Shown here: piece by piece, positions 1-64,000 of the stretch | Position numbering within the stretch: position 1 is the first letter of the stretch | Layout: each line of letters opens with the position of its first letter | Source: Sphingopyxis macrogoltabida | GTDB taxonomy: Bacteria > Pseudomonadota > Alphaproteobacteria > Sphingomonadales > Sphingomonadaceae | Direction: 5' to 3' | DNA length: 64,000 nt | Assembly (NCBI RefSeq): GCF_001314325.1 | Contig: NZ_CP009429.1 | Location: forward strand, 1,240,501 to 1,304,500 | The notes under the pieces: generated by a model | What the model was told of the DNA's origin: nothing | What the model saw: the letters and a program-made list of their open reading frames with translations, nothing else | Database searches by the model: none | Program-made: the position numbers and the translations under genes

Positions 1-1
1 G

Positions 2-1924
2 ATTGACGACCAGGCGATGCGCTCGATCGCCGACGTGCTTCGCTATGTCCCCGGCGCGGTGATCTCTCAGGGCGAGGGCCACCGCGATCAGATCATCCTG
101 CGCGGCAATAACAGCACCGCGGACTTCTTCGTCGACGGCCTGCGTGACGATGTGCAATATTACCGCGGCCTCTACAATGCAGAGCGGATCGAGGTCCTGA
201 AAGGCCCCAACGCGATGATCTTCGGGCGCGGCGGTGGGGGTGGGATCGTCAACCGCGTCACCAAGCGCCCCGTTGCCAACGCCTTCATCAGCGGCAGCGG
301 CTCGGCGGACACATATGGCGCATGGTATGTCGACACCGACATCAACCAGCCGATCGGCGAATCCGCCTCCGCTCGGCTGAACGCCGTTTACGAGGAGTTC
401 AACAGCAACCGCGATTTCTACGACGGACGCCGGATTGCGATCAATCCGACCTTTGCCCTATCCCTCGGTGGCACCACCCGGATCGACCTGGGGTTCGAAT
501 ATAACAATGACAAGCGCACGATCGATCGAGGCGTCCCCTCGGCTGCGCAGGGCTCTCTGACGAGCCCGTCACGCCCCCTCACCGGCTTCCGCGACACCTT
601 CTTCGGTGTTCCGGGTTTCAACGTCAGCGATTTCGAGGCCAAGGTCCTGAGCGGGCGCATCGAGCATCGGTTCAGCGACAACCTGACCCTGACCAGTCGG
701 GTCCTGTACGGCGACTATGACAAGCTCTATCGGAACGCCTTTGCGGTGACCCCGGTCACGCCGCGCGTCGGCATCCAAAGCGTCGGCATCGAAGCCTATA
801 GCGATCCCACGACGCGCAAGAACTTCTTCAACCAGAACGACCTTGTCTGGACCGTCACCACCGGCCCCGTCCGCCACGTGCTGCTCGCCGGCTTTGAAGT
901 TGGTGATCAGCGCACGCGCAACCAGCGGATCAACGGCTTTTTCGGAAGCGGCGATATCGTCAATGGAGGGCGGCGTGTCTTTGTGGGGTTGGCCGACCGG
1001 ATCACGGTGCCGCCGGTGACGCTGCGCACCACCGCCAATACCGGCTACCGGTCGATCCGGACAAATGCCGACGCCACTGCCTTCTATGTGCAGGACCAGA
1101 TTTCGATCGGCGAACATGTCGATGTCATCGGCGGCGTTCGCCGCGACCGCTTCAAGCTCAGCGTCGACGACCTGGTCGCCGGGCAGAGCTATAGCCGGAC
1201 GGACACTCTCTGGTCTCCCCGTCTGGGGGTGGTGCTGAAGCCGGTGCAACCCGTCTCGATCTACGCCAGCTATAGCCGGTCCTTCCTGCCCCAGTCGGGC
1301 GATCAGTTTTCATCGCTCGACATTACAAGCGCCGCGCTGGAGCCGGAGAAGTTCGACAATTACGAACTTGGCCTCAAATGGGATATCTTTCCAACGCTGA
1401 ACCTGACCGCTGCTGTCTACCGCCTCGACCGTACCAACACCCGCGCGACCGACCCCAACGACGCCACGCGGACGGTGCTTACGGGCGCGCAGCGCAGCAA
1501 AGGGCTTGAGCTCGGCCTGAGCGGCGCGATCACACCCCAATGGCAGGTCAGTGCGGGCTATGCACTGCAGGACGCGAAGATTCGCAAGACGACGAGCGCG
1601 GCCCCGGCCGGGCGCGAGGTACCGCTGGTTCCCAAACAGCAGGCTTCGCTCTGGACCCGCTACGACTTCACCCCTCGCTTCGGGGCCGGCGTCGGCGTCT
1701 ACCACCAGTCGAAGAGCTTCACTTCCATCAGCAACACCGCCGTCCTGCCCGCCTTCACCCGTGTGGATGCTGCCGCATTCTTCAAGCTCACCCCCCAGAT
1801 CGAGGCGCAAATCAACGTCGAGAACCTCCTCAACAGCAACTATTTCTCGTCCGCCTACAACGACAACAACATCATGCCTGGTGCGCCGACGACGGCGCGA
1901 GCTACGGTTAGAATGAGCTTTTAG
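2..1924 (+). CDS. TonB-dependent siderophore receptor, 5' end outside window
   Basis: Outer-membrane gated channel for ferric siderophores, driven by TonB-ExbBD. The frame is already open at base 2, so the signal peptide, TonB box and first part of the plug lie upstream of the window. Visible plug features are an RGNNS turn, VDGLRD, and the conserved ERIEVLKGPNAMIFGRG segment that ends the plug, followed by a glycine run and VNRVTKRP. The remaining 550 or so residues have the alternating pattern of a 22-strand barrel and end in the outer-membrane-type aromatic terminus RMSF. The DUF1440 gene starts 17 bases downstream, so the two are probably co-transcribed. The family call is firm; the substrate cannot be read from the sequence. 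Confidence 0.93.
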   Translation: MDDQAMRSIADVLRYVPGAVISQGEGHRDQIILRGNNSTADFFVDGLRDDVQYYRGLYNAERIEVLKGPNAMIFGRGGGGGIVNRVTKRPVANAFISGSGSADTYGAWYVDTDINQPIGESASARLNAVYEEFNSNRDFYDGRRIAINPTFALSLGGTTRIDLGFEYNNDKRTIDRGVPSAAQGSLTSPSRPLTGFRDTFFGVPGFNVSDFEAKVLSGRIEHRFSDNLTLTSRVLYGDYDKLYRNAFAVTPVTPRVGIQSVGIEAYSDPTTRKNFFNQNDLVWTVTTGPVRHVLLAGFEVGDQRTRNQRINGFFGSGDIVNGGRRVFVGLADRITVPPVTLRTTANTGYRSIRTNADATAFYVQDQISIGEHVDVIGGVRRDRFKLSVDDLVAGQSYSRTDTLWSPRLGVVLKPVQPVSIYASYSRSFLPQSGDQFSSLDITSAALEPEKFDNYELGLKWDIFPTLNLTAAVYRLDRTNTRATDPNDATRTVLTGAQRSKGLELGLSGAITPQWQVSAGYALQDAKIRKTTSAAPAGREVPLVPKQQASLWTRYDFTPRFGAGVGVYHQSKSFTSISNTAVLPAFTRVDAAAFFKLTPQIEAQINVENLLNSNYFSSAYNDNNIMPGAPTTARATVRMSF

Positions 1925-1941
1925 ACAAAGGCGTGGGAGAG

Positions 1942-2442
1942 ATGGATGTGGGCACAAAGCGCGTAATCGAAGGCGCTGTGGCGGGCGCGGCTGCAGGGTT
2001 GATGGCCTCATGGGTAATGTCCGAGTTCCACGACGCCTGGAAAGTGGCATCCGGCGAGAGGGACGTCGGAGACGAGCCCAACACCGTCAAGGTGGCCGAC
2101 GCTGTAACGGAAGCAACCGTAGGGGAGCCGGTGCCGGAGGAATATCGCGAGCCCGCCGGAGCAGCTGTTCATTACGGCTTTGGGATGTTTCTCGGCGCTC
2201 TCTACGGAGCCGCGGTGGAGGTTCGCCCAGAGACCAGCGCTGGGTTCGGAACCGCCTACGGAGCGGCGGTGTCGCTGGTCGCCGACGAGATGGCGATGCC
2301 GGCGTTGGGCTTCAGTCCCCCCGCTTCGGAGGTCGCAGCTTCGACGCACCTCCGCGGCTTTGTCTCGCACCTGGTTTTCGGCGTAGCTCTGGAAGCAGCG
2401 CGGAGGCTCCTAATTGCGGGTGTCAGAGCGAAAATCGGCTAA
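1942..2442 (+). CDS. DUF1440 (YagU-like) inner-membrane protein
   Basis: About 166 residues with several glycine/alanine-rich hydrophobic helices (AVAGAAAGLMASWVM near the N-terminus, YGFGMFLGALYGA in the middle, HLVFGVALEAARRLL at the end). This matches the YagU/DUF1440 inner-membrane family, whose function is poorly known (acid stress in E. coli). An ATG at 1942 is preferred because AAAGG at 1927-1931 sits ten bases ahead. A GTG at 1933 is the alternative start but leaves that ribosome site only one base away. It directly follows the TonB receptor gene and is probably in its transcript. Confidence 0.75.
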   Translation: MDVGTKRVIEGAVAGAAAGLMASWVMSEFHDAWKVASGERDVGDEPNTVKVADAVTEATVGEPVPEEYREPAGAAVHYGFGMFLGALYGAAVEVRPETSAGFGTAYGAAVSLVADEMAMPALGFSPPASEVAASTHLRGFVSHLVFGVALEAARRLLIAGVRAKIG

Positions 2443-2510
2443 AACGGTATGCTCGCGACCTTCCCCCGCGCACTCTTGCGAGCCAGCCGCGTTGTCGCTC
2501 TCCAGAAGTG

Positions 2511-2538
2511 ACAACGGCGCGGTGGCCCGCGCCGTTGT
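2511..2538. terminator. 12-bp perfect hairpin, probable bidirectional terminator
   Basis: The arms ACAACGGCGCGG and CCGCGCCGTTGT pair perfectly around a TGGC loop. There is no clear T-tract. It lies after the DUF1440 gene on the + strand. Before the IS element landed at 2544, it lay about 10 bases beyond the stop of the - strand gene at 3416-3739, so it probably served both. Confidence 0.6.
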
Positions 2539-2547
2539 GCATCCTAG

Positions 2548-3415
2548 GTCACAAACTCATAAATGGGATTCCCTTTTTGGGGTGGTCGTGATTCAAGCTC
2601 CTGGAAGGGAGCTTATGATGAGCGTGCGTCGCTACGAGCTGTCGGATTTCGAGTGGTCGGTGATCGAGCCGTTGCTGCCCAACAAGCCGCGCGGAGTTGC
2701 CAGGGTCGATGATCGTCGGGTGCTGAACGGCATCTTCTGGCGTCTTCGAACCGGTTCGCCTTGGGCGGACATACCTGAGCGCTATGGCCCACCGACGACC
2801 TGCTACAACCGCTTCGTTCGATGGCGCAAAGCGGGAGTTTGGGACCGCATCTTCGAGGCGGTGTCGAGAGCCTATGAAGGCGAGCTTCAGATGATCGATA
2901 GTTCCTCGATCCGCGTCCATCAGCATGGCGCGAATGCAAAAAAAGGGGTCCGAAGGAAGCCGAGGCTGGGGACGACGCTCCAGCCCGATGCATGGGGCGC
3001 TCGCGGGGCGGACTGACCACCAAGATCCATGCGCTTGTTGATGCGAACGGCCTGCCGATCATGCTGAAGCTCACCGAGGGCCAAGCCCATGATGGCCGCA
3101 GCGCCGCCGACATGCTCGACGCGATCGGCGAGGATCAGATCCTCCTTGCCGACCGCGCCTATGACAGTGACGCGCTGCGTGAGAAGATCGCCGGACAAGG
3201 TGCCTGGGCCAACATCAAACCTTTGCCGAACCGGAGGAAGGTGCCGGCATTCAGCGCCTTCCTTTATCGCTACCGAAATCTCGTCGAGCGCTTCTTCAGT
3301 AAGCTCAAGCACTTCCGAGCCGTCGCAACTCGATACGAGAAGCACGACGCAAACTACCTCGCCCTCGTCAAACTCGCCTCAGCCAAAATCTGGATGCGAT
3401 TTATGAGTCGGTGAC
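2548..3415 (+). mobile_element. IS5-family (IS427 group) insertion sequence, 868 bp
   Basis: The ends are imperfect inverted repeats: GTCACAAACTCATAAAT at 2548 and, reverse-complemented from 3415, GTCACCGACTCATAAAT (15 of 17 match). A 4-bp CTAG lies on each side (2544-2547 and 3416-3419), fitting a CTAG target duplication. The element carries a two-phase DDE transposase. Length and organisation fit the IS427 group. The insertion lies at the TAG stop of the neighbouring - strand gene without changing its protein. Confidence 0.9.
2615..3414 (+). CDS. IS427-group DDE transposase, made by -1 frameshifting
   Basis: Two overlapping reading phases encode one transposase. The first (from ATG 2615) carries the DUF4096-type N-terminal part with EPLLPNKPRGV, WRLRTGSPW and the catalytic MIDSSSIRVHQHG. 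The second carries GRSRGGLTTKIHAL, LADRAYDSD and the C-terminal YRNLVERFFSKLKHFR with the last acidic catalytic residue. The switch is at a seven-A run (2938-2944) followed by GGGG, read GCA AAA AAA GGG in the first phase. This is a classic -1 slippery site, so a fused product is expected. Close in family to the transposase at 19500-20272 but clearly different in sequence. Confidence 0.9.
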
Positions 3416-3739
3416 CTAGTGGTTGTAGCCATGCTCATTGTACCGGCGCGCGTCGCGACGCGCATGACGTACTTCCCGGCGATAGTCCTGACGGGCGTGC
3501 CGGTTCGTGGCGTAACCGTTGTAGCCGTAGTCGGAATAACCGTTACCGTGACTGCCATGCCCTTCGCCTTGGGAGTAGCTTCGGCCGTGACCCTGAGGCT
3601 GAACATAGCCATGTCCTTGGCTGTAGTAGCTCTGGCTCTGATACCCATGGCCACCGGATTGGCGGGCATGGGCCGGTGGTTCGGCGAGGGCCGGTACGGC
3701 CACGATGAGTGCCAATCCGGCGATTGCGAGCTTGAACAT
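3416..3739 (-). CDS. Small secreted Gly/His/Tyr-rich protein
   Basis: 107 residues. A signal peptide (FKLAIAGLALIVAVPALA, cut after ALA) is followed by a low-complexity region rich in Gly, His, Tyr, Gln and Ser (repeated GHGY and GHGS motifs), then a basic tail (RREVRHARRDARR). I do not recognise a named family. The dense histidines and the position beside copper-resistance genes suggest a periplasmic metal-binding role, which is inference. The ATG at 3739 is chosen because it starts the signal peptide; the frame upstream of it is not protein-like. Its TAG stop forms part of the CTAG target of the adjacent IS. Confidence 0.6.
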   Translation of the reverse strand: MFKLAIAGLALIVAVPALAEPPAHARQSGGHGYQSQSYYSQGHGYVQPQGHGRSYSQGEGHGSHGNGYSDYGYNGYATNRHARQDYRREVRHARRDARRYNEHGYNH

Positions 3740-4106
3740 GGTGCTCAGCCTGGGTTTGTCCCGAAGACTCTGGAAAGCCCGTCCGGTGCCCGCCACCGGA
3801 TCAGGCACATAAGCCGGACCGCGGAGCCGACTTTAAGCCCGCAGGACAGCGAGAGGGAAACGGCTTAGGATATGGGGGAAAGGGGCGAAAGGTGCCGCGG
3901 ACGGCTCCGCGCGCCTGATAAGCTTCGACTTCCGAGCTGAGACGAGTTCCCGGCGTAAAGTGCTTCCGTCCCGTCTTTCGGGCTGGAGAGATGTATGCGC
4001 AGATCGTGCTGAACCGGGCTTGAAGCGTGTGGCATTCGTTCGCTTCGGATTCGAGGGGTGTTCACCGGCCGTGCGTAATACATGTGAGGCTGGCTAAGGA
4101 ATGAAC
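3740..4106. other. Intergenic divergent region, 367 bp
   Basis: Lies between the divergent small secreted gene and the sigma-factor operon. Apart from the ECF-type promoter at 4053-4079 I see no gene. It is relatively rich in G runs (GGGGGAAAGGGGCGAAAGG near 3874), but none is followed by GCGTA at the spacing of the regulon motif. Confidence 0.5.
4053..4079 (+). promoter_or_regulatory. ECF-sigma-type promoter, copy 1 (sigma operon itself)
   Basis: GAGGGGT at 4053-4059, 13 bases, then GCGTAAT at 4073-4079. This is one of six copies in the window with identical spacing, all ahead of metal-resistance genes. The gap between GGGG and CGTA is 15 bases, typical for -35/-10 elements of ECF sigma factors. 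The expected transcript start, near 4086, leaves a short leader before the ATG at 4107. Position implies autoregulation of the sigma operon. Confidence 0.75.
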
Positions 4107-4391
4107 ATGGACATGGATTTAGACAGCGCGTTGCGCCGCCTTGCCGAGCAACCGCTTCATCCCGGGCTCGCGGAACTGGAAGGCGACGTCATGCGGCTGG
4201 TCGCGGCGAAACGGCGCGCGGGCGCGGGAGTGACGTTGCGATCCGGCATGCTGGCAGCGCTGGGCGCAGTCGCTTTGGGAGTGGTGGGCGGCGGATTGTC
4301 GTCCAACGCGACGACTGCGCAGGTGCCGACGCTAACACCCTTCGGGCCTGCCATGCCGCTAGCGCCTTCGACCTTACTCGCGTTCCAGTGA
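4107..4391 (+). CDS. CnrY-like small membrane anti-sigma factor
   Basis: About 94 residues: a short acidic cytosolic segment (DLDSALRRLAEQPLHPGLAELEGDVMRLV), then one membrane helix (MLAALGAVALGVVGGGL) and a short outer tail. Size, topology and position directly before a CnrX-like sensor and an ECF sigma gene match CnrY-type anti-sigma factors, which hold the sigma factor at the membrane. Sequence similarity in this family is low, so the call rests largely on context. ATG 4107 is chosen over ATG 4101 because AAGGA at 4096-4100 touches 4101 but lies six bases ahead of 4107. The stop overlaps the next start (GTGA). Confidence 0.65.
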   Translation: MDMDLDSALRRLAEQPLHPGLAELEGDVMRLVAAKRRAGAGVTLRSGMLAALGAVALGVVGGGLSSNATTAQVPTLTPFGPAMPLAPSTLLAFQ

Positions 4392-4831
4392 CGAGCGGCG
4401 GCCAAAGGACGATGCTGATCGCCATCGTCGCGTTCGTGGCGGCGGTCGCAGGCGTGTGGGCTGGACGCGAATTGTTTCCTGCGCCGACGAGCCCGGGCGT
4501 GGAGCTTCATAGCTTGCTCCACGAGGGGCTCGAGCTGGACGAAGCTCAACGGACCAAGCTCGAGACCCTGGAGTCGCGCTTCGCCGTTCGACGGCGTGCG
4601 TTGGAGCTGGAACTCAGGGCCGACAACGCGCGGCTCGCCGACGCCATCGAGGCCGAACATGGTAATGGGCCGCAGGTGGCGGCGGCCGTCGATCGTTCGC
4701 ACGGCTCGATGGGCGAGCTCCAAAAGGAGACGTTGAACCATATGTTCGCGATGCGTCAGATCCTGAGGCCCGACCAGGCGAGGACGTTTGACCGCGCGGT
4801 GGTGAAGGCGCTGACCGCAGACGCGCGGTGA
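4388..4831 (+). CDS. CnrX-like periplasmic heavy-metal sensor
   Basis: 147 residues. An N-terminal membrane anchor (LIAIVAFVAAVAGVWAG) precedes a helical periplasmic domain of the CnrX/Spy type. His41, His45, Glu62, His118 and Met122 have the same spacing as the known nickel/cobalt ligands of Cupriavidus CnrX (His42, His46, Glu63, His119, Met123; from memory). Metal binding there relieves the anti-sigma factor. It is translationally coupled on both sides: GTG 4388 overlaps the previous stop, and its own stop overlaps the sigma gene's GTG. Whether it senses copper or nickel/cobalt cannot be told by eye, but all neighbouring effectors are copper genes. Confidence 0.85.
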   Translation: MTSGGQRTMLIAIVAFVAAVAGVWAGRELFPAPTSPGVELHSLLHEGLELDEAQRTKLETLESRFAVRRRALELELRADNARLADAIEAEHGNGPQVAAAVDRSHGSMGELQKETLNHMFAMRQILRPDQARTFDRAVVKALTADAR

Positions 4832-5400
4832 GCCTTGATCTCACGGCCTGCACGGACGGCGAACTCGCCGCCTTGACGCTCGGCGGACGTCAGGCTGCGT
4901 TCGCTGAGATCATGCGGCGGCACCAAAGACCGGTCTACCGCCTGATCCGCTCGCATATCGGCGACGCCGAAGAGGCGCTTGACCTCACTCAGGAATGCTT
5001 CGTGGCCGCCTTTCAGAACTTGCGAGAGTATGACGGAGATCGGCCGCTCTCTGCGTGGCTGACCCGCGTGGCGATCAACAAGAGCCGCGACTGGCATCGG
5101 CGGCGGCGCATACGCCAGATATTATCGTTCGCCTCTTCGCTGCCGCCCGAGACGATCGAGGGTGAGCGGGACGAGGCGCCAGGTGCCGACGCCGTCACCT
5201 TCGACCGTGCCAAGCTTGCTCGGCTTTCGCGCGCGGTGTCCGAGCTGCCGGCCACGCTCAAGGAGACGCTCTTGCTACGGACCGTGGAAGGGTTGTCCCA
5301 AGCGGAGACTGCGGCCGCGCTGGGGATCAGCGGCAAGGCCGTGGAGACGCGGCTCCGGCGCGCGCGTGAAAAATTGTCGAAAATTCTCAACTTCGCATGA
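4828..5400 (+). CDS. ECF RNA polymerase sigma factor, CnrH/RpoE-like
   Basis: 190 residues with sigma region 2 (FAEIMRRHQRPVYRLI, DLTQECFVAAFQNL, SAWLTRVAINKSRDW) and region 4 (LSRAVSELPATLKETLLLR, then the EGLSQAETAAALGISGKAVETRLRRA helix-turn-helix). Region 3 is absent, as in ECF sigmas. It starts at a GTG overlapping the sensor's stop, so all three regulatory proteins are coupled. The promoter of copA overlaps its own TGA stop. The likely regulon is defined by the six GAGGGGT-N13-GCGTAAT sites. Confidence 0.93.
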   Translation: MSLDLTACTDGELAALTLGGRQAAFAEIMRRHQRPVYRLIRSHIGDAEEALDLTQECFVAAFQNLREYDGDRPLSAWLTRVAINKSRDWHRRRRIRQILSFASSLPPETIEGERDEAPGADAVTFDRAKLARLSRAVSELPATLKETLLLRTVEGLSQAETAAALGISGKAVETRLRRAREKLSKILNFA

Positions 5401-5425
5401 GGGGTTGGGCCGGTTCGAGCGTAAT
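5399..5425 (+). promoter_or_regulatory. ECF-sigma-type promoter, copy 2 (copA)
   Basis: GAGGGGT at 5399-5405, 13 bases, GCGTAAT at 5419-5425. The first two bases lie within the TGA stop of the sigma gene. It stands about 65 bases ahead of the copA start and should drive copA-copB and perhaps the DUF305 gene. Confidence 0.75.
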
Positions 5426-5490
5426 GATGGGTAAGGTCGGCGGCCCCCCCGCCGCCGGCCGCAAGCATTCAACTGGAGCGAAGGAACGGC

Positions 5491-7548
5491 ATGAGCCGCA
5501 ATTTGAACCGGCGCGACGTGATGCGCGGAACCGCCATGCTAGGCGGCACCCTGGCCATGTCGGCTCACCTGCCAGCTTGGGCGCAAGCTGTGTCGCGCGG
5601 CATCGCCAAGCCCCTGCCGACCGTGTCGGGCACAAACATCGCGCTGACGATCGACCGGATGAAGCTGGTCATGGACGGAATCACGACGCCCGCGATCGGG
5701 GTGAACGGCACGGTCCCGGCGCCACTCGTCCGCCTCAAGGAAGGCCAGAAGGTCCGGCTCGCGGTGACCAACAATCTCGACGAGGATAGCTCGATCCACT
5801 GGCACGGCCTCATTCTGCCGTTCCAAATGGACGGCGTGCCGGGCATCAGCTTCCCCGGCATCAAGGCACGTTCGACCTTCGTGTACGAGTTCCCGGTCGT
5901 GCAGTCGGGCACCTACTGGTACCACAGCCACTCGGGCGAGCAGGAGCAGGACGGGCTCTACGGCCCCATTGTGATCGATCCCGCGGGGCCCGACCCGATC
6001 GCATTCGACCGCGAGCATGTGATCGTGCTGTCCGACCATAGCCAGATGACCGGCGAGGAGATCTTCCGCAAGCTCAAGCAGATGGGTGGCGCCTATTTCA
6101 ACTATCAGCGCCCGACGCTGAGCGGGCTGCTCGCCGGCCGTGAAATGCCCCTCAAGGATCGCCTAAAGTGGGGGCAGATGCGGATGGACCCGGCCGATAT
6201 TGCGGATGTCACGGGGTCTACCTACACCTTCCTGGTCAATGGCTTCGGGCCTTATGACAACTGGACGGGTCTCTTCCAGCCAGGCGAGCGGGTTCGGCTA
6301 CGCATCGTCAACGCCGCGGCGCAGACCAACTTCAACGTCCGCATCCCTGACCTGCCGATGACGGTGGTGCAGGCCGACGGCCAGAACGTCCGGCCCGTCG
6401 CCGTGGACGAGTTCCAGATCGGGGTTGCAGAGACGTTCGACGTGATCGTGACGCCTGGCGACCGCGCCTACAGCTTCGTGTCCGAAGCGATCGACCGTTC
6501 CGGCATGGGGCGCGCGACCCTTGCACCGCGCGAGGGCATGATCGCCCCAGTCCCGCCGCTGCGTCCGCGCACCCTGCTGACTATGACCGACATGGGCATG
6601 GACATGGGAAGCATGGAGGGCATGTCCGGGATGTCCGACGAGAACCCGGTGGCAAAGCGCGGCCTCGACCCCACGGTCCAGCAGAACGCATCGCGTAACC
6701 TGTGGAAGCTAACCGGCTGGAAGGGGCCGACTGACCACGGAGCGGTCGCGGTTGCGTCCGGCATGGCGGGCATGGCCGGCATGGGTCATGGCCAAATGAC
6801 CTCCGGCGCGATGGCGGGAATGGACCACAGCCAGATGGGTGCCGGCGCGTCGGGCATAACCCCAAGCCAGACGGGCAGCGGCGGCATGGCGGGGATGGAC
6901 CACGGCGCCATGCAAGGCGGTGCAGGGCAGGCCGGTGGAATGGCCGGAATGGATCACGGCTCCGGGGGCATGAGCATGGACATGAACATGCGCAACCCGA
7001 AGAACGCGCCCGGCGTCAAGATGGGGCCGGGGGTGCAGACCATCTCGCCGATGCCGAAGGACCGCACAAGCGAGCCGCCACAGGGGCTGGAGGACGTCGA
7101 TCATCGCGTGCTCACCTATCGGGATCTCGTTGCGCTGGATCGCAACCCGGACGTGCGTGCGCCATCGCGCCAGTTGGAAATTCACCTGACGGGGAACATG
7201 GAGCGCTACATGTGGGGCTTCGACGGCCAGAAGCTGAGCGATCCAGCGGACCCCATTCCGTTCCGAAAAGACGAGCGGGCGCGGGTGACATTGATCAACG
7301 ACACGATGATGCCGCACCCGATCCACCTGCACGGCCACTTTTTCGAACTAGTAACGGGCCATGGCGACCAGGCCCCACGCAAGCACACCGTAAACGTGCC
7401 GCCCGGAGGCAAGATGACTTTCGACGTGACGGCAGATGCGCCCGGTGACTGGGCGTTCCACTGCCACAATCTCTATCACATGACCGCAGGCATGATGCGT
7501 GTCGTAACCGTTCGCCCGATGGGTGAGGAGAGTCGCGATGCGGGCTAA
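5491..7548 (+). CDS. copA: Copper resistance multicopper oxidase CopA
   Basis: 685 residues. A twin-arginine signal (NRRDVMRGTAMLGG, cut after AWA) exports the folded enzyme to the periplasm, where CopA oxidises Cu(I) and binds excess copper. Copper-ligand motifs are IHWHG (about residue 103), YWYHSHSG (142), HPIHLHGHFF (609) and the C-terminal HCHNLYHMTAGMM (656), giving type 1, 2 and 3 centres. Between the second and third cupredoxin domains is a long Met/His-rich insert (residues 367-503) with repeats such as GMDHSQM and GMDHGAM. AAGGA five bases ahead supports ATG 5491. The copB start overlaps its last codons. Confidence 0.96.
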   Translation: MSRNLNRRDVMRGTAMLGGTLAMSAHLPAWAQAVSRGIAKPLPTVSGTNIALTIDRMKLVMDGITTPAIGVNGTVPAPLVRLKEGQKVRLAVTNNLDEDSSIHWHGLILPFQMDGVPGISFPGIKARSTFVYEFPVVQSGTYWYHSHSGEQEQDGLYGPIVIDPAGPDPIAFDREHVIVLSDHSQMTGEEIFRKLKQMGGAYFNYQRPTLSGLLAGREMPLKDRLKWGQMRMDPADIADVTGSTYTFLVNGFGPYDNWTGLFQPGERVRLRIVNAAAQTNFNVRIPDLPMTVVQADGQNVRPVAVDEFQIGVAETFDVIVTPGDRAYSFVSEAIDRSGMGRATLAPREGMIAPVPPLRPRTLLTMTDMGMDMGSMEGMSGMSDENPVAKRGLDPTVQQNASRNLWKLTGWKGPTDHGAVAVASGMAGMAGMGHGQMTSGAMAGMDHSQMGAGASGITPSQTGSGGMAGMDHGAMQGGAGQAGGMAGMDHGSGGMSMDMNMRNPKNAPGVKMGPGVQTISPMPKDRTSEPPQGLEDVDHRVLTYRDLVALDRNPDVRAPSRQLEIHLTGNMERYMWGFDGQKLSDPADPIPFRKDERARVTLINDTMMPHPIHLHGHFFELVTGHGDQAPRKHTVNVPPGGKMTFDVTADAPGDWAFHCHNLYHMTAGMMRVVTVRPMGEESRDAG

Positions 7549-8830
7549 GCTCCTCCTGATCGCCGGTGGCGCAGCGCTCGGCCTGGCAACGCCGGCGGTC
7601 GCGCAGATGGACCATTCCAATATGCCCGGCATGAAGATGCCACCGCCGAAGACGCCAGCGGTGAAAAAGCCCGCCGCTAAGAAGCCAGCAGCGACCAAGC
7701 CCGCCGCGCGCAAGAAGTCCGTGAAGCCCGCCGCTAGATCGACACCGCGCGCGAAGCCGAGTTCGGGGGCCAGGCCGGCCGAAAGTCGGTCCGCCAAGCC
7801 TCCGGCCCCTGGAACGGTCGTTGCCGATCCTCACGCCGGTCATGACATGTCGGCCATGCCGGGCATGAATACGCCCGGAGCCAACCCCAATCCTGGTGCC
7901 GGGCACGACATGTCGGCAATGCCAGGTGTGGCAGGCGCCAACCCCGCCAACCCAGGTGCTATGCAGGGCATGGACCATGGGTCGATGCAAGGAATGGGCC
8001 AGGGCTCGGGCACGATGCAAGGCATGTCGGGACACGACATGGAAGGCATGCCCTCAGTAATGGGCGCGGCGATGGTCGGCACCAACCTGCCTGCCGGCAA
8101 CGCTCCGCCGCCACCGATCCCGACGGATCGCGCCGCGGACCAGGTCTACTCTGCCGCCGCCATGGCGCATTCGCAGCAGCATTTGCGGATGCACGGCGGG
8201 CAGAATTTCTCGCAGGTCATATTCAATCTGGCTGAAGTCCAGATCCGCGACGGTCGCGATGGCTACCGGTGGGACGGCAGTGCCTGGTATGGGGGTGATA
8301 TCAACCGGCTGGTGCTCAAGACCGAGGGCGAAGGGAATATCGGGGGAAGCTTGGAAGCGGCGGAGGTGCAGGCGCTTTATTCGCGCGCCATTGGCCCATA
8401 CACCGATATACAGCTTGGCGTCCGCTACGACTTCAAGCCCAACCCTTCGCGTGTCTATGCGGCGGTCGGCTTTGAAACGCTTGCACCCGGCTTCTTCGAT
8501 GTCGAGGGCGCGCTGTTCCTGTCCAATAAGGGCGACCTGCTCGGGCGGCTGGAAGGCTATTACGATCAGCGGATCACGCAGCGGCTGATCCTTCAGCCAC
8601 GCGCCGAGTTCAACTTCGCCGCGCAGGACGTACCGGAAATTGGCATCGGCTCCGGCCTGTCCGCGGCCGAACTCGGACTGCGTCTGCGCTACGAGATCAG
8701 GCGCGAGTTCGCGCCCTATGTGGGTATTTCGTACGATCGCAGGTTCGGGGACACCGCCCGCCTCGCACGCGCTGAGGGCCAGGGGGCGGCGTCGACCAGC
8801 CTCGTTCTGGGCGTCCGCACTTGGTTTTGA
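7538..8830 (+). CDS. copB: Outer-membrane copper resistance protein CopB
   Basis: 430 residues. A signal peptide (LLLIAGGAALGLATPAVA) is followed by a Pro/Lys/Ala-rich stretch with KKPA repeats, a Met/His-rich region (GHDMSAMPGM twice, GMDHGSMQGM), then the CopB domain from about residue 190 (FSQVIFNLAEVQIRDGRDGYRWDG to the C-terminal barrel strand SLVLGVRTWF). CopB is thought to bind or transport copper at the outer membrane with CopA. ATG 7538 overlaps the copA stop by 11 bases and has GAGGAG seven bases ahead. An upstream GTG at 7523 is less likely. Confidence 0.94.
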   Translation: MRAKLLLIAGGAALGLATPAVAQMDHSNMPGMKMPPPKTPAVKKPAAKKPAATKPAARKKSVKPAARSTPRAKPSSGARPAESRSAKPPAPGTVVADPHAGHDMSAMPGMNTPGANPNPGAGHDMSAMPGVAGANPANPGAMQGMDHGSMQGMGQGSGTMQGMSGHDMEGMPSVMGAAMVGTNLPAGNAPPPPIPTDRAADQVYSAAAMAHSQQHLRMHGGQNFSQVIFNLAEVQIRDGRDGYRWDGSAWYGGDINRLVLKTEGEGNIGGSLEAAEVQALYSRAIGPYTDIQLGVRYDFKPNPSRVYAAVGFETLAPGFFDVEGALFLSNKGDLLGRLEGYYDQRITQRLILQPRAEFNFAAQDVPEIGIGSGLSAAELGLRLRYEIRREFAPYVGISYDRRFGDTARLARAEGQGAASTSLVLGVRTWF

Positions 8831-8878
8831 GGCCGATCAGGGTTTGTTGGGTTGACTGAGTCCAAGAAGGAGAAGTCA

Positions 8879-9262
8879 ATGTTTAAGACAATTACAGTTC
8901 TGGCTCTGGCGGCGATGGCAGCGAGTCCAGCTTTGGCTCAGCAGCAGACGCAAGGCATGGACCACTCGAAAATGCAGGGCATGAACCACGACAACATGCC
9001 TGGCATGAACACGCCCTTCATGCCCGCCGAGATGGCGATGCAGAAAAAGATGATGGCGGCCAAGGGCGCCAATGCGAGCGAGACGTGGATCCGCAAGATG
9101 ATCGAGCATCACCGCGGTGCGATTGCCATGTCGCAGATCGTTCTGCGCCAATCACCCGATGCGAAGACCCGGCAAATGGCTGAGAAGTCGATTGCCGAGC
9201 AAAACAAGAGCATTGGCGAACTCCAGGCGATGCTCCAGTCGATGGGCAAGCGTCCTCAGTGA
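8879..9262 (+). CDS. DUF305 periplasmic copper-associated protein
   Basis: 127 residues. The signal peptide (FKTITVLALAAMAASPALA) is followed by Met/His repeats (GMDHSKM, GMNHDNM) and the DUF305 helical domain with its signature MIEHHRGAIAMS. DUF305 proteins are usually found with copper genes; the HH pair and methionines are likely ligands. ATG 8879 has AAGGAG at 8867-8872, six bases ahead. The 48-bp gap to copB carries no obvious terminator, so it is probably the last gene of the copA transcript. A strong hairpin follows. Confidence 0.85.
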   Translation: MFKTITVLALAAMAASPALAQQQTQGMDHSKMQGMNHDNMPGMNTPFMPAEMAMQKKMMAAKGANASETWIRKMIEHHRGAIAMSQIVLRQSPDAKTRQMAEKSIAEQNKSIGELQAMLQSMGKRPQ

Positions 9263-9269
9263 TAACCTT

Positions 9270-9307
9270 CGTTCCTCCCGCCCCACAACGAGCGGGCGGG
9301 AGGAACG
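9270..9307. terminator. 14-bp perfect hairpin between DUF305 and DUF411 genes
   Basis: CGTTCCTCCCGCCC (9270-9283) pairs with GGGCGGGAGGAACG (9294-9307) over a 10-base loop, eight bases after the DUF305 stop. It has no T-tract. It may end the copA-copB-DUF305 transcript or only attenuate it, because the next gene has its own ribosome site (AAGGAG at 9310-9315) but no visible copy of the ECF promoter. Confidence 0.65.
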
Positions 9308-9322
9308 ACCAAGGAGTTTCCC

Positions 9323-9772
9323 ATGAAGACAGCTTTGCGATCCGCGTTTACTGCCGCAGCCTTGTTGGTTCCGGTTGCCGTCAGCGCGGCCACCCCGATC
9401 GTCATGCACCGCGATCCCGGCTGCGGCTGTTGCGCCAAGTGGGCCGCGCAGGTGCAGCGGCAGTTCGGGCGCCAGGTGCGCGTCGTCGATGATCCCAACC
9501 GCCCGGCGCTGCAAAAGCGCGCGGGGGTTCCTGCGGACGTCTCGTCCTGCCACACAGCAATCGCCGATGGCATGGCTTTCGAGGGCCACGTGCCGATCGC
9601 CGACATGAAGCGGGCTCTCGCGACCCGGCCCAAGGGTGTGCGGGGCCTCGCGGTCGGCGGCATGCCGCTCGGCTCGCCGGGAATGGAAGTGCCCGGCGTC
9701 AAGGCGCAGGCCTATGACGTGGTTGCCTTCGGTTCCGGCGGGCGCCGCCTGTTCGGTCGCCACGGCAGCTGA
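9323..9772 (+). CDS. DUF411 family metal-binding protein
   Basis: 149 residues with a signal peptide (ALRSAFTAAALLVPVAVSA) and a DUF411 domain: MHRDPGCGCCAKWAAQV with a CGCC cluster, a later SSCHTA cysteine, and GLAVGGMPLGSPGME. The fold is thioredoxin-like. Members accompany copper and silver resistance genes as periplasmic metal binders. ATG 9323 follows AAGGAG with a spacing of seven. It lies on the same strand as copAB, beyond the hairpin. Confidence 0.88.
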   Translation: MKTALRSAFTAAALLVPVAVSAATPIVMHRDPGCGCCAKWAAQVQRQFGRQVRVVDDPNRPALQKRAGVPADVSSCHTAIADGMAFEGHVPIADMKRALATRPKGVRGLAVGGMPLGSPGMEVPGVKAQAYDVVAFGSGGRRLFGRHGS

Positions 9773-9859
9773 TCAGCCGCCGCAGCCAGCTTAGCTCCGC
9801 CATCAGAGCCGTCTTGAAGAGCAGACGGAAAGTCTCACAGAAAAAGCCAACGGGCGGGT

Positions 9860-9886
9860 GAGGGGCGAAGGCGGCGCGTGCGTAAA
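9860..9886 (+). promoter_or_regulatory. ECF-sigma-type promoter, copy 3 (DUF2231 gene)
   Basis: GAGGGGC at 9860-9866, 13 bases, GCGTAAA at 9880-9886. Same spacing as the other copies, with C for T in the upstream element and A for T at the end of the downstream one. It stands 35 bases ahead of the ATG at 9922. Confidence 0.7.
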
Positions 9887-9921
9887 CGGAATTAGATGAA
9901 CACAGATCAAGGGGACGGGTG

Positions 9922-10647
9922 ATGGGCGTTAAAAGAGGCGGAGCCTTCGCTATACTTCTTGCGGTTGCAATGTCAGTCAGCACGGCGGCATCGGCGCACG
10001 AAGACCACAACGCTCTCGGGGCCGGTCCCGGGCCAGTCGCTAACAGCGCAGCCGAGACGCAGAAAGCGGATGGGGCAGACGCTGGCGATGGCCACATGGG
10101 CATGGGCTCTATGTCGACAGTGGACATGAACATGGGCGGCCGCGATATCGCCGGCGACGACATGGACATGGGGGGCATGCACGAGGAAGGCGCCAACAAG
10201 AACAAGAGTTTCGGCGAACGGCTGGTGAGCTGGCTGGGCCGCCTGCACACCATGGTCATTCATTTTCCCATCGCCCTGTTCATCGGTGCGTTCGGGGTGG
10301 AGCTTTTCGGGTTGTGGCGCCGCAACCGGGACTATCAGCATGTCGCACACATAATGCTGGCCGTCGGCGCCCTGGGAGCGATCGCGGCGGCGTTCCTGGG
10401 CTGGTTCGCGGGTGGCTTCTACCTGACCGACCGCAACCCCATCCTGATGACGCATCGCTGGCTCGGCACATTGATCGCGGTGTTTGGCGTCGCGCTGGCT
10501 TGGATGGCAGCGCGCCACCGCAAGGGTCCGGACCGGTCTCGGACGTTGTACTGGGTGGTGCTTGGCCTGATGACGCTGGCGATCTCGATCCAGGGGTTCC
10601 TCGGCGGAACCTTCATGCATGGCGGAATAAACCACTTGGCGTTCTGA
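9922..10647 (+). CDS. DUF2231 membrane protein with Met/His-rich leader
   Basis: About 241 residues. The signal peptide ends near ASAHEDHNA. A Met-rich periplasmic stretch follows (GHMGMGSMSTVDMNMGG, DDMDMGGMHEE), then a DUF2231 domain with four membrane helices beginning LHTMVIHFPIALFIGAF and ending FLGGTFMHGGINHLAF. DUF2231 proteins are uncharacterised; the HFP histidine and the C-terminal HGG are typical. ATG 9922 (AAGGGGA just upstream) is preferred over GTG 9919. It is driven by its own copy of the ECF promoter, so it is a probable regulon member acting on copper at the membrane. Confidence 0.82.
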   Translation: MGVKRGGAFAILLAVAMSVSTAASAHEDHNALGAGPGPVANSAAETQKADGADAGDGHMGMGSMSTVDMNMGGRDIAGDDMDMGGMHEEGANKNKSFGERLVSWLGRLHTMVIHFPIALFIGAFGVELFGLWRRNRDYQHVAHIMLAVGALGAIAAAFLGWFAGGFYLTDRNPILMTHRWLGTLIAVFGVALAWMAARHRKGPDRSRTLYWVVLGLMTLAISIQGFLGGTFMHGGINHLAF

Positions 10648-10952
10648 GGGGGCCGGCGCTCAGTAGACGTTCGCGTGTTCGCGCGGTTCAAATGCAATGC
10701 GACGAGCTGCTACAGCGCTGACCTTCTGGCAGATCGAGTAACTCTCGGCACCGTTAGAAGCGCACCGTCTGGACGCCGACGCCGCGTGTGTGTGCGAGCC
10801 GGGATCGTAGTGCGGGATCATTGAACGGAGAAAGGCTGTGTAGCCGAGTGTCGTCTGGGTACAGACCAGCGCGAAGCAGTCGGGAAGATGAAATGCGAGC
10901 CGCAATTGCACTCGTTCGCGGCCTTCGCTCGTCACACCGCCAATGTCTCGCG
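10648..10952. other. Intergenic stretch, 305 bp, no recognised gene
   Basis: Between the convergent DUF2231 and flavoprotein genes. A - strand frame of 107 codons crosses it (10660-10983), but it has no recognisable domain, overlaps the end of the flavoprotein gene and reads like non-coding sequence. I leave it out. No terminator hairpin stands out. Confidence 0.5.
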
Positions 10953-11963
10953 CTACGTCGGTGGTACGCTGCGAGCGAGACACAACCCGGCGATGGCGGA
11001 TGCCAATCCGCTGTCGCGGTTGCGCAACAAATTATGGATTGCGGTCGCAGCGACCGCTGCTTGTCCGGTTGCGACGCTGATCTGATCGAGCCCCTCCACA
11101 ACGTCGCCAACCGCGTAGAGGCCAGCAACCGAGGTTTGTTGGTGGGCGTCCGTCAGCACGCACCCTGTTGCGCTGAGCTTCGCCCGCAGCGAAGAGGCGA
11201 GCCGCGTTCGAGGCGACGAGCCGAGCGCCGGGTAAAGCGTGTCGAATTGTAGCTCAAGGCCATTGGCCAGCCGCACCTCGACATAGTCACCAAGACGCAG
11301 CTGCTCGACGGGCGAGGGGGCGACATCTATGCCCTGCTGGTTCAGCTTGGCAAGTTCGGTCGGTCCGAGGTCGAGCGAGCATTCCGCTAGAAGCGTGACC
11401 TTGGCGCCATAGGCGCGCAGAAATTCGGCTTCTTCAGCGCCATGGCCGTCGCAGCCGAGCACCGCCACGTTCGTCCGCCGAGCCTCATAACCATCGCAAA
11501 TCGGGCAGTAGCGGAGAAGACCACGCGCCACGCCGATGTCATGCATTGCATCGGGCATCTCTGGACGTTTATTGACGACACCGGTAGCGAGGACAACGGT
11601 CCGCGCGTGCAGGATGTTCAGCTCGCAGCTTGCCGAGAAGTGGTCGCCTGACGCGACGATTGCGTCGATCTCACCGCTTTGGACCGTACCGCCATATTCG
11701 TGCAGCTGAGCCTGCAATCGCGCAAGAAACGTGACGCCGGAAATGCCTCCGGGAAATCCTGGCAGGTTGTGCGAACGCGGGATGGAGGCGGCGCGTCCCG
11801 CCGCCGCGTCGTAGACGACGCAGCTCCTGAGAAACCGGGACAGATAGATTGCGGTCGTGAGGCCTGCGGGACCGCCGCCCACAATCAGACAGTCGATGAC
11901 CTCCTCGGGATCGCCAGTCCAGCCTTGATTGGTCAACCGCAACCTCATCATTACCCCGCGCAA
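10953..11963 (-). CDS. Thioredoxin-reductase-like FAD/NAD(P) oxidoreductase
   Basis: 336 residues. The FAD-binding GxGxxG motif is IVGGGPAGLTTAIYLSR (residues 27-43), followed by ATG near residue 126, a redox-active CPICDG near residue 151, a second nucleotide-binding segment (VAVLGCDGHGAEEAEF) and the C-terminal GLYAVGDVV. This is the low-molecular-weight thioredoxin reductase fold. ATGs at 11951 and 11948 are alternative starts. An ECF-type promoter (12038-12064, - strand) stands 75 bases ahead, divergent from copC, placing it in the copper regulon. A role in thiol repair or Cu-stress redox balance is inference; its partner protein is unknown. Confidence 0.88.
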   Translation of the reverse strand: MRGVMMRLRLTNQGWTGDPEEVIDCLIVGGGPAGLTTAIYLSRFLRSCVVYDAAAGRAASIPRSHNLPGFPGGISGVTFLARLQAQLHEYGGTVQSGEIDAIVASGDHFSASCELNILHARTVVLATGVVNKRPEMPDAMHDIGVARGLLRYCPICDGYEARRTNVAVLGCDGHGAEEAEFLRAYGAKVTLLAECSLDLGPTELAKLNQQGIDVAPSPVEQLRLGDYVEVRLANGLELQFDTLYPALGSSPRTRLASSLRAKLSATGCVLTDAHQQTSVAGLYAVGDVVEGLDQISVATGQAAVAATAIHNLLRNRDSGLASAIAGLCLARSVPPT

Positions 11964-12037
11964 GCGCCCGTCAGGCCCGTGGCCACAGCTCGTCCGGACG
12001 GGAAGGCGCAGTGAAAAGCGCTCTGTACTCCCTTCTG

Positions 12038-12064
12038 AATACGCGCCGATGCCGCTGACCCCTC
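12038..12064 (-). promoter_or_regulatory. ECF-sigma-type promoter, copy 4 (flavoprotein gene)
   Basis: On the - strand: GAGGGGT (12064-12058), 13 bases, GCGTATT (12044-12038). It reads toward the thioredoxin-reductase-like gene and lies only 33 bases from the divergent copC copy, making a back-to-back pair. Confidence 0.75.
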
Positions 12065-12097
12065 ATGCAGAGGGTGGGGCGGCGCGAAAAAGATCGT

Positions 12098-12124
12098 GAG
12101 GGGTTACCCGTCCGGCTGCGTAAT
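12098..12124 (+). promoter_or_regulatory. ECF-sigma-type promoter, copy 5 (copC-copD)
   Basis: GAGGGGT at 12098-12104, 13 bases, GCGTAAT at 12118-12124. The following 8 bases (ACAGGTGA) also resemble copy 1 (ACATGTGA). It reads toward copC. Confidence 0.75.
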
Positions 12125-12158
12125 ACAGGTGAGCCCAATTGAAATGGAGATTGCCAAA

Positions 12159-12527
12159 ATGCGCCGCTTGTTCATCACGACTGCCGCCGCCGCCCTGTTC
12201 TTCGCAGGGGGCGTGGCGAACGCGCACCCGAAGCTGGTGTCCTCCAGCCCCGCCGCCAACGCGGCCGTCGCGACCCCCGAGAAGATCAGCCTTCAGTTCA
12301 GCGAGAAACTCGTGCCGGCTTTCTCCAAGGCCGAACTTACCATGGCAGCGATGCCGGGCATGGCGGCCATGAAGATGCCCAGCAGCGCCGCAGTCGGCGC
12401 CGATGGCCGGACGCTCACCATCACCCCGAAGCAGCGCCTCCCGCGTGGGCGCTACAGCGTCGGCTGGCAGGTCGTCTCTAGCGATACACACAAAATCACC
12501 GGCAGCTACAACTTCACGGTGAAGTGA
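12159..12527 (+). CDS. copC: Periplasmic copper chaperone CopC
   Basis: 122 residues. The signal peptide (FITTAAAALFFAGGVANA) ends immediately before the conserved mature N-terminus HPKLVSSSPA, whose first His is a Cu(II) ligand. The Met-rich Cu(I) loop is MAAMPGMAAMKMP, and the fold ends with SSDTHKITGSYNFTV, typical of CopC. ATG 12159 is chosen because GGAG at 12146-12149 lies nine bases ahead. An upstream frame start at 12096 would lie inside the promoter, and ATG 12144 has no ribosome site. copD begins four bases after the stop. Confidence 0.94.
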   Translation: MRRLFITTAAAALFFAGGVANAHPKLVSSSPAANAAVATPEKISLQFSEKLVPAFSKAELTMAAMPGMAAMKMPSSAAVGADGRTLTITPKQRLPRGRYSVGWQVVSSDTHKITGSYNFTVK

Positions 12528-12531
12528 GCGA

Positions 12532-13458
12532 ATGCTCGACTGGCCGACCGTCGCCATCCGCTTGGCGTTATACCTGGTCCTGGCGGCGCTGTTCGGCCTG
12601 TCGGCCTTCAGCCTCTATGGTCTTCGTCTTGGCGAGCGCGATGATGCAATCGCGCTGCGGCCTTGGCTCACGACAAGCGCGGCGTTCGGGTTGCTGCTCT
12701 CGGCCGCTGGCCTGATCCTCATGGCCTCGGCGATGGCCGGTTCTCCCTTCTGGCCGATCGACCAGGCAGCGGTGGCCGCGCTGCTGGGGGGCCCACCGGT
12801 TGGCACCGCCTGGAAGGTGCGCATGGTGGCACTGGTCATCGCCGGCGGTGCGGCCCTGCTGGCGCGAGGCAGAGCAGCGTGGCTGGCTATCGCCATGATT
12901 GCCGCCGCCGCGGCATTGGCGACACTCGCGTGGAACGGGCACGGCGCCATGGACGAGGGAAGCACCGGATGGCTTCACCTCGGTGCGGACATCCTCCACC
13001 TCTTGGGAGGCGGTATATGGGTCGGCGCGCTGTTCGGATTGCTTCTCCTGTTGACGCGTCGCGCCGAGGAGATCGATGCCGCGCACCTTCGGCTGACCCA
13101 TCGCGCCCTGCATGGGTTCGGCGCCGTCGGCACGGTCGTGGTTGTTACCTTGGTGGTCACCGGCTTGATCAACAGCTGGCTGCTCGTCGGCCCAGCCAAT
13201 TTCATGGCCTTGGGGACGACGCTCTACGGCCTGCTGCTGCTCGCAAAGCTGGTCTTGTTCGCCGGGATGCTGGGGCTCGCTTCGCTTAATCGGTTTCGCC
13301 TCACGCCGGCCTTTGAGCGCTCGATTGCCATGAACGACCATGGCGGGGCGCTTACGGCGCTACGGGCCAGCCTCGCGATCGAGACAGCCTGCGTGATCGG
13401 CATCCTGGCGCTCGTGGCATGGCTAGGCACCCTCGCGCCACCCGCGTCGGGCATGTAG
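12532..13458 (+). CDS. copD: Inner-membrane copper transport protein CopD
   Basis: 308 residues with eight or so membrane helices. Family features are the first helix (AIRLALYLVLAALFGLSAFSLY), the GWLHLGADILHLLGGGIWVGALFGL segment with conserved histidines, and LLLAKLVLFAGMLGLASLNRFRLTPAF. CopD is believed to carry copper across the inner membrane, receiving it from CopC. The start is four bases after copC, so they form one operon. The next gene begins 211 bases later without a visible ECF promoter. Confidence 0.93.
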   Translation: MLDWPTVAIRLALYLVLAALFGLSAFSLYGLRLGERDDAIALRPWLTTSAAFGLLLSAAGLILMASAMAGSPFWPIDQAAVAALLGGPPVGTAWKVRMVALVIAGGAALLARGRAAWLAIAMIAAAAALATLAWNGHGAMDEGSTGWLHLGADILHLLGGGIWVGALFGLLLLLTRRAEEIDAAHLRLTHRALHGFGAVGTVVVVTLVVTGLINSWLLVGPANFMALGTTLYGLLLLAKLVLFAGMLGLASLNRFRLTPAFERSIAMNDHGGALTALRASLAIETACVIGILALVAWLGTLAPPASGM

Positions 13459-13669
13459 GCGCTATGGACCAACCGTCCACGCAAGCGCCGCTCAGGCCTT
13501 CCTTGCGCGGCTTAACCCTCGCCTCCCAAGACACCCCCGCTTGGACTGAGCTTACGTGTCCAATGCCCTAAGTCGCCCACAGACGCTTGCGGGAATGCCG
13601 CCTCGCGCTGCAAAGCTGGGCGTGCGAGAGGATTGGTCCGGATGGGCCTCTCAGCGTTTTCAGAGATGA

Positions 13670-16381
13670 ATGAACAAGGGTGGCAAAGTCATGACCGATG
13701 ACAAACGCAGTGAAGCCGGCAGCGGCCAAGGTGGCGGCGACGTTGTTCTGATCACGGGCGCGAGCGGCTTCATCGCCGCAGCGCTGATTGCCCAGCTCGG
13801 CGAGCGCTACACGGTCGTCGGCCTCGATCGCGCCGGCCCTCCAGACCCACCGCCGCCCGCGGCGGCGATCGACATAGACCTCGGGGCGGACGAAGCGGTC
13901 CGGGTTGCGCTTGACGAGGTGCGCGCACGGTACGGCAACCGCATCGCCTCGGTGATCCACCTCGCCGCCTACTACGATATTACGGGCGATCCCAATCCGC
14001 TCTACGACAAGGTCACCGTGCAGGGCACCCGCCGGCTGATTGACGGGCTGCAATCGTTCGAAGTCGGACAATTCGTCTTCGCCAGCACGATGCTCGTTCA
14101 TAAGCCGACCCCCACACCAGACGAGCGCATCAACGAGGACTCGCCGATCGGCGCGTCCTGGGCCTATCCGCAGTCCAAGGTCGACGCCGAGACATTGCTG
14201 CATGAGCGCCACGGAAACATCCCCGTCGTTTATATGCGCGCCGCCGGAGTTTACGACGACGACGGACGCTCGGCTTTTCTCGCGCAGCAGATATCGCAGA
14301 TTTACGAGCACCGCCTGATTTCGCATTTCTATCCGGGCATGCTGTGTGCGGCGCAGTCGTCCGTGCACCGCGACGACTTGGCTGACGCCGTGCTGCGTCT
14401 GGTCGATCGGCGGCACGAACTGCCGTCAGAACTGCCGCTGCTCATCGGCGAGCCCGACGCACCCGGCTATGCCGAGATCCAGGACATCGTCGGCGAGGCG
14501 CTCCACGGTGAGGGCTGGAAGACGATCCGGATTCCGCAGCCGCTCGCGAAAGCCGGGATCATCCTGCAGAACGAAGCGCTCGGCAGCGACGACTTCATCC
14601 AGCCCTGGATGATCGACAGCAGCAACGACCACTATATCCTCGATGTCTCCCGCGCGCGTTCGCTGCTCGGATGGGAGCCGAAGCACAATCTTCGCGACAC
14701 GCTGCCGACGATCGTTGCCGCGTTGAAGCGTCATCCCGGCGCCTGGTATCGGAACAACAAGCTCAACGAGAACCTGGTCGCCTGGAACGACAATCAAGCT
14801 TCCAAACCTGCGGAGCCGGACCACCGCCAAGCTGAAGCGGCAGTCGCCGGAATGGCCGGTATGGATCACGGCGGGATGGACCACAGCAAGATGGACCACG
14901 CGGCGATGGGGCACGAGACCGGCGGCGCGGGCGCGGCGATGTCGGGCCATGGCGGGCACGGCGATCACATGGCCTTGATGGACCGCGATGAGCGCCGTGC
15001 CCGCTGGGCGCTTTACGCCAACATCGGTCTCGGTCTGTGGCTCGCCTCCAGCCCGCTCATATACGATTCCGTGACCACGCAGAGTGTCGGCGAAGCCGCG
15101 CGCTTCGTAACTATTGATCGCGGGCTGCCGTCGATCGAGTGGCGGGCGAACGCGCTGGCGATCAGCGACGTCGTCAGCGGGTTCGCCATCGCGCTGTTCG
15201 GTGCACTTTCCCTGTCAGCCCGCACGAAGACATGGGCGCAGTGGGCGGTCGCATTCGTAGGCATCTGGCTGTTCTTCGCCCCGCTGATCTTCTGGAGCCC
15301 GAGCGCCGCTCAGTACAACAACAACCTGCTCATCGGCTCGGCCGTGATCGCCCTGTCGGTGCTCGTGCCGATGATGCCGGGCATGAGCATGGCGGGCATG
15401 ATGGACCCCAAGAACACCCCCCCCGGCTGGACCTATTCGCCCTCGACCGACGCCCAGCGGCTGCCGATCGTCGCCATGGCGCTGATCGGGCTTCTGACCT
15501 CGCGTATTCTGACCGCGTATCAGTTGGGTCACATCGATACAGCCTGGGAGCCGTTCTTCGTCGGATCGCTGACCGATCCTCGCAACGGGACGGAGGAGAT
15601 CATTACCTCCAACATGTCGAAGGCGTGGCCGATCCCTGACGGCGGGCTCGGCACGATCAGCTACGTGCTCGAAATCCTGATGGCGGTGATGGGCACCCGC
15701 GATCGCTGGCGCACCATGCCGTGGATGGTGGCCTTCTTCGGCATTCTGGTCATCCCGCTCGGCGTCGTCAGCATCTACTTCATCATCAGCCAGCCCATCG
15801 TCATCGGCACGTGGAGCACGCTCGCGCTGATCGCCGCACTCGCCATGCTGATCATGATCCCGTTCGCGCTCGACGAGGTGATTGCGATGGGTCAGTTCCT
15901 TCTCTGGGCACGCCGGCAAGGCAAGCCGCTGATCCGCACCTTCTTCCAGGGCGACGCGATCGAAGCCGGTGGAGAGGACACGTCCGACGCGATGGTCTCG
16001 CCAAGCAGCTTTTGGGCGGACGCGAAGAAGGGTATGACCCTGCCATGGACGCTGACTGCGAGCATCGTCATCGGCGTCCTGCTGATGCTTACCCGGGTCC
16101 TGTTCGGCACGGAAGGCGGTATGGCGAACAGCGATCACGTTGTGGGTGCGCTGGTCATCACGGTCGCGATCATCGCCACCGCGGAGGTTGCCCGCGCGCT
16201 ACGGCTGATCAACGTCGCGTTCGGGGCCTGGCTCGTGGCCGCGCCTTTCCTGCTGAACGGCGTTGGTCACCTTGGTGCCGTGGCCTCGGTCGTAGCCGGC
16301 ATTGCGCTTGTCGGTCTCAGCTTTCCGAGGGGGAAGCGCAGCGCCGAGCATTATGCAAGCTGGGACAAGTACGTGATCTGA
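13670..16381 (+). CDS. Fusion: NAD-dependent dehydratase + Met/His linker + SPW/VKOR-like membrane domain
   Basis: 903 residues in three parts. Residues 20-370 are an extended-SDR NAD-dependent epimerase/dehydratase: Rossmann motif LITGASGFIAAAL, IHLAAYYD, FASTMLVH and the catalytic YPQSK. Residues 390-440 are a soluble copper-type linker (GMAGMDHGGMDHSKMDH, GHGGHGDHM). Residues 445-900 are a polytopic membrane region with three SPW-like motifs (LWLASSPLI, IWLFFAPLI, AWLVAAPFL) and a middle section resembling the vitamin K epoxide reductase fold (SYVLEILMAVMG, QPIVIGTWSTLALI) but lacking its cysteine pairs. ATG 13691 is an alternative start. It follows copCD. The biochemical role is unknown; a copper-linked membrane function is inferred from linker and position. 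Confidence 0.85.
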   Translation: MNKGGKVMTDDKRSEAGSGQGGGDVVLITGASGFIAAALIAQLGERYTVVGLDRAGPPDPPPPAAAIDIDLGADEAVRVALDEVRARYGNRIASVIHLAAYYDITGDPNPLYDKVTVQGTRRLIDGLQSFEVGQFVFASTMLVHKPTPTPDERINEDSPIGASWAYPQSKVDAETLLHERHGNIPVVYMRAAGVYDDDGRSAFLAQQISQIYEHRLISHFYPGMLCAAQSSVHRDDLADAVLRLVDRRHELPSELPLLIGEPDAPGYAEIQDIVGEALHGEGWKTIRIPQPLAKAGIILQNEALGSDDFIQPWMIDSSNDHYILDVSRARSLLGWEPKHNLRDTLPTIVAALKRHPGAWYRNNKLNENLVAWNDNQASKPAEPDHRQAEAAVAGMAGMDHGGMDHSKMDHAAMGHETGGAGAAMSGHGGHGDHMALMDRDERRARWALYANIGLGLWLASSPLIYDSVTTQSVGEAARFVTIDRGLPSIEWRANALAISDVVSGFAIALFGALSLSARTKTWAQWAVAFVGIWLFFAPLIFWSPSAAQYNNNLLIGSAVIALSVLVPMMPGMSMAGMMDPKNTPPGWTYSPSTDAQRLPIVAMALIGLLTSRILTAYQLGHIDTAWEPFFVGSLTDPRNGTEEIITSNMSKAWPIPDGGLGTISYVLEILMAVMGTRDRWRTMPWMVAFFGILVIPLGVVSIYFIISQPIVIGTWSTLALIAALAMLIMIPFALDEVIAMGQFLLWARRQGKPLIRTFFQGDAIEAGGEDTSDAMVSPSSFWADAKKGMTLPWTLTASIVIGVLLMLTRVLFGTEGGMANSDHVVGALVITVAIIATAEVARALRLINVAFGAWLVAAPFLLNGVGHLGAVASVVAGIALVGLSFPRGKRSAEHYASWDKYVI

Positions 16382-16570
16382 AAGCATCTTCAATCACTGC
16401 TGTCCCGGTTCGCGATCACGATCTGGTCGCAGGCGACGATCGCCCGCCAGCTCTCCGGCGCGGCGATGTTCATCATCATGCCCTTGGTGGTCGCGCACGC
16501 CGACCAATGCTGCTAATGAGAGTTGTTCGCATAGTCCGCGACGAGTGAAGCTTGGAATCGACTGACCCGT
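16382..16570. other. Intergenic stretch, 189 bp, possible gene remnant on - strand
   Basis: No promoter copy is convincing here. On the - strand a short protein-like reading frame (about 16391-16510, stop at 16391-16393) runs through HWSACATTKGMMMNIAA and SWRAIVACDQIVIANRD, but has no clear start. It may be the decayed 3' end of an older gene. Confidence 0.25.
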
Positions 16571-18505
16571 ATGCCGTCACCTTTGGTCGCGCTGGTCGCG
16601 TCGCTCATGCTGCTGTTGATACCCGCTACGGCGATGGCCGATACCCGCGATGTTGAAACTGCTTGGCGTCTGCTTGACTATATGGCGGTCGATTATGGCG
16701 GTGCGGTCGCCAACGGCTCGGTCACAAGCGCGTCCGAATATGCGGAGATGACGGAGTTCGCCGCTGGGGTGTCGACGCGCCTGCGCGCGCTCCCGGTCGG
16801 TCCTGAACGGCGAGCACTGGTCCAGCGGGCTTCGCAGCTCGAAGCCGTGATCGGCCGCAGGGGCTCGTCCCAAGAGGTCGCGACCCTCGCGCATGGTCTC
16901 GCCGCCGATCTGCTCAAGGCCTATCCGGTGCCGCTCGCCCCAGCCAAGGCACCCGACCCCGCCATGGGAACAAGGCTATACGTCCAAAGCTGCTCGTCCT
17001 GCCACGGCCTCACCGGCGACGGACATGGGCCTGACGCTGCCAAGCTCGCAACGCCGCCGATCGCGTTCACCGATGCCGAGCGGGCGCGCCAGCGCAGCGT
17101 GTTCGCGCTCTATCAGGTGATAAGCCAAGGTATCGATGGAACCGCGATGCAGAGCTTTGCCGATTTGCCGAACGATCAACGCTGGGCGCTGGCGTTCCGC
17201 GCCGGCAGCTTTGCCGCAACCGATGCGCAAGCGGTCGAAGGCGAACGCCTGTGGAAGTCGGACGCGAGCTTGCGGGCACGAATTCCCGATCTGAAAACCC
17301 TCGTCGCGCTGACCCCTGCCACGCTCGCGGGCAGCATCGGGCAGGCGAAAGCCGACGCGGTGCTCGCCTATCTGCGACGCTACCCCGATCGGGTGATGCA
17401 ACAAGCCCCGGGCTCGCTCGCGGTCGCTCGCACCAAGCTTGCGCAAAGCCTCGCCGCATTTCAGCGCGGCGACCGGCGCGGCGCAAAGGAACTGGCGCTG
17501 TCCGCCTATCTCGACGGGTTCGAGCCGATCGAACCGACGCTCTCGGCGCGCGACCCGACGCTCATGTCCCGGATCGAAGGGGCGATGGGTGAATACCGCG
17601 CTGCTGTTGAAAGCAACACCTCGCCCGATGATGTGGCCGAACGAGTGGCAGTGCTGGGCGGCCTGTTCGATGATGCCGAGGCGGCGCTCGCGCCCGACGC
17701 CGCGACGCAGGCGTCCACCTTCTTAGGAGCCTTCACAATCCTGCTGCGCGAAGGGCTGGAAGCTCTCCTGATCGTGGTCGCCATGATCGCGTTCCTCCGC
17801 AAAGCGGAGCGGCCGGAAGCCATGCGTTATGTGCATGGTGGCTGGATCGGAGCGCTCGTTGCGGGCGGGCTTACCTGGGCGGTTGCCACCTATGCAATCG
17901 GGATCAGCGGCGCGAGCCGGGAACTGACGGAAGGATTTGGGTCGCTGTTCGCGGCCGTGGTCCTGCTCTCGGTCGGAATCTGGATGCATGGCAAGGCACA
18001 AGCTGATCAATGGCAACGCTATATCCGCGAGAAAATGTCTCGCGCGCTCTCGGGCGGGTCGGGATGGTTCCTGTTCGGGCTCGCGTTCCTGGTAGTTTAT
18101 CGGGAAGTATTCGAGACGATCCTTTTCTACGCCGCGCTCTCGACACAGGGGAACACCGCGATGCTGCTGGCCGGGGCCGGCGCAGCGATCAGCCTTCTCG
18201 CCGTCATCGCCTGGGCAATGCTCCGCTACAGCCGGACGCTCCCGATTACGCAGTTCTTCCGCTACAGCTCGTGGCTGATGGCCGCTCTGACGGTCGTGCT
18301 GGCCGGTAAGGGAGTCGCTGCCCTCCAAGAGGCGGGGATCATCGACATAGCGCCGCTCGCCAGCGTGCCACGTATCTCGATGTTGGGCCTGTTCCCGACA
18401 TTTCAGTCGGTGCTGGCACAACTCCTGATGCTTGCCGCGATCGTGATCGGGTTTGCCTGGAACCGCCGCGCCAAGCCGCGGGCGGTCGGGCCGCTAGCCT
18501 ACTAG
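16571..18505 (+). CDS. Cytochrome c - FTR1 family permease fusion
   Basis: 644 residues. The signal peptide (VALVASLMLLLIPATAMA) leads a periplasmic region with a single c-type haem site, CSSCH at about residue 140 (SCSSCHGLTGDGHGPDAAKL). From about residue 385 comes an FTR1 iron permease domain with seven membrane helices. The two REGLE-type signatures are LREGLEALLIV (391) and YREVFETILFY (about 509). Such fusions couple electron transfer to Fe or other metal transport across the inner membrane. No copy of the ECF promoter precedes it; it may be co-transcribed with the fusion gene 189 bases upstream. Confidence 0.9.
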   Translation: MPSPLVALVASLMLLLIPATAMADTRDVETAWRLLDYMAVDYGGAVANGSVTSASEYAEMTEFAAGVSTRLRALPVGPERRALVQRASQLEAVIGRRGSSQEVATLAHGLAADLLKAYPVPLAPAKAPDPAMGTRLYVQSCSSCHGLTGDGHGPDAAKLATPPIAFTDAERARQRSVFALYQVISQGIDGTAMQSFADLPNDQRWALAFRAGSFAATDAQAVEGERLWKSDASLRARIPDLKTLVALTPATLAGSIGQAKADAVLAYLRRYPDRVMQQAPGSLAVARTKLAQSLAAFQRGDRRGAKELALSAYLDGFEPIEPTLSARDPTLMSRIEGAMGEYRAAVESNTSPDDVAERVAVLGGLFDDAEAALAPDAATQASTFLGAFTILLREGLEALLIVVAMIAFLRKAERPEAMRYVHGGWIGALVAGGLTWAVATYAIGISGASRELTEGFGSLFAAVVLLSVGIWMHGKAQADQWQRYIREKMSRALSGGSGWFLFGLAFLVVYREVFETILFYAALSTQGNTAMLLAGAGAAISLLAVIAWAMLRYSRTLPITQFFRYSSWLMAALTVVLAGKGVAALQEAGIIDIAPLASVPRISMLGLFPTFQSVLAQLLMLAAIVIGFAWNRRAKPRAVGPLAY

Positions 18506-18588
18506 CGGCAGGGCAGACAACGCCCCTCTCTAAAGCGTTGCCGCAACCCTGACCGTGCAATGCACCGTCTCACGCGCGATGTAACGGG

Positions 18589-18613
18589 AGGGCGGCGGAG
18601 AAAGCGCCGCCCT
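18589..18613 (-). terminator. 9-bp GC hairpin after the four-helix copper protein
   Basis: AGGGCGGCG (18589-18597) pairs with CGCCGCCCT (18605-18613) over a seven-base loop. It lies nine bases past the stop of the - strand gene and faces the end of the FTR1 gene, so it may act in both directions. No T-tract is seen. Confidence 0.5.
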
Positions 18614-18621
18614 TGGGCCAT

Positions 18622-18957
18622 TTACGCGGCCATCTTGTCGCAAGCCTCGGCGCACTTGCGGCACGCGGCGACGCAATCCTCCATGCCGTCCAGCCCTTCG
18701 CAGCTCGACGCGCACGCCAGGCAAATCTCAGCGCACTCGCGGCAGATATGCCGGTGATGCTCAGATTTCCGCGCCATGAAGTCGATCGCGACCGCGCAAA
18801 TCTGCGCACAATCGGCCATGATCTTCATGTGCTCGGGCGCGGCGTGCTTCCCGCCCATTTCCAGACAATGGTTCATCGCCATGTGAAGGCAGGTCACATA
18901 ACATTCGTGGCAGGCGTCCATGCACGCCTTCATGTCGAGGTTGATCTGGTGCATCAT
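18622..18957 (-). CDS. Four-helix-bundle copper-binding protein (Csp/DUF326)
   Basis: 111 residues with 16 cysteines in CxxxC, CxxC and CxxxxxxC spacing along amphipathic helices (KACMDACHECYVTC near the start, CRECAEICLACASSC and CVAACRKCAEAC near the end). This is the cysteine-lined four-helix bundle of Csp copper-storage proteins (DUF326), which hold many Cu(I) ions. No signal peptide, so a cytosolic Csp3-like store is likely. An ECF-type promoter copy lies 32-58 bases ahead on the - strand, so it belongs to the proposed copper regulon. Either of two adjacent ATGs (18957, 18954) may be used. Confidence 0.93.
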   Translation of the reverse strand: MMHQINLDMKACMDACHECYVTCLHMAMNHCLEMGGKHAAPEHMKIMADCAQICAVAIDFMARKSEHHRHICRECAEICLACASSCEGLDGMEDCVAACRKCAEACDKMAA

Positions 18958-18988
18958 TCATCTCCGGCTGAGCCCCCGCCCATTTGAA

Positions 18989-19015
18989 AATACGCGGCGC
19001 GCGCGCGTACCCCTT
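18989..19015 (-). promoter_or_regulatory. ECF-sigma-type promoter, copy 6 (four-helix copper protein)
   Basis: On the - strand: AAGGGGT (19015-19009), 13 bases, GCGTATT (18995-18989). The upstream element starts with A instead of G; the spacing is exactly that of the other five. The spacer is an unusual alternating CG run. Confidence 0.7.
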
Positions 19016-19499
19016 ACCTCAATCGATCAAGCCAGCTTGCTGGAGATGGCTTTGATCGCTTTCAGCCCCGAGCCGAACCGGGCGATGGCCTCGCGGTTTC
19101 TCTCCAGCTCGCCGTAGGGAAGATACGATATGTCGAGATCGGCGACGCGGCTGAACGCGGGACGCTGTAACTGCGCGCGGACATCCGCCTCGCGGGCGTC
19201 GGGTGCGACCAGAAACAGCCCTGCGGTCGCGTGGAGGTCGCTGCCGCTCAGCGCCAAGTCGAGCATGCGCACAATGCCCGAGTAGATCGACGTCGAATGC
19301 TCGACCTCGAACGCTGCCGCGACGTGATCGCCGCCGCGCTCAAGCCACAGCACGTCGATTAGACGGATGGAATCCGCCCCCTTGGAGGTTGCGATGGAGG
19401 CGGGCAGGCGCTCAAGGCACCCATGTCCCAACGGCGATCCATTGAAGGCACGGCTGCGGTCGTTCGATGCGATCCACACGTCATAGCCGAGCGCGAGTC

Positions 19500-20272
19500 C
19501 TAGGGCGTAGACTCATTAGCGGCGATCCATAGGCGTGTGCAGAAGAGCTTGATGGCAGCGAGGAAGTTATCGCTTCGTTTGTCGTATCTGGTGGCCAAGC
19601 CTCTGGCGTTTTTGAGTTTCCCGAAGAAACGCTCGACCAGATTACGGTAGCGATACAGGAAGCTGCTGAACGCGAAGCCTTTGCGACGATTGCGCTTGGC
19701 TGGGATGTTGGCGAAGCCACCCTGCGCGGTGATCTGACTGCGAATGGCATCGCTGTCATAAGCCTTATCGGCGAGAAAGGTGGTGGCGTTCGGCACGGCG
19801 GCCAGCAGCCTCTCGGCCTCACGGCAATCGCTCGCCTGGCCTTCGGACAGATGCAGTTGGATCGGCAGGCCGCGACCATCAACCAGGGCATGGATCTTGG
19901 TTGTCAAACCGCCCCGGGAACGTCCCATGCAGCGATTTGGGTCCCCCTTTTTAGGGTCGCACCGTGCTGGTGGACCCGGATGGAAGAACTGTCGATCATG
20001 ACCAACTCGCCGTCGAAGGCTTGGCTCACCGCTTCGAGAAGGCGGTCCCACACACCGGCTTTGCGCCAGCGCACGAAACGGTTGTAGCAGGTGGTATGTG
20101 GGCCATAGCGCTCGGGAATATCAGCCCAAGGACTGCCCGTGCGAAAGCGCCACAATATCCCGTCGATGACCCGCCGGTCATCCACACGCGGAACCCCGCG
20201 AGGCTTGTTCGGCAACAACGGCTCGATCACCAGCCACTCATCATCGGTCAGTTCAAATCTACGACGCGTCAT
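19500..20272 (-). CDS. IS427-group DDE transposase (second element), -1 frameshift
   Basis: The first phase starts at ATG 20272 (GGAAGGAG six bases ahead) and carries EPLLPNKPRGV, the aspartate motif MIDSSSIRVHQHG and a C-terminal tail. The second phase carries GRSRGGLTTKIHAL, LADKAYDSD and YRNLVERFFGKLKNARG. The likely -1 slip site is CTA AAA AGG, reverse complement of the bases near 19950. The TAG stop lies in the CTAG target copy. The product is clearly related to, but not a copy of, the transposase at 2615-3414. Confidence 0.88.
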
Positions 20273-20342
20273 CCAAAGCTCCTTCCCGAAGCCTTGAATC
20301 AACCGCGCCCGCGCCGCGCAAGTCAGTTTATGAGTTTACGGC
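19504..20342 (-). mobile_element. IS5-family (IS427 group) element interrupting a nuclease gene
   Basis: 839 bp. The ends are GGCGTAGACTCATTAGC at 19504 and, reverse-complemented from 20342, GCCGTAAACTCATAAAC. They are flanked by CTAG at 19500-19503 and 20343-20346. Flanking sequences rejoin into one open frame when the element and one CTAG are removed, which proves the insertion point. Confidence 0.9.
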
Positions 20343-21291
20343 CTAGATCGCGAAGCCATGCTTGGATTTCAGTATGGGTGCGCTCGTTCTCGCCTTCGCG
20401 TAGCGCCGCCTTGCTGAGCGTGCGCGCCTCCTCGCGCGCCGTCTCAAGCCGTTGTCCCCAACTTGCCAGCGCCTCGCCGCTAACATCGAGAGGAGGGGCC
20501 GGGTAGCGATCGAAGCCGATGTCGAACAGCAAGCCGCCAATCGCACCCAGGTCGTTCGATAGCAGGTCGCGGTGGCGATCGTTCAAGTCGAGTACACCCG
20601 ACCGCATCGCCAGAAAATGCTCCCAGCTCCCGAGCTTCACCTTCGCGCCGGTCAGCGCGTTGTAGCCTTTGACGATCGCGGTGTTGAAGGGCGGCACCAG
20701 CGTCGGGTGAAGAAAATAGAGCAGGTTGGCGACCGCTGGCCCGAGCCCCTTGATCTTCAAGCGATCGATCGTGTGGATATGGCCAATAATTTCCTCGGCC
20801 GTGTCGCAACACGAACAGGCGTCGAGCAAGTGACCGAACGCCCGCTGGTTCTCCGGGTTTTCGTAGATATCGGGTATGCGGAGCTTCGGTTTCCAGAGAA
20901 AGGCGTGGTCGGCGCCTTTGAAAATTTGACGCTGCTCTGCGACGGAATGAACGACCGTTTCGAGCGACGATCCCCGGTAGGCGACGCCGAACGTGCCGCG
21001 CTCGATCTCACCAACGACCTGGCCAATACCACGCCGGATCGAGCGGAAGTTTTTCAACCGTTCGTCCCACAGAAACCAGCTTCGGTAGGTTGCGCCAGGA
21101 TCGTCACGCCAACGGGCAATAAGACGACGAACGAGGCCACCGTGATCCTCTCCGGTAGTAATTTGGTCGGGTTGCGTGGCCATATTGTCGGTGTGATCCC
21201 CATTCGCTGAACCAAGACCTAAGCCCCTGGTCGGTGACCGTCGAGCTTCTTGATTCAGCATATCGGACCGCGAATGACGTGCTCCCCGTTT

Positions 21292-21405
21292 TCAGGCCGC
21301 TGATAAGTTAGCTTCGGTGTCCTCATTCCCCTGACGGGGGCGGTTGGTGAACTCGGCGGGTGCCATGCCGCCGAGGCTGCTGTGGGGACGCACGGTGTTG
21401 TACAA
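21292..21405 (-). pseudogene. IS3-family transposase (OrfB) C-terminal remnant
   Basis: On the - strand the frame reads LYNTVRPHSSLGGMAPAEF and then TNRPRQG before a stop at 21292-21294. This is the conserved C-terminal end of IS3-type integrase transposases (YNxxRPHSSLGG). The rest of the element is missing; sequence upstream belongs to a different element. I cannot identify the IS3 end sequence with confidence. Confidence 0.75.
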
Positions 21406-21422
21406 CGAGACGACGGAACGCC

Positions 21423-21747
21423 CATGGGACCGACGTTCGCGAAGTTCTTTATCAGTGGCATCCCTGGACCGGGCTTCAGGTTTACATTCATGAAGTAGTC
21501 GAGCGCGCGGGGTGCGGCGTTTTCCGTTGCAGCATCGCAGGATCGGCGGCCGATCGCTGGCTCGAGATCCCAGCCTGGATGTTCGACCGCGCGGTTTGCA
21601 GCATGATGCGTGTCGACCACGCTCCCCGCGTCAATATTGGCGCGCTGGTTGCCTTGGTGAAGCTGCTGCAGGCGACGCGGCCGGTTTCGGCTTCATTGGT
21701 TTCAGGCGCAGCATCGGGCTCTCACGACTCACATCGGGGAGGTCTCC
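21423..21747 (+). pseudogene. 5'-truncated accessory ORF of a recombinase-type element
   Basis: The frame contains YQWHPWTGLQVYIHEV, ADRWLEIPAWMFD and a predicted helix VNIGALVALVKLLQ. I recall similar short proteins (WHPL...; IPxWMLD) sitting in front of a small ORF and a large serine recombinase in alphaproteobacterial mobile units. The N-terminus is missing where it meets the IS3 remnant, and the natural 3' end is unclear because the frame runs on into the next gene. Function unknown. Confidence 0.45.
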
Positions 21748-21945
21748 ATGCCGCGCAAGTCCATGACGTTTCAGTTCGATCTGTTCTCCAGGCCCCACGG
21801 TTCCGGGATCGCGCAGAGACCGCGTTGGCAGACTCTGCCCGCGCCGACGCGGCAGACGCTGACGCCATTGATCGTGCGCCTGCTTCTCGCCCATGCCGAC
21901 GGCGGCCCCGTCGCGGAGCTGCAGGAGATGCGCGATGATCTTTGA
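21748..21945 (+). CDS. Small ORF of the recombinase unit
   Basis: 65 codons (PRKSMTFQFDLFSRPHGSG at the start, VAELQEMRDDL at the end). It is intact and its end overlaps the start of the recombinase fragment (ATG 21935), the usual arrangement in this type of element. No domain is recognised. With the recombinase cut to 26 codons it is unlikely to matter. Confidence 0.5.
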   Translation: MPRKSMTFQFDLFSRPHGSGIAQRPRWQTLPAPTRQTLTPLIVRLLLAHADGGPVAELQEMRDDL

Positions 21946-22015
21946 GAAGATCGGGGCTCAGCATCTCGAGCGCAAGGCGATCCTGTATGTGCGGCAGTCA
22001 TCGGCCTGCCGCTAG
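21935..22015 (+). pseudogene. Serine recombinase, 5' fragment only
   Basis: 26 codons beginning IFEKIGAQHLERKAILYVRQSS. This is the N-terminus of a large serine recombinase up to the catalytic serine region (VRQSS), then it breaks off at about 22002 and meets a TAG at 22013-22015. The lost remainder (normally several hundred residues) marks a deletion or recombination junction. Confidence 0.7.
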
Positions 22016-22078
22016 CGAGGTGCCGCCCATCAGCATCGTTACCGCGATTAGAAATACGGCAAAAGCTCTTTTGGCAAC
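21998..22078 (-). pseudogene. 5' stub of a secreted-protein gene
   Basis: On the - strand, AGGAG (22089-22085) is followed after six bases by GTT GCC AAA AGA and then a signal-peptide-like run AKRAFAVFLIAVTMLMGG and TSLAAG before a stop at the recombinase junction. The start position holds GTT rather than a normal start codon. It lies downstream of the multicopper oxidase gene on the same strand and was probably a third gene of that operon, now deleted. Confidence 0.35.
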
Positions 22079-22137
22079 GTTGCTCTCCTGTTGAACGGTA
22101 GACGCTGCATAAACTCTTCAGAAGTGGGAGCCTCCGC

Positions 22138-23610
22138 CTACGCAACACTGAACTGGCCCATCATTCCATTATCCTCATGTTCAAGGATATGGCAGTGATA
22201 CATGAAAGGAGCGCTCTTGGCCGGCTGATCAAATCGGATGAGAAGCTCCACCGGCTCCTTGACGACGACCGTGTCGCGCGGCCCCTGGTCGAGAACGTCA
22301 GGCTGACCGCCCCCACGGGTGAGAACATCAAAGTGGACGCCGTGAATATGGATCGGGTGGCGCATCATTTCGCCAGACACCTCCCATATTTCGGTGGAGC
22401 CTAGCTTCACCGTCTCATCGATGCGATTAATGTCGAATGGCTTGCCGTTGATCGTCAGGCCGCCACCGCCGTTTCCTGAGCCCATCATGCCGCCCATGCC
22501 CATGTTGAGGATCAGTCGGCGACGGCGCACCGCCTTGCTGGCATCGGGCCGAGTTCGTGATGCCAGAAGGGTCGGCACGGCGCCGCTGGCACGAGCCTGT
22601 CCCGACGGCCGCGGCTCAAACCGCAGCACGGTCGCTGGCGCCGCGGCATCGGTCCTCCCGGCGCCACGCCCCATCATGCCCATGCCGCCCATCATCGCGC
22701 TGTTGGTATCAGCCGCCGTTACCAGCGAGGCGGGCCTGCCGTCCGTGAAGTCCACGAGAAGCTCGCCGCGCTGGCCCGGCGCCAAGGTTATGGATTCCAA
22801 TGCCACTGCTCGTTCGAGCAGCCCCCCTTCGGTTCCGATCCAGTAAAAGCTTCGTTGATCGGAAAACGACAGCTCATAGATCCGGGCATTCGATGCGTTG
22901 ACGAGCCGCAGGCGAACCAACCGGTTTGGCACTGCCGCCAGCGGGTTTACCGCTCCGTTCACAAGGGTCGTGTCGCCGCGCCGGCCCTGCATGGCGACCA
23001 TCATGCCGCCTGGCATGACGAGGCGACCATTTTCGAATTGGCGATCCTGGATGAGCAGGGGCAGGTCGTCCACGCCATATTCTGACGGGAGGCCCAAGCC
23101 CTGCTCTTCGTCATCGGTTACCAGCAACGCCCCTGCCAGACCTGAATAGACTTGCTCGGCCGTCAACCCATGGACGTGTGAGTGATAAAGGAGGGTCGCT
23201 GCCGGCTGCCGGATCGGAAGCGTCGGTCGCCAGGTCGCGCCCGGCGCGATGATCTGATGGGGGCCGCCATCCAGCTCTCCAGGGATCAGAAGCCCGTGCC
23301 AGTGCACAGTCGTGTCCGCCTTGAGCCGGTTGGTCACGGCAACCGCCACATCGTCGCCGCGACGCACTCTGATCGTCGGTCCGAGATAGCTGCCGTTATA
23401 CCCTAGCGTGTCGCTCGGACGGCCCGGATAGAATGAAGTCGTTCCGGACTGGACCTGTAGCGCGAATGATCGTCCAGGCTGCGCATCCAAGAGCGGTGGT
23501 ATCGGGAGGGGGTTTGCACCGCCCCCGCCGAGGGAAGACGTGGAGCGCGAGCAAGCGGCGGTGGCGAACAGTGCCGCTCCGCCGGCCAACAGTGAACGTC
23601 GATCGAGCAT
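22138..23610 (-). CDS. CueO/FtsP-like multicopper oxidase
   Basis: 490 residues. A twin-arginine signal (LDRRSLLAGGAALFATAAC) directs it to the periplasm. Copper-ligand motifs are VHWHGLLIPGELDG, LLYHSHVHGLTAEQ, HPIHIHGVHF and HCHILEHEDNGMMG, giving three cupredoxin domains with T1, T2 and T3 copper. Met-rich loops (NSAMMGGMGMMGRG, MGMGGMMGSGNGG) resemble the CueO substrate-copper loops. It is distinct from CopA at 5491. ATG 23610 directly follows the TAG of a 49-residue ORF, so translation is coupled. The gene downstream is truncated. Confidence 0.93.
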   Translation of the reverse strand: MLDRRSLLAGGAALFATAACSRSTSSLGGGGANPLPIPPLLDAQPGRSFALQVQSGTTSFYPGRPSDTLGYNGSYLGPTIRVRRGDDVAVAVTNRLKADTTVHWHGLLIPGELDGGPHQIIAPGATWRPTLPIRQPAATLLYHSHVHGLTAEQVYSGLAGALLVTDDEEQGLGLPSEYGVDDLPLLIQDRQFENGRLVMPGGMMVAMQGRRGDTTLVNGAVNPLAAVPNRLVRLRLVNASNARIYELSFSDQRSFYWIGTEGGLLERAVALESITLAPGQRGELLVDFTDGRPASLVTAADTNSAMMGGMGMMGRGAGRTDAAAPATVLRFEPRPSGQARASGAVPTLLASRTRPDASKAVRRRRLILNMGMGGMMGSGNGGGGLTINGKPFDINRIDETVKLGSTEIWEVSGEMMRHPIHIHGVHFDVLTRGGGQPDVLDQGPRDTVVVKEPVELLIRFDQPAKSAPFMYHCHILEHEDNGMMGQFSVA

Positions 23611-23760
23611 CTAAATCTGGCCCTGCGCGCAGCGCAGCTTGGAAGCGCCACCGGCAGCCTTGTCGATCGGCATTGGTCGCCCACGCTCTAGCGCTTCAAT
23701 AGCGCGCAGGACCACTTTCCTCGAAGGATGCCGCGATAGTCTGGCGAAATAGTAGCGCAC
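23611..23760 (-). CDS. 49-residue peptide coupled to multicopper oxidase
   Basis: Starts at GTG 23760 with AGGAG (23772-23768) seven bases ahead, and stops exactly one codon before the oxidase ATG (TAGATG). The peptide begins VRYYFARLSRHPSRKVV and has a middle segment LRAIEALERGRPMPIDKA: basic, soluble and helical. I know no family for it. An upstream ATG in frame exists at 23796 but lacks a ribosome site and would run into the divergent promoter. It could be a leader peptide or a small regulator. Confidence 0.5.
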   Translation of the reverse strand: MRYYFARLSRHPSRKVVLRAIEALERGRPMPIDKAAGGASKLRCAQGQI

Positions 23761-23802
23761 GGGAAATCTCCTAAGCTGGCTTGATCGAACGCTCATCCAT
23801 CA

Positions 23803-23817
23803 TATATGTTGCATATA
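23803..23817. promoter_or_regulatory. Probable BigR/SqrR operator (TATATG-TTG-CATATA)
   Basis: A perfect 6-bp inverted repeat with a three-base centre, in an AT-rich patch that stands out from the GC-rich surroundings. It lies between the divergent peptide-oxidase operon and the ArsR-family gene. Such AT-rich palindromes are typical ArsR/BigR operators. CATATA may double as a -10 element for the + strand operon. Confidence 0.65.
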
Positions 23818-23819
23818 AG

Positions 23820-24176
23820 ATGTCTGGACCAACCGTGCGACCTTCTCTCGTTAAGATGTCCCCAGAACTTCTGGAGGAAAAGGCCGGCGAAGCGGAAGCG
23901 TTCCTCCGTTCGCTGGCGAGCCGGCACCGTCTGATGATCCTGTGCAGCTTGCTCGGCGGGGAGCTGTCGGTAACCGAACTGGGCGAACGCCTCGGGCTGA
24001 CACAATCCAATTTGTCCCGCCACCTTGCCACGCTGCGCGACGAGGGCCTGGTCGGCACGCGGCGGGAGAAAACAACGATCTTCTACCGCATCACGTCCGA
24101 ACGCGTGCTGCCGATCCTGACGGAACTCTACGCACTCTTTTGTGCTGGCGCCGATCCTGAACAAGGAGAATCCTGA
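23820..24176 (+). CDS. BigR/SqrR-type persulfide-sensing ArsR repressor
   Basis: About 118 residues with a winged helix-turn-helix (LSVTELGERLGLTQSNLSRHLATLRDEGLV). Two cysteines sit where persulfide sensors of the BigR/SqrR/YgaV group have them: RLMILCSLL in helix 2 and LYALFCAGA in the last helix. Oxidation to a tri- or tetrasulfide bridge releases DNA in that group. ATG 23820 abuts the operator; ATG 23856 gives the family's usual short N-terminus (MSPELLEEKAGEAEAF) and may be the real start. It heads a sulfur operon, overlapping expectations for its regulator. Confidence 0.88.
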   Translation: MSGPTVRPSLVKMSPELLEEKAGEAEAFLRSLASRHRLMILCSLLGGELSVTELGERLGLTQSNLSRHLATLRDEGLVGTRREKTTIFYRITSERVLPILTELYALFCAGADPEQGES

Positions 24177-24178
24177 CG

Positions 24179-24604
24179 ATGGAGGGGTTCACCCCATTTT
24201 CGGCCATCGTGGGCGGCGCGCTCATCGGCCTCTCGGCATCCCTCCTGTGGATCGCCAACGGGCGCATTGCTGGAGTCAGTGGCATCGTCGGGGGCGTGCT
24301 TGCGCCCGTCCGCGGCGATGTGGCGTGGCGCGGAATGTTCCTGGTCGGCCTGCTCGCTGCGCCCTTGCTTTACCGGGCGGCGGGCGGCGTGCTGCCGGAC
24401 CTCACGTCGCCGGCCCCAGTCGCCGGCGTGATCGCAGCCGGCCTTCTGGTGGGATTTGGGACTCGGCTTGGGAGTGGTTGCACCAGCGGGCATGGTGTCT
24501 GCGGGATAGCGAGGCTTTCGCCCCGCTCGCTTGCCGCGACCGGCGTCTTCCTCATCACGGCGGCTGCGACTGTGTACGTTGCCCGGCACGTCGTGGAGCT
24601 TTGA
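24179..24604 (+). CDS. YeeE/YedE-type sulfur transporter, first half
   Basis: 141 residues, four membrane helices, with the YeeE/YedE (DUF395) signature GSGCTSGHGVCGIARLS near residue 100; its cysteines are used for thiosulfate or other sulfur-species passage in TsuA. Two-gene split versions, as here with the next gene, are common in BigR operons. It starts two bases after the repressor's stop. Confidence 0.88.
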   Translation: MEGFTPFSAIVGGALIGLSASLLWIANGRIAGVSGIVGGVLAPVRGDVAWRGMFLVGLLAAPLLYRAAGGVLPDLTSPAPVAGVIAAGLLVGFGTRLGSGCTSGHGVCGIARLSPRSLAATGVFLITAAATVYVARHVVEL

Positions 24605-24608
24605 GGCA

Positions 24609-25052
24609 ATGAGGAAGCTGCTCATTGCGCTGGCCTCGGGGCTCATTTTCGGCTTCGGCCTGATCGTTTCCGCCATGATTAGCCCAGGCAAGGTGCTGGC
24701 GTTTCTTGATGTCGCCGCGCCGTCGTGGGACCCGAGCCTGGCCCTGGTACTGGCCTCAGCCGTCATCGTTTCCGCCTTGGGATTTGCACTCGGCCGAAGG
24801 CGCGAGGCTCCGCTTTTCGCAGCCACGTTTAATGGGCCATCGTCCCGGTCCCTGGACAAGAAGCTTCTCTCCGGCGCGGCTTTGTTCGGCGTTGGATGGG
24901 GCCTCGTCGGCTATTGCCCTGGCCCAGCCCTCGTTGCTTTGAGCCTCGGGGCGCCGGCGGCGCTGGTGTTCATCGTGGCGATGCTGGTGGGCATGGGCCT
25001 CTTCGCCATTCAGGAACACTATCGTGCGGCTAGGGCCGGAGCTGCACTATGA
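24609..25052 (+). CDS. YeeE/YedE-type sulfur transporter, second half (DUF6691)
   Basis: 147 residues with four helices (LIALASGLIFGFGLIVSAM; VGWGLVGYCPGPALVAL with the conserved GYCPGP cysteine; AALVFIVAMLVGMGLFAI). It pairs with the preceding gene to form a complete transporter. ATG 24609 is four bases past the preceding stop, and its own TGA overlaps the start of the exporter gene (ATGA at 25049). Confidence 0.87.
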   Translation: MRKLLIALASGLIFGFGLIVSAMISPGKVLAFLDVAAPSWDPSLALVLASAVIVSALGFALGRRREAPLFAATFNGPSSRSLDKKLLSGAALFGVGWGLVGYCPGPALVALSLGAPAALVFIVAMLVGMGLFAIQEHYRAARAGAAL

Positions 25053-25827
25053 CACTGGTCGACATCCTCACGCTCATATCCGGTGTCCTCGTTGGCTTCA
25101 CCCTCGGGGTGATCGGCGGCGGCGGCTCGATCCTGGCCCTACCATTGCTGCTGTATGTCGTGGGCATGAAGGACCCGCACGTCGCGATCGGTACGAGCGC
25201 GCTGGCGGTCGCTGCCAACGCCTTCGCCAACCTGATCCAACACGCCCGGGCCGGAACCGTGAAGTGGCCCTGTGCCCTCGTCTTCGGGGCATCGGGTGTC
25301 GTCGGCGCTCTGGTCGGCTCCACCCTGGGCAAGATGGTGGCGGGTCAGCACCTCCTGGTGCTGTTGCGGGCGTGATGATCGTGGTCGGGGTTTCGATGCT
25401 GCGGGGCAAGTCGGGCGGCGGCGATCCGGACGTGCGGATCACGCGGCCAATCGCTGTCCGGCTCGTGGTGATCGGCCTTCTCGCCGGCCTGCTGTCAGGG
25501 TTCTTCGGCATCGGCGGCGGCTTCCTGATTGTGCCCGGCATCATGCTCGGCAGCGGCATGCCCATCCTCAACGCGGTCGGATCGTCGCTGTTTTCGGTGG
25601 GAGCGTTCGGCTCGGCGACAGCCTTCAACTATGCCCTGTCAGGCCTCGTGGACTGGCGCGTGGCCGGCTTCTTCATCGCTGGCGGGGTCGCTGGCGGCAT
25701 GGCCGGCATGCAAACGGCCATCCGGCTCGCCGATCATAAGGGCCTGCTCACCCGCATCTTCGCTTTCGTCCTGCTGGCCGTGGCCGCCTACATGCTGTTC
25801 CGCAGCCTGGGCGGGATCGGCAGCTAA
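25049..25827 (+). pseudogene. TauE/SafE sulfite exporter with one-base frameshift
   Basis: The first phase (from 25049) has the family start LVDILTLISGVLVGFTLGVIGGGGSIL and reaches GKMVAGQHLLVLL, then hits TGA at 25373-25375. The adjacent phase continues exactly where the family should: AGVMIVVGVSMLRGK, then GFFGIGGGFLIVPGIML and FNYALSGLVDWR to the end at 25827. Restoring one base near 25366 (CTGTTGCGG to CTGTTTGCGG) gives LLVLFAGVMIVVG. It is either a real loss-of-function mutation or a sequencing error. The protein would be an eight-helix exporter of sulfite or related anions. Confidence 0.85.
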
Positions 25828-25846
25828 GCACCATTGGAGGCCGATC

Positions 25847-26596
25847 ATGATCTTTCGTCAGTTGTTCGAACCCGAGTCCTCGACATACACCTACCTCCTC
25901 GGCTGCCCGGAAACGCGCAAAGCCGTCCTCATCGATCCTGTCCTCGAAACGATCGAACGCGACCTTGCCGCACTTCAGGAACTGGATCTCGAACTGGCCT
26001 ATACGTTGGAGACGCATGTGCATGCGGACCATGTCACCTCGGCCTGCTATCTTCGCAGCCTTACCGGCTCCAAGATCGCGTACCCCGCCATGGACAGCCT
26101 TCCGTGTGCTGACGTCGGCGTCGCCGAGGACCAGCCCCTGACCGTCGGCGCGCTCAAGCTTCAGCCGCTGTTTACGCCGGGGCACACCGATGCCCACCAT
26201 ACCTACCTGGTCGATCAGCCCGATGGTCTTCGCGCCTTCACCGGCGACGCCCTGCTGATCGACGGCTGTGGGCGGACCGATTTCCAGAACGGTGACGCCG
26301 CCACGCTCTATCACTCGGTCACGCAGAAGATTTTCACGCTGCCGGGCGACGGTCTGATCTTCCCCGCTCACGACTACAATCATCGCCACATCACGACAGT
26401 GGCGCAGGAGCGTGAGCGAAACCCGCGCCTTGCCGGCAAGACCGTTCAGGAATTTGTCGCGATCATGGCGGCTCTCGATCTTCCCTACCCGAAGAAGATC
26501 GACGTTGCCGTTCCGGCAAACAAGCTTTGCGGTGATTGCCCAACAGATTTGCCGGAGCGGCTACGCCAAATAGGCGGCAAGTCCGAGCAGGGCTGA
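25847..26596 (+). CDS. ETHE1/Blh-like persulfide dioxygenase (MBL fold)
   Basis: 249 residues of metallo-beta-lactamase fold. The metal motif is ETHVHADHVTSA (HxHxDH), with later ligands in PGHTDAH, GDALLIDGCGRTDF and FPAHDYN, as in mono-iron persulfide dioxygenases that oxidise glutathione persulfide to sulfite. ATG 25847 has GGAGG at 25836-25840. It lies in the BigR operon between the exporter and a rhodanese, the standard order for hydrogen sulfide detoxification. Confidence 0.92.
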   Translation: MIFRQLFEPESSTYTYLLGCPETRKAVLIDPVLETIERDLAALQELDLELAYTLETHVHADHVTSACYLRSLTGSKIAYPAMDSLPCADVGVAEDQPLTVGALKLQPLFTPGHTDAHHTYLVDQPDGLRAFTGDALLIDGCGRTDFQNGDAATLYHSVTQKIFTLPGDGLIFPAHDYNHRHITTVAQERERNPRLAGKTVQEFVAIMAALDLPYPKKIDVAVPANKLCGDCPTDLPERLRQIGGKSEQG

Positions 26597-26632
26597 GCGA
26601 TCCGCTTCAGGTTCATTTACAGGAGAAAGTCG

Positions 26633-27019
26633 ATGCCAACACGCACCTCGAAGCAGCTCGTTTCTGAAGCGAATGCCCTTGTCGAAACTATCGCGCCTGA
26701 GGATGCAGCCAAACTTGTCGGCAATCCCGAGGTACGGTTCGTTGACATCCGCGAGCCAGGTGAAGTCGCGAAGTCAGGGCTGGTGTCTGGTGCGGTACAT
26801 GTCCCGCGCGGCCTTCTGGAATTCCAGGTCGATCCTCAAAGCCCCACCCACAATCCCAAACTCGCCGCCGGATCGCGGTTGGTGCTCTATTGTGGGTCCG
26901 GCGCCCGCTCAGCGCTTGCCGCAAAATCACTCAAGGATATGGGCGTGGAGAATGTCGCCCACGTCCCCGGCGGGTTCGCGGCGCTCAAGGATGCCGGCGC
27001 TTCAATCGCACCGGAGTAA
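26633..27019 (+). CDS. Rhodanese-like sulfurtransferase
   Basis: 128 residues, one rhodanese domain. [10 protein letters not shown] precedes the active-site loop [14 protein letters not shown], where the cysteine carries the persulfide, and the domain ends [14 protein letters not shown]. Ribosome site AGGAG lies nine bases ahead of ATG 26633. In this operon it would move sulfane sulfur between glutathione, thiosulfate and the dioxygenase. Confidence 0.92.
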
Positions 27020-27066
27020 TCCCATGGCGCGCTCGAGCACCCGTCCTCGCTGGCAGGATACAATCC

Positions 27067-27906
27067 TTGGATAGCCATATCGCATTTGCCAGCCTCGGAT
27101 TGAGCCCGATTGCCATCTCCATAGGCCCGCTAGACATCCGCTGGTACTCGCTCGCCTATATCGCCGGCATTATTGCCGGATGGTGGTATCTGTTGCGGCT
27201 GCTGGCCCAACCCGCGGCCCCGATGAACCGCCAGCAGGCTGATGATCTCGTATTCTATGCGACGCTCGGCGTCATCCTGGGTGGCCGCCTTGGCTATGTA
27301 ATCTTCTACGGTCCCGAGATGATCCTCCACCCCCTGCAAATCCTCAAGCTGTGGGATGGCGGCATGTCGTTCCACGGGGGTGCCGCCGGCGTCTCGCTCG
27401 CGCTGATCCTGTTCGCGCGACGACACGGCCTCGAATGGCTGCGGGTCCATGATTATGTCGCCTGCACCGTGCCGATCGGCCTGTTCTTCGGTCGTCTCGC
27501 CAATTTCGTGAATGGCGAGCTTTGGGGAAAGCCCACCGATGTGCCCTGGGCGATTGTGTTCCCCGGAAGCCATGATGGTCTCGCCCGCCATCCCAGCCAG
27601 CTTTACGAAGCCGGGCTGGAAGGGTTGGTCCTGTTCGCCGTGCTCGCCTTCCTGTTCTGGTTCACCGACGCGCGGCGCAAGCCGGGGATGCTCGTCGGGG
27701 TGTTTCTCATCGGCTATGGTCTGGCCCGATTTACGGTCGAGTTCTTCCGAGAACCCGATGCCCAGCTTGTCGGCTTCGCAGCCAGAACAGGGCTTCACAT
27801 GGGTCAGTGGCTCACGGTGCCTATGATTGCGGCAGGGATCTACCTCGTTGCCGCAGCATGGCAGCGGTCAGTCGATCACCCGGCTCAAGTTACCCGAAGC
27901 CAGTGA
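27067..27906 (+). CDS. lgt: Prolipoprotein diacylglyceryl transferase, island copy
   Basis: About 279 residues, seven membrane helices. Lgt signatures are [25 protein letters not shown], the HGGAAGV active region ([13 protein letters not shown]), [16 protein letters not shown] and RHPSQLYEA with FFREPD. It transfers diacylglycerol to lipobox cysteines. The start is TTG 27067, eight bases after GGCAGGA; no ATG fits. It lies 47 bases after the rhodanese in the sulfur operon. Since Lgt is essential, a second, chromosomal copy probably exists elsewhere; this copy looks like island cargo. Confidence 0.92.
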
Positions 27907-28244
27907 CGTGCTCGCATCGGGCAGATCTGCGCTCCGCTGGAATGGCAGCGATCAACCTACGCGATTGAACATCGATCGATTCAACCGTAGCTTCGCCCCC
28001 CGAACATTAGGTCCCTAGCGGCCAGATATCTCGCCTAAGCAGTAGCGCCAATGGCTGTGGGAGACGGCGCCAGGCTGGCGTCGGCGGCGTCCGCCCGCTC
28101 TAAGGTAGTGCAAACGGCGACACATATTCGTTATGTTTATCCTGCACGGGGCGCCATTCCCTTCATATCGTCACCATGCCGAAAGCCGATTGCGCTCCGC
28201 CGCCGGTTTCGCGAACATGGCCGGCCTGTCGAAAGGATGTGGAT
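27907..28244. other. Intergenic stretch, 338 bp, possible island/backbone junction
   Basis: No gene is recognised. Downstream genes run in normal backbone style with no IS elements until 51 kb, so the right edge of the accessory island may lie here. I find no tRNA, integrase or convincing att-type direct repeat. One AT-richer patch (ACACATATTCGTTATGTTTATCC style, near 28118-28140) may hold the promoter of the following gene. Confidence 0.35.
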
Positions 28245-28775
28245 ATGGCCAGGATCGTGTTCGGAATGAACCAGTCGCTCGACGGCTATGTCGATCATAT
28301 GGAGTTCGCGCCCGACGCCACTCTCTTCCGTCATTTCATTAAGGAGGCCGACGGGCAGACGGGTAGCATCTATGGCCGCACCATGTATGAAATCATGCGC
28401 TATTGGGACGATGAGCATCCCGAATGGGGCCCGGACGAACGCGCTTTCGCCGCGGCTTGGCGCCGGCAGCACAAATGGGTAGCCTCGCGGACGCTGACCG
28501 AAGCCGGACCCAACGCGACTTTGATCGGCGACGATCTGGAGGGGGCGGTCCGGGCGCTAAAAGCCGATCGCGACGGAGAGATCGAGGTCGCCGGTCCGGG
28601 AATAGCGCAGAGCCTCACCGAACTCGGTCTCATCGACGAATACCGGATATATCTGCATCCAGTCGTGCTGGGGCAGGGCCGCCCCTATTTCGCGGGCCCG
28701 CGGCCGCCGCTCCGTCTCGTGACGCACGAGCGGATCGGCGGCGACGTGATCAGGCTGGCTTACGTCCCCGCCTGA
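28245..28775 (+). CDS. Dihydrofolate-reductase-family (RibD C-terminal-like) protein
   Basis: 176 residues, beginning ARIVFGMNQSLDGYVDHME and continuing with YGRTMYEIM, then EIEVAGPGIAQSL and YLHPVVLGQGRPYF, the nucleotide-binding pattern of the RibD_C/YyaP-YwjB group. These are NADPH-dependent reductases of unknown substrate. ATG 28245 has AAGGA eight bases ahead. It is a single gene that ends against the convergent esterase gene. Confidence 0.85.
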   Translation: MARIVFGMNQSLDGYVDHMEFAPDATLFRHFIKEADGQTGSIYGRTMYEIMRYWDDEHPEWGPDERAFAAAWRRQHKWVASRTLTEAGPNATLIGDDLEGAVRALKADRDGEIEVAGPGIAQSLTELGLIDEYRIYLHPVVLGQGRPYFAGPRPPLRLVTHERIGGDVIRLAYVPA

Positions 28776-28797
28776 CCCACGCGGGCTTTGTCGCTGT

Positions 28798-29667
28798 TCA
28801 GGCGGGATCGGGAACCGCGAAGCGCAGGCCGCGCATCATCGCGGCGGGAATGACGCTGCCATGGTCCTCGCCGTCGAAAATATAGCTGTCGGCTTCGGCA
28901 AGGCCGGCCTCGCGCAGCGCCGCGACGAATTCGGGGACCGCATCGACCATGCGGCAGGCTGCCACCATCGCCTGCATCTGTTCGATCGTCATTTCCAGCC
29001 CGGCGGGAACCTTCGACGGCGCTTCCTGCTCCTGCCCGCCGACGCTGACCAGAACGCGTGGCTGGCGCTCGACCCCGGCCAGCCGTCCGGCGAAGTCGGG
29101 AAGGTGGCCCAGCACCGCGAAGCCGTCCCACCACAGCGACGGACTGCCGGCAAGGAAGGTCGCGAAGGCGTCGGGGCGGGTGAGCAGGGCATAAGCGGTG
29201 AACAGGCCGCCGAGCGAATGGCCGTAAAGGATGCGGTCGGTCGCCGAGGCTTCGGGATAGCGACGCTCGATTTCGGGTGCGAGCGTGTCGACGAGGAAGG
29301 TCAGGAACGCCTCGGCACCGCCGTCCTTGTCGCCGATCATGCCCGTCATGCCGCCCAGCGCGGCGCGGCCCGCCTCGCTCAGCGGCGGCGTCAGGTCGGC
29401 GGTGCGCAGCTTGGCGAATTCTGTATATTCCGCGCCATAGCCGACCCCGACGATCATCGCGGTCGGCAGCGTGCCGACGGTACCGCGAAGGCGGGCAATC
29501 TCGGCCGCGAGCGCGAAGCCGATGTCGGCGTCGAGTACGAACAATACCGGCACCTTGCCGTCAGCCGGCGGATTGGCGACGCGCGACACGCTGATCTTGA
29601 AGGTGCCGGTACCGCCGGGGTGCGGCAGCTCGAACTGGTCGATCGGGGCCTGAATGGAGAAGCTCAT
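28798..29667 (-). CDS. Alpha/beta-hydrolase esterase, IroE/BesA-like
   Basis: 289 residues. The core has VLFVLDADIGFAL, the nucleophile elbow YGHSLGGLFTAYAL (Ser), and a late DGEDHGSVIP histidine, typical of the putative-esterase family (PF00756) that includes ferric-siderophore esterases. No signal peptide is seen, so it is cytosolic. It lies 48 bases after the serine hydrolase on the same strand, divergent from a TonB receptor. A siderophore or depsipeptide ester substrate is possible but not proven. Confidence 0.82.
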   Translation of the reverse strand: MSFSIQAPIDQFELPHPGGTGTFKISVSRVANPPADGKVPVLFVLDADIGFALAAEIARLRGTVGTLPTAMIVGVGYGAEYTEFAKLRTADLTPPLSEAGRAALGGMTGMIGDKDGGAEAFLTFLVDTLAPEIERRYPEASATDRILYGHSLGGLFTAYALLTRPDAFATFLAGSPSLWWDGFAVLGHLPDFAGRLAGVERQPRVLVSVGGQEQEAPSKVPAGLEMTIEQMQAMVAACRMVDAVPEFVAALREAGLAEADSYIFDGEDHGSVIPAAMMRGLRFAVPDPA

Positions 29668-29715
29668 CGCGGATTGCCTTTTTGCTGAGGTTGATGGTTT
29701 CGGGACGAAAGTCGG

Positions 29716-30909
29716 TCAGGCTTCGCGCAGCGCGCGATAGACGAGTTCCTGTGCGACCACTTCGGGCGGGCGCATGTCGGTCGCGATGCGCTGGCGATGC
29801 GTCATGCCGATGCACAGGATATCGTTCTCGGGATCGATCCAGAACCAGGTGCCGAACGCGCCGCCCCACTCATAGGTGCCCGTGCCCACCGGCCGGCCGG
29901 CGCGGGCCGGATCGACGCAGACCATGCCGTTGAGGCCGTGGCCATTGCCCTGACCGATCACATAATGAAGGATCGGATAGCGATTTTCGAGCAGGTCTTC
30001 CGGCAGATGGTTCGACAGCATCAGGTCGATGCTCTCGGGTTTCAGGATTTGTACCTCGCCCAGACTGCCGCGCTGAAGTAGCATGCGGGCGAAGCGGGCA
30101 TAGTCGCCGGCGGTCGATTTGAACGATGTGCCGCCCATCGGAAAGATCGATTCCATCCGCTCTTCGGAGGTGGCGGTGCGCAGCCGGCCGGTTTCGGGGT
30201 CGAAGACATGGCCGCACACCAGCCGGCGCGTCTGGTCGTAATCGAGCGTGAAGCCTGTATCCTGCATGCCGAGCGGGTCGAAGACGCGCTTCTTCAGGAA
30301 CAGGTCGTACCGCTCGCCGCTCAGCCGTTCGACGATTTCGGCCTGAAGGTCGGTGGCGACGCTATATTCCCATGCGGTCCCGGGCTCGTATCCGAGCGGC
30401 AAGGACGCATAGCGGCCGATTTGCTCGGTAAGCGAGCGGGCGTCGTGCCATCTCAGCTTGGCCAGCTTTTCCTGCATCTCCTCGACGGTCTTGCCGAGGC
30501 TGAAGCCGGCGCTGTGCGTAAACAGTTCGCGGATCGTGGGTGGACGGGTGGCGTTGCTGTCGGGAAGTGCTGCGATTCCGGCAAATTCGGGAAGATAATC
30601 GGCAACGCTGTCGTCGAACTGCCACTTGCCCTCCTCGTATAGGAGCAGCATCGCGACGGCCGCCAGCGGCTTGCTCATCGAAAACAGCGTGAAGATCGAA
30701 TCGGCGTGCAGCGGGCGACGGTCGCGGCAATCGGCGAAACCGGCGACATGGGCGTGGACGATCGTGTCGCCGCGCGCGAGCAGCATCACCTGTCCCGGCA
30801 ATTCGCTGTTTGCGACCATCGTATCGAAATAGGCATCGAGTTCGGCGAGCACGCTTGCCGAAAAGCCTGCTTCGGCGGCGCTTGCCGTGCCGAAACGATA
30901 TGCTGCCAT
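29716..30909 (-). CDS. Serine hydrolase of class C beta-lactamase family
   Basis: 397 residues. The SxxK motif is in LFSMSKPLAAVAM (about residue 79), and the tyrosine motif is EYSVATDLQAEIVE. The C-terminal part has the family's WGGAFGTWFWIDP. Members include D-aminopeptidases, esterases and EstB-like enzymes. No export signal. It is the first gene of a - strand pair with the esterase and is divergent from the TonB receptor. Confidence 0.85.
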   Translation of the reverse strand: MAAYRFGTASAAEAGFSASVLAELDAYFDTMVANSELPGQVMLLARGDTIVHAHVAGFADCRDRRPLHADSIFTLFSMSKPLAAVAMLLLYEEGKWQFDDSVADYLPEFAGIAALPDSNATRPPTIRELFTHSAGFSLGKTVEEMQEKLAKLRWHDARSLTEQIGRYASLPLGYEPGTAWEYSVATDLQAEIVERLSGERYDLFLKKRVFDPLGMQDTGFTLDYDQTRRLVCGHVFDPETGRLRTATSEERMESIFPMGGTSFKSTAGDYARFARMLLQRGSLGEVQILKPESIDLMLSNHLPEDLLENRYPILHYVIGQGNGHGLNGMVCVDPARAGRPVGTGTYEWGGAFGTWFWIDPENDILCIGMTHRQRIATDMRPPEVVAQELVYRALREA

Positions 30910-31215
30910 CCTGTCTCTCCCGGTTTGCTCCGGCCTGTTCCCGGCCGCAATGCGACTCGAAAACCCTTCGCCGGCTGTTTGCGATATTTCGCATTAGGAA
31001 AGTATGGAAAGTCGCCTCGGTCAAGCAATTTGTCGAAGGGCAGCCAATAGGCCCATAATTCAGGGAATTGAAGCAGCCCGAGGCTGGGATGTCGATTGTC
31101 CTTTGTCGATTTGAAGTGCGCTCTGGAAAAGATGGATTGACAGATTTGAGAAAATGAGTTTCCATTTAAGAAATTAGGAAAGCGTCGAGCGGCGGCGCCG
31201 GGATGGGGACGGATT
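30910..31215. promoter_or_regulatory. Divergent control region, 306 bp
   Basis: AT-richer than its surroundings. It holds the inverted repeat TGCGA-TATT-TCGCA (30980-30993), two related stretches TTAGGAAAG (near 30994 and 31177), and TTGACA at 31137-31142, which could be a -35 box toward the TonB receptor, though no strong -10 follows at 17 bases. A purine-rich GGGGA precedes ATG 31216. The XRE-cupin regulator encoded two genes on is the natural candidate to bind here. Confidence 0.45.
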
Positions 31216-33444
31216 ATGAACAACCGGATGATGGCAATGTTGCTTGTGGCGGCGGCGATGCCGACGAGCGTTTGGGCGCAGGAAGCGTCTCCCGCCGACA
31301 GCGCGAGCGATCAAAGCGGCGACATCATCGTTACCGCCAACAAGCGGCCCGAACGTCAGCTCGACGTGCCGAGCGCGATCACCGCTTTCCGCGGCAGCGA
31401 CCTGCTCGACAGCGGCTACACCAGTCTCAAGGATTATCTGGCGCTGACCCCCGGCGTGCAGGTCAGCCAGACGGGTGGCGGCGGCGCGCCCGTCATCCGC
31501 GGCTTGACCACCGGCACCAATCTGGGCGCGATCGTCGGGATCGTGGTCGACGGCGCCCCGGTCGGTCCCAGCTCGTCCTTCAATCTCGGCGGTGCGAATT
31601 CGACCGACCTCGATCCGATCGATCTCGAGCGTGTCGAGGTGCTGAAGGGCCCGCAGGGCACGCTTTACGGCGCGAACACCCTCGGCGGGCTCGTGTCCTA
31701 TACCTTCGCCCGGCCGAACCTCGATCGGGTTACCGCAATCGCCCGCGGCGAACTCAGCGGCACCCAGCACGGCGGCACCAGCTACTCGTTCCGCGCCGCG
31801 GCGAGCGCGCCGGTCGTCCAGGATATGCTTGGCCTGCGCGTGTCGGGCTATATCGACCGACCGTCGGGCTTCATCGACAACAGCGTCGCTGGGATCAACG
31901 ACTTCAACCGCCAGCGCAACTGGGGAATCAACGGGTCGCTGCGCTTCGAGCCGACTCCCGAACTCAGCATCAACATCGTCGGCTTTCACCAGCAGGTGAA
32001 CCAGCTCGGGCAGGATTATGTCGTCTATGGTGCCGACCGGAAGCCGCTCACCGACCTTCACTATGACCAGCAACTTTACAGCAAATATCGCAAAAACTCC
32101 GACGTGCTCATCGGCACGGTCGATTATGATCTGGGGTTCGCCAACCTGACATCGGTCAGCAGCTATCAGAAGATCGATACCTACGTCGTCCTCAACGCGC
32201 TGACCTTCAACGCGCAGCTACCCGTTTTCACCGCGTTCGGAGGTGTTCCGGTTCCCGCCGGTACGGCCGCGGGCGCCGATGCCAAAGGGCCGGTCAAGAA
32301 ATTCTCGCAGGAATTGCGCCTCGCCTCGTCCGATGACGGTCCGCTGCAATATGTCCTCGGCGCCTTCTATACCTATGAAAAGGCACGGACCTCGACCAAC
32401 GTCGTCGGTTTCGATCCGGATTTCCAGGAGGTGCCGACGCTGGCGCCGGCGATCGGCTTCGGCGTCAACGACACCTATAAGGAAATCGCCGGCTTCGGTA
32501 ACCTGACCTACAAGTTCGGCGAAGCTTTCGACCTGACCGGTGGCCTCCGGATCGGCCGGATCAGCCAAGCCTATAACCAGACATTTTACGGCAGCGACGC
32601 GGCCGCGTTCAACAATTTCCTCGGCTTCCTGGGCCTCGATCCCGTTCCTGCCGATACCGGAACGACGCGCGGATCGGAAACGGTCAAGACCTACCTGCTC
32701 ACCGCGCGTTATCATTTCTCGCCCGACGGGATGATCTATGCCCGTTATGCGACGGGTTTCCGCCCGGGCGGCCCGAACTTCGCGGTTCCCGGCCTGCCGC
32801 CGAGCTTCAAATCGGACTCGACCGAGAATTTCGAAGGCGGTCTGAAAACCAAATTCTGGGACGGCAAGGGCACGATCGACCTGTCGGCCTTCTACATGCG
32901 CTGGAAGGATATTCTCATCCAGGTCAGCAGCGGCGGCCTCAACGCCTATGCCAATGGCGGTAATGCGCGCGTCTACGGGGTCGAAGGATCGCTTTCGCTC
33001 CGCCCCGTCGATGGGCTGACGCTGGCGGGGACGATCGCTTACAACGACGGCAAGATCACCAGCGTCGATCCGCTTGCGGCGGCTTCGCTGGGGGTGGGCG
33101 ATCCGTTGCCGAACAGCGCGAAATGGAGCGGGTCGCTGACGCTCGATTATCGCACGCCGATCGGTGGCGACTGGCAGGCGGTGGTTGGCGGCACCGCGAA
33201 ATTCGTCGGCAAACGCTACACTTCCCTGCGATCGAGCCTCATCAATCCCTTTTATCTGATGCCGGGCTATGCGTTGTTCGACGTCCGTGCGGGCGTCGAA
33301 AACGAGCGTGTCGACATCAGCCTGTTCGTCCGCAACCTGACCGACAAGCGCGCGCAGCTCAGCGGCAGCGCCGCGAACGGGATCAACGAGATCATCGTGC
33401 AGCGCCCGCGGACGATGGGCGTCGCCGTGACGTTCAAATATTGA
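31216..33444 (+). CDS. TonB-dependent receptor
   Basis: 742 residues. Signal peptide (MMAMLLVAAAMPTSVWA), then a TonB-box-like GDIIVTANKRPERQ, plug motifs (SAITAFRGSDLLDSGY, PVIRGLTTGTNLG, VDGAPVGPSS, LERVEVLKGPQGTLYGANT, GGLVSYTF) and a barrel ending in aromatic VAVTFKY. The plug type (ITVTA, then LYGANTLGG) is that of sphingomonad receptors for carbohydrates, peptides or other nutrients rather than a classical siderophore receptor. It heads a run of + strand genes: regulator, 2-hydroxy-acid oxidase and aminopeptidase. Confidence 0.94.
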   Translation: MNNRMMAMLLVAAAMPTSVWAQEASPADSASDQSGDIIVTANKRPERQLDVPSAITAFRGSDLLDSGYTSLKDYLALTPGVQVSQTGGGGAPVIRGLTTGTNLGAIVGIVVDGAPVGPSSSFNLGGANSTDLDPIDLERVEVLKGPQGTLYGANTLGGLVSYTFARPNLDRVTAIARGELSGTQHGGTSYSFRAAASAPVVQDMLGLRVSGYIDRPSGFIDNSVAGINDFNRQRNWGINGSLRFEPTPELSINIVGFHQQVNQLGQDYVVYGADRKPLTDLHYDQQLYSKYRKNSDVLIGTVDYDLGFANLTSVSSYQKIDTYVVLNALTFNAQLPVFTAFGGVPVPAGTAAGADAKGPVKKFSQELRLASSDDGPLQYVLGAFYTYEKARTSTNVVGFDPDFQEVPTLAPAIGFGVNDTYKEIAGFGNLTYKFGEAFDLTGGLRIGRISQAYNQTFYGSDAAAFNNFLGFLGLDPVPADTGTTRGSETVKTYLLTARYHFSPDGMIYARYATGFRPGGPNFAVPGLPPSFKSDSTENFEGGLKTKFWDGKGTIDLSAFYMRWKDILIQVSSGGLNAYANGGNARVYGVEGSLSLRPVDGLTLAGTIAYNDGKITSVDPLAAASLGVGDPLPNSAKWSGSLTLDYRTPIGGDWQAVVGGTAKFVGKRYTSLRSSLINPFYLMPGYALFDVRAGVENERVDISLFVRNLTDKRAQLSGSAANGINEIIVQRPRTMGVAVTFKY

Positions 33445-33587
33445 TCGAAGGCGCGCGGCCGTGTCGTCGGGTACCGTCAGTAAGGCGACAGGCCGCCCTT
33501 TCTGCTTGCACAAACAGGCCGTCCTTGGCCATGTCGGGTCGCCGCATCGCGGGGTGATGCGCGCACGGAAAGGATTTTCGAGGAACG

Positions 33588-34295
33588 ATGCGCGAGAAGA
33601 CGGGACGCAAGGCGGAGTTGGCGAGCAGCCGGTTGCGGGTCGGGGCGGCGATCCGCGAACGGCGGCAGGCGGCCGGACTGTCGCTGGCCGAACTCGCCGA
33701 GCGGATCGGCGTCGCGCTTTCGACCATGTCGAAAATCGAGAATGGCAAGATTTCGACCAGCTTCGAACGGCTCGACAGCATCAGCCGCGCGTTGCAGGCG
33801 GATATCGCGGAATTTCTCGGGACCGCGGCGCCGATGGCGATTTCGATGCCGCAATCGTCCGCTTACGGGATGCGGCGCAGCATCACGCGGCCCGAGGACG
33901 GGACGATGGTCGACGCCGGGACCTATCTCGAATGGTTCCACGCCTCGGACATGCTCCAGAAGCGCTTCCAGCCGGTGGTCGCCGAATTGCTGATCGAGGA
34001 CGTCGCCGACTATGGTCCCTTCACACAGCACAGCGGCGAGGAATTCAATTACGTCCTCGAAGGCGAGATGGAGTTTCACACGGAGATTTACGCGCCGGTT
34101 CGCCTCACCGCAGGGTCGAGCATCTATTTCGACGCCGAGATGAAGCACGCGCATGTCCGGGTCGGCAGCAGTCCGTGCCGCCTGCTCGCCATCCTCTGCC
34201 CGCGCAGGGAACCGCTCGCCGCCGGTACGGCGGACCGCCGGTCGATGCGGATCGTCGATCCGCAGGGCAACGATATGGTGGCGACCGCCAAATAG
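33588..34295 (+). CDS. XRE-family regulator with C-terminal cupin domain
   Basis: 235 residues. The N-terminal helix-turn-helix is GLSLAELAERIGVALSTMSKIENGK (split RRQAAG.. to ..STSFERL). A cupin barrel follows (GPFTQHSGEEFNYVLEGEMEF and GSSIYFDAEMKHAH), whose histidines and glutamate can bind metal or a small effector. Such regulators (PuuR type) usually control catabolism of the compound sensed by the cupin. GAGGAAC lies just ahead of ATG 33588. It is between the TonB receptor and the oxidase. Confidence 0.92.
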   Translation: MREKTGRKAELASSRLRVGAAIRERRQAAGLSLAELAERIGVALSTMSKIENGKISTSFERLDSISRALQADIAEFLGTAAPMAISMPQSSAYGMRRSITRPEDGTMVDAGTYLEWFHASDMLQKRFQPVVAELLIEDVADYGPFTQHSGEEFNYVLEGEMEFHTEIYAPVRLTAGSSIYFDAEMKHAHVRVGSSPCRLLAILCPRREPLAAGTADRRSMRIVDPQGNDMVATAK

Positions 34296-34344
34296 CCGGC
34301 GAACCCGCGCATCGTTGTCGTTCGGGCAGGGAGCGCTGATCGCC

Positions 34345-35520
34345 ATGGCGGGTCTTTCAAAAGCCTTTAACGTCGCCGATGTCCGGGCGCTGGCCGGCCG
34401 CGCCCTGCCGCGGCCGATCCGCGACTATCTGGAGGGCGGCGCCGACGACGAATGGACGCTGGCGCGCAATCGCGCGGCGTTCGGCGACTGGGTGCTGGCG
34501 CAGCGGACGCTTGTCGATGTCAGTGTCATCGACCCGGGTACCAAGATGCTCGGCTTCCGGGCCGCGATGCCGCTGATGCTGTCGCCGACCGGCATGTCGC
34601 AGCTCTTCCACGCGTCGGGCGAAACCGCGGTCGCGCGCGCGGCGGCAGCGGCGGGCGTGCCCTATGGCCTGTCGACGATGGCGACGACATCGATCGAGAC
34701 GATCGCCGCGACGGGCGCGAACCGCTATTTCCAGCTCTACTTGTTCCGCGACCGCGAACTGACCCGCGCGCTGCTCGAACGCGCCGCGGCGCATGGCTAT
34801 GGCGCGCTGTGCCTGACCGTCGATACGGCGATGGCGGGGAACCGCGAGCGCGATCTCAAGAGCGGGATGATCATGCCGCCGCGCTTCACGCTTGGCAGCC
34901 TGATGAGCTTCGCGGGGCATCCGCGCTGGTCGCTCGGCGCGCTCAAGAACCGCTCCTTCCAACTCGCGAATGTCATCGACCATGTCGGCGATATCGGCAG
35001 CGCGGGGACCAGCGTCATCGATTATGTCAACGCGCAGTTCGACCGGACCGCGACGTGGAAGGATGTCGAATGGCTGCGCAGCCAGTGGTCCGGCAAACTG
35101 GTGATCAAGGGCGCGATCATGCCCGGCGATTGCCTGGAAGCTGTCGACTGCGGCGTCGATGCGGTGATGGTGTCGAACCATGGTGGGCGCCAGCTCGACA
35201 CCGCGGGCGCGCCGCTCGATTATCTGCCGGCGATCCGCGACCGGATCGGCGACAGGGCCGAACTGATCGTCGATGGCGGGGTGCGCCGCGGCACCGATGT
35301 GCTGAAGGCGATCGCGCTCGGCGCCAACGGCTGCTCGATCGGGCGCCCCTATCTTTACGGGCTCGCGGCGGGTGGCGAGGCCGGGGTCGAGCGTATCCTG
35401 TCGATCTTCCGCAGCGAGATCGAACGCGACATGGGATTGATGGGGCGGACGCGGATCGCCGACATCACCGCCGCCGACGTCGACCATCTCTCGCAATTCC
35501 GGTCGAAGCCCGGCTGCTGA
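34345..35520 (+). CDS. FMN-dependent alpha-hydroxy-acid oxidase/dehydrogenase
   Basis: 391 residues of the lactate/mandelate dehydrogenase family. Features are DYLEGGADDEWTLARN at the N-terminus, the flavin loop LSPTGMSQLFHASGE, YFQLYLFRDRE, LTVDTAMAGNRERD, the catalytic SNHGGRQLD with His and Arg, and VDGGVRRGTDVLKAIALGA. It oxidises a 2-hydroxy acid to the keto acid. ATG 34345 starts the conserved protein (MAGLSKAFNVADVRALAG); the frame upstream is not protein-like. The gene lies between regulator and aminopeptidase, probably one operon. Confidence 0.93.
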   Translation: MAGLSKAFNVADVRALAGRALPRPIRDYLEGGADDEWTLARNRAAFGDWVLAQRTLVDVSVIDPGTKMLGFRAAMPLMLSPTGMSQLFHASGETAVARAAAAAGVPYGLSTMATTSIETIAATGANRYFQLYLFRDRELTRALLERAAAHGYGALCLTVDTAMAGNRERDLKSGMIMPPRFTLGSLMSFAGHPRWSLGALKNRSFQLANVIDHVGDIGSAGTSVIDYVNAQFDRTATWKDVEWLRSQWSGKLVIKGAIMPGDCLEAVDCGVDAVMVSNHGGRQLDTAGAPLDYLPAIRDRIGDRAELIVDGGVRRGTDVLKAIALGANGCSIGRPYLYGLAAGGEAGVERILSIFRSEIERDMGLMGRTRIADITAADVDHLSQFRSKPGC

Positions 35521-35560
35521 ACGAATTTCCCCGATACTCAACCCGGAACAGGATTTTGCC

Positions 35561-37030
35561 ATGACAAGCTGGACCAGCATCGAAATCAAACCCGGCGGCA
35601 GCGATGCGCCGATGCTGGCCTTTGCCGCGGGAGAGGCACTATATGCGCCCGCCGCCGTGCACGATCGCATCCGTGCCGTCGTCAAAGCGACCGGCTTCGA
35701 GGCCAAGCCCGGCCGCTGGCTCGATATCGTCAGCGAGGGTGACGCGGGAAGCCGGATCGTCGTCATTGCGGCGGGTGCGAACGACAGCGAAGATCGCTGG
35801 CGCAATGCCGGCGGCCATGCCGTCGAGGCGATCCGCGCCTTGGCGCTCGTCGCGGCACGGCTGCCGTCGGCGGCGGAACTCGGGATCGGGGAAGCATTTG
35901 CCGACCTCATCGAGGGTGTGCTGCTGCACGGCTTCCGCCTCGATCAGGGGCGTAGCAATCCGGTACCCGGGCAATTCGCATCGACGCTGTCAATTGCGCA
36001 GGACGATGCGCCGCTCGCCGAGCAGGCGCGGCTGCGGGCCGATCCCGTCAATCGCGCCCGCGCGTGGGTCGAGCAGCCGGCGAACAGGCTGACGCCCGCA
36101 GCATTTGCCGACGAGGCCGAAGCCGCGCTTGCGCCGCTCGGTGTCCGGGTTCGCCAGCTCGGTCTTGCCGAGCTCGAAGCGCTCGGTGCCGGTGGCATTC
36201 TTGCGGTCGCGGCGGGGAGCTCCAACGAGCCGCGCCTGACGATCGCCGAATGGCGTGGGGCGCCCGACCGCGAGGGCTGGGATGCGGCCTTCGTCGGCAA
36301 GGGGCTGACCTTCGACGCCGGCGGTCTCAACCTCAAGGCCCGGCCCGGCATTGCCAAGATGAAGTTCGACATGGCGGGCGGCGCGGCGGTGCTCGGCGCG
36401 ATCGAACGGCTGGCCTTGCGCAAGGCGCCGGTCAATATCGTCGCCGTGGTCCCGATGTGCGAGAATAATGTCGACGGCAAATCCTATCGCCCCGGCGATG
36501 TCATCACCTCGCTGGCGGGCCTGACGATCGACGTCCAGGACACCGATGCCGAGGGGCGTATCGTCCTCGCCGACGGGGTGACCTATGCCATCCGCGAATA
36601 TGACCCCGGGGTGATCGTCGACGTCGCGACGCTGACCGGCGCGATCATGGGTGTGCTGCACGAAGATTTTGCCGGGCTGTTCACCAGCGACGATGCGTTG
36701 GCTGCCAGCCTGACCGGGGCGGGTGCCGCGACGCACGAATTGCTCTGGCGCCTGCCGCTGGTCGCCTCGATGGCCTATCTGGTCGAATCGCCGGTCGCCG
36801 ACGTCTCGAATCTCGGCGCGCCGGGCTGGTTCGGCGTCGGCGGCGGCTCGCCGGTCGCGGGCGCCAAGTTTATCGAGAAGTTCGCCGACGGCCGTCGCTG
36901 GGCGCATCTCGACATTGCGGGCACCGGCTGGGCCTCGCGGCGAAGTTCCCGGTGTGGCCCCGGGGCGACCGGTTTCGGCGTCGCGCTGCTCGACCGCTGG
37001 GCCGATCTCGCGGTAGCGGACAAGGGTTAA
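35561..37030 (+). CDS. M17 leucyl-aminopeptidase family protein
   Basis: 489 residues. The C-terminal catalytic domain is complete: GKGLTFDAGGLNLK (metal-binding Lys and Asp, catalytic Lys), MKFDMAGGAAV (Asp) and DTDAEGRIVLADG (Asp, Glu, catalytic Arg; usual NTDAEGRL). A shorter N-terminal domain precedes it. The last 30 residues (ASRRSSRCGPGATGFG) differ from the usual loop, still ending GATGFGVALLDRW. It is a cytosolic hexameric metallo-aminopeptidase. Its stop overlaps the convergent CDF gene end by four bases. Confidence 0.92.
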   Translation: MTSWTSIEIKPGGSDAPMLAFAAGEALYAPAAVHDRIRAVVKATGFEAKPGRWLDIVSEGDAGSRIVVIAAGANDSEDRWRNAGGHAVEAIRALALVAARLPSAAELGIGEAFADLIEGVLLHGFRLDQGRSNPVPGQFASTLSIAQDDAPLAEQARLRADPVNRARAWVEQPANRLTPAAFADEAEAALAPLGVRVRQLGLAELEALGAGGILAVAAGSSNEPRLTIAEWRGAPDREGWDAAFVGKGLTFDAGGLNLKARPGIAKMKFDMAGGAAVLGAIERLALRKAPVNIVAVVPMCENNVDGKSYRPGDVITSLAGLTIDVQDTDAEGRIVLADGVTYAIREYDPGVIVDVATLTGAIMGVLHEDFAGLFTSDDALAASLTGAGAATHELLWRLPLVASMAYLVESPVADVSNLGAPGWFGVGGGSPVAGAKFIEKFADGRRWAHLDIAGTGWASRRSSRCGPGATGFGVALLDRWADLAVADKG

Positions 37031-37980
37031 ACGTCGCCGGCTTCGGTTGCCGATGCCGGAACGAAGCTGATCTGCGCGAGGCGCCAGTTTCGTTGGGGCT
37101 TTCCGGGCCAGTGGCCGTTCACGTCGAAAGGTTCGTCGGGCAGGCAGCCGTGCACTTCGGCGCGGATCAGCCGCCCCGTCTCGCGCAGCCGGATCGTCGC
37201 ATCGGGGTAGCGCTGTTTGAGCGCCGCTTCGAGCGCTTCGGCTTCCTTCGATATTTCTGCGCTCGCCAGCGCGCGCGGCGTGCCGTCGACCAGTTCGGCG
37301 GTCGACGAGCGGATCGCCTTCATCCCGTCGTGGAGGATGTCGAACGAGATGATCGCCGCAGCGACCGAGTCCGCCCACCACCAGCCGAGCCCCAGCCCGA
37401 CGATTCCGGCGACGCCGGCAGCCCCGGTCATCCAGTTCGCCTTGTTCATCAGCGCGTCGGTGTGGAGCAATTTGTCCGCCAGTTCTTCCGCCAGCGGCAG
37501 TTCCTTGCGCCCGATGATCATCGGCGGGATCATCGCATAGACCTGCGCGCCGATCATCAGCCAGCCGAGCCAGATGTCGCGGCCGAACAGCTCGATCGAT
37601 CCGACCGAGGCATGCTCGGCCTTGATCAGCGTCATCGTCGAATCCCACAGGAGTAGCGCGCCCGTTGCCGCGAGCGCGACCGCAGCGAGGAAAAAGCCGA
37701 GGCCGTTGACCCGTTCGAAACCGAAGGGGAATTTGCGCGACCTTTTGCCCTTGCGCTCCATCCGCGCCGCGACAAGGAAAGCGATCGGCGGCACGAGGCC
37801 GAGCGTATCCTCGATCCACGCCGTCTTCATCGTCTGGCTCTGGCCGAGGACGAGCCCCATCACAATGACGATGGTGATCGTCCAGAAGATGTTCCAATAT
37901 TCGAGCCGCTCGGCGCGTTTCAACGTCGCGCGCAAATGCGGCGGCAGGTCGTCGGCATGGGTGCCCGGATGGATGCTCAT
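37027..37980 (-). CDS. Cation diffusion facilitator (CDF) transporter
   Basis: 317 residues, six membrane helices. The family pattern includes YWNIFWTITIVIVMGLVLG, KFPFGFERVNGLGFF, LLHTDALMNKANWM (the HxxxD-type site in helix 5 position) and GLGLGWWWADSVAAAIISF (HDxxD-equivalent region shows WADS). It exports Zn, Co, Fe or Mn by proton exchange. ATG 37980 overlaps the stop of the lipoprotein gene upstream (ATGA), so they are coupled. Confidence 0.85.
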   Translation of the reverse strand: MSIHPGTHADDLPPHLRATLKRAERLEYWNIFWTITIVIVMGLVLGQSQTMKTAWIEDTLGLVPPIAFLVAARMERKGKRSRKFPFGFERVNGLGFFLAAVALAATGALLLWDSTMTLIKAEHASVGSIELFGRDIWLGWLMIGAQVYAMIPPMIIGRKELPLAEELADKLLHTDALMNKANWMTGAAGVAGIVGLGLGWWWADSVAAAIISFDILHDGMKAIRSSTAELVDGTPRALASAEISKEAEALEAALKQRYPDATIRLRETGRLIRAEVHGCLPDEPFDVNGHWPGKPQRNWRLAQISFVPASATEAGDV

Positions 37981-38426
37981 GGGGCCGCCTTGGGGCGCGC
38001 AACCTTTCGCGCGCTGGTCTCGACAAGCATGATCCAGCGGTTCTCGCCGCTGCGCATCGCGGCGCGCCATTCGACGGTTTGCTCGCCCTGTCCCTCGGTG
38101 CGCACGGGCGGTGAAAGCGCACTCATGGTCGCCCACGGCGTCTTCTTCGTGAACGGCGCGACGACGAGGTCGATTTCGCCGGTTTCGAGCTTGTCCAGCA
38201 ACGGCTCGAGCGCGCCGCGCCGCAGTTCGGCCTTTGCACCTGCTGCCGTTTCGACCTGCTCCACAAGCGTCCGTGCTTCGGGCGGCAAGTCCTGTTCGGT
38301 GCCGACGCGGATGGTGCCGCTGGCGCGGATTTTATCGAGGCTGTTCGCGGGGTCGCGGGGGAAGTCGGTGCAGCCGCTGAACAGCAGGGCGATCGCTATC
38401 GCAACGGCCGCTTTAACACGGGACAA
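37977..38426 (-). CDS. Small solute-binding (family 3-like) lipoprotein
   Basis: About 149 residues. The signal is SRVKAAVAIAIALLFSGC, with lipobox LFSGC, then KIRASGTIRVGTEQDLPPEA, the N-terminal pattern of family 3 binding proteins, and GEIDLVVAPFTKKTPWA. It covers only about half the usual length of such proteins. TTG 38426 is preferred because GAGGAG lies eight bases ahead and it begins the lipoprotein signal; ATG 38444 and TTG 38462 are alternatives. It is coupled to the CDF exporter, so it may present a metal or ligand to it, which is inference. Confidence 0.7.
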   Translation of the reverse strand: MSRVKAAVAIAIALLFSGCTDFPRDPANSLDKIRASGTIRVGTEQDLPPEARTLVEQVETAAGAKAELRRGALEPLLDKLETGEIDLVVAPFTKKTPWATMSALSPPVRTEGQGEQTVEWRAAMRSGENRWIMLVETSARKVARPKAAP

Positions 38427-38492
38427 GGCCCTGTCTCCTCGCATGGGCCCCCACGCTGCCAATACGCCCTGAAGGAGAGGAGGGTTCCGTTC

Positions 38493-39287
38493 TCAGCGCC
38501 GTGCGAGGACGTCGTAATGGCGGCCGATGCCAAAGCGGTCGAAGCGGGTGAAGCCGATGCCTCGCAGCCGCGCCTCGATGGCGGCCGCATCGGTCCAGCG
38601 CTCGTCGATTTCATAGAAGATGGCGCTCAGGCGGTTGCGATGCGCCGATGCCGCCAGCGCCTCGATAACCGTTTCCTCATGCCCTTCGACGTCGATCTTG
38701 ACGATCAACGGCAAATCGGTGGGAAGCAGCGTATCGACCCCGGTAATGCCGAGGATCCGAATGTCTTCGGTCCCGGGGCCGGTGCAGGCACCTGCATCGC
38801 GCAGGCTGGCGATGCCGCTGTGCGTACTGTTGGTGGCGATCGTCGCTATTCCCGAGTGGAGCGAGACCGCGGCATGGACGGGCCTGATTCGCGCTTTCGC
38901 GTCGTTGAGGGCGATATTGTCCTGAAGCAGCGCGAAGGTCGCGGCGACCGGCTCGAACGCGATCGCGGCCGCGCAATGCGGGTTCTGCGCGGCCAGCAGG
39001 CTGTAGAGGCCCTGGTTGGCGCCGATGTCGACGAAGACAAAGGGTGCGTCCTGTGCGGCGAGATAGTCCGAAAGGACATGGCCATAGGTCGCATAACGGC
39101 AATATTGAAAGGTGCGATCCTGCCAGTTGGCACGCATGCGGACGCCGTAGCGTGACATCACGACGTCGTCGGGGCGTGGCAGCGGCAGCGCCGAAAGGCC
39201 ACGCGCGAGCCATTTGTGGAGCGTCTTTTTCACGCCATAGTCGAGGAAGGCGCCGATGCGCGAGGGAGCGGACTGGCTGTACGGCAT
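38493..39287 (-). CDS. FkbM-family methyltransferase
   Basis: 264 residues. The AdoMet motif is FVFVDIGANQGLYSLLAA, followed by AIAFEPVAATFALL and the FkbM signature IVKIDVEGHEETVIEAL. FkbM proteins O-methylate sugars or polyketides; beside the two preceding genes a role in a surface glycan is likely. ATG 39287 lies five bases past the stop of the glycosyltransferase-like gene, so it is part of a three-gene - strand operon. Confidence 0.9.
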   Translation of the reverse strand: MPYSQSAPSRIGAFLDYGVKKTLHKWLARGLSALPLPRPDDVVMSRYGVRMRANWQDRTFQYCRYATYGHVLSDYLAAQDAPFVFVDIGANQGLYSLLAAQNPHCAAAIAFEPVAATFALLQDNIALNDAKARIRPVHAAVSLHSGIATIATNSTHSGIASLRDAGACTGPGTEDIRILGITGVDTLLPTDLPLIVKIDVEGHEETVIEALAASAHRNRLSAIFYEIDERWTDAAAIEARLRGIGFTRFDRFGIGRHYDVLARR

Positions 39288-39292
39288 GGCGG

Positions 39293-40453
39293 TCACTGGC
39301 GCGCCATATAGGACAGGATGGCCTCGGCGGCGCGTTCGGACGAGGGGCGTTCCTGGAGGTCGAAGCTGTAGCGGAACATGTCCTCCTGCCGGTCGTGCAT
39401 CGCCGCCGACAGGCGCGGCACTTCGGCGAGCGCGGCGGCGAGTTCGTCCATCGTTTCGACCACTGTCCCCGCGCGCCAGTGCGCGAAATCGGGGTTTCCC
39501 TGCCACGCGATGCGGCGCGGATTGAGGAAGATGCAGGGCCGCGGACGGCGAATGAACTCGTAAACCTGGCTGCTCGCGTCGCCGATGTAGATATCGGCGG
39601 CGTCGGTATAGGTCATGTCGAGGCTGGCGGCGCTGCCGGTGTCGATCAGCATATGGTCATGCTCATAATGGTCGGGGCGCGGGCCATAGTTCCAGCCGAG
39701 CGCGAAGGGCGATAGCGACGCGGTCAGCCGTTTCTTGAACAACATGATATGCGGCGCAAAAATAAGGTTGTAGCGGTCATCCTTGGCAAACCAGTCGAGG
39801 ATTTGCGGGCCCATAGCATACCAGGAGGAAAGCGCCGGCGAGGGGTGCGGGTTATAGACCACCGTGGGCCGGTCCTTGGGAAACAGGCGCGGGCCGGCGG
39901 AGCGCGGCGGCAGGTCGAATTTCGGATAGCCGACGATCGCATGGCCGTCCTCTTTCAGAAGTTCGGCCTGCGCGAGGCGGTCGCGGATCTTCTCGCCCGA
40001 CAGCAGGACAAGGTCGAACTTGCCGCTCGCCTTGTCGAAGCCGATTGCGCGGTCGCCCGCGCCATGGCGCGTGTGGACGAGGCGCAGCGATTTGAGCCCG
40101 AACAGCGATTTCAGCAGCAGCGACGTTTTTTCGGGAACGACGAGCGCATCGAGCTTGCGGAAGCGGTCGAGATTGCGGTGGAGGACCGAGACGATGTCGG
40201 CGGGAATCGCGCGCCCGGTCGCCCGGTTCGCCGCGCTGGCGAGCGCCGAGGGCGGGCGGAGGCGGATGATTTCGGGAATGGCGTTTCTGACGGCCTGCAC
40301 CGCGGCGAGGCGGCGGACTTCGGCCTCGCAGCCCTCAGACACGAGGATGCTGACCTCGGCTTCCGGGTTCTGCCGTTGCAGTTCGAAGGCGACGGGCAGG
40401 GCGTGCGCGACCTGATGGCCGCCGTGATGGTTGAAGAGGAAACCGATGCGCAC
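39293..40453 (-). CDS. Glycosyltransferase-like (CDP-glycerol transferase-type) protein
   Basis: 386 residues starting VRIGFLFNHHGGHQVAHAL. The protein has the two-Rossmann layout of GT-B enzymes and the CDP-glycerol glycerophosphotransferase-like C-terminal motif TYTDAADIYIGDASSQVYEF plus RPCIFLNP. It probably adds a sugar or glycerol phosphate to a surface polymer. GTG 40453 is chosen because it lies four bases after the upstream stop and starts the conserved domain; upstream codons belong to the previous gene's end. Confidence 0.8.
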   Translation of the reverse strand: MRIGFLFNHHGGHQVAHALPVAFELQRQNPEAEVSILVSEGCEAEVRRLAAVQAVRNAIPEIIRLRPPSALASAANRATGRAIPADIVSVLHRNLDRFRKLDALVVPEKTSLLLKSLFGLKSLRLVHTRHGAGDRAIGFDKASGKFDLVLLSGEKIRDRLAQAELLKEDGHAIVGYPKFDLPPRSAGPRLFPKDRPTVVYNPHPSPALSSWYAMGPQILDWFAKDDRYNLIFAPHIMLFKKRLTASLSPFALGWNYGPRPDHYEHDHMLIDTGSAASLDMTYTDAADIYIGDASSQVYEFIRRPRPCIFLNPRRIAWQGNPDFAHWRAGTVVETMDELAAALAEVPRLSAAMHDRQEDMFRYSFDLQERPSSERAAEAILSYMARQ

Positions 40454-40457
40454 CGGA

Positions 40458-41183
40458 TCAGCCTTTCCGCCAGTCGAGGATCGGCCAGCCGCGTTCGGCG
40501 GCAACGGCGCGCAGCTTCGGCGACGGATTGACCGCGCACGGCTCGTCGCAAAGTTCGAAAACCGGCAGGTCGGAGACGTGATCGGACCAGAAGCGGATAT
40601 GTGCCGCGTCGCGCGCGATCCCGGCGCTCTCCATAAAGGCCTCGAGCCGCTGCCGCTTGTCGGCGCCGTAACAATTGGCGCCGTCGATCGTGGGGACGAG
40701 GCAGCCGTCCTGCCAACTCGACGCGCTGGCGATGACGTCGGCGATACCCAGCCGGCGCGCGAGCGCGGCGGTGTAGAAATGCGGCGCGGCGGTCGCGAGG
40801 ACGACGCGGCGTCCGGCCTGGCGTTCGGCCTCGATCAGCGCCAAGCCTTCGGCATAGAGGCCGCGTTCGACCAGATGCCGGGCAAAGCGGTCGGCGACCC
40901 GCGCCGCGTCGCGTTCGGGCAGGGCGCCGCCGAGCGCCATCCAGTGCATCGCCTGCTTCATCGTCCGGCGCGGGACGAGCCTCAGCGCATAGAGGAGTGC
41001 GACGGGGAGCAGCAGCGGCACGAGCAGTAGCCGCCAAGGCGCTCGGGTGCGGGCGGCGAAGAACAGGAACGGCGTATAGGTCGGCAGGATCGACAGCGTC
41101 CGGTCGAGGTCGAACACCGACAGCAGCGCGCGTTGCGGCAGCGCCGACTGCGCGACGATGCGCTTTCTTTGTACCTGTGCCAC
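40458..41183 (-). CDS. HAD-superfamily IB phosphatase (SerB/PSP-like)
   Basis: 241 residues. HAD motif I is SVFDLDRTLS, motif II VVLATAAPH, motif III includes KRQRLEAF, and motif IV FWSDHVSDLPVFELCD. A membrane-like helix pair (LLLVPLLLPVALLYAL) lies in the cap region, typical of HAD-IB enzymes acting on lipid- or glycan-linked phosphates. It is the first gene of the three-gene operon with the GT-like and FkbM genes. Divergent from the response-regulator gene. Confidence 0.86.
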   Translation of the reverse strand: MAQVQRKRIVAQSALPQRALLSVFDLDRTLSILPTYTPFLFFAARTRAPWRLLLVPLLLPVALLYALRLVPRRTMKQAMHWMALGGALPERDAARVADRFARHLVERGLYAEGLALIEAERQAGRRVVLATAAPHFYTAALARRLGIADVIASASSWQDGCLVPTIDGANCYGADKRQRLEAFMESAGIARDAAHIRFWSDHVSDLPVFELCDEPCAVNPSPKLRAVAAERGWPILDWRKG

Positions 41184-41323
41184 GACCCGCTCCTTTTCTG
41201 CGGCGGCGACAGTGGCAGCGGCACCTTCCGCGGCGATGGGCGAAAGATTTGATTTTCAACATGTTCGAACTGGCGCGCCGGAAGAGATGGCGGCGCCCGC
41301 GTTCAGGCGGTATCGGTCGGGCG

Positions 41324-42001
41324 ATGCATATTTTGGTGATCGAGGATGACGCGCGCGTCGCCGAGCATATCGGCAAAGGGCTGAAGGCGGCGGGGCATCT
41401 CGTCGACGTCGAGGGCGACGGGCGGGCGGGGCTGCTGCGCGCCGCCGCCGAAACCTATGATCTGATCGTCGTCGACCGCATGCTGCCGCACGTCGACGGG
41501 TTGACGATCGTCCAGACGATCCGTGCCACGGGCGATACGACACCGGCGCTGATCCTGAGCGCGCTCGCCGAAGTCGACGAGCGCGTCGCCGGCCTGCGCG
41601 CCGGCGGCGACGATTATCTGACCAAGCCCTTCGCCATGTCCGAACTGCTCGCGCGGATCGACGTACTCAGCCGCCGCGGTCCCGCAATCGTCGCCGAAAC
41701 GAAACTGGTCATCGGCGATCTCGAGATCGACCTGTTGGGGCAGGCGGTGCGGCGCGGCGGCAAGGCGGTCGAGCTGACGTCGCGCGAATTTCGCATCCTC
41801 GCCTATCTGGCGCGCAACGAGGGCCGCGTGGTCACCCGCTCGATGCTGCTCGAACATGTCTGGGATTATCATTTCGACCCGCAGACGAACATCATCGACC
41901 AGCATGTCAGCCGCCTGCGGCAAAAGGTCGACCGCGGTTTCGATCGGCCGCTGATCCATACGGTGCGCGGCACCGGCTACATCATGCGGGCCGCACCATG
42001 A
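41324..42001 (+). CDS. OmpR/PhoB-type response regulator
   Basis: 225 residues. The receiver has VIEDDARVAEHI, the phosphorylated Asp in DLIVVDRMLPHVDG, and DDYLTKPFAMSELLARI. The C-terminal winged helix has KAVELTSREFRILAYLARN, MLLEHVWDYHFDP and VDRGF..IHTVRGTGYIM. The stop overlaps the kinase ATG (ATGA at 41998). ATG 41324 is the first codon of the receiver fold; no obvious ribosome site precedes it. Confidence 0.94.
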   Translation: MHILVIEDDARVAEHIGKGLKAAGHLVDVEGDGRAGLLRAAAETYDLIVVDRMLPHVDGLTIVQTIRATGDTTPALILSALAEVDERVAGLRAGGDDYLTKPFAMSELLARIDVLSRRGPAIVAETKLVIGDLEIDLLGQAVRRGGKAVELTSREFRILAYLARNEGRVVTRSMLLEHVWDYHFDPQTNIIDQHVSRLRQKVDRGFDRPLIHTVRGTGYIMRAAP

Positions 42002-43359
42002 CCCCGCGGCGGCGCGGCCGCGTCTGGCGCAGCCTGACTTTGCGGCTGGGGCTGATCTACGTCGCGCTGTTCCTGACCTCGACCGCCTTGATGTTTGCGG
42101 CGGCTTACTGGATCGGCGTGTATCAGCCATTGCTTCAGGAAACGGGATCGGTGCGCGCCGAGGCCGGCAGCCTGGCCGCCGTCGATCGGGCGGGCGGGCG
42201 CGATGCGCTGCTGCGCGCGCTCGATGCCCGGCGGGCGTCGGGACCGCGGCGCGCGTTCGACGCGCTGATCGCGCCCGACGGCAAGATACTGATGGCCAAT
42301 TTGCCGAGCTGGCCCGACGAACCGGTCGAGGGCTGGGCGCTGCTCGAAGCCGATGCCTATCAAGGCGGGCAGGAGCGCGATTATGAAGCGCTGGTGGTCG
42401 AACAGCGGCTCGACGACGGTGCGCGGCTGATCGTCGGGCGCGACGTCGAGGATATCGACGACCGCGACGAGCTGTTCACGATCGGATCGGCGTGGCTGAT
42501 CGTCATCGCCGCTTTCCTCGCGATCGCCGGCAGCCTCGCGATGAGCGCCGCGGTCGGGCGGCGCATCGACATGGTGACGCGTACCGCGCGACGCGTAATG
42601 GCGGGCAGCTTGACCGAACGCATCCCGCTGCGCGGCACCGGCGACGATTTCGACGAATTGTCCGAAACGCTCAACCTGATGCTCGGGCGGATCGAGGAAT
42701 CGGTGGAGTCGGTGCGCCGCGTGTCGGACAATGTTGCGCATGAATTGCGGACGCCCTTGGCGCGGCTTCACGCCGATCTCGACGAACTGCGTGCGGCGGG
42801 CAGCGATGAGGAAAGGCAGCGGCTGGCGGGGCAGGCGCTGGCCGAAGCCGGGCGGCTGCAGGCGATCTTCGACGCCCTGCTGCGCATCGCGCGGATCGAG
42901 AGCGGTCGGCATCTCGCGGGGGTGAAGCCGGTCGACCTGACGACGTTGCTGACCGACGCGGTCGAATTCCATCTGCCCGATGCAGAAGAGCGCGGCCAGC
43001 GGATCGAAAGCAATATCGCGCCGGGGCTGGCGATTGCGGCCGACCGCAACCTCCTGTTCCAGGCGGTGTCGAATCTGCTCGACAATGCGAGCAAATATGG
43101 CGGGGCCGGCGGGACGATCAGGGTGCGAGCCGAGAAGCGCGACGGCATGGTGCGGATCGAGATCGGCGACACCGGCCCCGGCATCGCGCCCGAATATCGC
43201 GAGCGCGTGAAAGAACGCTTTTTCCGCGTGCCCGACACCGCCGCGCAGCCGGGAACCGGGCTGGGCCTCGCGCTCGTCGCGGCGATCGTCGCGCTGCACA
43301 AGGGCACGATGGAGATCGGCGACGCCTCGCCGGGGACGAAGGTGGTGCTGAGTTTCTGA
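41998..43359 (+). CDS. Sensor histidine kinase
   Basis: 453 residues. Two membrane helices (about 18-38 and 162-182: LIVIAAFLAIAGSLAMSAAV) flank a periplasmic sensor of about 120 residues. HAMP follows, then the HisKA box VAHELRTPLARLHADLDELR with the phosphorylated His, and the ATPase with NLLDNASKYGG, GDTGPGIA and GTGLGLALVAAIV. It is coupled to the preceding regulator. The signal is unknown. Confidence 0.94.
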   Translation: MTPRRRGRVWRSLTLRLGLIYVALFLTSTALMFAAAYWIGVYQPLLQETGSVRAEAGSLAAVDRAGGRDALLRALDARRASGPRRAFDALIAPDGKILMANLPSWPDEPVEGWALLEADAYQGGQERDYEALVVEQRLDDGARLIVGRDVEDIDDRDELFTIGSAWLIVIAAFLAIAGSLAMSAAVGRRIDMVTRTARRVMAGSLTERIPLRGTGDDFDELSETLNLMLGRIEESVESVRRVSDNVAHELRTPLARLHADLDELRAAGSDEERQRLAGQALAEAGRLQAIFDALLRIARIESGRHLAGVKPVDLTTLLTDAVEFHLPDAEERGQRIESNIAPGLAIAADRNLLFQAVSNLLDNASKYGGAGGTIRVRAEKRDGMVRIEIGDTGPGIAPEYRERVKERFFRVPDTAAQPGTGLGLALVAAIVALHKGTMEIGDASPGTKVVLSF

Positions 43360-43398
43360 GCGCTTCGGGGTGGGAGCGGACGTTGCCCCCGTCACTGT

Positions 43399-43482
43399 CG
43401 TCATCCCGGGCTTGACCCGGGACCCGCCTTCCTTGGCGCGCTGGAAAGACAAGGCAGGCCCCGGGTCAAGCCCGGGGTGACG
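43399..43482. repeat. Inverted repeat pair (REP-like), 26-bp arms
   Basis: CGTCATCCCGGGCTTGACCC... (43399-43424) and its near-complement ending in GGGGTGACG (43457-43482) match at 24 of 26 positions around a 32-base loop. It lies between convergent genes (kinase and peptidase), where it can act as a transcription end. The core, CCCGGGCTTGACCCGGG, is a common dispersed palindrome in alphaproteobacteria. Confidence 0.8.
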
Positions 43483-43516
43483 ATAAGGAAATATCCGCTT
43501 CCAGCCGAAACCGCTC

Positions 43517-45667
43517 CTATTTCTTCTCCACCAGCTCCTTCAGCAAAAACCCGTGCAGCATCGCCGCGCGCACGGCATCCTCGGCGTGATCGGCGCCGAC
43601 CGAATGGCCGCCCTCGGTATATTCGTGGTAATAGACGGGGTTGCCATATTCCATCAGTTGTGCGGCAAATTTGCGCGCATGGCCGGGGTGGACGCGGTCG
43701 TCCTTGGTCGAGAGATAGAGGAAGATCGGCGGATATTTCACGCCCTTCCGGATATTCTGGTACGGCGAATATTTGGAGATGAACGCCCAGTCGGCGGCGT
43801 CGTCGGGATCGCCATATTCGTCCATCCACGACGCACCGGCGAGGAGCTTGTTGAAGCGGCGCATGTCCTTGAGCGGCGAACCCGAAATCACCGCGCCATA
43901 GAGGTCGGGACGCTGTTCCATCGCGGCGCCGACGAGGACGCCGCCGTTCGAGCGGCCCGATATCGCGATTTTGCCCTTCGTGCTCACCCCAGTCGCGACG
44001 AGATCCTCGGCGACTGCGTGCAGGTCGTCGAAGCTGTTCTGGCGCTTCTCGTAGAGCGCCGCCTGATGCCACAGCGGCCCATATTCGCCGCCGCCACGGA
44101 TGTTGGCGAGGACATAGGCGTTGCCGTCCTCGACCCAGAACAGCCCGAGCGGGCCGGCGCGATAGGGCTGGCCGGTCAGGTATCCGGGGGTCTGCGCGGC
44201 TTTGAAACCGCCATAGGCGTGGATCAACGCCGGGACGGGGGCGCCTTCGCTGCCCTTTTTGCGGACGAGAAAATAGGGGATTTTGGTGCCGTCCTTCGAC
44301 GTCGCGAAGCGCTTTTCGACCGTCATGCCGGCAGCGTCGAACTGGGCGGGCAAGCTCTGGATCGTTTGCGGCGCGCCGGTTTCGCCGACAGCATAGAGGG
44401 TCGGCGGCTGGAGCATCGTCTCGGCGGTGGCGAGGACGAGGTTGCGCTTGCCGACCGTGCCCGCGATCTGCACCGTTGCATTGGCGGCGAGCGGCACTTC
44501 CTTCTGGCTCCAGCGGCCATAGGGCTGGTCGCGGCGCAGCGCGAACAATTTGCCCTCGACGTCGTCGAGCGCCTTCACCCACAGCACATCGTCGCCCGCC
44601 GCGACATCCTCGATCGCCTGCGACGCGGTCGGTTGCATGACGGGGACGAAAGGCACCTGGTCGCCGCGCGACATTTCGTCGAGCGGCAGCGCGAGGAGCG
44701 AGCCCGCCGGATAGTCGAATTCCTTGTCGTTGAGGAAGATGATCGCCTGCCCGTCGATCACCGCGCGCAGCTCCGCGGTTTCGGGGATGATCGTGTCGAT
44801 ATATTCGCCGCCCTCATAGGGCTTGGGGATATAAAATTCGGTCGTGTAAAAGCTTTTCGCCCGGCTGATGATCGGCCAGCGCTTGTCGCCGTCCATCTCC
44901 GCGCCCACGGTCATCCCGACATCGGCGGCTTCGCCTTCGACCACCGTTTGCGCCGCGGAAAGCGGCGTACCGCGCTTCCATCGCTTGACGATCCGCGGAT
45001 AACCCGAGGTTGTCATGCTGCCCTCGCCGAAATCGGTCGCGACGAGCAGATTGTCGGCGTCTTCCCAGGTCACGCTGCTCTTGGCGAGCGGCAGGCTGAA
45101 GCCGTCCTTGACGAATTTGCCGGTCGTGCGGTCCCATTCGCGCACGATATCGGCGTCGGTGCCGCCGGGGCTCAGCGAGACGAGGCAGCGCGTGTAGGCG
45201 GGCGCAAGGCATTCGGCGCCGTGCCAGACCCAGCTCTGCTTCTCGGCCTTGCCGAGCGCATCGACATCGATCAGCGTCGTCCACACCGGCTTGCCGGCGA
45301 GATACGCGTCGAGCGGGCTTTGCCGCCACAGCCCGCGCGGGTTGGCGGCATCGCGCCAGAAATTGGTGATCATGTCACCCATAATCTCGCCGGGCATCGC
45401 AATCTGGCGATCGTCGTCGAGAATGGCGCGGGCGCGCTGACGGTCGGCCTCGAAGCCGGGGCGCGACCGGATCAGCTTGTCGGTCGCCTCATTCTGTTTG
45501 CGCACCCAGTCGAGCGGCTTCTTGCCCTCGATATCCTCGAGCCAGCGATAGGGATCGGCGGGTTCGGGCGCGGCGACCTTCGGCGCCGCTTCCTCGTCGT
45601 CCTGCGCCGCGGCGATCGCCGAAAACGAACAGCAAAGGGCCAGCCCGGCAAGCGCGGCGCGGATCAT
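43517..45667 (-). CDS. Secreted prolyl-oligopeptidase family (S9A) peptidase
   Basis: 716 residues. Signal peptide (IRAALAGLALCCSFSAIAAA), N-terminal propeller starting DPYRWLEDIEGKKPLDWV, and the alpha/beta-hydrolase domain with NIRGGGEYGPLWH, the nucleophile SGRSNGGVLVGAAM, LYLSTKDDRVHPGHARKF (Asp, Arg) and TEGGHSVGAD (His). It cleaves peptides after proline. ATG 45667 has GGGAG six bases ahead and is preferred over ATG 45673. Confidence 0.92.
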   Translation of the reverse strand: MIRAALAGLALCCSFSAIAAAQDDEEAAPKVAAPEPADPYRWLEDIEGKKPLDWVRKQNEATDKLIRSRPGFEADRQRARAILDDDRQIAMPGEIMGDMITNFWRDAANPRGLWRQSPLDAYLAGKPVWTTLIDVDALGKAEKQSWVWHGAECLAPAYTRCLVSLSPGGTDADIVREWDRTTGKFVKDGFSLPLAKSSVTWEDADNLLVATDFGEGSMTTSGYPRIVKRWKRGTPLSAAQTVVEGEAADVGMTVGAEMDGDKRWPIISRAKSFYTTEFYIPKPYEGGEYIDTIIPETAELRAVIDGQAIIFLNDKEFDYPAGSLLALPLDEMSRGDQVPFVPVMQPTASQAIEDVAAGDDVLWVKALDDVEGKLFALRRDQPYGRWSQKEVPLAANATVQIAGTVGKRNLVLATAETMLQPPTLYAVGETGAPQTIQSLPAQFDAAGMTVEKRFATSKDGTKIPYFLVRKKGSEGAPVPALIHAYGGFKAAQTPGYLTGQPYRAGPLGLFWVEDGNAYVLANIRGGGEYGPLWHQAALYEKRQNSFDDLHAVAEDLVATGVSTKGKIAISGRSNGGVLVGAAMEQRPDLYGAVISGSPLKDMRRFNKLLAGASWMDEYGDPDDAADWAFISKYSPYQNIRKGVKYPPIFLYLSTKDDRVHPGHARKFAAQLMEYGNPVYYHEYTEGGHSVGADHAEDAVRAAMLHGFLLKELVEKK

Positions 45668-45759
45668 CGTCATCTCCCTGTTACCGGCATGCGCGCCGAC
45701 CTGTCCGGCGGTGCTAGCATTGCTACGCCGGACAAGGGAAGTGCTGCTGTTGCCGGAAC

Positions 45760-46182
45760 TTACTGGTCGATGATGATCGTGCCCGGATGGTGCTTGTCGA
45801 GGTGGCGCTTGATGATCTTGAGGTTGCGCGTGTTCGAGCGGAACAGGAAGTCGAAGGCGTCGCCGACCAGCGGGATCGCGCCCAGCGCCGTATCGATGCC
45901 GAGATTGCCCGCCATGCGCCAGATCTGCCATTTCGACATGCCGAGGTTGCGCGCTTCCCAGATCAGATAAGCGCCCATCATCGCGGTGATCACGTCGCCG
46001 ACGACGGGGACAAGGCCGACGATCGCGTCGAGCCCGACCGGGCGGTTGATGCCGGGGATGATGAAGCTGCGTTCGAGCAGCAGTTCCAGCGTCTCGACGC
46101 GCTTGCGGAGCGCCGCCGGATCGTTGCGGTTCTGGATCAGGGCATCGAAGATCGCGTCGGGATTGGGGGTCGAAGGGGCCAT
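45760..46182 (-). CDS. DUF4112 membrane protein
   Basis: 140 residues. Conserved features are IPGINRPVGLDAIVGLVPVVGD, then a membrane helix, NLGIDTALGAIPLVGDAFDFLF and the C-terminal RNLKIIKRHL, a clear DUF4112 protein. Function is unknown. ATG 46182 with GAAAGGA ahead is chosen; longer frames start inside the gap. It stands 93 bases upstream of the peptidase gene. Confidence 0.85.
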   Translation of the reverse strand: MAPSTPNPDAIFDALIQNRNDPAALRKRVETLELLLERSFIIPGINRPVGLDAIVGLVPVVGDVITAMMGAYLIWEARNLGMSKWQIWRMAGNLGIDTALGAIPLVGDAFDFLFRSNTRNLKIIKRHLDKHHPGTIIIDQ

Positions 46183-46224
46183 CCGGGTCCTTTCAGGAAG
46201 CGCACGAAACTGTGCGCCATGCAT

Positions 46225-47766
46225 TTAGTTGGGTTTTGCGATCAGATGATTCAATGGGTGCTGTGCGCGGCCGTTGGCGCGCAGGCCCGTCAGCCGCTGC
46301 GACGCGACCGACCAGCGGAGCGGCGTCGCAAGCGGAATGAACGGCGTATAGCGGGCAAGGACGGCCTCGGCCTCGCCGACCTGCTGCGCACGCTGGCCGA
46401 AATCGATATTCGCGGTCGCCTGATCGATCAGGTCCTGCGCCTCGCGGTTGCACAGCGTGTCGCGGCGGCACGACAGGCGGCGGAGGCCCCACAGCGCATC
46501 GTCGTTGGGCATCACCTCGTCGATCAGCTTGAGGTCGGCGGCGGCGTCGAGGCCGACGCGGCGGCTTTCGATCCCCAGCCGCGCGAAATCGGCGGCGATA
46601 TAGGCAAAGAGGATGCGTCCGCCGGGCGAATCGGGAAGCGCGATGCGCAGCGGCGCAATTTCGCGTCCCGCCCCGCGCCACGCGTCGACGACCCGCTTCG
46701 CCTGAATGAGGCGCGAGGCGTCGTCATAGTCGTTCCAGCCGGGGACGATCGGCGCCGGCCCGCCGTCGCGCGCATAGAGCGCGGGGCGCAGCGTCACCTG
46801 CGGTTGCCATTCGGCGAGGCCGAACGCCTCGATCAGGCGGTCGCGGCGGATCGCGCGTGACAGCGCTTCGCGGTTGACGTCGGTGGTCAGGAAGCCGTCC
46901 GCGTGGAGAAAGGTCAGGCCGAAAAGCCCGGGTACGGGGTCGACGACGAGGCGCGAGCGGCCGATGTTCGAGGCGACAAAATAGGGGAGGGTCGAAAAGC
47001 GGCCGCCGACGACGCCGTCGGCATAGCCGTTCTTGAACCGCGCGAGTGCGCCCTCGGGCGAGGTGCCGACGAGTTCGATCGACGCGGCGGGATCGTTGGC
47101 CGCGGCTTCCGCTTCCTCCGGATCTTCGGCGAGCGGGTCGGGGACGGGCGAAAGCAGGACCGCGCGGCCGATCCTGTGCGGCCGCATCGGACCCCAGCCC
47201 TTGCCCTTGCTGACGATCGCCATCGACGGCTGGGCCAGCAGTTCGAGCATCGCCGGCTGGGGTACCTTCAGCCGGATTTCGATGACCGTGTCGGTCATCG
47301 CCCGGATTGTCTCGATCTCCGGGAAATCGTCCTTGAGCATGTGGCGGCTGCGCGCTGCGAGATAAGAGCGCAGGATGGCCGCGACCTCTTCGGCCGCCAC
47401 CTTGCGGCCGTCGGCCCATTTGGCTTCGCGAAGGCGGAAGATATAGCTGCGCCCGTCGCCGGTGACCGTCCAGCGATCGGCAAGACCGGTATCGATCTGC
47501 CCTTCGCCGTCATAGCTGACGAGGCCCTGCGATGTCGCATCGAGCAGCGCGGCATTGCCGGCGGACAATTCGCCGTTGACCGGATTGGCGGCGGCATTGA
47601 GCGTGCCGATCGCGGCGATCTTCACCGGGCCGCGATCGCCGAAAAGACCGCAACTGGTCAGCGTGAGAGCGAACAGGGTCGCGGCAGCGGTCAGGCGGCC
47701 GCGACGTCGTGCGATCGTCGCTGCGGTGGGGTGACTGTCTCTTTCCGGCGGCATCGGCGCCATCAT
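46225..47766 (-). CDS. Orphan ABC solute-binding lipoprotein (SBP_bac_5)
   Basis: About 513 residues. A lipoprotein signal (TAAATLFALTLTSCGLF, lipobox LTSC) is followed by the dipeptide/nickel-binding-protein fold: SQGLVSYDGEGQIDTGLADRW near the N-terminus, YIFRLREAKWADGRKVAAEEV, and FLTTDVNREALSRAIRRD. Family members bind oligopeptides or metals. No permease or ATPase genes lie nearby, so its transporter partner is elsewhere or it acts as a sensor. The exact start is uncertain (ATG 47796, 47766 or 47754). Confidence 0.85.
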   Translation of the reverse strand: MMAPMPPERDSHPTAATIARRRGRLTAAATLFALTLTSCGLFGDRGPVKIAAIGTLNAAANPVNGELSAGNAALLDATSQGLVSYDGEGQIDTGLADRWTVTGDGRSYIFRLREAKWADGRKVAAEEVAAILRSYLAARSRHMLKDDFPEIETIRAMTDTVIEIRLKVPQPAMLELLAQPSMAIVSKGKGWGPMRPHRIGRAVLLSPVPDPLAEDPEEAEAAANDPAASIELVGTSPEGALARFKNGYADGVVGGRFSTLPYFVASNIGRSRLVVDPVPGLFGLTFLHADGFLTTDVNREALSRAIRRDRLIEAFGLAEWQPQVTLRPALYARDGGPAPIVPGWNDYDDASRLIQAKRVVDAWRGAGREIAPLRIALPDSPGGRILFAYIAADFARLGIESRRVGLDAAADLKLIDEVMPNDDALWGLRRLSCRRDTLCNREAQDLIDQATANIDFGQRAQQVGEAEAVLARYTPFIPLATPLRWSVASQRLTGLRANGRAQHPLNHLIAKPN

Positions 47767-47877
47767 AATGATAAGCGGCAAAACCGGAAGGGACATCGCG
47801 GCCGCTCAAGGAATATCGTCCACCGCGACGTCTAACGCTCGAACCGCCATTCGCTTTTCGCCAGCAAAGGATCGCCA

Positions 47878-48285
47878 ATGAAGACCTATCACGGAAGCTG
47901 CCACTGCGGCCGCGTCGCCTTCGAGGCCGACATGGATTTCGAAGGCAGCAGCAAATGCAATTGCACCTATTGCTGGAAACAGCGCAACTGGAACGTCGCG
48001 ACGATGAAGCCGGACCAGTTTCGCCTGCTGAAGGGCGAGGAAGATCTGGGCGACTATGCGCGGAGCGGCGAGGGGTTCGAAACGCGCCATCGCTTTTGCC
48101 GCCATTGCGGCACCGCGACGCACGGCCACGGCCGCATCGACGCGATGGGCGGCGATTATGTCGGCGTGCGCATCGCGGCGCTCGACGACCTGCCGGTCGA
48201 GGAGCTGCTGGCGGCACCGGTGACCTATTGCGACGGGCTCCACGACAATTGGTGGAACCCGCCGGCCGAAATCCGGCATCTTTGA
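47878..48285 (+). CDS. GFA family (CENP-V/GFA domain) protein
   Basis: 135 residues with the zinc pattern CHCGRVAFEA, CNCTYCWKQ and RFCRHCGTATH of the glutathione-dependent formaldehyde-activating family. A glutathione-binding or formaldehyde-related role is likely, though most members are untested. The gene is divergent from the solute-binding protein and ends against the hydrolase gene. Confidence 0.92.
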   Translation: MKTYHGSCHCGRVAFEADMDFEGSSKCNCTYCWKQRNWNVATMKPDQFRLLKGEEDLGDYARSGEGFETRHRFCRHCGTATHGHGRIDAMGGDYVGVRIAALDDLPVEELLAAPVTYCDGLHDNWWNPPAEIRHL

Positions 48286-48291
48286 CGCGCG

Positions 48292-49650
48292 TTATTCGGT
48301 CGCGGCCGGACGGGTGATGTCGGCATCGCCATAGGCTGCGGCGAGCCTGTCCCCCTTGGCATAATCGATCAGCAGGCGGAAATAGCCCGGCGTATAGCGG
48401 GTCGACACGCGCGATCCGTCGTCTTTGGTCTCGAACTCGGTCATCCCGTGTTCGGCCTTGGGAAAGACGGCGAGGGTGATCGGCTGGCCGTCGGCGATCA
48501 GCGCCTTGATCCGCCGCGAGGTTTCGCCTGCGGGCGCGTCGATGTCCATGCCGCCGATCGCCCAGAGCTGCGGCACGTTGACCGCGCGCAGCGTCGGCAT
48601 CGGGTCATAATGGAGCGGCGTTCCGAAGCGATAGGCTTGCCCCTTGGTCCGGATCTCCTCGGCGGTCATGCCAAGGATGATGTGGGTGAAATTGCCGTAG
48701 ACATCCTTGTACCACGGCTCGTTCCGGTAGCGGCCTCGGACGGCGTCGAGTTCCTCGATCCCGTCGCGCATGCCGCTGGCGAAAATGCGCGTCGTCGCGG
48801 CGCCGATTTCCTGCGCTTTCGCGATCACGTCGGGGCCATAGCCTTTCAGCCCCATCTGGAAGGCGATCGCCTCGCGATCCTCGTCGGCGACCGATACCGC
48901 CAGCCCGAAGCTGACGATCAGGAAATCGACATTCGTGCGCGTCGCCGCGAGCGGCGCGATCCAGCCGCCCTGGCTCGGGCCCTGAAAGCCGAAGCGCGCG
49001 CCGCGGGTGCCCGCCATGCGCCGCGCCTCGGCGAGCGCCGCCACAGCATCGTCGGCGAGCGTCGAAAAAACCTGCGTATATTTGTCGCCCGATGCCCCGG
49101 TGCCGCGCTTGTCGTAAACGAAGGCGCCGACCCCGGCGGCGGGCAGCATCCGTTGCAGCGGATTCGTGTCGCGCGCGGAGGTGAACTCGGCGCCGTGAAG
49201 CAGGACGACGATCGGCACCGGACCGTCGCCCGGCGGCAGCAAAAGCCGCCCCACCAACTGCGTGCCGTGGCTGGTGAAGCTGGTTTCGTGCGTTTCGAGC
49301 GCAATGCGCTGCGCATCCTGTTCGCCGAACGCCATATGGTTCGCCGCGCAATCGAAGCGCACCTGCAACCCGTCGGGGCGTCCGGTCCAGCCGGCGGTGC
49401 TCGTCCAGCGGTCGCCGTCGCGCTTCAACTCGCCGCTGCTGCCGTCGATGTTGCGCCAGCGCAGCGCGCCTTCGTTCGCCGCTGCGACGTCGACGATGCC
49501 GCCGTCCGCCAGCCGATACACGCCCGCGCCGCATTCGGCTTCGCCCGCCACAGCGGGGGTTGCGATCACGGAAGCCGCGAGCAGCACGGCGCCAAGCCAT
49601 TTGCCCGCAATGGCGCGGCGCGGACCTCTGAAACTTTCGAAAATCGGCAT
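48292..49650 (-). CDS. Secreted alpha/beta hydrolase
   Basis: 452 residues. Signal peptide (KWLGAVLLAASVIATPAVA), an N-terminal beta domain, then the hydrolase fold: VVLLHGAEFTSARD, the nucleophile elbow FGFQGPSQGGWIA (Ser), IGGMDIDAPA (Asp) and FPKAEHGMTEF (His). Resembles periplasmic peptidase- or esterase-like hydrolases with an S9-type fold. Substrate unknown. Confidence 0.85.
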   Translation of the reverse strand: MPIFESFRGPRRAIAGKWLGAVLLAASVIATPAVAGEAECGAGVYRLADGGIVDVAAANEGALRWRNIDGSSGELKRDGDRWTSTAGWTGRPDGLQVRFDCAANHMAFGEQDAQRIALETHETSFTSHGTQLVGRLLLPPGDGPVPIVVLLHGAEFTSARDTNPLQRMLPAAGVGAFVYDKRGTGASGDKYTQVFSTLADDAVAALAEARRMAGTRGARFGFQGPSQGGWIAPLAATRTNVDFLIVSFGLAVSVADEDREAIAFQMGLKGYGPDVIAKAQEIGAATTRIFASGMRDGIEELDAVRGRYRNEPWYKDVYGNFTHIILGMTAEEIRTKGQAYRFGTPLHYDPMPTLRAVNVPQLWAIGGMDIDAPAGETSRRIKALIADGQPITLAVFPKAEHGMTEFETKDDGSRVSTRYTPGYFRLLIDYAKGDRLAAAYGDADITRPAATE

Positions 49651-49779
49651 GGCGTTCCTTGCCTGAGAGATGCGGAGGGTAAGGCGAAGAAGATGTGATT
49701 CTGCATCCTAGCGACAAAGCTGGTACGGCCAAGCCCGAAGGCAATGCCTTTGTCCGCAACATTCTGGAAAGGCAGGACT

Positions 49780-50892
49780 ATGACGGAATCTGTCCGCTCG
49801 GTGGCGATGGACGTCGACCTTTCGGCGCTCTGTCACAACCTCGCCGTGGTGCGCGAACTTTCGCAAGACCGCGAAGTGATCGCCTCGATCAAGGCCAATG
49901 CCTACGGTTTCGGCGCCGTCGGGGTGAGCCGGGCGCTGGTCGATGCCGGGGTGCGCAAGCTGTGGACCGGCAATATCGACGAAGCGATTGCGCTGCGCGA
50001 TGCCGGGATCGACGCGGAGATCCTGCTTTTCGGCGGCATCGAGCCGCAACAGGTCGCGGACGTGCTGCGTCATGACTTCCAGCCGACGATCTTCGACGAG
50101 GTGGGGCTGGATATGCTCGCGGCGGCCGGGGTGGCGGCCGGGCGACGGGTGCCGGTCTGGGTCAAGATCGACGCGGGGCTCGGACGCTTCGGCGTCGCGC
50201 TCGGCGGGGCCGCTGACTTCGTCGAGCAGGTCGCGCGGCGGGACGGCATCGACCTGCGCGGCGTCTATTCGCATCTTCCCTTCGGCTCGGCCGACGGTGC
50301 GGACTGGGCGCGCGAACGGAGCGCCCACTTCAATGCCGTGATCGACGAGCTCGGCGCGCGCGGCGTTGCGATTCCGATGACACAGCTTTGGGGCAGTTCG
50401 GGCGTCCTCGCGGGCTTGGCCGATGCATCGAGCGCCGTCTGCGTCGGCCATGCGCTCTTCGGGCTCAGCCCGCTGGAGGCGGGGGTGGGCGTGCATTCCG
50501 AACTCCGGCCGCTGATCCGGTCGCTGTCGGCGCCGATCCTGCAGGTCGGCGGTTCGGGGATCGAAGGCGGCGGCTATGGTGCGGGCGGCAACGGCCTGGC
50601 CGCGACGCTCGGCATCGGGCTCGCCGACGGCATCGCGAAGGCGAAGCATGGCCAAGCCGAGGTGATCATCGGCGGACGCCGCGTTCCGGTGCGGGGCTTC
50701 ACGCTGGAATATCTGATGGTCGACGCCAGCGATGCCGCGTCGGCCGAACCGTTCGATGCCGCGCTGATCATCGGCACGGCGGGTGACGCCAGTGTCACGC
50801 TCGACGATTGGGCCGCATGGACCGGCGTTTCGCCGCTCGAAGTGATGATGGCGCTCTCCGACCGGATGCCGGTCCGCTACGTCGACGGATAG
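49780..50892 (+). CDS. Alanine-racemase-fold PLP enzyme, atypical
   Basis: 370 residues. The PLP lysine is in ASIKANAYGFGAVGVS; the substrate arginine is in KIDAGLGRFGV; the catalytic tyrosine pairs with GGGYGAGG. The arginine that contacts the PLP pyridine nitrogen in alanine racemases (VRFG...) is replaced by VCVGHALFG. ATG 49780 with AAAGGCAGG ahead starts the conserved domain. It is convergent with the M19 dipeptidase gene, suggesting metabolism of D-amino-acid peptides. Racemase activity is probable, but the missing arginine makes the exact reaction uncertain. Confidence 0.85.
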   Translation: MTESVRSVAMDVDLSALCHNLAVVRELSQDREVIASIKANAYGFGAVGVSRALVDAGVRKLWTGNIDEAIALRDAGIDAEILLFGGIEPQQVADVLRHDFQPTIFDEVGLDMLAAAGVAAGRRVPVWVKIDAGLGRFGVALGGAADFVEQVARRDGIDLRGVYSHLPFGSADGADWARERSAHFNAVIDELGARGVAIPMTQLWGSSGVLAGLADASSAVCVGHALFGLSPLEAGVGVHSELRPLIRSLSAPILQVGGSGIEGGGYGAGGNGLAATLGIGLADGIAKAKHGQAEVIIGGRRVPVRGFTLEYLMVDASDAASAEPFDAALIIGTAGDASVTLDDWAAWTGVSPLEVMMALSDRMPVRYVDG

Positions 50893-51515
50893 ACCTGCTA
50901 GAGGGGGCGGGGGCCTGTCAGGCGCCCCACACCTGCTCGTAAACCCGCAGCCAGTTGCCGCCCAGCACTTTGCGGATTTCGTCGTCGGTCCAGCCGCGTT
51001 GCATCAGCCCCTGCGTCACGTTCGGCAGCTCGGTGATCTTCTCATAGCCCTTGACCATGAACATTTCGGCCGGCGGCACGGCGCTGTACGCGTCGGGCGG
51101 CCAGAGCAGCGGGTTGGTCCGGGTCAGATCAGCCCGCCCGTACATAAAGTCACATCCCAGCCCGATATGATCGACGCCGACCAGGCGCTTCAGATAATCA
51201 TATTGATCGAGATGCTTGTCCAAGCCGACCTGGGGCGTGAGCCGGATTTTCTCGTCCTTCCGGCTCCGCGCGTGGAAATCGTTGACGGCGGTCACGCCGA
51301 TGACGCCCCCGCTGGCGGCGATTTGTTCGATCATCTTGTCGGGCATGTTGCGCGGGTTGTCGGCGATCGCCCGCAAGTTGGTGTGCGAACAGATGACCGG
51401 CACCCCTTTCGACATGGCAATCGCATCATAGGATGTCTGGTCGCCGGTGTGTCCGCCGACGTCGAGGAGTTAGCGTCCGCGCTCGTGGTGTAATTTCCGG
51501 TGTAGGCGATGGTGT

Positions 51516-51547
51516 ATTCCGGGGTGGGGCATGCCCCACCCCGGAAT
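51516..51547. repeat. 32-bp perfect palindrome inside IS256 element
   Basis: The 16-base half ATTCCGGGGTGGGGCA is followed at once by its exact complement, ending at 51547. It lies between the left end and the transposase start. As RNA it would fold into a hairpin without a loop. A likely role is to block outside transcription or translation of the transposase. Confidence 0.85.
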
Positions 51548-51625
51548 GCGGCGTCGCTGGTGGCCACCGGGTTCATCGTTATGGTGGAGTTTGCACACTT
51601 CAACCGTGACGAAGAGGAGTTCCCG

Positions 51626-52840
51626 ATGACCGAGGACAGATTACTGATCGAAGAGCTTGCTGCGAAGGGCGGCCAACCGGATTTTTTGCGCACCATCGCC
51701 GAGAACGTGCTGCAGCTGATCATGGAGGCCGACGTTGATGGCCTGATCGGCGCGGGTCGCCACGAACGCAGCAGCGAGCGCGCGACCTGGCGCAACGGCT
51801 ATCGCGACCGTTCGCTGGATACCCGGGTAGGCACGCTGAACCTGAAAATCCCCAAGCTGCGTGCTGGGTCCTACTTTCCGGGCTTCCTTGAGCCCCGCAA
51901 GATGGTCGAGAAAGCGCTGGTTGCGGTGATCCAGGAAGCGTGGATCGGCGGGGTCAGCACCCGGCGGGTCGATGAACTCGTCCAGGCCATGGGCATGACC
52001 GGCATCTCCAAGTCCACCGTCTCCAAGCTTTGCAAGGACATTGACGAGCGCGTCCATGCCTTTCTGAAACGCCCGCTCACCGGCGAATGGCCGTATCTCT
52101 GGCTCGATGCCACCTATCTCAAGGTACGCGAAGGCGGGCGGATCATCAGCGTTGCCGCAATAATCGCCATGGCCGTCAACACCGAGGGCCGGCGCGAGAT
52201 CGTCGGCCTGCATATCGGCCCCTCGGAAGCGGAGGTCTTCTGGTCCGACTTCCTGAAGGACCTTGTTCGGCGCGGTCTTACCGGCGTGAAGCTGGTCATC
52301 TCCGATGCTCACGAGGGCCTCAAGGGCGCGATCACCCGCGTCATGGGCGCCACCTGGCAGCGCTGCCGGGTGCACTTCATGCGCAATGCCCTGTCCTATG
52401 TGCCCAAGGGCCAGAACACTGTCGTCGCCGCCGCGATCCGCCAGGTCTTCCTGCAGCCCGATCAGAAAAGCGCAACGCAGGTCTGGCGACAGGTCGCCGA
52501 CCAGTTGCGCACCCGTTGGCCCAAGCTCGGCGCCTGCATGGACGAGGCCGAAACCGACGTGCTCGCCTACACCGGCTTTCCCACCCAGCACCGCACGAAG
52601 TTACACTCAACCAATCCGCTCGAGCGGCTCAACAAGGAGGTCAAGCGCCGCGCCGACGTCGTCGGAATCTTCCCGAACGAAGACAGCATCATCCGCCTCG
52701 TCGGGGCTGTGCTGATGGAGCAGAACGACGAGTGGCAGCTCCAGCACCGATACATGCAGATCGAAGGCATGGCCGAACTCAACCAACCCATGATCGAGGA
52801 GGAAAATCAGCCCCTACACATCACCGCCAAAGCCGCCTGA
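51626..52840 (+). CDS. IS256-family transposase
   Basis: 404 residues, complete. The mutator-type DDE pattern includes RATWRNGYRDRSLDTRVG at the N-terminus, the first Asp in YLWLDATYLKVRE, the second in VKLVISDAHEGLKGAI, and the last acidic residue in TNPLERLNKEVKRRADVVGIFPN. ATG 51626 has GAGGAG seven bases ahead. Nothing interrupts it, so it may be active. Confidence 0.95.
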   Translation: MTEDRLLIEELAAKGGQPDFLRTIAENVLQLIMEADVDGLIGAGRHERSSERATWRNGYRDRSLDTRVGTLNLKIPKLRAGSYFPGFLEPRKMVEKALVAVIQEAWIGGVSTRRVDELVQAMGMTGISKSTVSKLCKDIDERVHAFLKRPLTGEWPYLWLDATYLKVREGGRIISVAAIIAMAVNTEGRREIVGLHIGPSEAEVFWSDFLKDLVRRGLTGVKLVISDAHEGLKGAITRVMGATWQRCRVHFMRNALSYVPKGQNTVVAAAIRQVFLQPDQKSATQVWRQVADQLRTRWPKLGACMDEAETDVLAYTGFPTQHRTKLHSTNPLERLNKEVKRRADVVGIFPNEDSIIRLVGAVLMEQNDEWQLQHRYMQIEGMAELNQPMIEEENQPLHITAKAA

Positions 52841-53699
52841 CGATGGCCCACGGCCACAGCCGAAATTACACCACCTTGACGGACGCGACCCGTCGAGGAC
52901 GATCCGCTGCTTGTGAATCTGTTCCACCAGCCGCCGGCCGGCACGGCTCAGCCCCAGCGTGGGATCGAGCGATCCGCCGCCGAAGACGGTGGTGTTGTTG
53001 TAGATCAGTCCGCAGATCCGAAGACCGAGCTCCCAAAACGTCCGCAAATTCTCGATCGGCGGGAGGCCCCACTCATCGGTTTCGTTGGTCAGATAGGTGG
53101 CCGATTGCCACCCGACGAGATAGCCGATCTTGCCGTCCTGATGCGCCTGCCGGATGTCGCGCACGCTCTTTACCAGTACCAGCCGCTTTGCATGTTTGTC
53201 GAAGAAGTTCAGCATCGTGGTCGCGTTGCTGAAGCTGGACATGCCGTGACCTTGCCAGATATCGACCCCTGCCGATTCCAGCATGTCCAGATATTCGTCG
53301 GTCATCGCGGACCCGTCGAGCTGATCGACCAACAGCGTCGAATCCTGGAGCCGCCTTGCATCGTTCAAGGTGGCGGACCGGCGGGACGGCTGATTGGCGA
53401 AGGCGGTCGAAGCCGACATTGCCGTTGCAATGCCCAGAAAAGAGCGCCTCTCTCCGATTCATGCCTACTCTCCTGCCGCTTTGGTGCAATTGGCCGCGCC
53501 AGTGAGCATCGGAGCTCCCGGAGATCGCGATCAGCCTGTATCATTTGAATATAGGGCTTAGACAAGCGGCAGAAATTTCCGGCCTCAGCTTTAGAAAGCC
53601 TATTGAGGTCGCCTACTCCCGGGAAAGGTCATGAAACAATACGGCACCGGGATTTAACAGCATTCTATCCCGGGCGCGGCGGTTCCTTGTCGCGCTGAC

Positions 53700-53785
53700 T
53701 GGTGCGGACGGCGGGACTTGAACCCGCATGACACTAGGCCGGCAGATTTTAAGTCTGCTGCGTCTACCGATTTCGCCACGTCCGC
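53700..53785 (-). tRNA. tRNA-Leu (anticodon UAA)
   Basis: The - strand reads GCGGACG at the 5' acceptor end and CGTCCGC plus ACCA at the 3' end. The anticodon arm CAGA-CTTAAAA-TCTG gives TAA. The long variable arm and GGTTCAAGTCC T-arm fit leucine tRNA. CCA is encoded. Confidence 0.95.
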
Positions 53786-53876
53786 ATACCATCGCCCGTC
53801 AAGCGGATGGCCGTGAAGAGGTCAAGCGGTGTTTGGCGCTTCACCGCGCCGCCTCTGTCGGTTAGACACCGGCGCC

Positions 53877-54818
53877 ATGGAAACAGTCCTCAGCATTTCC
53901 GGCCTCGGAAAGACATATAAAAGCGGCCATCAGGCGCTCGCGGGCGTCGATCTCGATATCGCGAAGGGAGAGATTTTCGCGCTGCTCGGCCCGAACGGCG
54001 CGGGCAAGACGACGCTGATCAGCATCGTTTGCGGCATCGTCACGCCCAGCGCCGGAACGGTGACCGTCGCCGGGCACGACCATGCCCGCGACTATCGCGC
54101 CGCGCGGACGATGATCGGGCTGGTGCCGCAGGAACTCCATACCGACGCGTTCGAGACGGTGATGGCGACGGTGACTTTCTCGCGCGGGCTGTTCGGCAAG
54201 CCGCGCGATCCCGCTTTCATCGAGCAGTTGCTGCGCGACCTGTCGCTGTGGGACAAGCGCGGGTCAAAGATCATGGAGCTGTCGGGCGGGATGAAACGCC
54301 GCGTGATGATCGCCAAGGCGCTCAGCCACGAACCCGAAATCCTGTTCCTCGACGAGCCGACCGCGGGCGTCGACGTCGAACTGCGCCGCGACATGTGGAA
54401 TATGGTCCGCGGGCTGCGCGAGCGCGGCGTCACGATCATCCTGACCACCCATTATATCGAGGAGGCCGAGGAAATGGCCGACCGCGTCGGGGTGATCAGC
54501 AAGGGGCGCCTGATCCTCGTCGAAGAGAAGAATGCGCTGATCAAGAAGCTCGGCCGCAAGACGCTGACGCTCAACCTTGCCGAGCCGCTGGAGGCGGTTC
54601 CCGCCGACCTGGCGCAGTGGAACCTCGCGCTCGCGGGGGAGGGGCATGAGCTCGTCTATGAATTCGACAGCCAGGCCGAGGCGACGGGGGTTCCCTCGCT
54701 CCTGCGGCGGATGAGCGACCTTGGCATCCAGTTCAAGGACCTCAATACCAAGCAAAGCTCGCTCGAGGATATTTTCGTCGGGCTGGTGCACGAGACCAAA
54801 GCGGAGCAAGCGGCATGA
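53877..54818 (+). CDS. ABC transporter ATP-binding protein (ABC-2 exporter)
   Basis: 313 residues. Walker [16 protein letters not shown]-loop VPQELHTD, signature [17 protein letters not shown], Walker [14 protein letters not shown] and the H-loop [11 protein letters not shown]. Works with the permease that follows, whose ATG overlaps its stop (ATGA). ATG 53877 begins the conserved domain. The exported compound is unknown (YadG/YadH-like pair). Confidence 0.94.
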
Positions 54819-55582
54819 TTTCCAATTTTCGCGGCATCCGCGCGATCTACCAGTTCGAAATGGCGCGTTTCGGCCGCACCTTCTGGACCAGCCTGATGCT
54901 GCCGGTGATCACCACCGCGCTCTATTTTGTCGTCTTCGGCTCGGCGATCGGCAGCCGGATGACCGAGGTCAGCAATGTCCCCTATGGCGCGTTCATCGTG
55001 CCGGGCCTCATGATGCTCACGATGTTCACCGAAAGCATCAGCAACGCCAGCTTCGGCATTTACATGCCGAAATGGACCGGGACGATCTACGAGATGCTGT
55101 CGGCGCCGATGTCGCCGCTCGAATTGCTGGTCGCCTATGTCGGCGCCGCGGCGACGAAATCGGTGATCATCGGCGCGATCATCTTCGCGACCGCGCATCT
55201 CTTCGTCGATGTCCAGATCGCGCACCCGCTGCTGATGGCGGCGTTCATGGTCCTGATGGCGGTCACCTTCTGCCTGTTCGGCTTCATCATCGGTATCTGG
55301 GCGCAGAGCTTCGAGCAGCTTCAGGTGATCCCGATGCTCGTCATCTACCCGCTGACCTTTTTGGGCGGCGCTTTCTATTCGCTCGACATGCTGCCGGCGG
55401 CGTGGCGGACGATCACGCTGTTCAATCCCGTCGTCTATCTGATCAGCGGGTTTCGCTGGACCTTCTTCGGGCAGGGCGATGTCGGGATCGGCGTCAGCAT
55501 GGGCGCGGTTTCGCTGTTCCTTGCGCTGTGCCTCGCCGTCATCTTCTGGATGTTCCGAACCGGCTACCGCCTGAAGAATTGA
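54815..55582 (+). CDS. ABC-2 type permease (YadH-like)
   Basis: 255 residues with six membrane helices ([20 protein letters not shown] at the start, ending [20 protein letters not shown]). ABC-2 motifs are [19 protein letters not shown] and [15 protein letters not shown]. Translationally coupled to the ATPase. Followed by an inverted repeat. Confidence 0.93.
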
Positions 55583-55592
55583 ATTTCATAAT

Positions 55593-55664
55593 CGTCATTG
55601 CGAGCGCAGCGAAGCAATCTCCAGTTCGATAGCTGGAGATTGCTTCGCTGCACTCGCAATGACG
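55593..55664. repeat. Inverted repeat with 32-bp arms (REP-like)
   Basis: The arm starting CGTCATTGCGAGC (55593-55624) pairs with that ending TCGCAATGACG (55633-55664) around an eight-base loop, with one mismatched position. The CGTCATTGCGAG...CTCGCAATGACG palindrome is a widespread dispersed bacterial repeat. It lies between the convergent permease and ihfB genes. Confidence 0.85.
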
Positions 55665-55679
55665 TTGGGGGCCGCGACC

Positions 55680-55958
55680 TCAGTCGTTCAGCCGCTCGCG
55701 CATTTCCTTGCCGGGCTTGAAATAGGGCACCGCCTTGGCCTTCACCGCGACGGGTGCGCCCGTGCGCGGGTTGCGGCCGGTGCGCGATTCGCGGCTGCGG
55801 GTCGAAAACGCCCCGAATCCGCGCAGTTCGACGCGACCGCCAGAGGCGAGTTGATCGACGATCGAGTCGAAAAAGGCATCGACGATGCGCTCGACCTCCT
55901 CAAGGCGCAGGTCGCTGTTTTCGCTTGCGATCTTTTGAACCAGTTCCGACCGGATCAT
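55680..55958 (-). CDS. ihfB: Integration host factor beta subunit
   Basis: 92 residues of the HU/IHF fold. [16 protein letters not shown] starts the dimerisation helices, [17 protein letters not shown] and [16 protein letters not shown] form the DNA-binding arm with the conserved RNPRTG, and it ends with [12 protein letters not shown], as in IHF-beta of alphaproteobacteria. The position downstream of rpsA on the same strand is the conserved order. Confidence 0.95.
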
Positions 55959-56094
55959 GAGCTTCCCCTAATTATCACGCACCCCGCGGATGCAGGCTAT
56001 CCGGTCGTTGCCGGCTTGCTTGCGTGAGACCCCTCCCAACGCGGTGCGGAGACTATCATGAATCATTATCCGGTCAAAATATATCGCGGCAGCA

Positions 56095-56129
56095 AAAAGG
56101 CCCGCAGAGGGACACTCTGCGGGCCTTTT
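56095..56129 (-). terminator. rho-independent terminator after rpsA
   Basis: AAAAGGCCCGCAGAG pairs with CTCTGCGGGCCTTTT over a GGACA loop. On the - strand it ends in TTTTT, 26 bases after the rpsA stop. A typical intrinsic terminator. Confidence 0.92.
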
Positions 56130-56154
56130 GTTTCGCCTGACGGCGGCAGGAGGA

Positions 56155-57867
56155 TCAGTCCTTCTTGCCGGCCTTCAGCGCCTCGCCGAGGATGTCGCCA
56201 AGCGACGCACCCGAGTCCGACGAACCGTACTGTGCAACGGCTTCCTTCTCTTCGGCGATCTGCATCGCCTTGACCGAGAAGTTCGGCTTTTTCGAGCGGT
56301 CGAAGCCGATGACCATCGCATCGAACTTCTGGCCGACCTGATAACGCTCGGCGCGCTGTTCGTCGCGGTCGCGGCCAAGGTCGGCGCGCTTGATGAAGCC
56401 GGTGGCGCCATCTTCGCCGGCCTGCACTTCGAGGCCGTTGTCGCGGACTTCGAGGACCGAGACGGTGACGATGTCGTTCTTCTTCAGCGAACCCGCTGCG
56501 GCAACGCCGCCGCCAACGGCCGGGGCGCCCTTTTCAAGCTGCTTGATGCCGAGGCTGATGCGTTCCTTCTCGACGTCGACGTCGAGAATGACGACCTGCA
56601 CATTCTCGCCCTTGCGGTGGAGGTGCAGCGCTTCTTCGCCCGAGATGCCCCACGCGATGTCCGACATGTGGACCATGCCGTCGACGTCGCCGGGCAGGCC
56701 GATGAACAGGCCGAATTCGGTCGCGTTCTTGACTTCGCCTTCGACGACCGAGCCAACCGGATGTTCTTCGGCGAACGCGCCCCACGGGTTCGACTGGGCC
56801 TGCTTGAGGCCGAGCGAGATGCGGCGCTTGTCGCTGTCGACTTCGAGGACGATGACATCGACTTCCTGGCTCGTCGAAACGATCTTGCCGGGGTGGACGT
56901 TCTTCTTGACCCACGACATTTCGCTGACGTGGACCAGGCCTTCGATGCCGGGTTCGAGTTCGACGAACGTACCGTAATCGGTGATGTTCGTGACGGTGCC
57001 CGACAGCTTCGCACCGACGGGGTATTTGGCGGCGACGCCTTCCCACGGATCGCTTTCGAGCTGCTTCATGCCGAGGCTGATGCGCTGCGTGTCGCGGTTG
57101 ATGCGGATGATCTGGACGCGGACGGTGTCACCGATGTTGATGACTTCGCTCGGGTGGTTGACACGCTTGTAGCTCATGTCGGTGACATGGAGCAGGCCGT
57201 CGATGCCGCCGAGGTCGACGAACGCACCGTAATCGGTGATGTTCTTGACCGCGCCTTCGATGATCTGGCCTTCTTCGAGGTTCTGGATCAGGCCCGAGCG
57301 CTGTTCGGCGCGCGTTTCCTCGAGGATGGCGCGGCGCGACACGACGATGTTGCCGCGGCGGCGATCCATCTTGAGGATCTGGAACGGCTGCGGCAGGTCC
57401 ATGAGCGGGCCGACGTCGCGCACGGGGCGGATATCGACCTGCGAACCCGGAAGGAACGCCACGGCACCGCCGAGGTCGACGGTGAAGCCGCCCTTGACGC
57501 GGCCGAAGATGACGCCTTCGACGCGGGCTTCCTTGTTGAATTCTTCTTCCAGGCGGTCCCACGCGGCTTCGCGGCGAGCACGGTCGCGCGACAGCATGGT
57601 TTCGCCATTGGCGTTTTCGACGCGGTCGACATAGACTTCGACTTCGTCACCGACGTTGAGGTCGGCCTTCTGGCCCGGCATGGCGAATTCGCGAAGCGGC
57701 ACACGGCCTTCGCTCTTCAGGCCGATGTCGATCACTGCCAGGTCGTTTTCGATCGCGGTCACGGTGCCCTTGACGACGCGGCCTTCAAAGCCGCCGTCGG
57801 CACCACCAAGCGATTCGTCGAGCATCGCGGCGAAATCGTCGCGCGTCGGGAAAGCCGTAGTGGCCAT
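56155..57867 (-). CDS. rpsA: 30S ribosomal protein S1
   Basis: 570 residues with six S1 RNA-binding repeats (for example VIDIGLKSEGRVPLREF, GFTVDLGGAVAFLPGSQ, YGAFVDLGGIDGLLHVTDMS, YGTFVELEPGIEGLVHVSEMS, FGLFIGLPGDVDGMVHMSDI and the degenerate last one DNGLEVQAGEDGATGFIKRA). It brings mRNA to the 30S subunit. ATG 57867 begins the conserved protein (ATTAFPTRDDFAAMLDESL). Order cmk then rpsA then ihfB on one strand is classical. Confidence 0.97.
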   Translation of the reverse strand: MATTAFPTRDDFAAMLDESLGGADGGFEGRVVKGTVTAIENDLAVIDIGLKSEGRVPLREFAMPGQKADLNVGDEVEVYVDRVENANGETMLSRDRARREAAWDRLEEEFNKEARVEGVIFGRVKGGFTVDLGGAVAFLPGSQVDIRPVRDVGPLMDLPQPFQILKMDRRRGNIVVSRRAILEETRAEQRSGLIQNLEEGQIIEGAVKNITDYGAFVDLGGIDGLLHVTDMSYKRVNHPSEVINIGDTVRVQIIRINRDTQRISLGMKQLESDPWEGVAAKYPVGAKLSGTVTNITDYGTFVELEPGIEGLVHVSEMSWVKKNVHPGKIVSTSQEVDVIVLEVDSDKRRISLGLKQAQSNPWGAFAEEHPVGSVVEGEVKNATEFGLFIGLPGDVDGMVHMSDIAWGISGEEALHLHRKGENVQVVILDVDVEKERISLGIKQLEKGAPAVGGGVAAAGSLKKNDIVTVSVLEVRDNGLEVQAGEDGATGFIKRADLGRDRDEQRAERYQVGQKFDAMVIGFDRSKKPNFSVKAMQIAEEKEAVAQYGSSDSGASLGDILGEALKAGKKD

Positions 57868-58003
57868 AGAGTGTATTCCTTACTTCATTGTTCCGGCCAA
57901 GCGGTTGGGTCCGCTGGTCTTGTGGCCGATCCGTCCTGCCCGCCGGATGCGAGGCAGAACATCCGCGAAGCGGCACGAAAGCGAAGCACGGGCAAAGCAA
58001 AAT

Positions 58004-58032
58004 GGGCGCGACGGGTGAACCCCATCACGCCC
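58004..58032 (-). terminator. Terminator-like hairpin after cmk
   Basis: GGGCGCGACGGG and CCCATCACGCCC pair with two wobble positions around a five-base loop. On the - strand it is followed by ATTTTGCTTT, six bases past the cmk stop. Separates cmk from rpsA. Confidence 0.75.
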
Positions 58033-58037
58033 GACGC

Positions 58038-58670
58038 TCAGGTGGAGCGGCGGCCTGTCAGTGCCTCAACCAGCGTTATCGCCCGTTGGACGGCGTCGCC
58101 TATAGTCAAATCGCCCGTATCGAGCAAGTCCGCATCGGCGGCACGCAGCAGCGGCGCATCGGCGCGCCCGGTATCGCGTGCGTCGCGCGCATGGATGTCG
58201 GCGAGCACGGCGTCGTAGGTCACGTTGACGCCGCGCTTCTGCATCTCGGCGAAGCGGCGCTGCGCGCGAACTTCGGGGCTTGCGGTGACGAACAGCTTGG
58301 CGTCGGCGTTCGGCGCGATGACGGTGCCGATATCGCGTCCGTCGAGCACCGCGCCGCCCGGCTGGTTCGCGAAATCGACCTGGCGCTGGAACAGCGCGGC
58401 GCGCACCGCCGGGTGCACCGATACCCGGCTGGCGAGGCCGCCGGTCGTTTCATAGCGCAGCGCCGGATCGCCCAGCAGGCTGTCTGGAAAATCGCAGGCG
58501 GCGAGCGCGTCGGCGGCATCGTCGGCGTCGCCATGATTGAGCTGCGTCTGATAGCCGACGGCGCGATAGAGCAATCCGGTGTCGAGCACGGGCACGCCGA
58601 AATGCTCGGCGAGCGCCTTGGCGATCGTGCCTTTTCCCGATGCAGTCGGGCCGTCGACGGCAATGATCAT
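58038..58670 (-). CDS. cmk: Cytidylate kinase
   Basis: 210 residues. P-loop VDGPTASGKGTIAKAL, then LDTGLLYRAVGY, the CMP-binding LASRVSVHPAVR, DGRDIGTVIAPNA and a RDARDTGRADAPL lid. Phosphorylates CMP and dCMP. ATG 58670 shares its A with the stop of the preceding gene (TGATG), so the two are coupled. Confidence 0.97.
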   Translation of the reverse strand: MIIAVDGPTASGKGTIAKALAEHFGVPVLDTGLLYRAVGYQTQLNHGDADDAADALAACDFPDSLLGDPALRYETTGGLASRVSVHPAVRAALFQRQVDFANQPGGAVLDGRDIGTVIAPNADAKLFVTASPEVRAQRRFAEMQKRGVNVTYDAVLADIHARDARDTGRADAPLLRAADADLLDTGDLTIGDAVQRAITLVEALTGRRST

Positions 58671-59197
58671 CAGTCGATCTGGAACGCGTCGATGCGCGCG
58701 CTCATCAGTCGGCTGTCCGGGCCGAACAACAATTTGAACCAGCCGCCATTGGCGAACGAGCCTTCGCACGAGGCGATGCCGTTGCCTTGCCCTGCCTTGC
58801 CGGGTTCGAGACAGTCGACCGGAATCTCGGGCAGGAAGGCGCGCACCTTCGCCAGTACCGCGCTGCGGGTGCGGGCGGGGCCGATCCCGAGCGCCGCAAT
58901 GTCGCGGGCGCCGAGCGCCTTCGCATCGACGATCTTGATCGCAAGGATGTCGCCGGCGAAGATATGGACGACGCCGTCGGGGTCTTCCCACTCGCAGGCG
59001 AGGCCGTCATCGTCGCAGGAATCGCCGTTGGTCAGCCGCCCGATCGCTTGCGGCGTGCTCGGCAGGTTGAGCGGGTAGCGCGAGAAGCTCGCGTCGGCGC
59101 GATCGAACGGGTCGGCAAGGCGCTCGTCGGCATGCGCGGAGCTCGCAAAAGCGCTGGCGAACAGCGCGAGGGTGAGGGCGGCGGGCATGATCTTCAT
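58670..59197 (-). CDS. Secreted hypothetical protein coupled to cmk
   Basis: 175 residues: signal peptide (MPAALTLALFASAFASSAHA), then a region with paired cysteines (DSCDDDGLACEWED, VDCLEPGKAG, GIASCEGSF), likely disulfides. Hydrophobic strand FANGGWFKLLFGPD. I recognise no family. Its stop overlaps the cmk start, so it is expressed with cmk. Confidence 0.7.
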   Translation of the reverse strand: MKIMPAALTLALFASAFASSAHADERLADPFDRADASFSRYPLNLPSTPQAIGRLTNGDSCDDDGLACEWEDPDGVVHIFAGDILAIKIVDAKALGARDIAALGIGPARTRSAVLAKVRAFLPEIPVDCLEPGKAGQGNGIASCEGSFANGGWFKLLFGPDSRLMSARIDAFQID

Positions 59198-59300
59198 CGC
59201 ATCGGGTTCCTTGGTTGTTGCATCCGGCCGCAGCTTGCCTCGTCATGGTGACAGCGTCGATGACATTGATCACACACGAGATTTTGTACCGAGCCGGCGC

Positions 59301-60710
<1,410 letters not shown>

Positions 60711-60769
60711 TCAGCTGGCGTCGCTTTTCCGATATTTATATCCAGTTTCCAGAAGGTTATGAGGCGTTT

Positions 60770-61093
60770 ATGGTGAAGGCTGAATGGGGCACGAAGCGTA
60801 GCTGCCCGAAATGCGCCACGCGATTCTATGATTTGACCAAGGATGATCCGGTAAGCTGCATCAACTGCGGCTATGCTTGGATCCCGGAATCGGTCCTGAA
60901 GTCGAAGCAGCCGATGCCGTTCGAAGAAGTCGAAAAGCCCGGCAAGGTCGTCAAGGAAGAAGGCGTCGATGAGGATCTGGATCTGGACGTCGATGTCGAC
61001 GAGGACAGCGATTCGCCGGACAATGACGTCGACCTTGGCGGCGACGACGATCTGGGCGTTGCCACGGCTGACGACGACGACGACGAAAGCTGA
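60770..61093 (+). CDS. TIGR02300 family (FYDLN acid) protein
   Basis: 107 residues. Starts VKAEWGTKRSCPKCATRFYDL with a zinc-ribbon-like CPKC and CINCG, then a strongly acidic tail (DEDLDLDVDVDED, DDDDDES). Found in alphaproteobacteria opposite aroA, as here. Function unknown. GAGG lies five bases ahead of ATG 60770. Confidence 0.93.
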   Translation: MVKAEWGTKRSCPKCATRFYDLTKDDPVSCINCGYAWIPESVLKSKQPMPFEEVEKPGKVVKEEGVDEDLDLDVDVDEDSDSPDNDVDLGGDDDLGVATADDDDDES

Positions 61094-61104
61094 TTTTTTG
61101 GTGA

Positions 61105-61140
61105 GGGGCCAAAAAAGCATCGCAGGATGCATTTGGCCCC
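61105..61140 (+). terminator. Terminator hairpin after TIGR02300 gene
   Basis: GGGGCCAAA pairs with TTTGGCCCC, with an inner GCATC/GATGC stem. It lies 12 bases past the stop and is preceded by a six-T run in the same strand. Probably ends this transcript before tRNA-Ala. Confidence 0.75.
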
Positions 61141-61212
61141 TTGCATAACGGACGTGCGCTGGTAAAGGCGGCGTCCCGGTCGCACCACCCAGGGCGACCC
61201 GCAAAATGGCAC

Positions 61213-61288
<76 letters not shown>

Positions 61289-61436
61289 TTTTTGGATATC
61301 GGCGCCGGAGCGCCGTTTCTCCCATAATTATCCGGCCTTTGCCTCGCTGGCCCGCCGCCCGGCATTTCCCTCTTGCGCAACGCGTGCGCACTGCCCACAT
61401 TCCTTCTATCGTCAACAAGCGAAAGGAGGTGGTCGA

Positions 61437-61511
61437 ATGTCTCATTGTCCGATGCCCGGTGCGGCAGGAAATACGAGCATGGCCTTCCTTGCGGGGGCCC
61501 GGCTGAACTAA
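61437..61511 (+). CDS. 24-codon small ORF with strong ribosome site
   Basis: Starts SHCPMPGAAGNTSMAFLAG. AAAGGAGGTG (61422-61431) ahead of it matches the 16S 3' end perfectly over ten bases, with seven bases from AGGAGG to ATG. A hairpin terminator follows at 61537. A designed translation unit, but I know of no family. It could be a leader peptide or a small regulatory RNA with an ORF. Confidence 0.5.
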   Translation: MSHCPMPGAAGNTSMAFLAGARLN

Positions 61512-61536
61512 GCTGACCGCGTCAGGCAAGACAATG

Positions 61537-61564
61537 GAAGGGTCGTCCGCAAGGGCGGCCCTTC
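61537..61564 (+). terminator. Hairpin with GCAA tetraloop after small ORF
   Basis: GAAGGGTCGTCC and GGGCGGCCCTTC pair (two wobbles) around GCAA, 25 bases after the small ORF. Stops the short transcript before the next gene. Confidence 0.6.
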
Positions 61565-61724
61565 ATGTCTTCATGGTCTCAAAGCGTCATGCATTGGCTT
61601 TCGACGTGTCATCCAACTTCGCCCCTGCAGAAAAATTTGCGAATGGTTCCGGTTCCGATCGGATCGAATTGGCGGTTTCGTGCGTTATCTCCGTTCTGAG
61701 GACCAATTGTGACGGAGATACAGA

Positions 61725-61958
61725 ATGGCCTTGCTAAAGAAAGCTGCGATTTCGGCCGCAGTCCTGTCGGTGATTGCGGCGCCGATCGCGGCGGCAGCCG
61801 CGCCCGCGTTCGACGGCGCGCGCGCCACTTCGGCGAGTAAAGGAAAGAATAATCTCGACAGTGAATGGAGTGCGGCGCTCGGGGTGCTGGGCTTGATCGC
61901 GGGCGTGGTTGCCATCGCTATTGTTGCCGACAATAACGACGATCCCGTCAGCCCGTAA
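61725..61958 (+). CDS. Small membrane/secreted hypothetical protein
   Basis: 77 residues: a signal-type helix (AISAAVLSVIAAPIAAAAA), then a second hydrophobic helix (WSAALGVLGLIAGVVAIAIVA) and an acidic tail DNNDDPVSP. No family recognised. The two hydrophobic helices suggest a small inner-membrane protein. Confidence 0.65.
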   Translation: MALLKKAAISAAVLSVIAAPIAAAAAPAFDGARATSASKGKNNLDSEWSAALGVLGLIAGVVAIAIVADNNDDPVSP

Positions 61959-61992
61959 TCACCTTCACGGGATGCAAACGGGGCGGCGCGGT

Positions 61993-62439
61993 TTACTGCG
62001 CCGCCTCTTCTGTTTCGAACAGCGGCTCGAGCTTGATGGGATCCGCCAGCGAAATCCGGTCGAGGATCGACGCCGTGTCATCTCGCACCCTCAGCATCAG
62101 GCTCCGCAGGCGGCATTCCGCCTCCGGCAGACAATTCTTGCAATGTTCGTGCGCATTGCGCGCGGCACAGGGAACAAGCGCGAGCGATCCGCGGGTGAGC
62201 CGCACGAGGTCGCCGTAGCTGATATCGATCGGCGGCAAGGCGAGCTGATAGCCGCCGTCGCGGCCGCGCTGCGAAATGAGCAGCCCTTCGCGCGCCATTT
62301 CCGACAGGATCACCGTCAGGAATTTCGGCGGAATATTCTGCGCTTCCGCAATATCCGCAAGCTGGACCTGCCCCTTGCCCCAATGGTCGGCAAGATGCTG
62401 AAAGGCACGGATCGTATAGCGGGTCTTCTGCGACAGCAT
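61993..62439 (-). CDS. Rrf2-family transcriptional regulator with iron-sulfur cysteines
   Basis: 148 residues. The winged helix LADIAEAQNIPPKFLTVILSEM follows SQKTRYTIRAFQHLA. Three cysteines (CAARNAHEHCKNC, plus AECRLR) sit where IscR and RirA bind an iron-sulfur cluster. A regulator of iron-sulfur or redox genes is likely. Divergent from the next secreted protein gene. Confidence 0.92.
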   Translation of the reverse strand: MLSQKTRYTIRAFQHLADHWGKGQVQLADIAEAQNIPPKFLTVILSEMAREGLLISQRGRDGGYQLALPPIDISYGDLVRLTRGSLALVPCAARNAHEHCKNCLPEAECRLRSLMLRVRDDTASILDRISLADPIKLEPLFETEEAAQ

Positions 62440-62588
62440 GACCGTGGTACTGTGACATATTCAGCTTTAATTCAACCTGTCTGGATGAGATTTCGGCAAG
62501 AGTTGATGAAAATCACAGCGGGTGGCATCAGGGCGGAATAAGAGGGCCGCCTGTCGCCCGATCAGGGCAGCGATTTGGGGTGAAGCGG

Positions 62589-63149
62589 ATGACACGCAAA
62601 ATATTGGCAGTTCCGGCAGTTCTGGCAGCATGCATGCTCGCGGTCGCACCCGCACAGGCACAGTTCGGCGGATTGCTTCGCAAGGTGACGACGCCGGCGC
62701 CGAAGCCGAGCGAAGACGATAATGGCGGCTGCCCCAAGGGCAAGAAGGGCAGCGGCATCGGCCGGAATATCCTCGGCAATGTCCTGAACGATGCCGTCGG
62801 CGACGTCGCAAGCAAGGCCGGCGTCTACAGCTATGTGCCGATCGCCGAAGTCAGCGGCACGCTCACCGATGCGATCGCCTGCCGGCTCGATCCCGGCGAG
62901 CAGGTGCAGGCCGCCGCAGCGACCGAGGAAGTGACTCGCGGCGAAAAGGTCGGTGCCACCGCGAGCTGGACGAGCGAAACCCGCCCCGAAGTCAGCGGTT
63001 CGTCGACCGTGGCGTCGATCAACACCGAAAGCGGCGGGCGCAAATGCATGAACGTCAACGACTTCATCATCGTCGATGGGGAGGAGACACAGGTCTCGAA
63101 GCGCATGTGCAAGGGGCCGGGTGATACGCGCTATGTCCTTGCGGCCTAG
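62589..63149 (+). CDS. Secreted hypothetical protein
   Basis: 186 residues: signal peptide (ILAVPAVLAACMLAVAPAQA), a GIGRNILGNVLNDAVGDVASK helix, a region of glycine and acid residues, and the C-terminal CMNVNDFIIVDGEE with MCKGPGDTRYVL, a segment shared by surface-antigen-like lipoprotein families. ATG 62589 is preferred over GTG 62580 (GGGGTG six bases ahead). Its TAG stop is the first three bases of the 271-bp inverted-repeat element. Confidence 0.7.
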   Translation: MTRKILAVPAVLAACMLAVAPAQAQFGGLLRKVTTPAPKPSEDDNGGCPKGKKGSGIGRNILGNVLNDAVGDVASKAGVYSYVPIAEVSGTLTDAIACRLDPGEQVQAAAATEEVTRGEKVGATASWTSETRPEVSGSSTVASINTESGGRKCMNVNDFIIVDGEETQVSKRMCKGPGDTRYVLAA

Positions 63150-63417
63150 AGCGCGATGTCATGATATTCACCCACCGCGATTGCCGCCGGAAGTTTGCCG
63201 GCAAGAAGCGTCTCGCAGGCCGGGCCGGTGGCCCGGTCCAGGGGCGCGACGCCGTCCGGCGGGCTTCCGGCGGCAACCCCTGCGGGGCGGGCCGATTTTG
63301 GCCGATTGCCACGTTGCTCGTCGGGCACGATGTCCCGCATCGTGCCGCTCCTCGCGCCTCGCACTCGGCCAAAATCGGCTCCGTCACGATGGGTGAATAT
63401 CATGACATCGCGCTCTA
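63147..63417. repeat. 271-bp element with perfect 28-bp inverted ends (MITE-like)
   Basis: The arm starting TAGAGCGCGATGTC (63147-63174) is the exact complement of that ending GACATCGCGCTCTA (63390-63417). A second, inner pair (GGCCGATTTTGGCCG near 63288 and CGGCCAAAATCGGC near 63366) gives more pairing. No open frame inside looks real. It overlaps both neighbouring genes: the left end supplies the stop of the upstream gene and the right end the start of the downstream gene. Probably a dispersed non-autonomous repeat. Confidence 0.8.
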
Positions 63418-64000
63418 AACTCTTCCGGCTGGCGCTGTCCGCCTTTGCGCTGGTCGGACTGACCGCCGCGACCGATATCGATCCCGCGAATCCCACCTGC
63501 CCGCTCAATCCGAACTGGTCGGCGAATCCGACCATGACGCTGAAGGTGGAAAAGCGCGGCCGCATGAAGGTGATGCTCGCCGAAGGGCGGATCGATTCCG
63601 GGCTCCCCGACCGGCTCTCCGCTGCGTTGAAGGCGAATCCCGACGTCGAGGAAATCTGGCTGCGTTCGCCGGGCGGCGATGCGCGCGCCGGAAATACGGC
63701 CGGCCGCATCATCCGCAGCAATCCGGGCATATTGACCCGGGTGCCGACCGGCTGGACCTGTTTCAGCGCATGCAATTTCGTGTTCATGGGCGGCTTGCCG
63801 CGGGTCATCGATCCCGGCGGCGTTTTCATGGTCCATATGTTCACCCGCACCGGCGACAGGTCGACGATCGACATGAGCGTCGCGATGGGAACCGACGCGA
63901 CGCGCGAACTGATCGGCGGCATCGAACAGGATTCGGCGCTGCTGGCGAGCGAGGATAATGATTTCCTGATCAAGATGGGGGTCTCGCGCAAGTTGCTGAC
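63402..64000 (+). CDS. ClpP-like (COG3904-type) secreted protein, 3' end outside window
   Basis: The frame is open from ATG 63402 to the window end (about 200 residues). Start SRSKLFRLALSAFALVGL is a signal sequence. ClpP/crotonase-like features are EEIWLRSPGGDARAGN, then GWTCFSACNFVFMGG with a possible nucleophile Ser, and VFMVHMFTRTGD. This fits the predicted periplasmic COG3904 proteins. The start codon lies inside the right arm of the inverted-repeat element. Confidence 0.8.
   Translation, partial: MTSRSKLFRLALSAFALVGLTAATDIDPANPTCPLNPNWSANPTMTLKVEKRGRMKVMLAEGRIDSGLPDRLSAALKANPDVEEIWLRSPGGDARAGNTAGRIIRSNPGILTRVPTGWTCFSACNFVFMGGLPRVIDPGGVFMVHMFTRTGDRSTIDMSVAMGTDATRELIGGIEQDSALLASEDNDFLIKMGVSRKLL

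Follow-up and report, generated by a model that had tools for sequence, protein, structure and literature searches.

Six matched promoter sites and a CnrYXH-related ECF sigma factor that very probably switches on a copper-resistance island of Sphingopyxis macrogoltabida

A single sigma factor of the envelope-stress type, related to the nickel-sensing CnrYXH system, very probably switches on a copper-resistance island of Sphingopyxis macrogoltabida through six matched sites, and many related bacteria carry the site ahead of the same genes. The island was found in a window of 64,000 nucleotides (contig NZ_CP009429.1, positions 1,240,501 to 1,304,500), the window being the whole stretch of DNA that was analysed. 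We hold with high confidence that the six sites are the -35/-10 promoters of the CnrH-type ECF sigma factor encoded at 4828-5400, which would be under CnrY-like and CnrX-like control and released by metal. The predicted features are, in window positions:

4053..4079, +, site 1, putative promoter of the anti-sigma/sensor/sigma operon (exact match; same position in relatives)
4101..4391, +, small protein of 96 aa, putative CnrY-like anti-sigma (position, size, tail)
4388..4831, +, CnrX-like periplasmic metal sensor (PF13801)
4828..5400, +, ECF sigma factor, CnrH-like, 190 aa (Sigma70_r2, r4_2)
5399..5425, +, site 2, putative promoter of copA (exact match)
5491..7548, +, copA, multicopper oxidase (TIGR01480)
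7541..8830, +, copB (PF05275)
8879..9262, +, DUF305 protein, CopM-like below the cut-off (Pfam/NCBIfam profiles)
9323..9772, +, DUF411 protein (Pfam)
9860..9886, +, site 3, putative promoter of the DUF2231 gene (exact match)
9919..10647, +, DUF2231 membrane protein (PF09990)
10953..11963, -, thioredoxin-reductase-like flavoprotein with a CPIC pair (Pyr_redox_2; TIGR01292 below the cut-off; translation)
12038..12064, -, site 4, putative promoter of the flavoprotein gene (exact match)
12098..12124, +, site 5, putative promoter of copC-copD (exact match)
12159..12527, +, copC (NF033814, over the cut-off)
12532..13458, +, copD (NF033808, over the cut-off)
18622..18957, -, Cys-rich four-helix copper-binding protein (annotation at the equivalent position of the island copy on an S. 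koreensis plasmid)
18989..19015, -, site 6, putative promoter of the four-helix copper protein gene (exact match)

Scanning the window for RAGGGGY-N13-GCGTAWW returned exact matches at 4053+, 5399+, 9860+, 12064-, 12098+ and 19015- and zero further exact ones. This bears out the first-pass annotation, which had described six such sites, no other copy in the window and an orientation of each site toward its gene; indeed, all six (6/6) face the gene named for them. Dinucleotide shuffles of the window (n = 100) gave a mean of 0.01 exact matches and never more than 1, compared to the 6 observed, confirming that the observation is real and far above chance. When two mismatches were allowed, 9 matches were found in the window against 3.95 expected, hence the three extra ones are background. 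Over the whole genome (5,748,623 bases, 3 contigs) the exact pattern occurs 8 times and the reversed control pattern once, so that the check set beforehand, namely equal matches at random genome positions, favours the earlier claim. All 8 sites lie in or near two sigma clusters, and the pair that falls beyond the window, C1:4402822- and C1:4417352-, belongs to the second of them. With up to one mismatch, 18 matches were obtained compared to 21 for the control; near-matches alone thus carry no weight.

The operon at 4101-5400 is, judged by its sequence, a CnrYXH-type module, with the order small protein, sensor and sigma factor in overlapping genes, an order also seen on plasmids. The best PDB match of the sigma factor is CnrH (4cxf, E 4.2e-32 over residues 10-188), and the sensor matches CnrX (E 3.3e-20). 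The 96-aa protein has no match in Pfam or NCBIfam and no true one in the PDB, where its matches to designed repeat proteins and flagellin look like low-complexity chance. No sequence relative of it was found, and a PFG tail is present in 29 of 51 anti-sigma candidates, CnrY carrying SPFG. As in Cupriavidus metallidurans, GGGG-N15/16-CGTA promoters stand ahead of the regulatory operon and of the gene that follows the sigma gene. Indeed, cnrYp reads GGGG-N15-CGTA and cnrCp GGGG-N16-CGTA, with the last base of CGTA 9 nt upstream of the mapped starts given in PMC9045368, provided that the paper used annotated gene starts. In contrast, the output here is copABCD with other copper genes, whereas in C. 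metallidurans it is the RND efflux pump cnrCBA; in the window the sigma gene is followed by copA-copB and not by such a pump. There are also many more target sites here, and a paralogous second module.

We infer a scheme of sequestration, release and direct transcription with copper, possibly also nickel or cobalt, as inducer. In resting cells the CnrY-like protein (4101-4391) would hold the sigma factor at the membrane, and the CnrX-like sensor (4388-4831) would govern that hold from the periplasm. Metal binding in the periplasm would then free the sigma factor, which would transcribe its own operon, copA-copB (with the DUF305 gene and perhaps the DUF411 gene), and the genes for DUF2231, the flavoprotein, copC-copD and the four-helix copper protein.

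The nature of the metal leads to another reading, in which genuine promoters serve a system that senses nickel/cobalt or more than one divalent metal, copper being a minor or indirect inducer. In 53 distinct sensors aligned on CnrX, whose ligand numbers we take to be H42, H46, E63 and H119, the positions are kept in 53, 53, 53 and 52 cases respectively, and M123 in 51, so the sensor shares its ligand residues with CnrX. CnrX is described as responding to both Ni and Co and as depending on Met123 (PMC7689651). Furthermore, copA, copB, copC and TonB receptors are up in Sphingobium ba1 at 10 mM nickel, according to PMC5557971. However, S. yanoikuyae plasmids carry ALDH-AdhP-CopA-CopB, the nickel-induced order, without the site at its head, and the Sphingobium data are therefore mixed evidence only and were not retained as direct support. 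Moreover, the genes of known type behind the window sites are copper genes, and none of the downstream genes that could be assigned proved to be a cnrCBA-like efflux gene (135 of 163 sites, a downstream gene being assignable only if like those of the window). We thus regard sensing of nickel, cobalt or mixed metals as possible but the less likely option.

Other copper-linked ECF systems differ from this CnrH-type module. CorE of Myxococcus xanthus is linked to copper genes as well, but a Cys-rich C-terminal extension controls it without an anti-sigma factor (PMC10141476). The sigma factor described here is encoded next to a small protein and a sensor and lacks such an extension, since region 4 reaches residue 183-186 of its 190 and leaves 4-7 residues; a CorE-type factor was hence ruled out. 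The operon of the copper-linked SigAb of Acinetobacter holds a small anti-sigma factor that has been likened to CnrY, but the promoter is GTCAAC, 17 bp, CGTT and the copper genes form an indirect regulon (PMC12153292), compared to AGGGG-N15-CGTA here, which rules out this type too. SigF-NrsF of Caulobacter crescentus, an alphaproteobacterial ECF system induced by copper, is set apart by its description, with NrsF as anti-sigma factor and DUF692, DUF2282 and DoxX as targets (PMC8224329).

The spacing of the boxes was examined in 55 sigma-bearing loci (L029-L083) out of 63; the others, L084-L091, were excluded because they are remote (identity no higher than 36%) or, in the case of L085, a fragment of 99 bases. 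AGGGG-N15-CGTA occurs 163 times in these loci and every other spacing from 8 to 23 only 0-7 times each, in agreement with the proposal that the 15-base gap from GGGG to CGTA fits an ECF promoter. The relaxed site is found upstream of copA in 43/47 loci and upstream of copC in 41/43, compared to 1/47 for copB and 0/38 for copD, used as control genes. Among 298 genomes, 113 exact matches were found, against approximately 60 (counted by hand) for the reversed pattern; at least 79 of the 113 have a listed sigma relative no more than 15 kb away, and at least 59 have one within 2 kb. The listed sigma relatives cover 118 of the 129 genomes tallied, as many as 11 genomes whose sigma match is weak being entered as having none listed, and a G057 gene split into two fragments was counted once. 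The site thus accompanies the sigma gene across a family of genomes. The strict match is absent, among the matches listed, from 39 of 80 genomes whose sigma factor is at least 44% identical, relaxed forms being common. Extra matches before other genes in L092, L095 and L100 look like background.

From 74 distinct sites, which were picked by the core letters and vary from one another at five or more of the 15 spacer bases, the consensus is TGAGGGGT, then 12 free bases, then YGCGTAW. In the pattern first proposed, the letters flanking AGGGG turned out to be preferences and no strict rule. These sites also bear on whether the likeness merely reflects shared ancestry of one copied island with duplicated, functionless promoters. 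The island is clearly mobile, as 54 plasmid records match it, 4 of them over at least 80%, and L029-L044 are near-identical copies. However, across the 74 sites the boxes are kept, bearing in mind that core letters were used for picking, and the spacer bases look nearly random; spacers or flanks conserved to the same degree as the boxes were not seen in diverged lineages, and sites are retained in loci whose sigma factor is only 33-38% identical. Mere copying is therefore rejected as extremely improbable. An operator bound by an activating or repressing protein, to which the fixed spacing could equally fit if that protein were dimeric, is hardly more probable, since the two boxes differ and form neither inverted nor direct repeats, the orientation at the six sites is always toward the gene and the boxes match CnrH promoters. 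ECF promoters served by the cluster's own sigma factor, as first suggested, are the best reading given the fixed spacing, the orientation and distance to start codons (which fit promoters in the relatives' loci too), the co-occurrence with the sigma gene and the same boxes in the cnr promoters.

Regarding the individual targets, the site ahead of copA shares bases with the stop codon of the sigma gene (TGA, 5398-5400). The DUF305 gene is probably, and the DUF411 gene perhaps, part of the copA transcript here; in relatives they have a site of their own in 11/30 and 4/37 cases respectively. Membership of the DUF2231 and flavoprotein genes, which had been predicted together, is supported unequally. 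Diverged DUF2231 genes in L105, L107 and L109 are preceded by sites, but the flavoprotein gene keeps one only in part of the diverged loci: a relaxed site was counted in 14 of 20 relatives, including L057, which has none on re-check, and none was found for the flavoprotein genes of L046-L051. The equivalent of site 6 is present in 5 of 6 relatives, these five being near copies of one another, and the Cys-rich four-helix protein has no Pfam or NCBIfam match. Cytochrome-c genes carry the site in 12 of 13 cases. In L054 and L116 sites precede a FliQ-like gene that has a restriction-endonuclease-like gene downstream of it, and we make no claim that FliQ is a true target.

The second sigma-copA cluster, on the same contig, encodes a paralogous sigma factor (C1:4417461-4418012, 48% identical), and among the 10 extra one-mismatch sites of the genome 4418751- and 4418805+ precede a second small anti-sigma-like gene and a second copC. 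A paralog with the same promoter type implies that the two sigma factors probably share targets. The idea that a single sigma factor directs all six sites is hence only partly upheld, as the promoter type fits the sigma factor of the window but the genome holds two such factors for one promoter type.

In seven genomes the site is also found ahead of a TonB-receptor operon with a conserved palindrome, the operon comprising a 900-aa TonB-dependent receptor and two PepSY proteins. A conserved TTGACCTGTATATACA block sits downstream of the sigma site, ahead of the start codon, and hutC adjoins the operon in the S. macrogoltabida genome, suggesting a metal-histidine link. We tentatively raise the idea, doubtful as it is, that the metal-stress sigma factor captured a HutC-controlled outer-membrane receptor operon, giving a copper-and-histidine programme under a Ni/Co-like sensor. 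If so, envelope metal stress would create a demand for histidine, or for dealing with metal-histidine complexes, and one operon would respond to histidine status and metal alike.

Together, the module and its sites provide a candidate regulator and promoter code for the copper islands circulating on sphingomonad plasmids; a description of this regulator and code was not found in the open PMC literature, subscription papers being outside the scope. They pose the question of how a sensor with Ni/Co-sensor ligands came to govern copper genes. Furthermore, at least in some lineages, DUF2231, the thioredoxin-reductase-like flavoprotein, DUF305, DUF411 and a TonB receptor would all answer to a single signal from the envelope, and this common signal makes roles of these proteins in metal defence testable.

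Six exact matches to the strict pattern RAGGGGY-N13-GCGTAWW were observed in the window while shuffled sequences gave a mean of 0.01 and at most 1, which bears out the first-pass annotation's claim of six exact sites without any other copy in the window. In the whole genome, eight exact matches were found compared to one for the reversed pattern used as control. The two extra genomic sites belong to a second sigma cluster; all eight are therefore located within or close to one of two sigma clusters. This second cluster is found at 4.40-4.42 Mb of the contig C1, ~ 3.2 Mb further on the same contig, and carries a sigma gene 48% identical to the window sigma as well as its own small protein, sensor, copA, copB and divergent copC-copD. 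Its sites are as follows.

Sigma-type sites at the second cluster and the associated receptor operon (positions on C1)
4397723-4402848 (= L009:3724-8849): TonB-dependent receptor operon with sigma site and TTGACCTGTATATACA, convergent hutC after it
4402822, minus strand: exact, upstream of the TonB-dependent receptor, ~ 15 kb from the second cluster
4417352, minus strand: exact, between the second-cluster sigma gene and copA
4418751, minus strand: one mismatch, upstream of the second-cluster small protein
4418805, plus strand: one mismatch, upstream of the second-cluster copC

The search of related genomes, suggested along with the initial claim, covered 298 family genomes and gave 113 exact matches. 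Among the sigma matches listed, a sigma relative lies no more than 15 kb away from 79 of these and no more than 2 kb away from 59; such sigma-proximal zones represent ~ 0.4% of the total length at an assumed 3.4 Mb per genome. Of the 80 genomes whose sigma reaches 44% identity or more, 41 have a strict match, compared to 11/38 with only weaker relatives among the matches listed and 16/180 with no sigma relative among the matches listed (Fisher p 2e-13 for 41/80 versus 16/180, kinship of genomes being ignored). Given that about 60 matches to the reversed pattern were counted by hand in this genome set, the 34 sigma-distant matches correspond to the background level.

Spacing was examined over 950 kb from 55 loci surrounding sigma relatives, many of L029-L044 being near copies. 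At k = 15, AGGGG-Nk-CGTA was counted 163 times; the other values of k between 8 and 23 gave 0 to 7 occurrences each, and the reversed form 0 to 14 at any k; hence the 15-base gap, proposed at first as ECF-promoter spacing, is indeed fixed. Seventy-four sites differing in at least 5 of the 15 spacer bases display the consensus TGAGGGGT, 12 free bases, YGCGTAW. AGGGG and CGTA are invariant through site selection while the neighbouring letters are free of it: T two bases 5' of the A in 62/74, G directly 5' of the A in 67/74, T 3' of GGGG in 54/74 and G 5' of CGTA in 71/74. Four loci have no strict match (L072, L078, L079, L081); they show TGAGGGA, CAAGGGT or TGGGGGA variants at the positions upstream of the sigma operon and copA.

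The downstream gene could be assigned, by likeness to window or second-cluster genes, for 135 of the 163 sites. Under the relaxed form [AG]GGG[GAC]-N15-CGTA, a site precedes copA in 43/47 loci, copC in 41/43, the four-helix protein in 5/6, and lies within 600 bases 5' of the sensor, thus 5' of the small protein, in 40/53; the operon-internal controls copB (1/47) and copD (0/38) are nearly devoid of it. At spacing 14 the relaxed pattern still scores copA 11, copC 5 and DUF2231 3 times, and at spacing 13 copC 3 times and copA once, which we take as a by-product of G runs. Thirteen loci lack the relaxed operon site (L045-L054 and L057-L059), and in 12 of them, L050 being the exception, a cytochrome c gene heads the operon with a site upstream (any fifth letter). 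DUF305 and DUF411 are preceded by a relaxed site in 11/30 and 4/37 cases. A strong GC-rich inverted repeat, seen by eye between these two genes at window 9266-9310, suggests that the copA transcript may not extend to DUF411.

The first-pass annotation had also considered DUF2231 and the flavoprotein as probable members of the sigma regulon. For DUF2231, true membership is very probable: relatives 34-48% identical carry an exact-spacing site in L105, L107 and L109, whose sigmas are 33-38% identical. The relaxed site is found upstream of DUF2231 in 8/10 cases, all ten genes lying within near copies of the island. For the flavoprotein, 14/20 loci were counted with a relaxed site, including L057, which has none on recheck. 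Among genes 48-54% identical, 5 of 12 diverged loci have it (L052, L053, L054, L058, L059); it is present on plasmid L116 and none was found in L046-L051. The flavoprotein would thus probably be a target in part of the lineages. It resembles thioredoxin reductase with a score below the family cut-off and has a CPIC pair. In L054 (5142-5602) and L116 (1128-1617), a sigma-type site stands ~ 200 bases upstream of a FliQ-like (PF01313) gene located among copper genes and divergent from the flavoprotein.

The closest solved relatives of the sigma and the sensor are CnrH (E 4.2e-32) and CnrX (E 3.3e-20). Sensor residues H, H, E, H and M align to the ligand residues H42, H46, E63, H119 and M123 of CnrX. 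They are kept in 53, 53, 53, 52 and 51 of 53 distinct sensors, respectively, the exceptions being one sensor cut short and one with V in place of M. According to extracts of one report, Met123 is required for Ni/Co signalling (PMC7689651). Sequence searches gave no relative of the 96-aa small protein. The TPFG...LAPSTLL tail of this protein is a recurrent one, PFG being present in 29/51 candidates; CnrY ends in SPFGLLIGK, a weak tie. On a C. metallidurans plasmid, cnrYp reads GGGG-N15-CGTA and cnrCp GGGG-N16-CGTA. Extracts of PMC9045368 give starts mapped 24 and 25 nt upstream of the genes and neither promoter as RpoD-dependent, cnrY having a further RpoD promoter; both starts would fall 9 nt after CGTA if the annotated gene starts apply. 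This promoter match is the strongest link between motif and sigma. The module would work like CnrYXH and shares its tested features apart from the anti-sigma, for which the small protein is a candidate with no sequence match; the system is not a cnr determinant since its output, copper genes, differs. In the open PMC literature, judged by listings and abstracts, no description of a CnrH-type sigma controlling sphingomonad copper genes was found.

The island (window 3850-19020) is common to sphingomonad plasmids: 54 records match, four of which cover 80% or more of it, and several are typed conjugative. The 903-aa product of window 13670-16381 joins an epimerase-like domain to a VKOR domain and SPW repeats; a sigma-type site accompanies its 66% relative in L093 and is missing from the window copy. 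A transposase insertion (~ 19481-20302) interrupts a gene at 19027-21261 (minus strand), the two pieces of which are 79-84% identical to an intact relative in L116 that carries the annotation type II restriction endonuclease. A 753-base stretch of the inserted element is 100% identical to L010:1-753, beside the second copper cluster.

A site 85-131 nt upstream of the receptor is found in seven loci of seven genomes, the six receptors from other genomes (L093, L096, L098, L101, L102, L103) being 79-91% identical to our own; in the draft assemblies of L096 and L098, receptor site and listed sigma are on different contigs. All seven leaders share TTGACCTGTATATACA, of which the own genome has a single copy when up to 2 mismatches are allowed. 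There the receptor is followed by two PepSY-like genes, named from their resemblance to the order annotated on the plasmids, and by convergent hutC (279 bits, family cut-off 220). Two S. yanoikuyae plasmids display the same receptor order together with hutC, and their sigma site is an AGGGT variant; this also holds for a third stretch, pF1. The Croceicoccus receptor adjoins hutC and hut genes with TGTATATACA, a putative HutC operator, and the Massilia receptor adjoins copA-copB and a four-helix gene; neither has a sigma site there. According to extracts of PMC8224329, histidine degradation is down in Caulobacter stalked cells grown in rich medium and exposed to copper. It is possible that the receptor operon is under dual metal/histidine control.

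Regarding the inducing metal, gene content points to copper; the sensor ligand set is nickel/cobalt-like. In Sphingobium ba1, extracts of PMC5557971 report higher expression under 10 mM nickel of a six-gene operon that includes copA and copB, of a separate copC and of TonB receptors. The S. yanoikuyae plasmids, which have the ba1-operon gene order, carry sites upstream of copC, the small protein (AGGGT variant), copA, the receptor and DUF411, and none at the head of the operon with the gene order of the ba1 nickel operon. In our judgement, copper is rather likely to be the main inducer.
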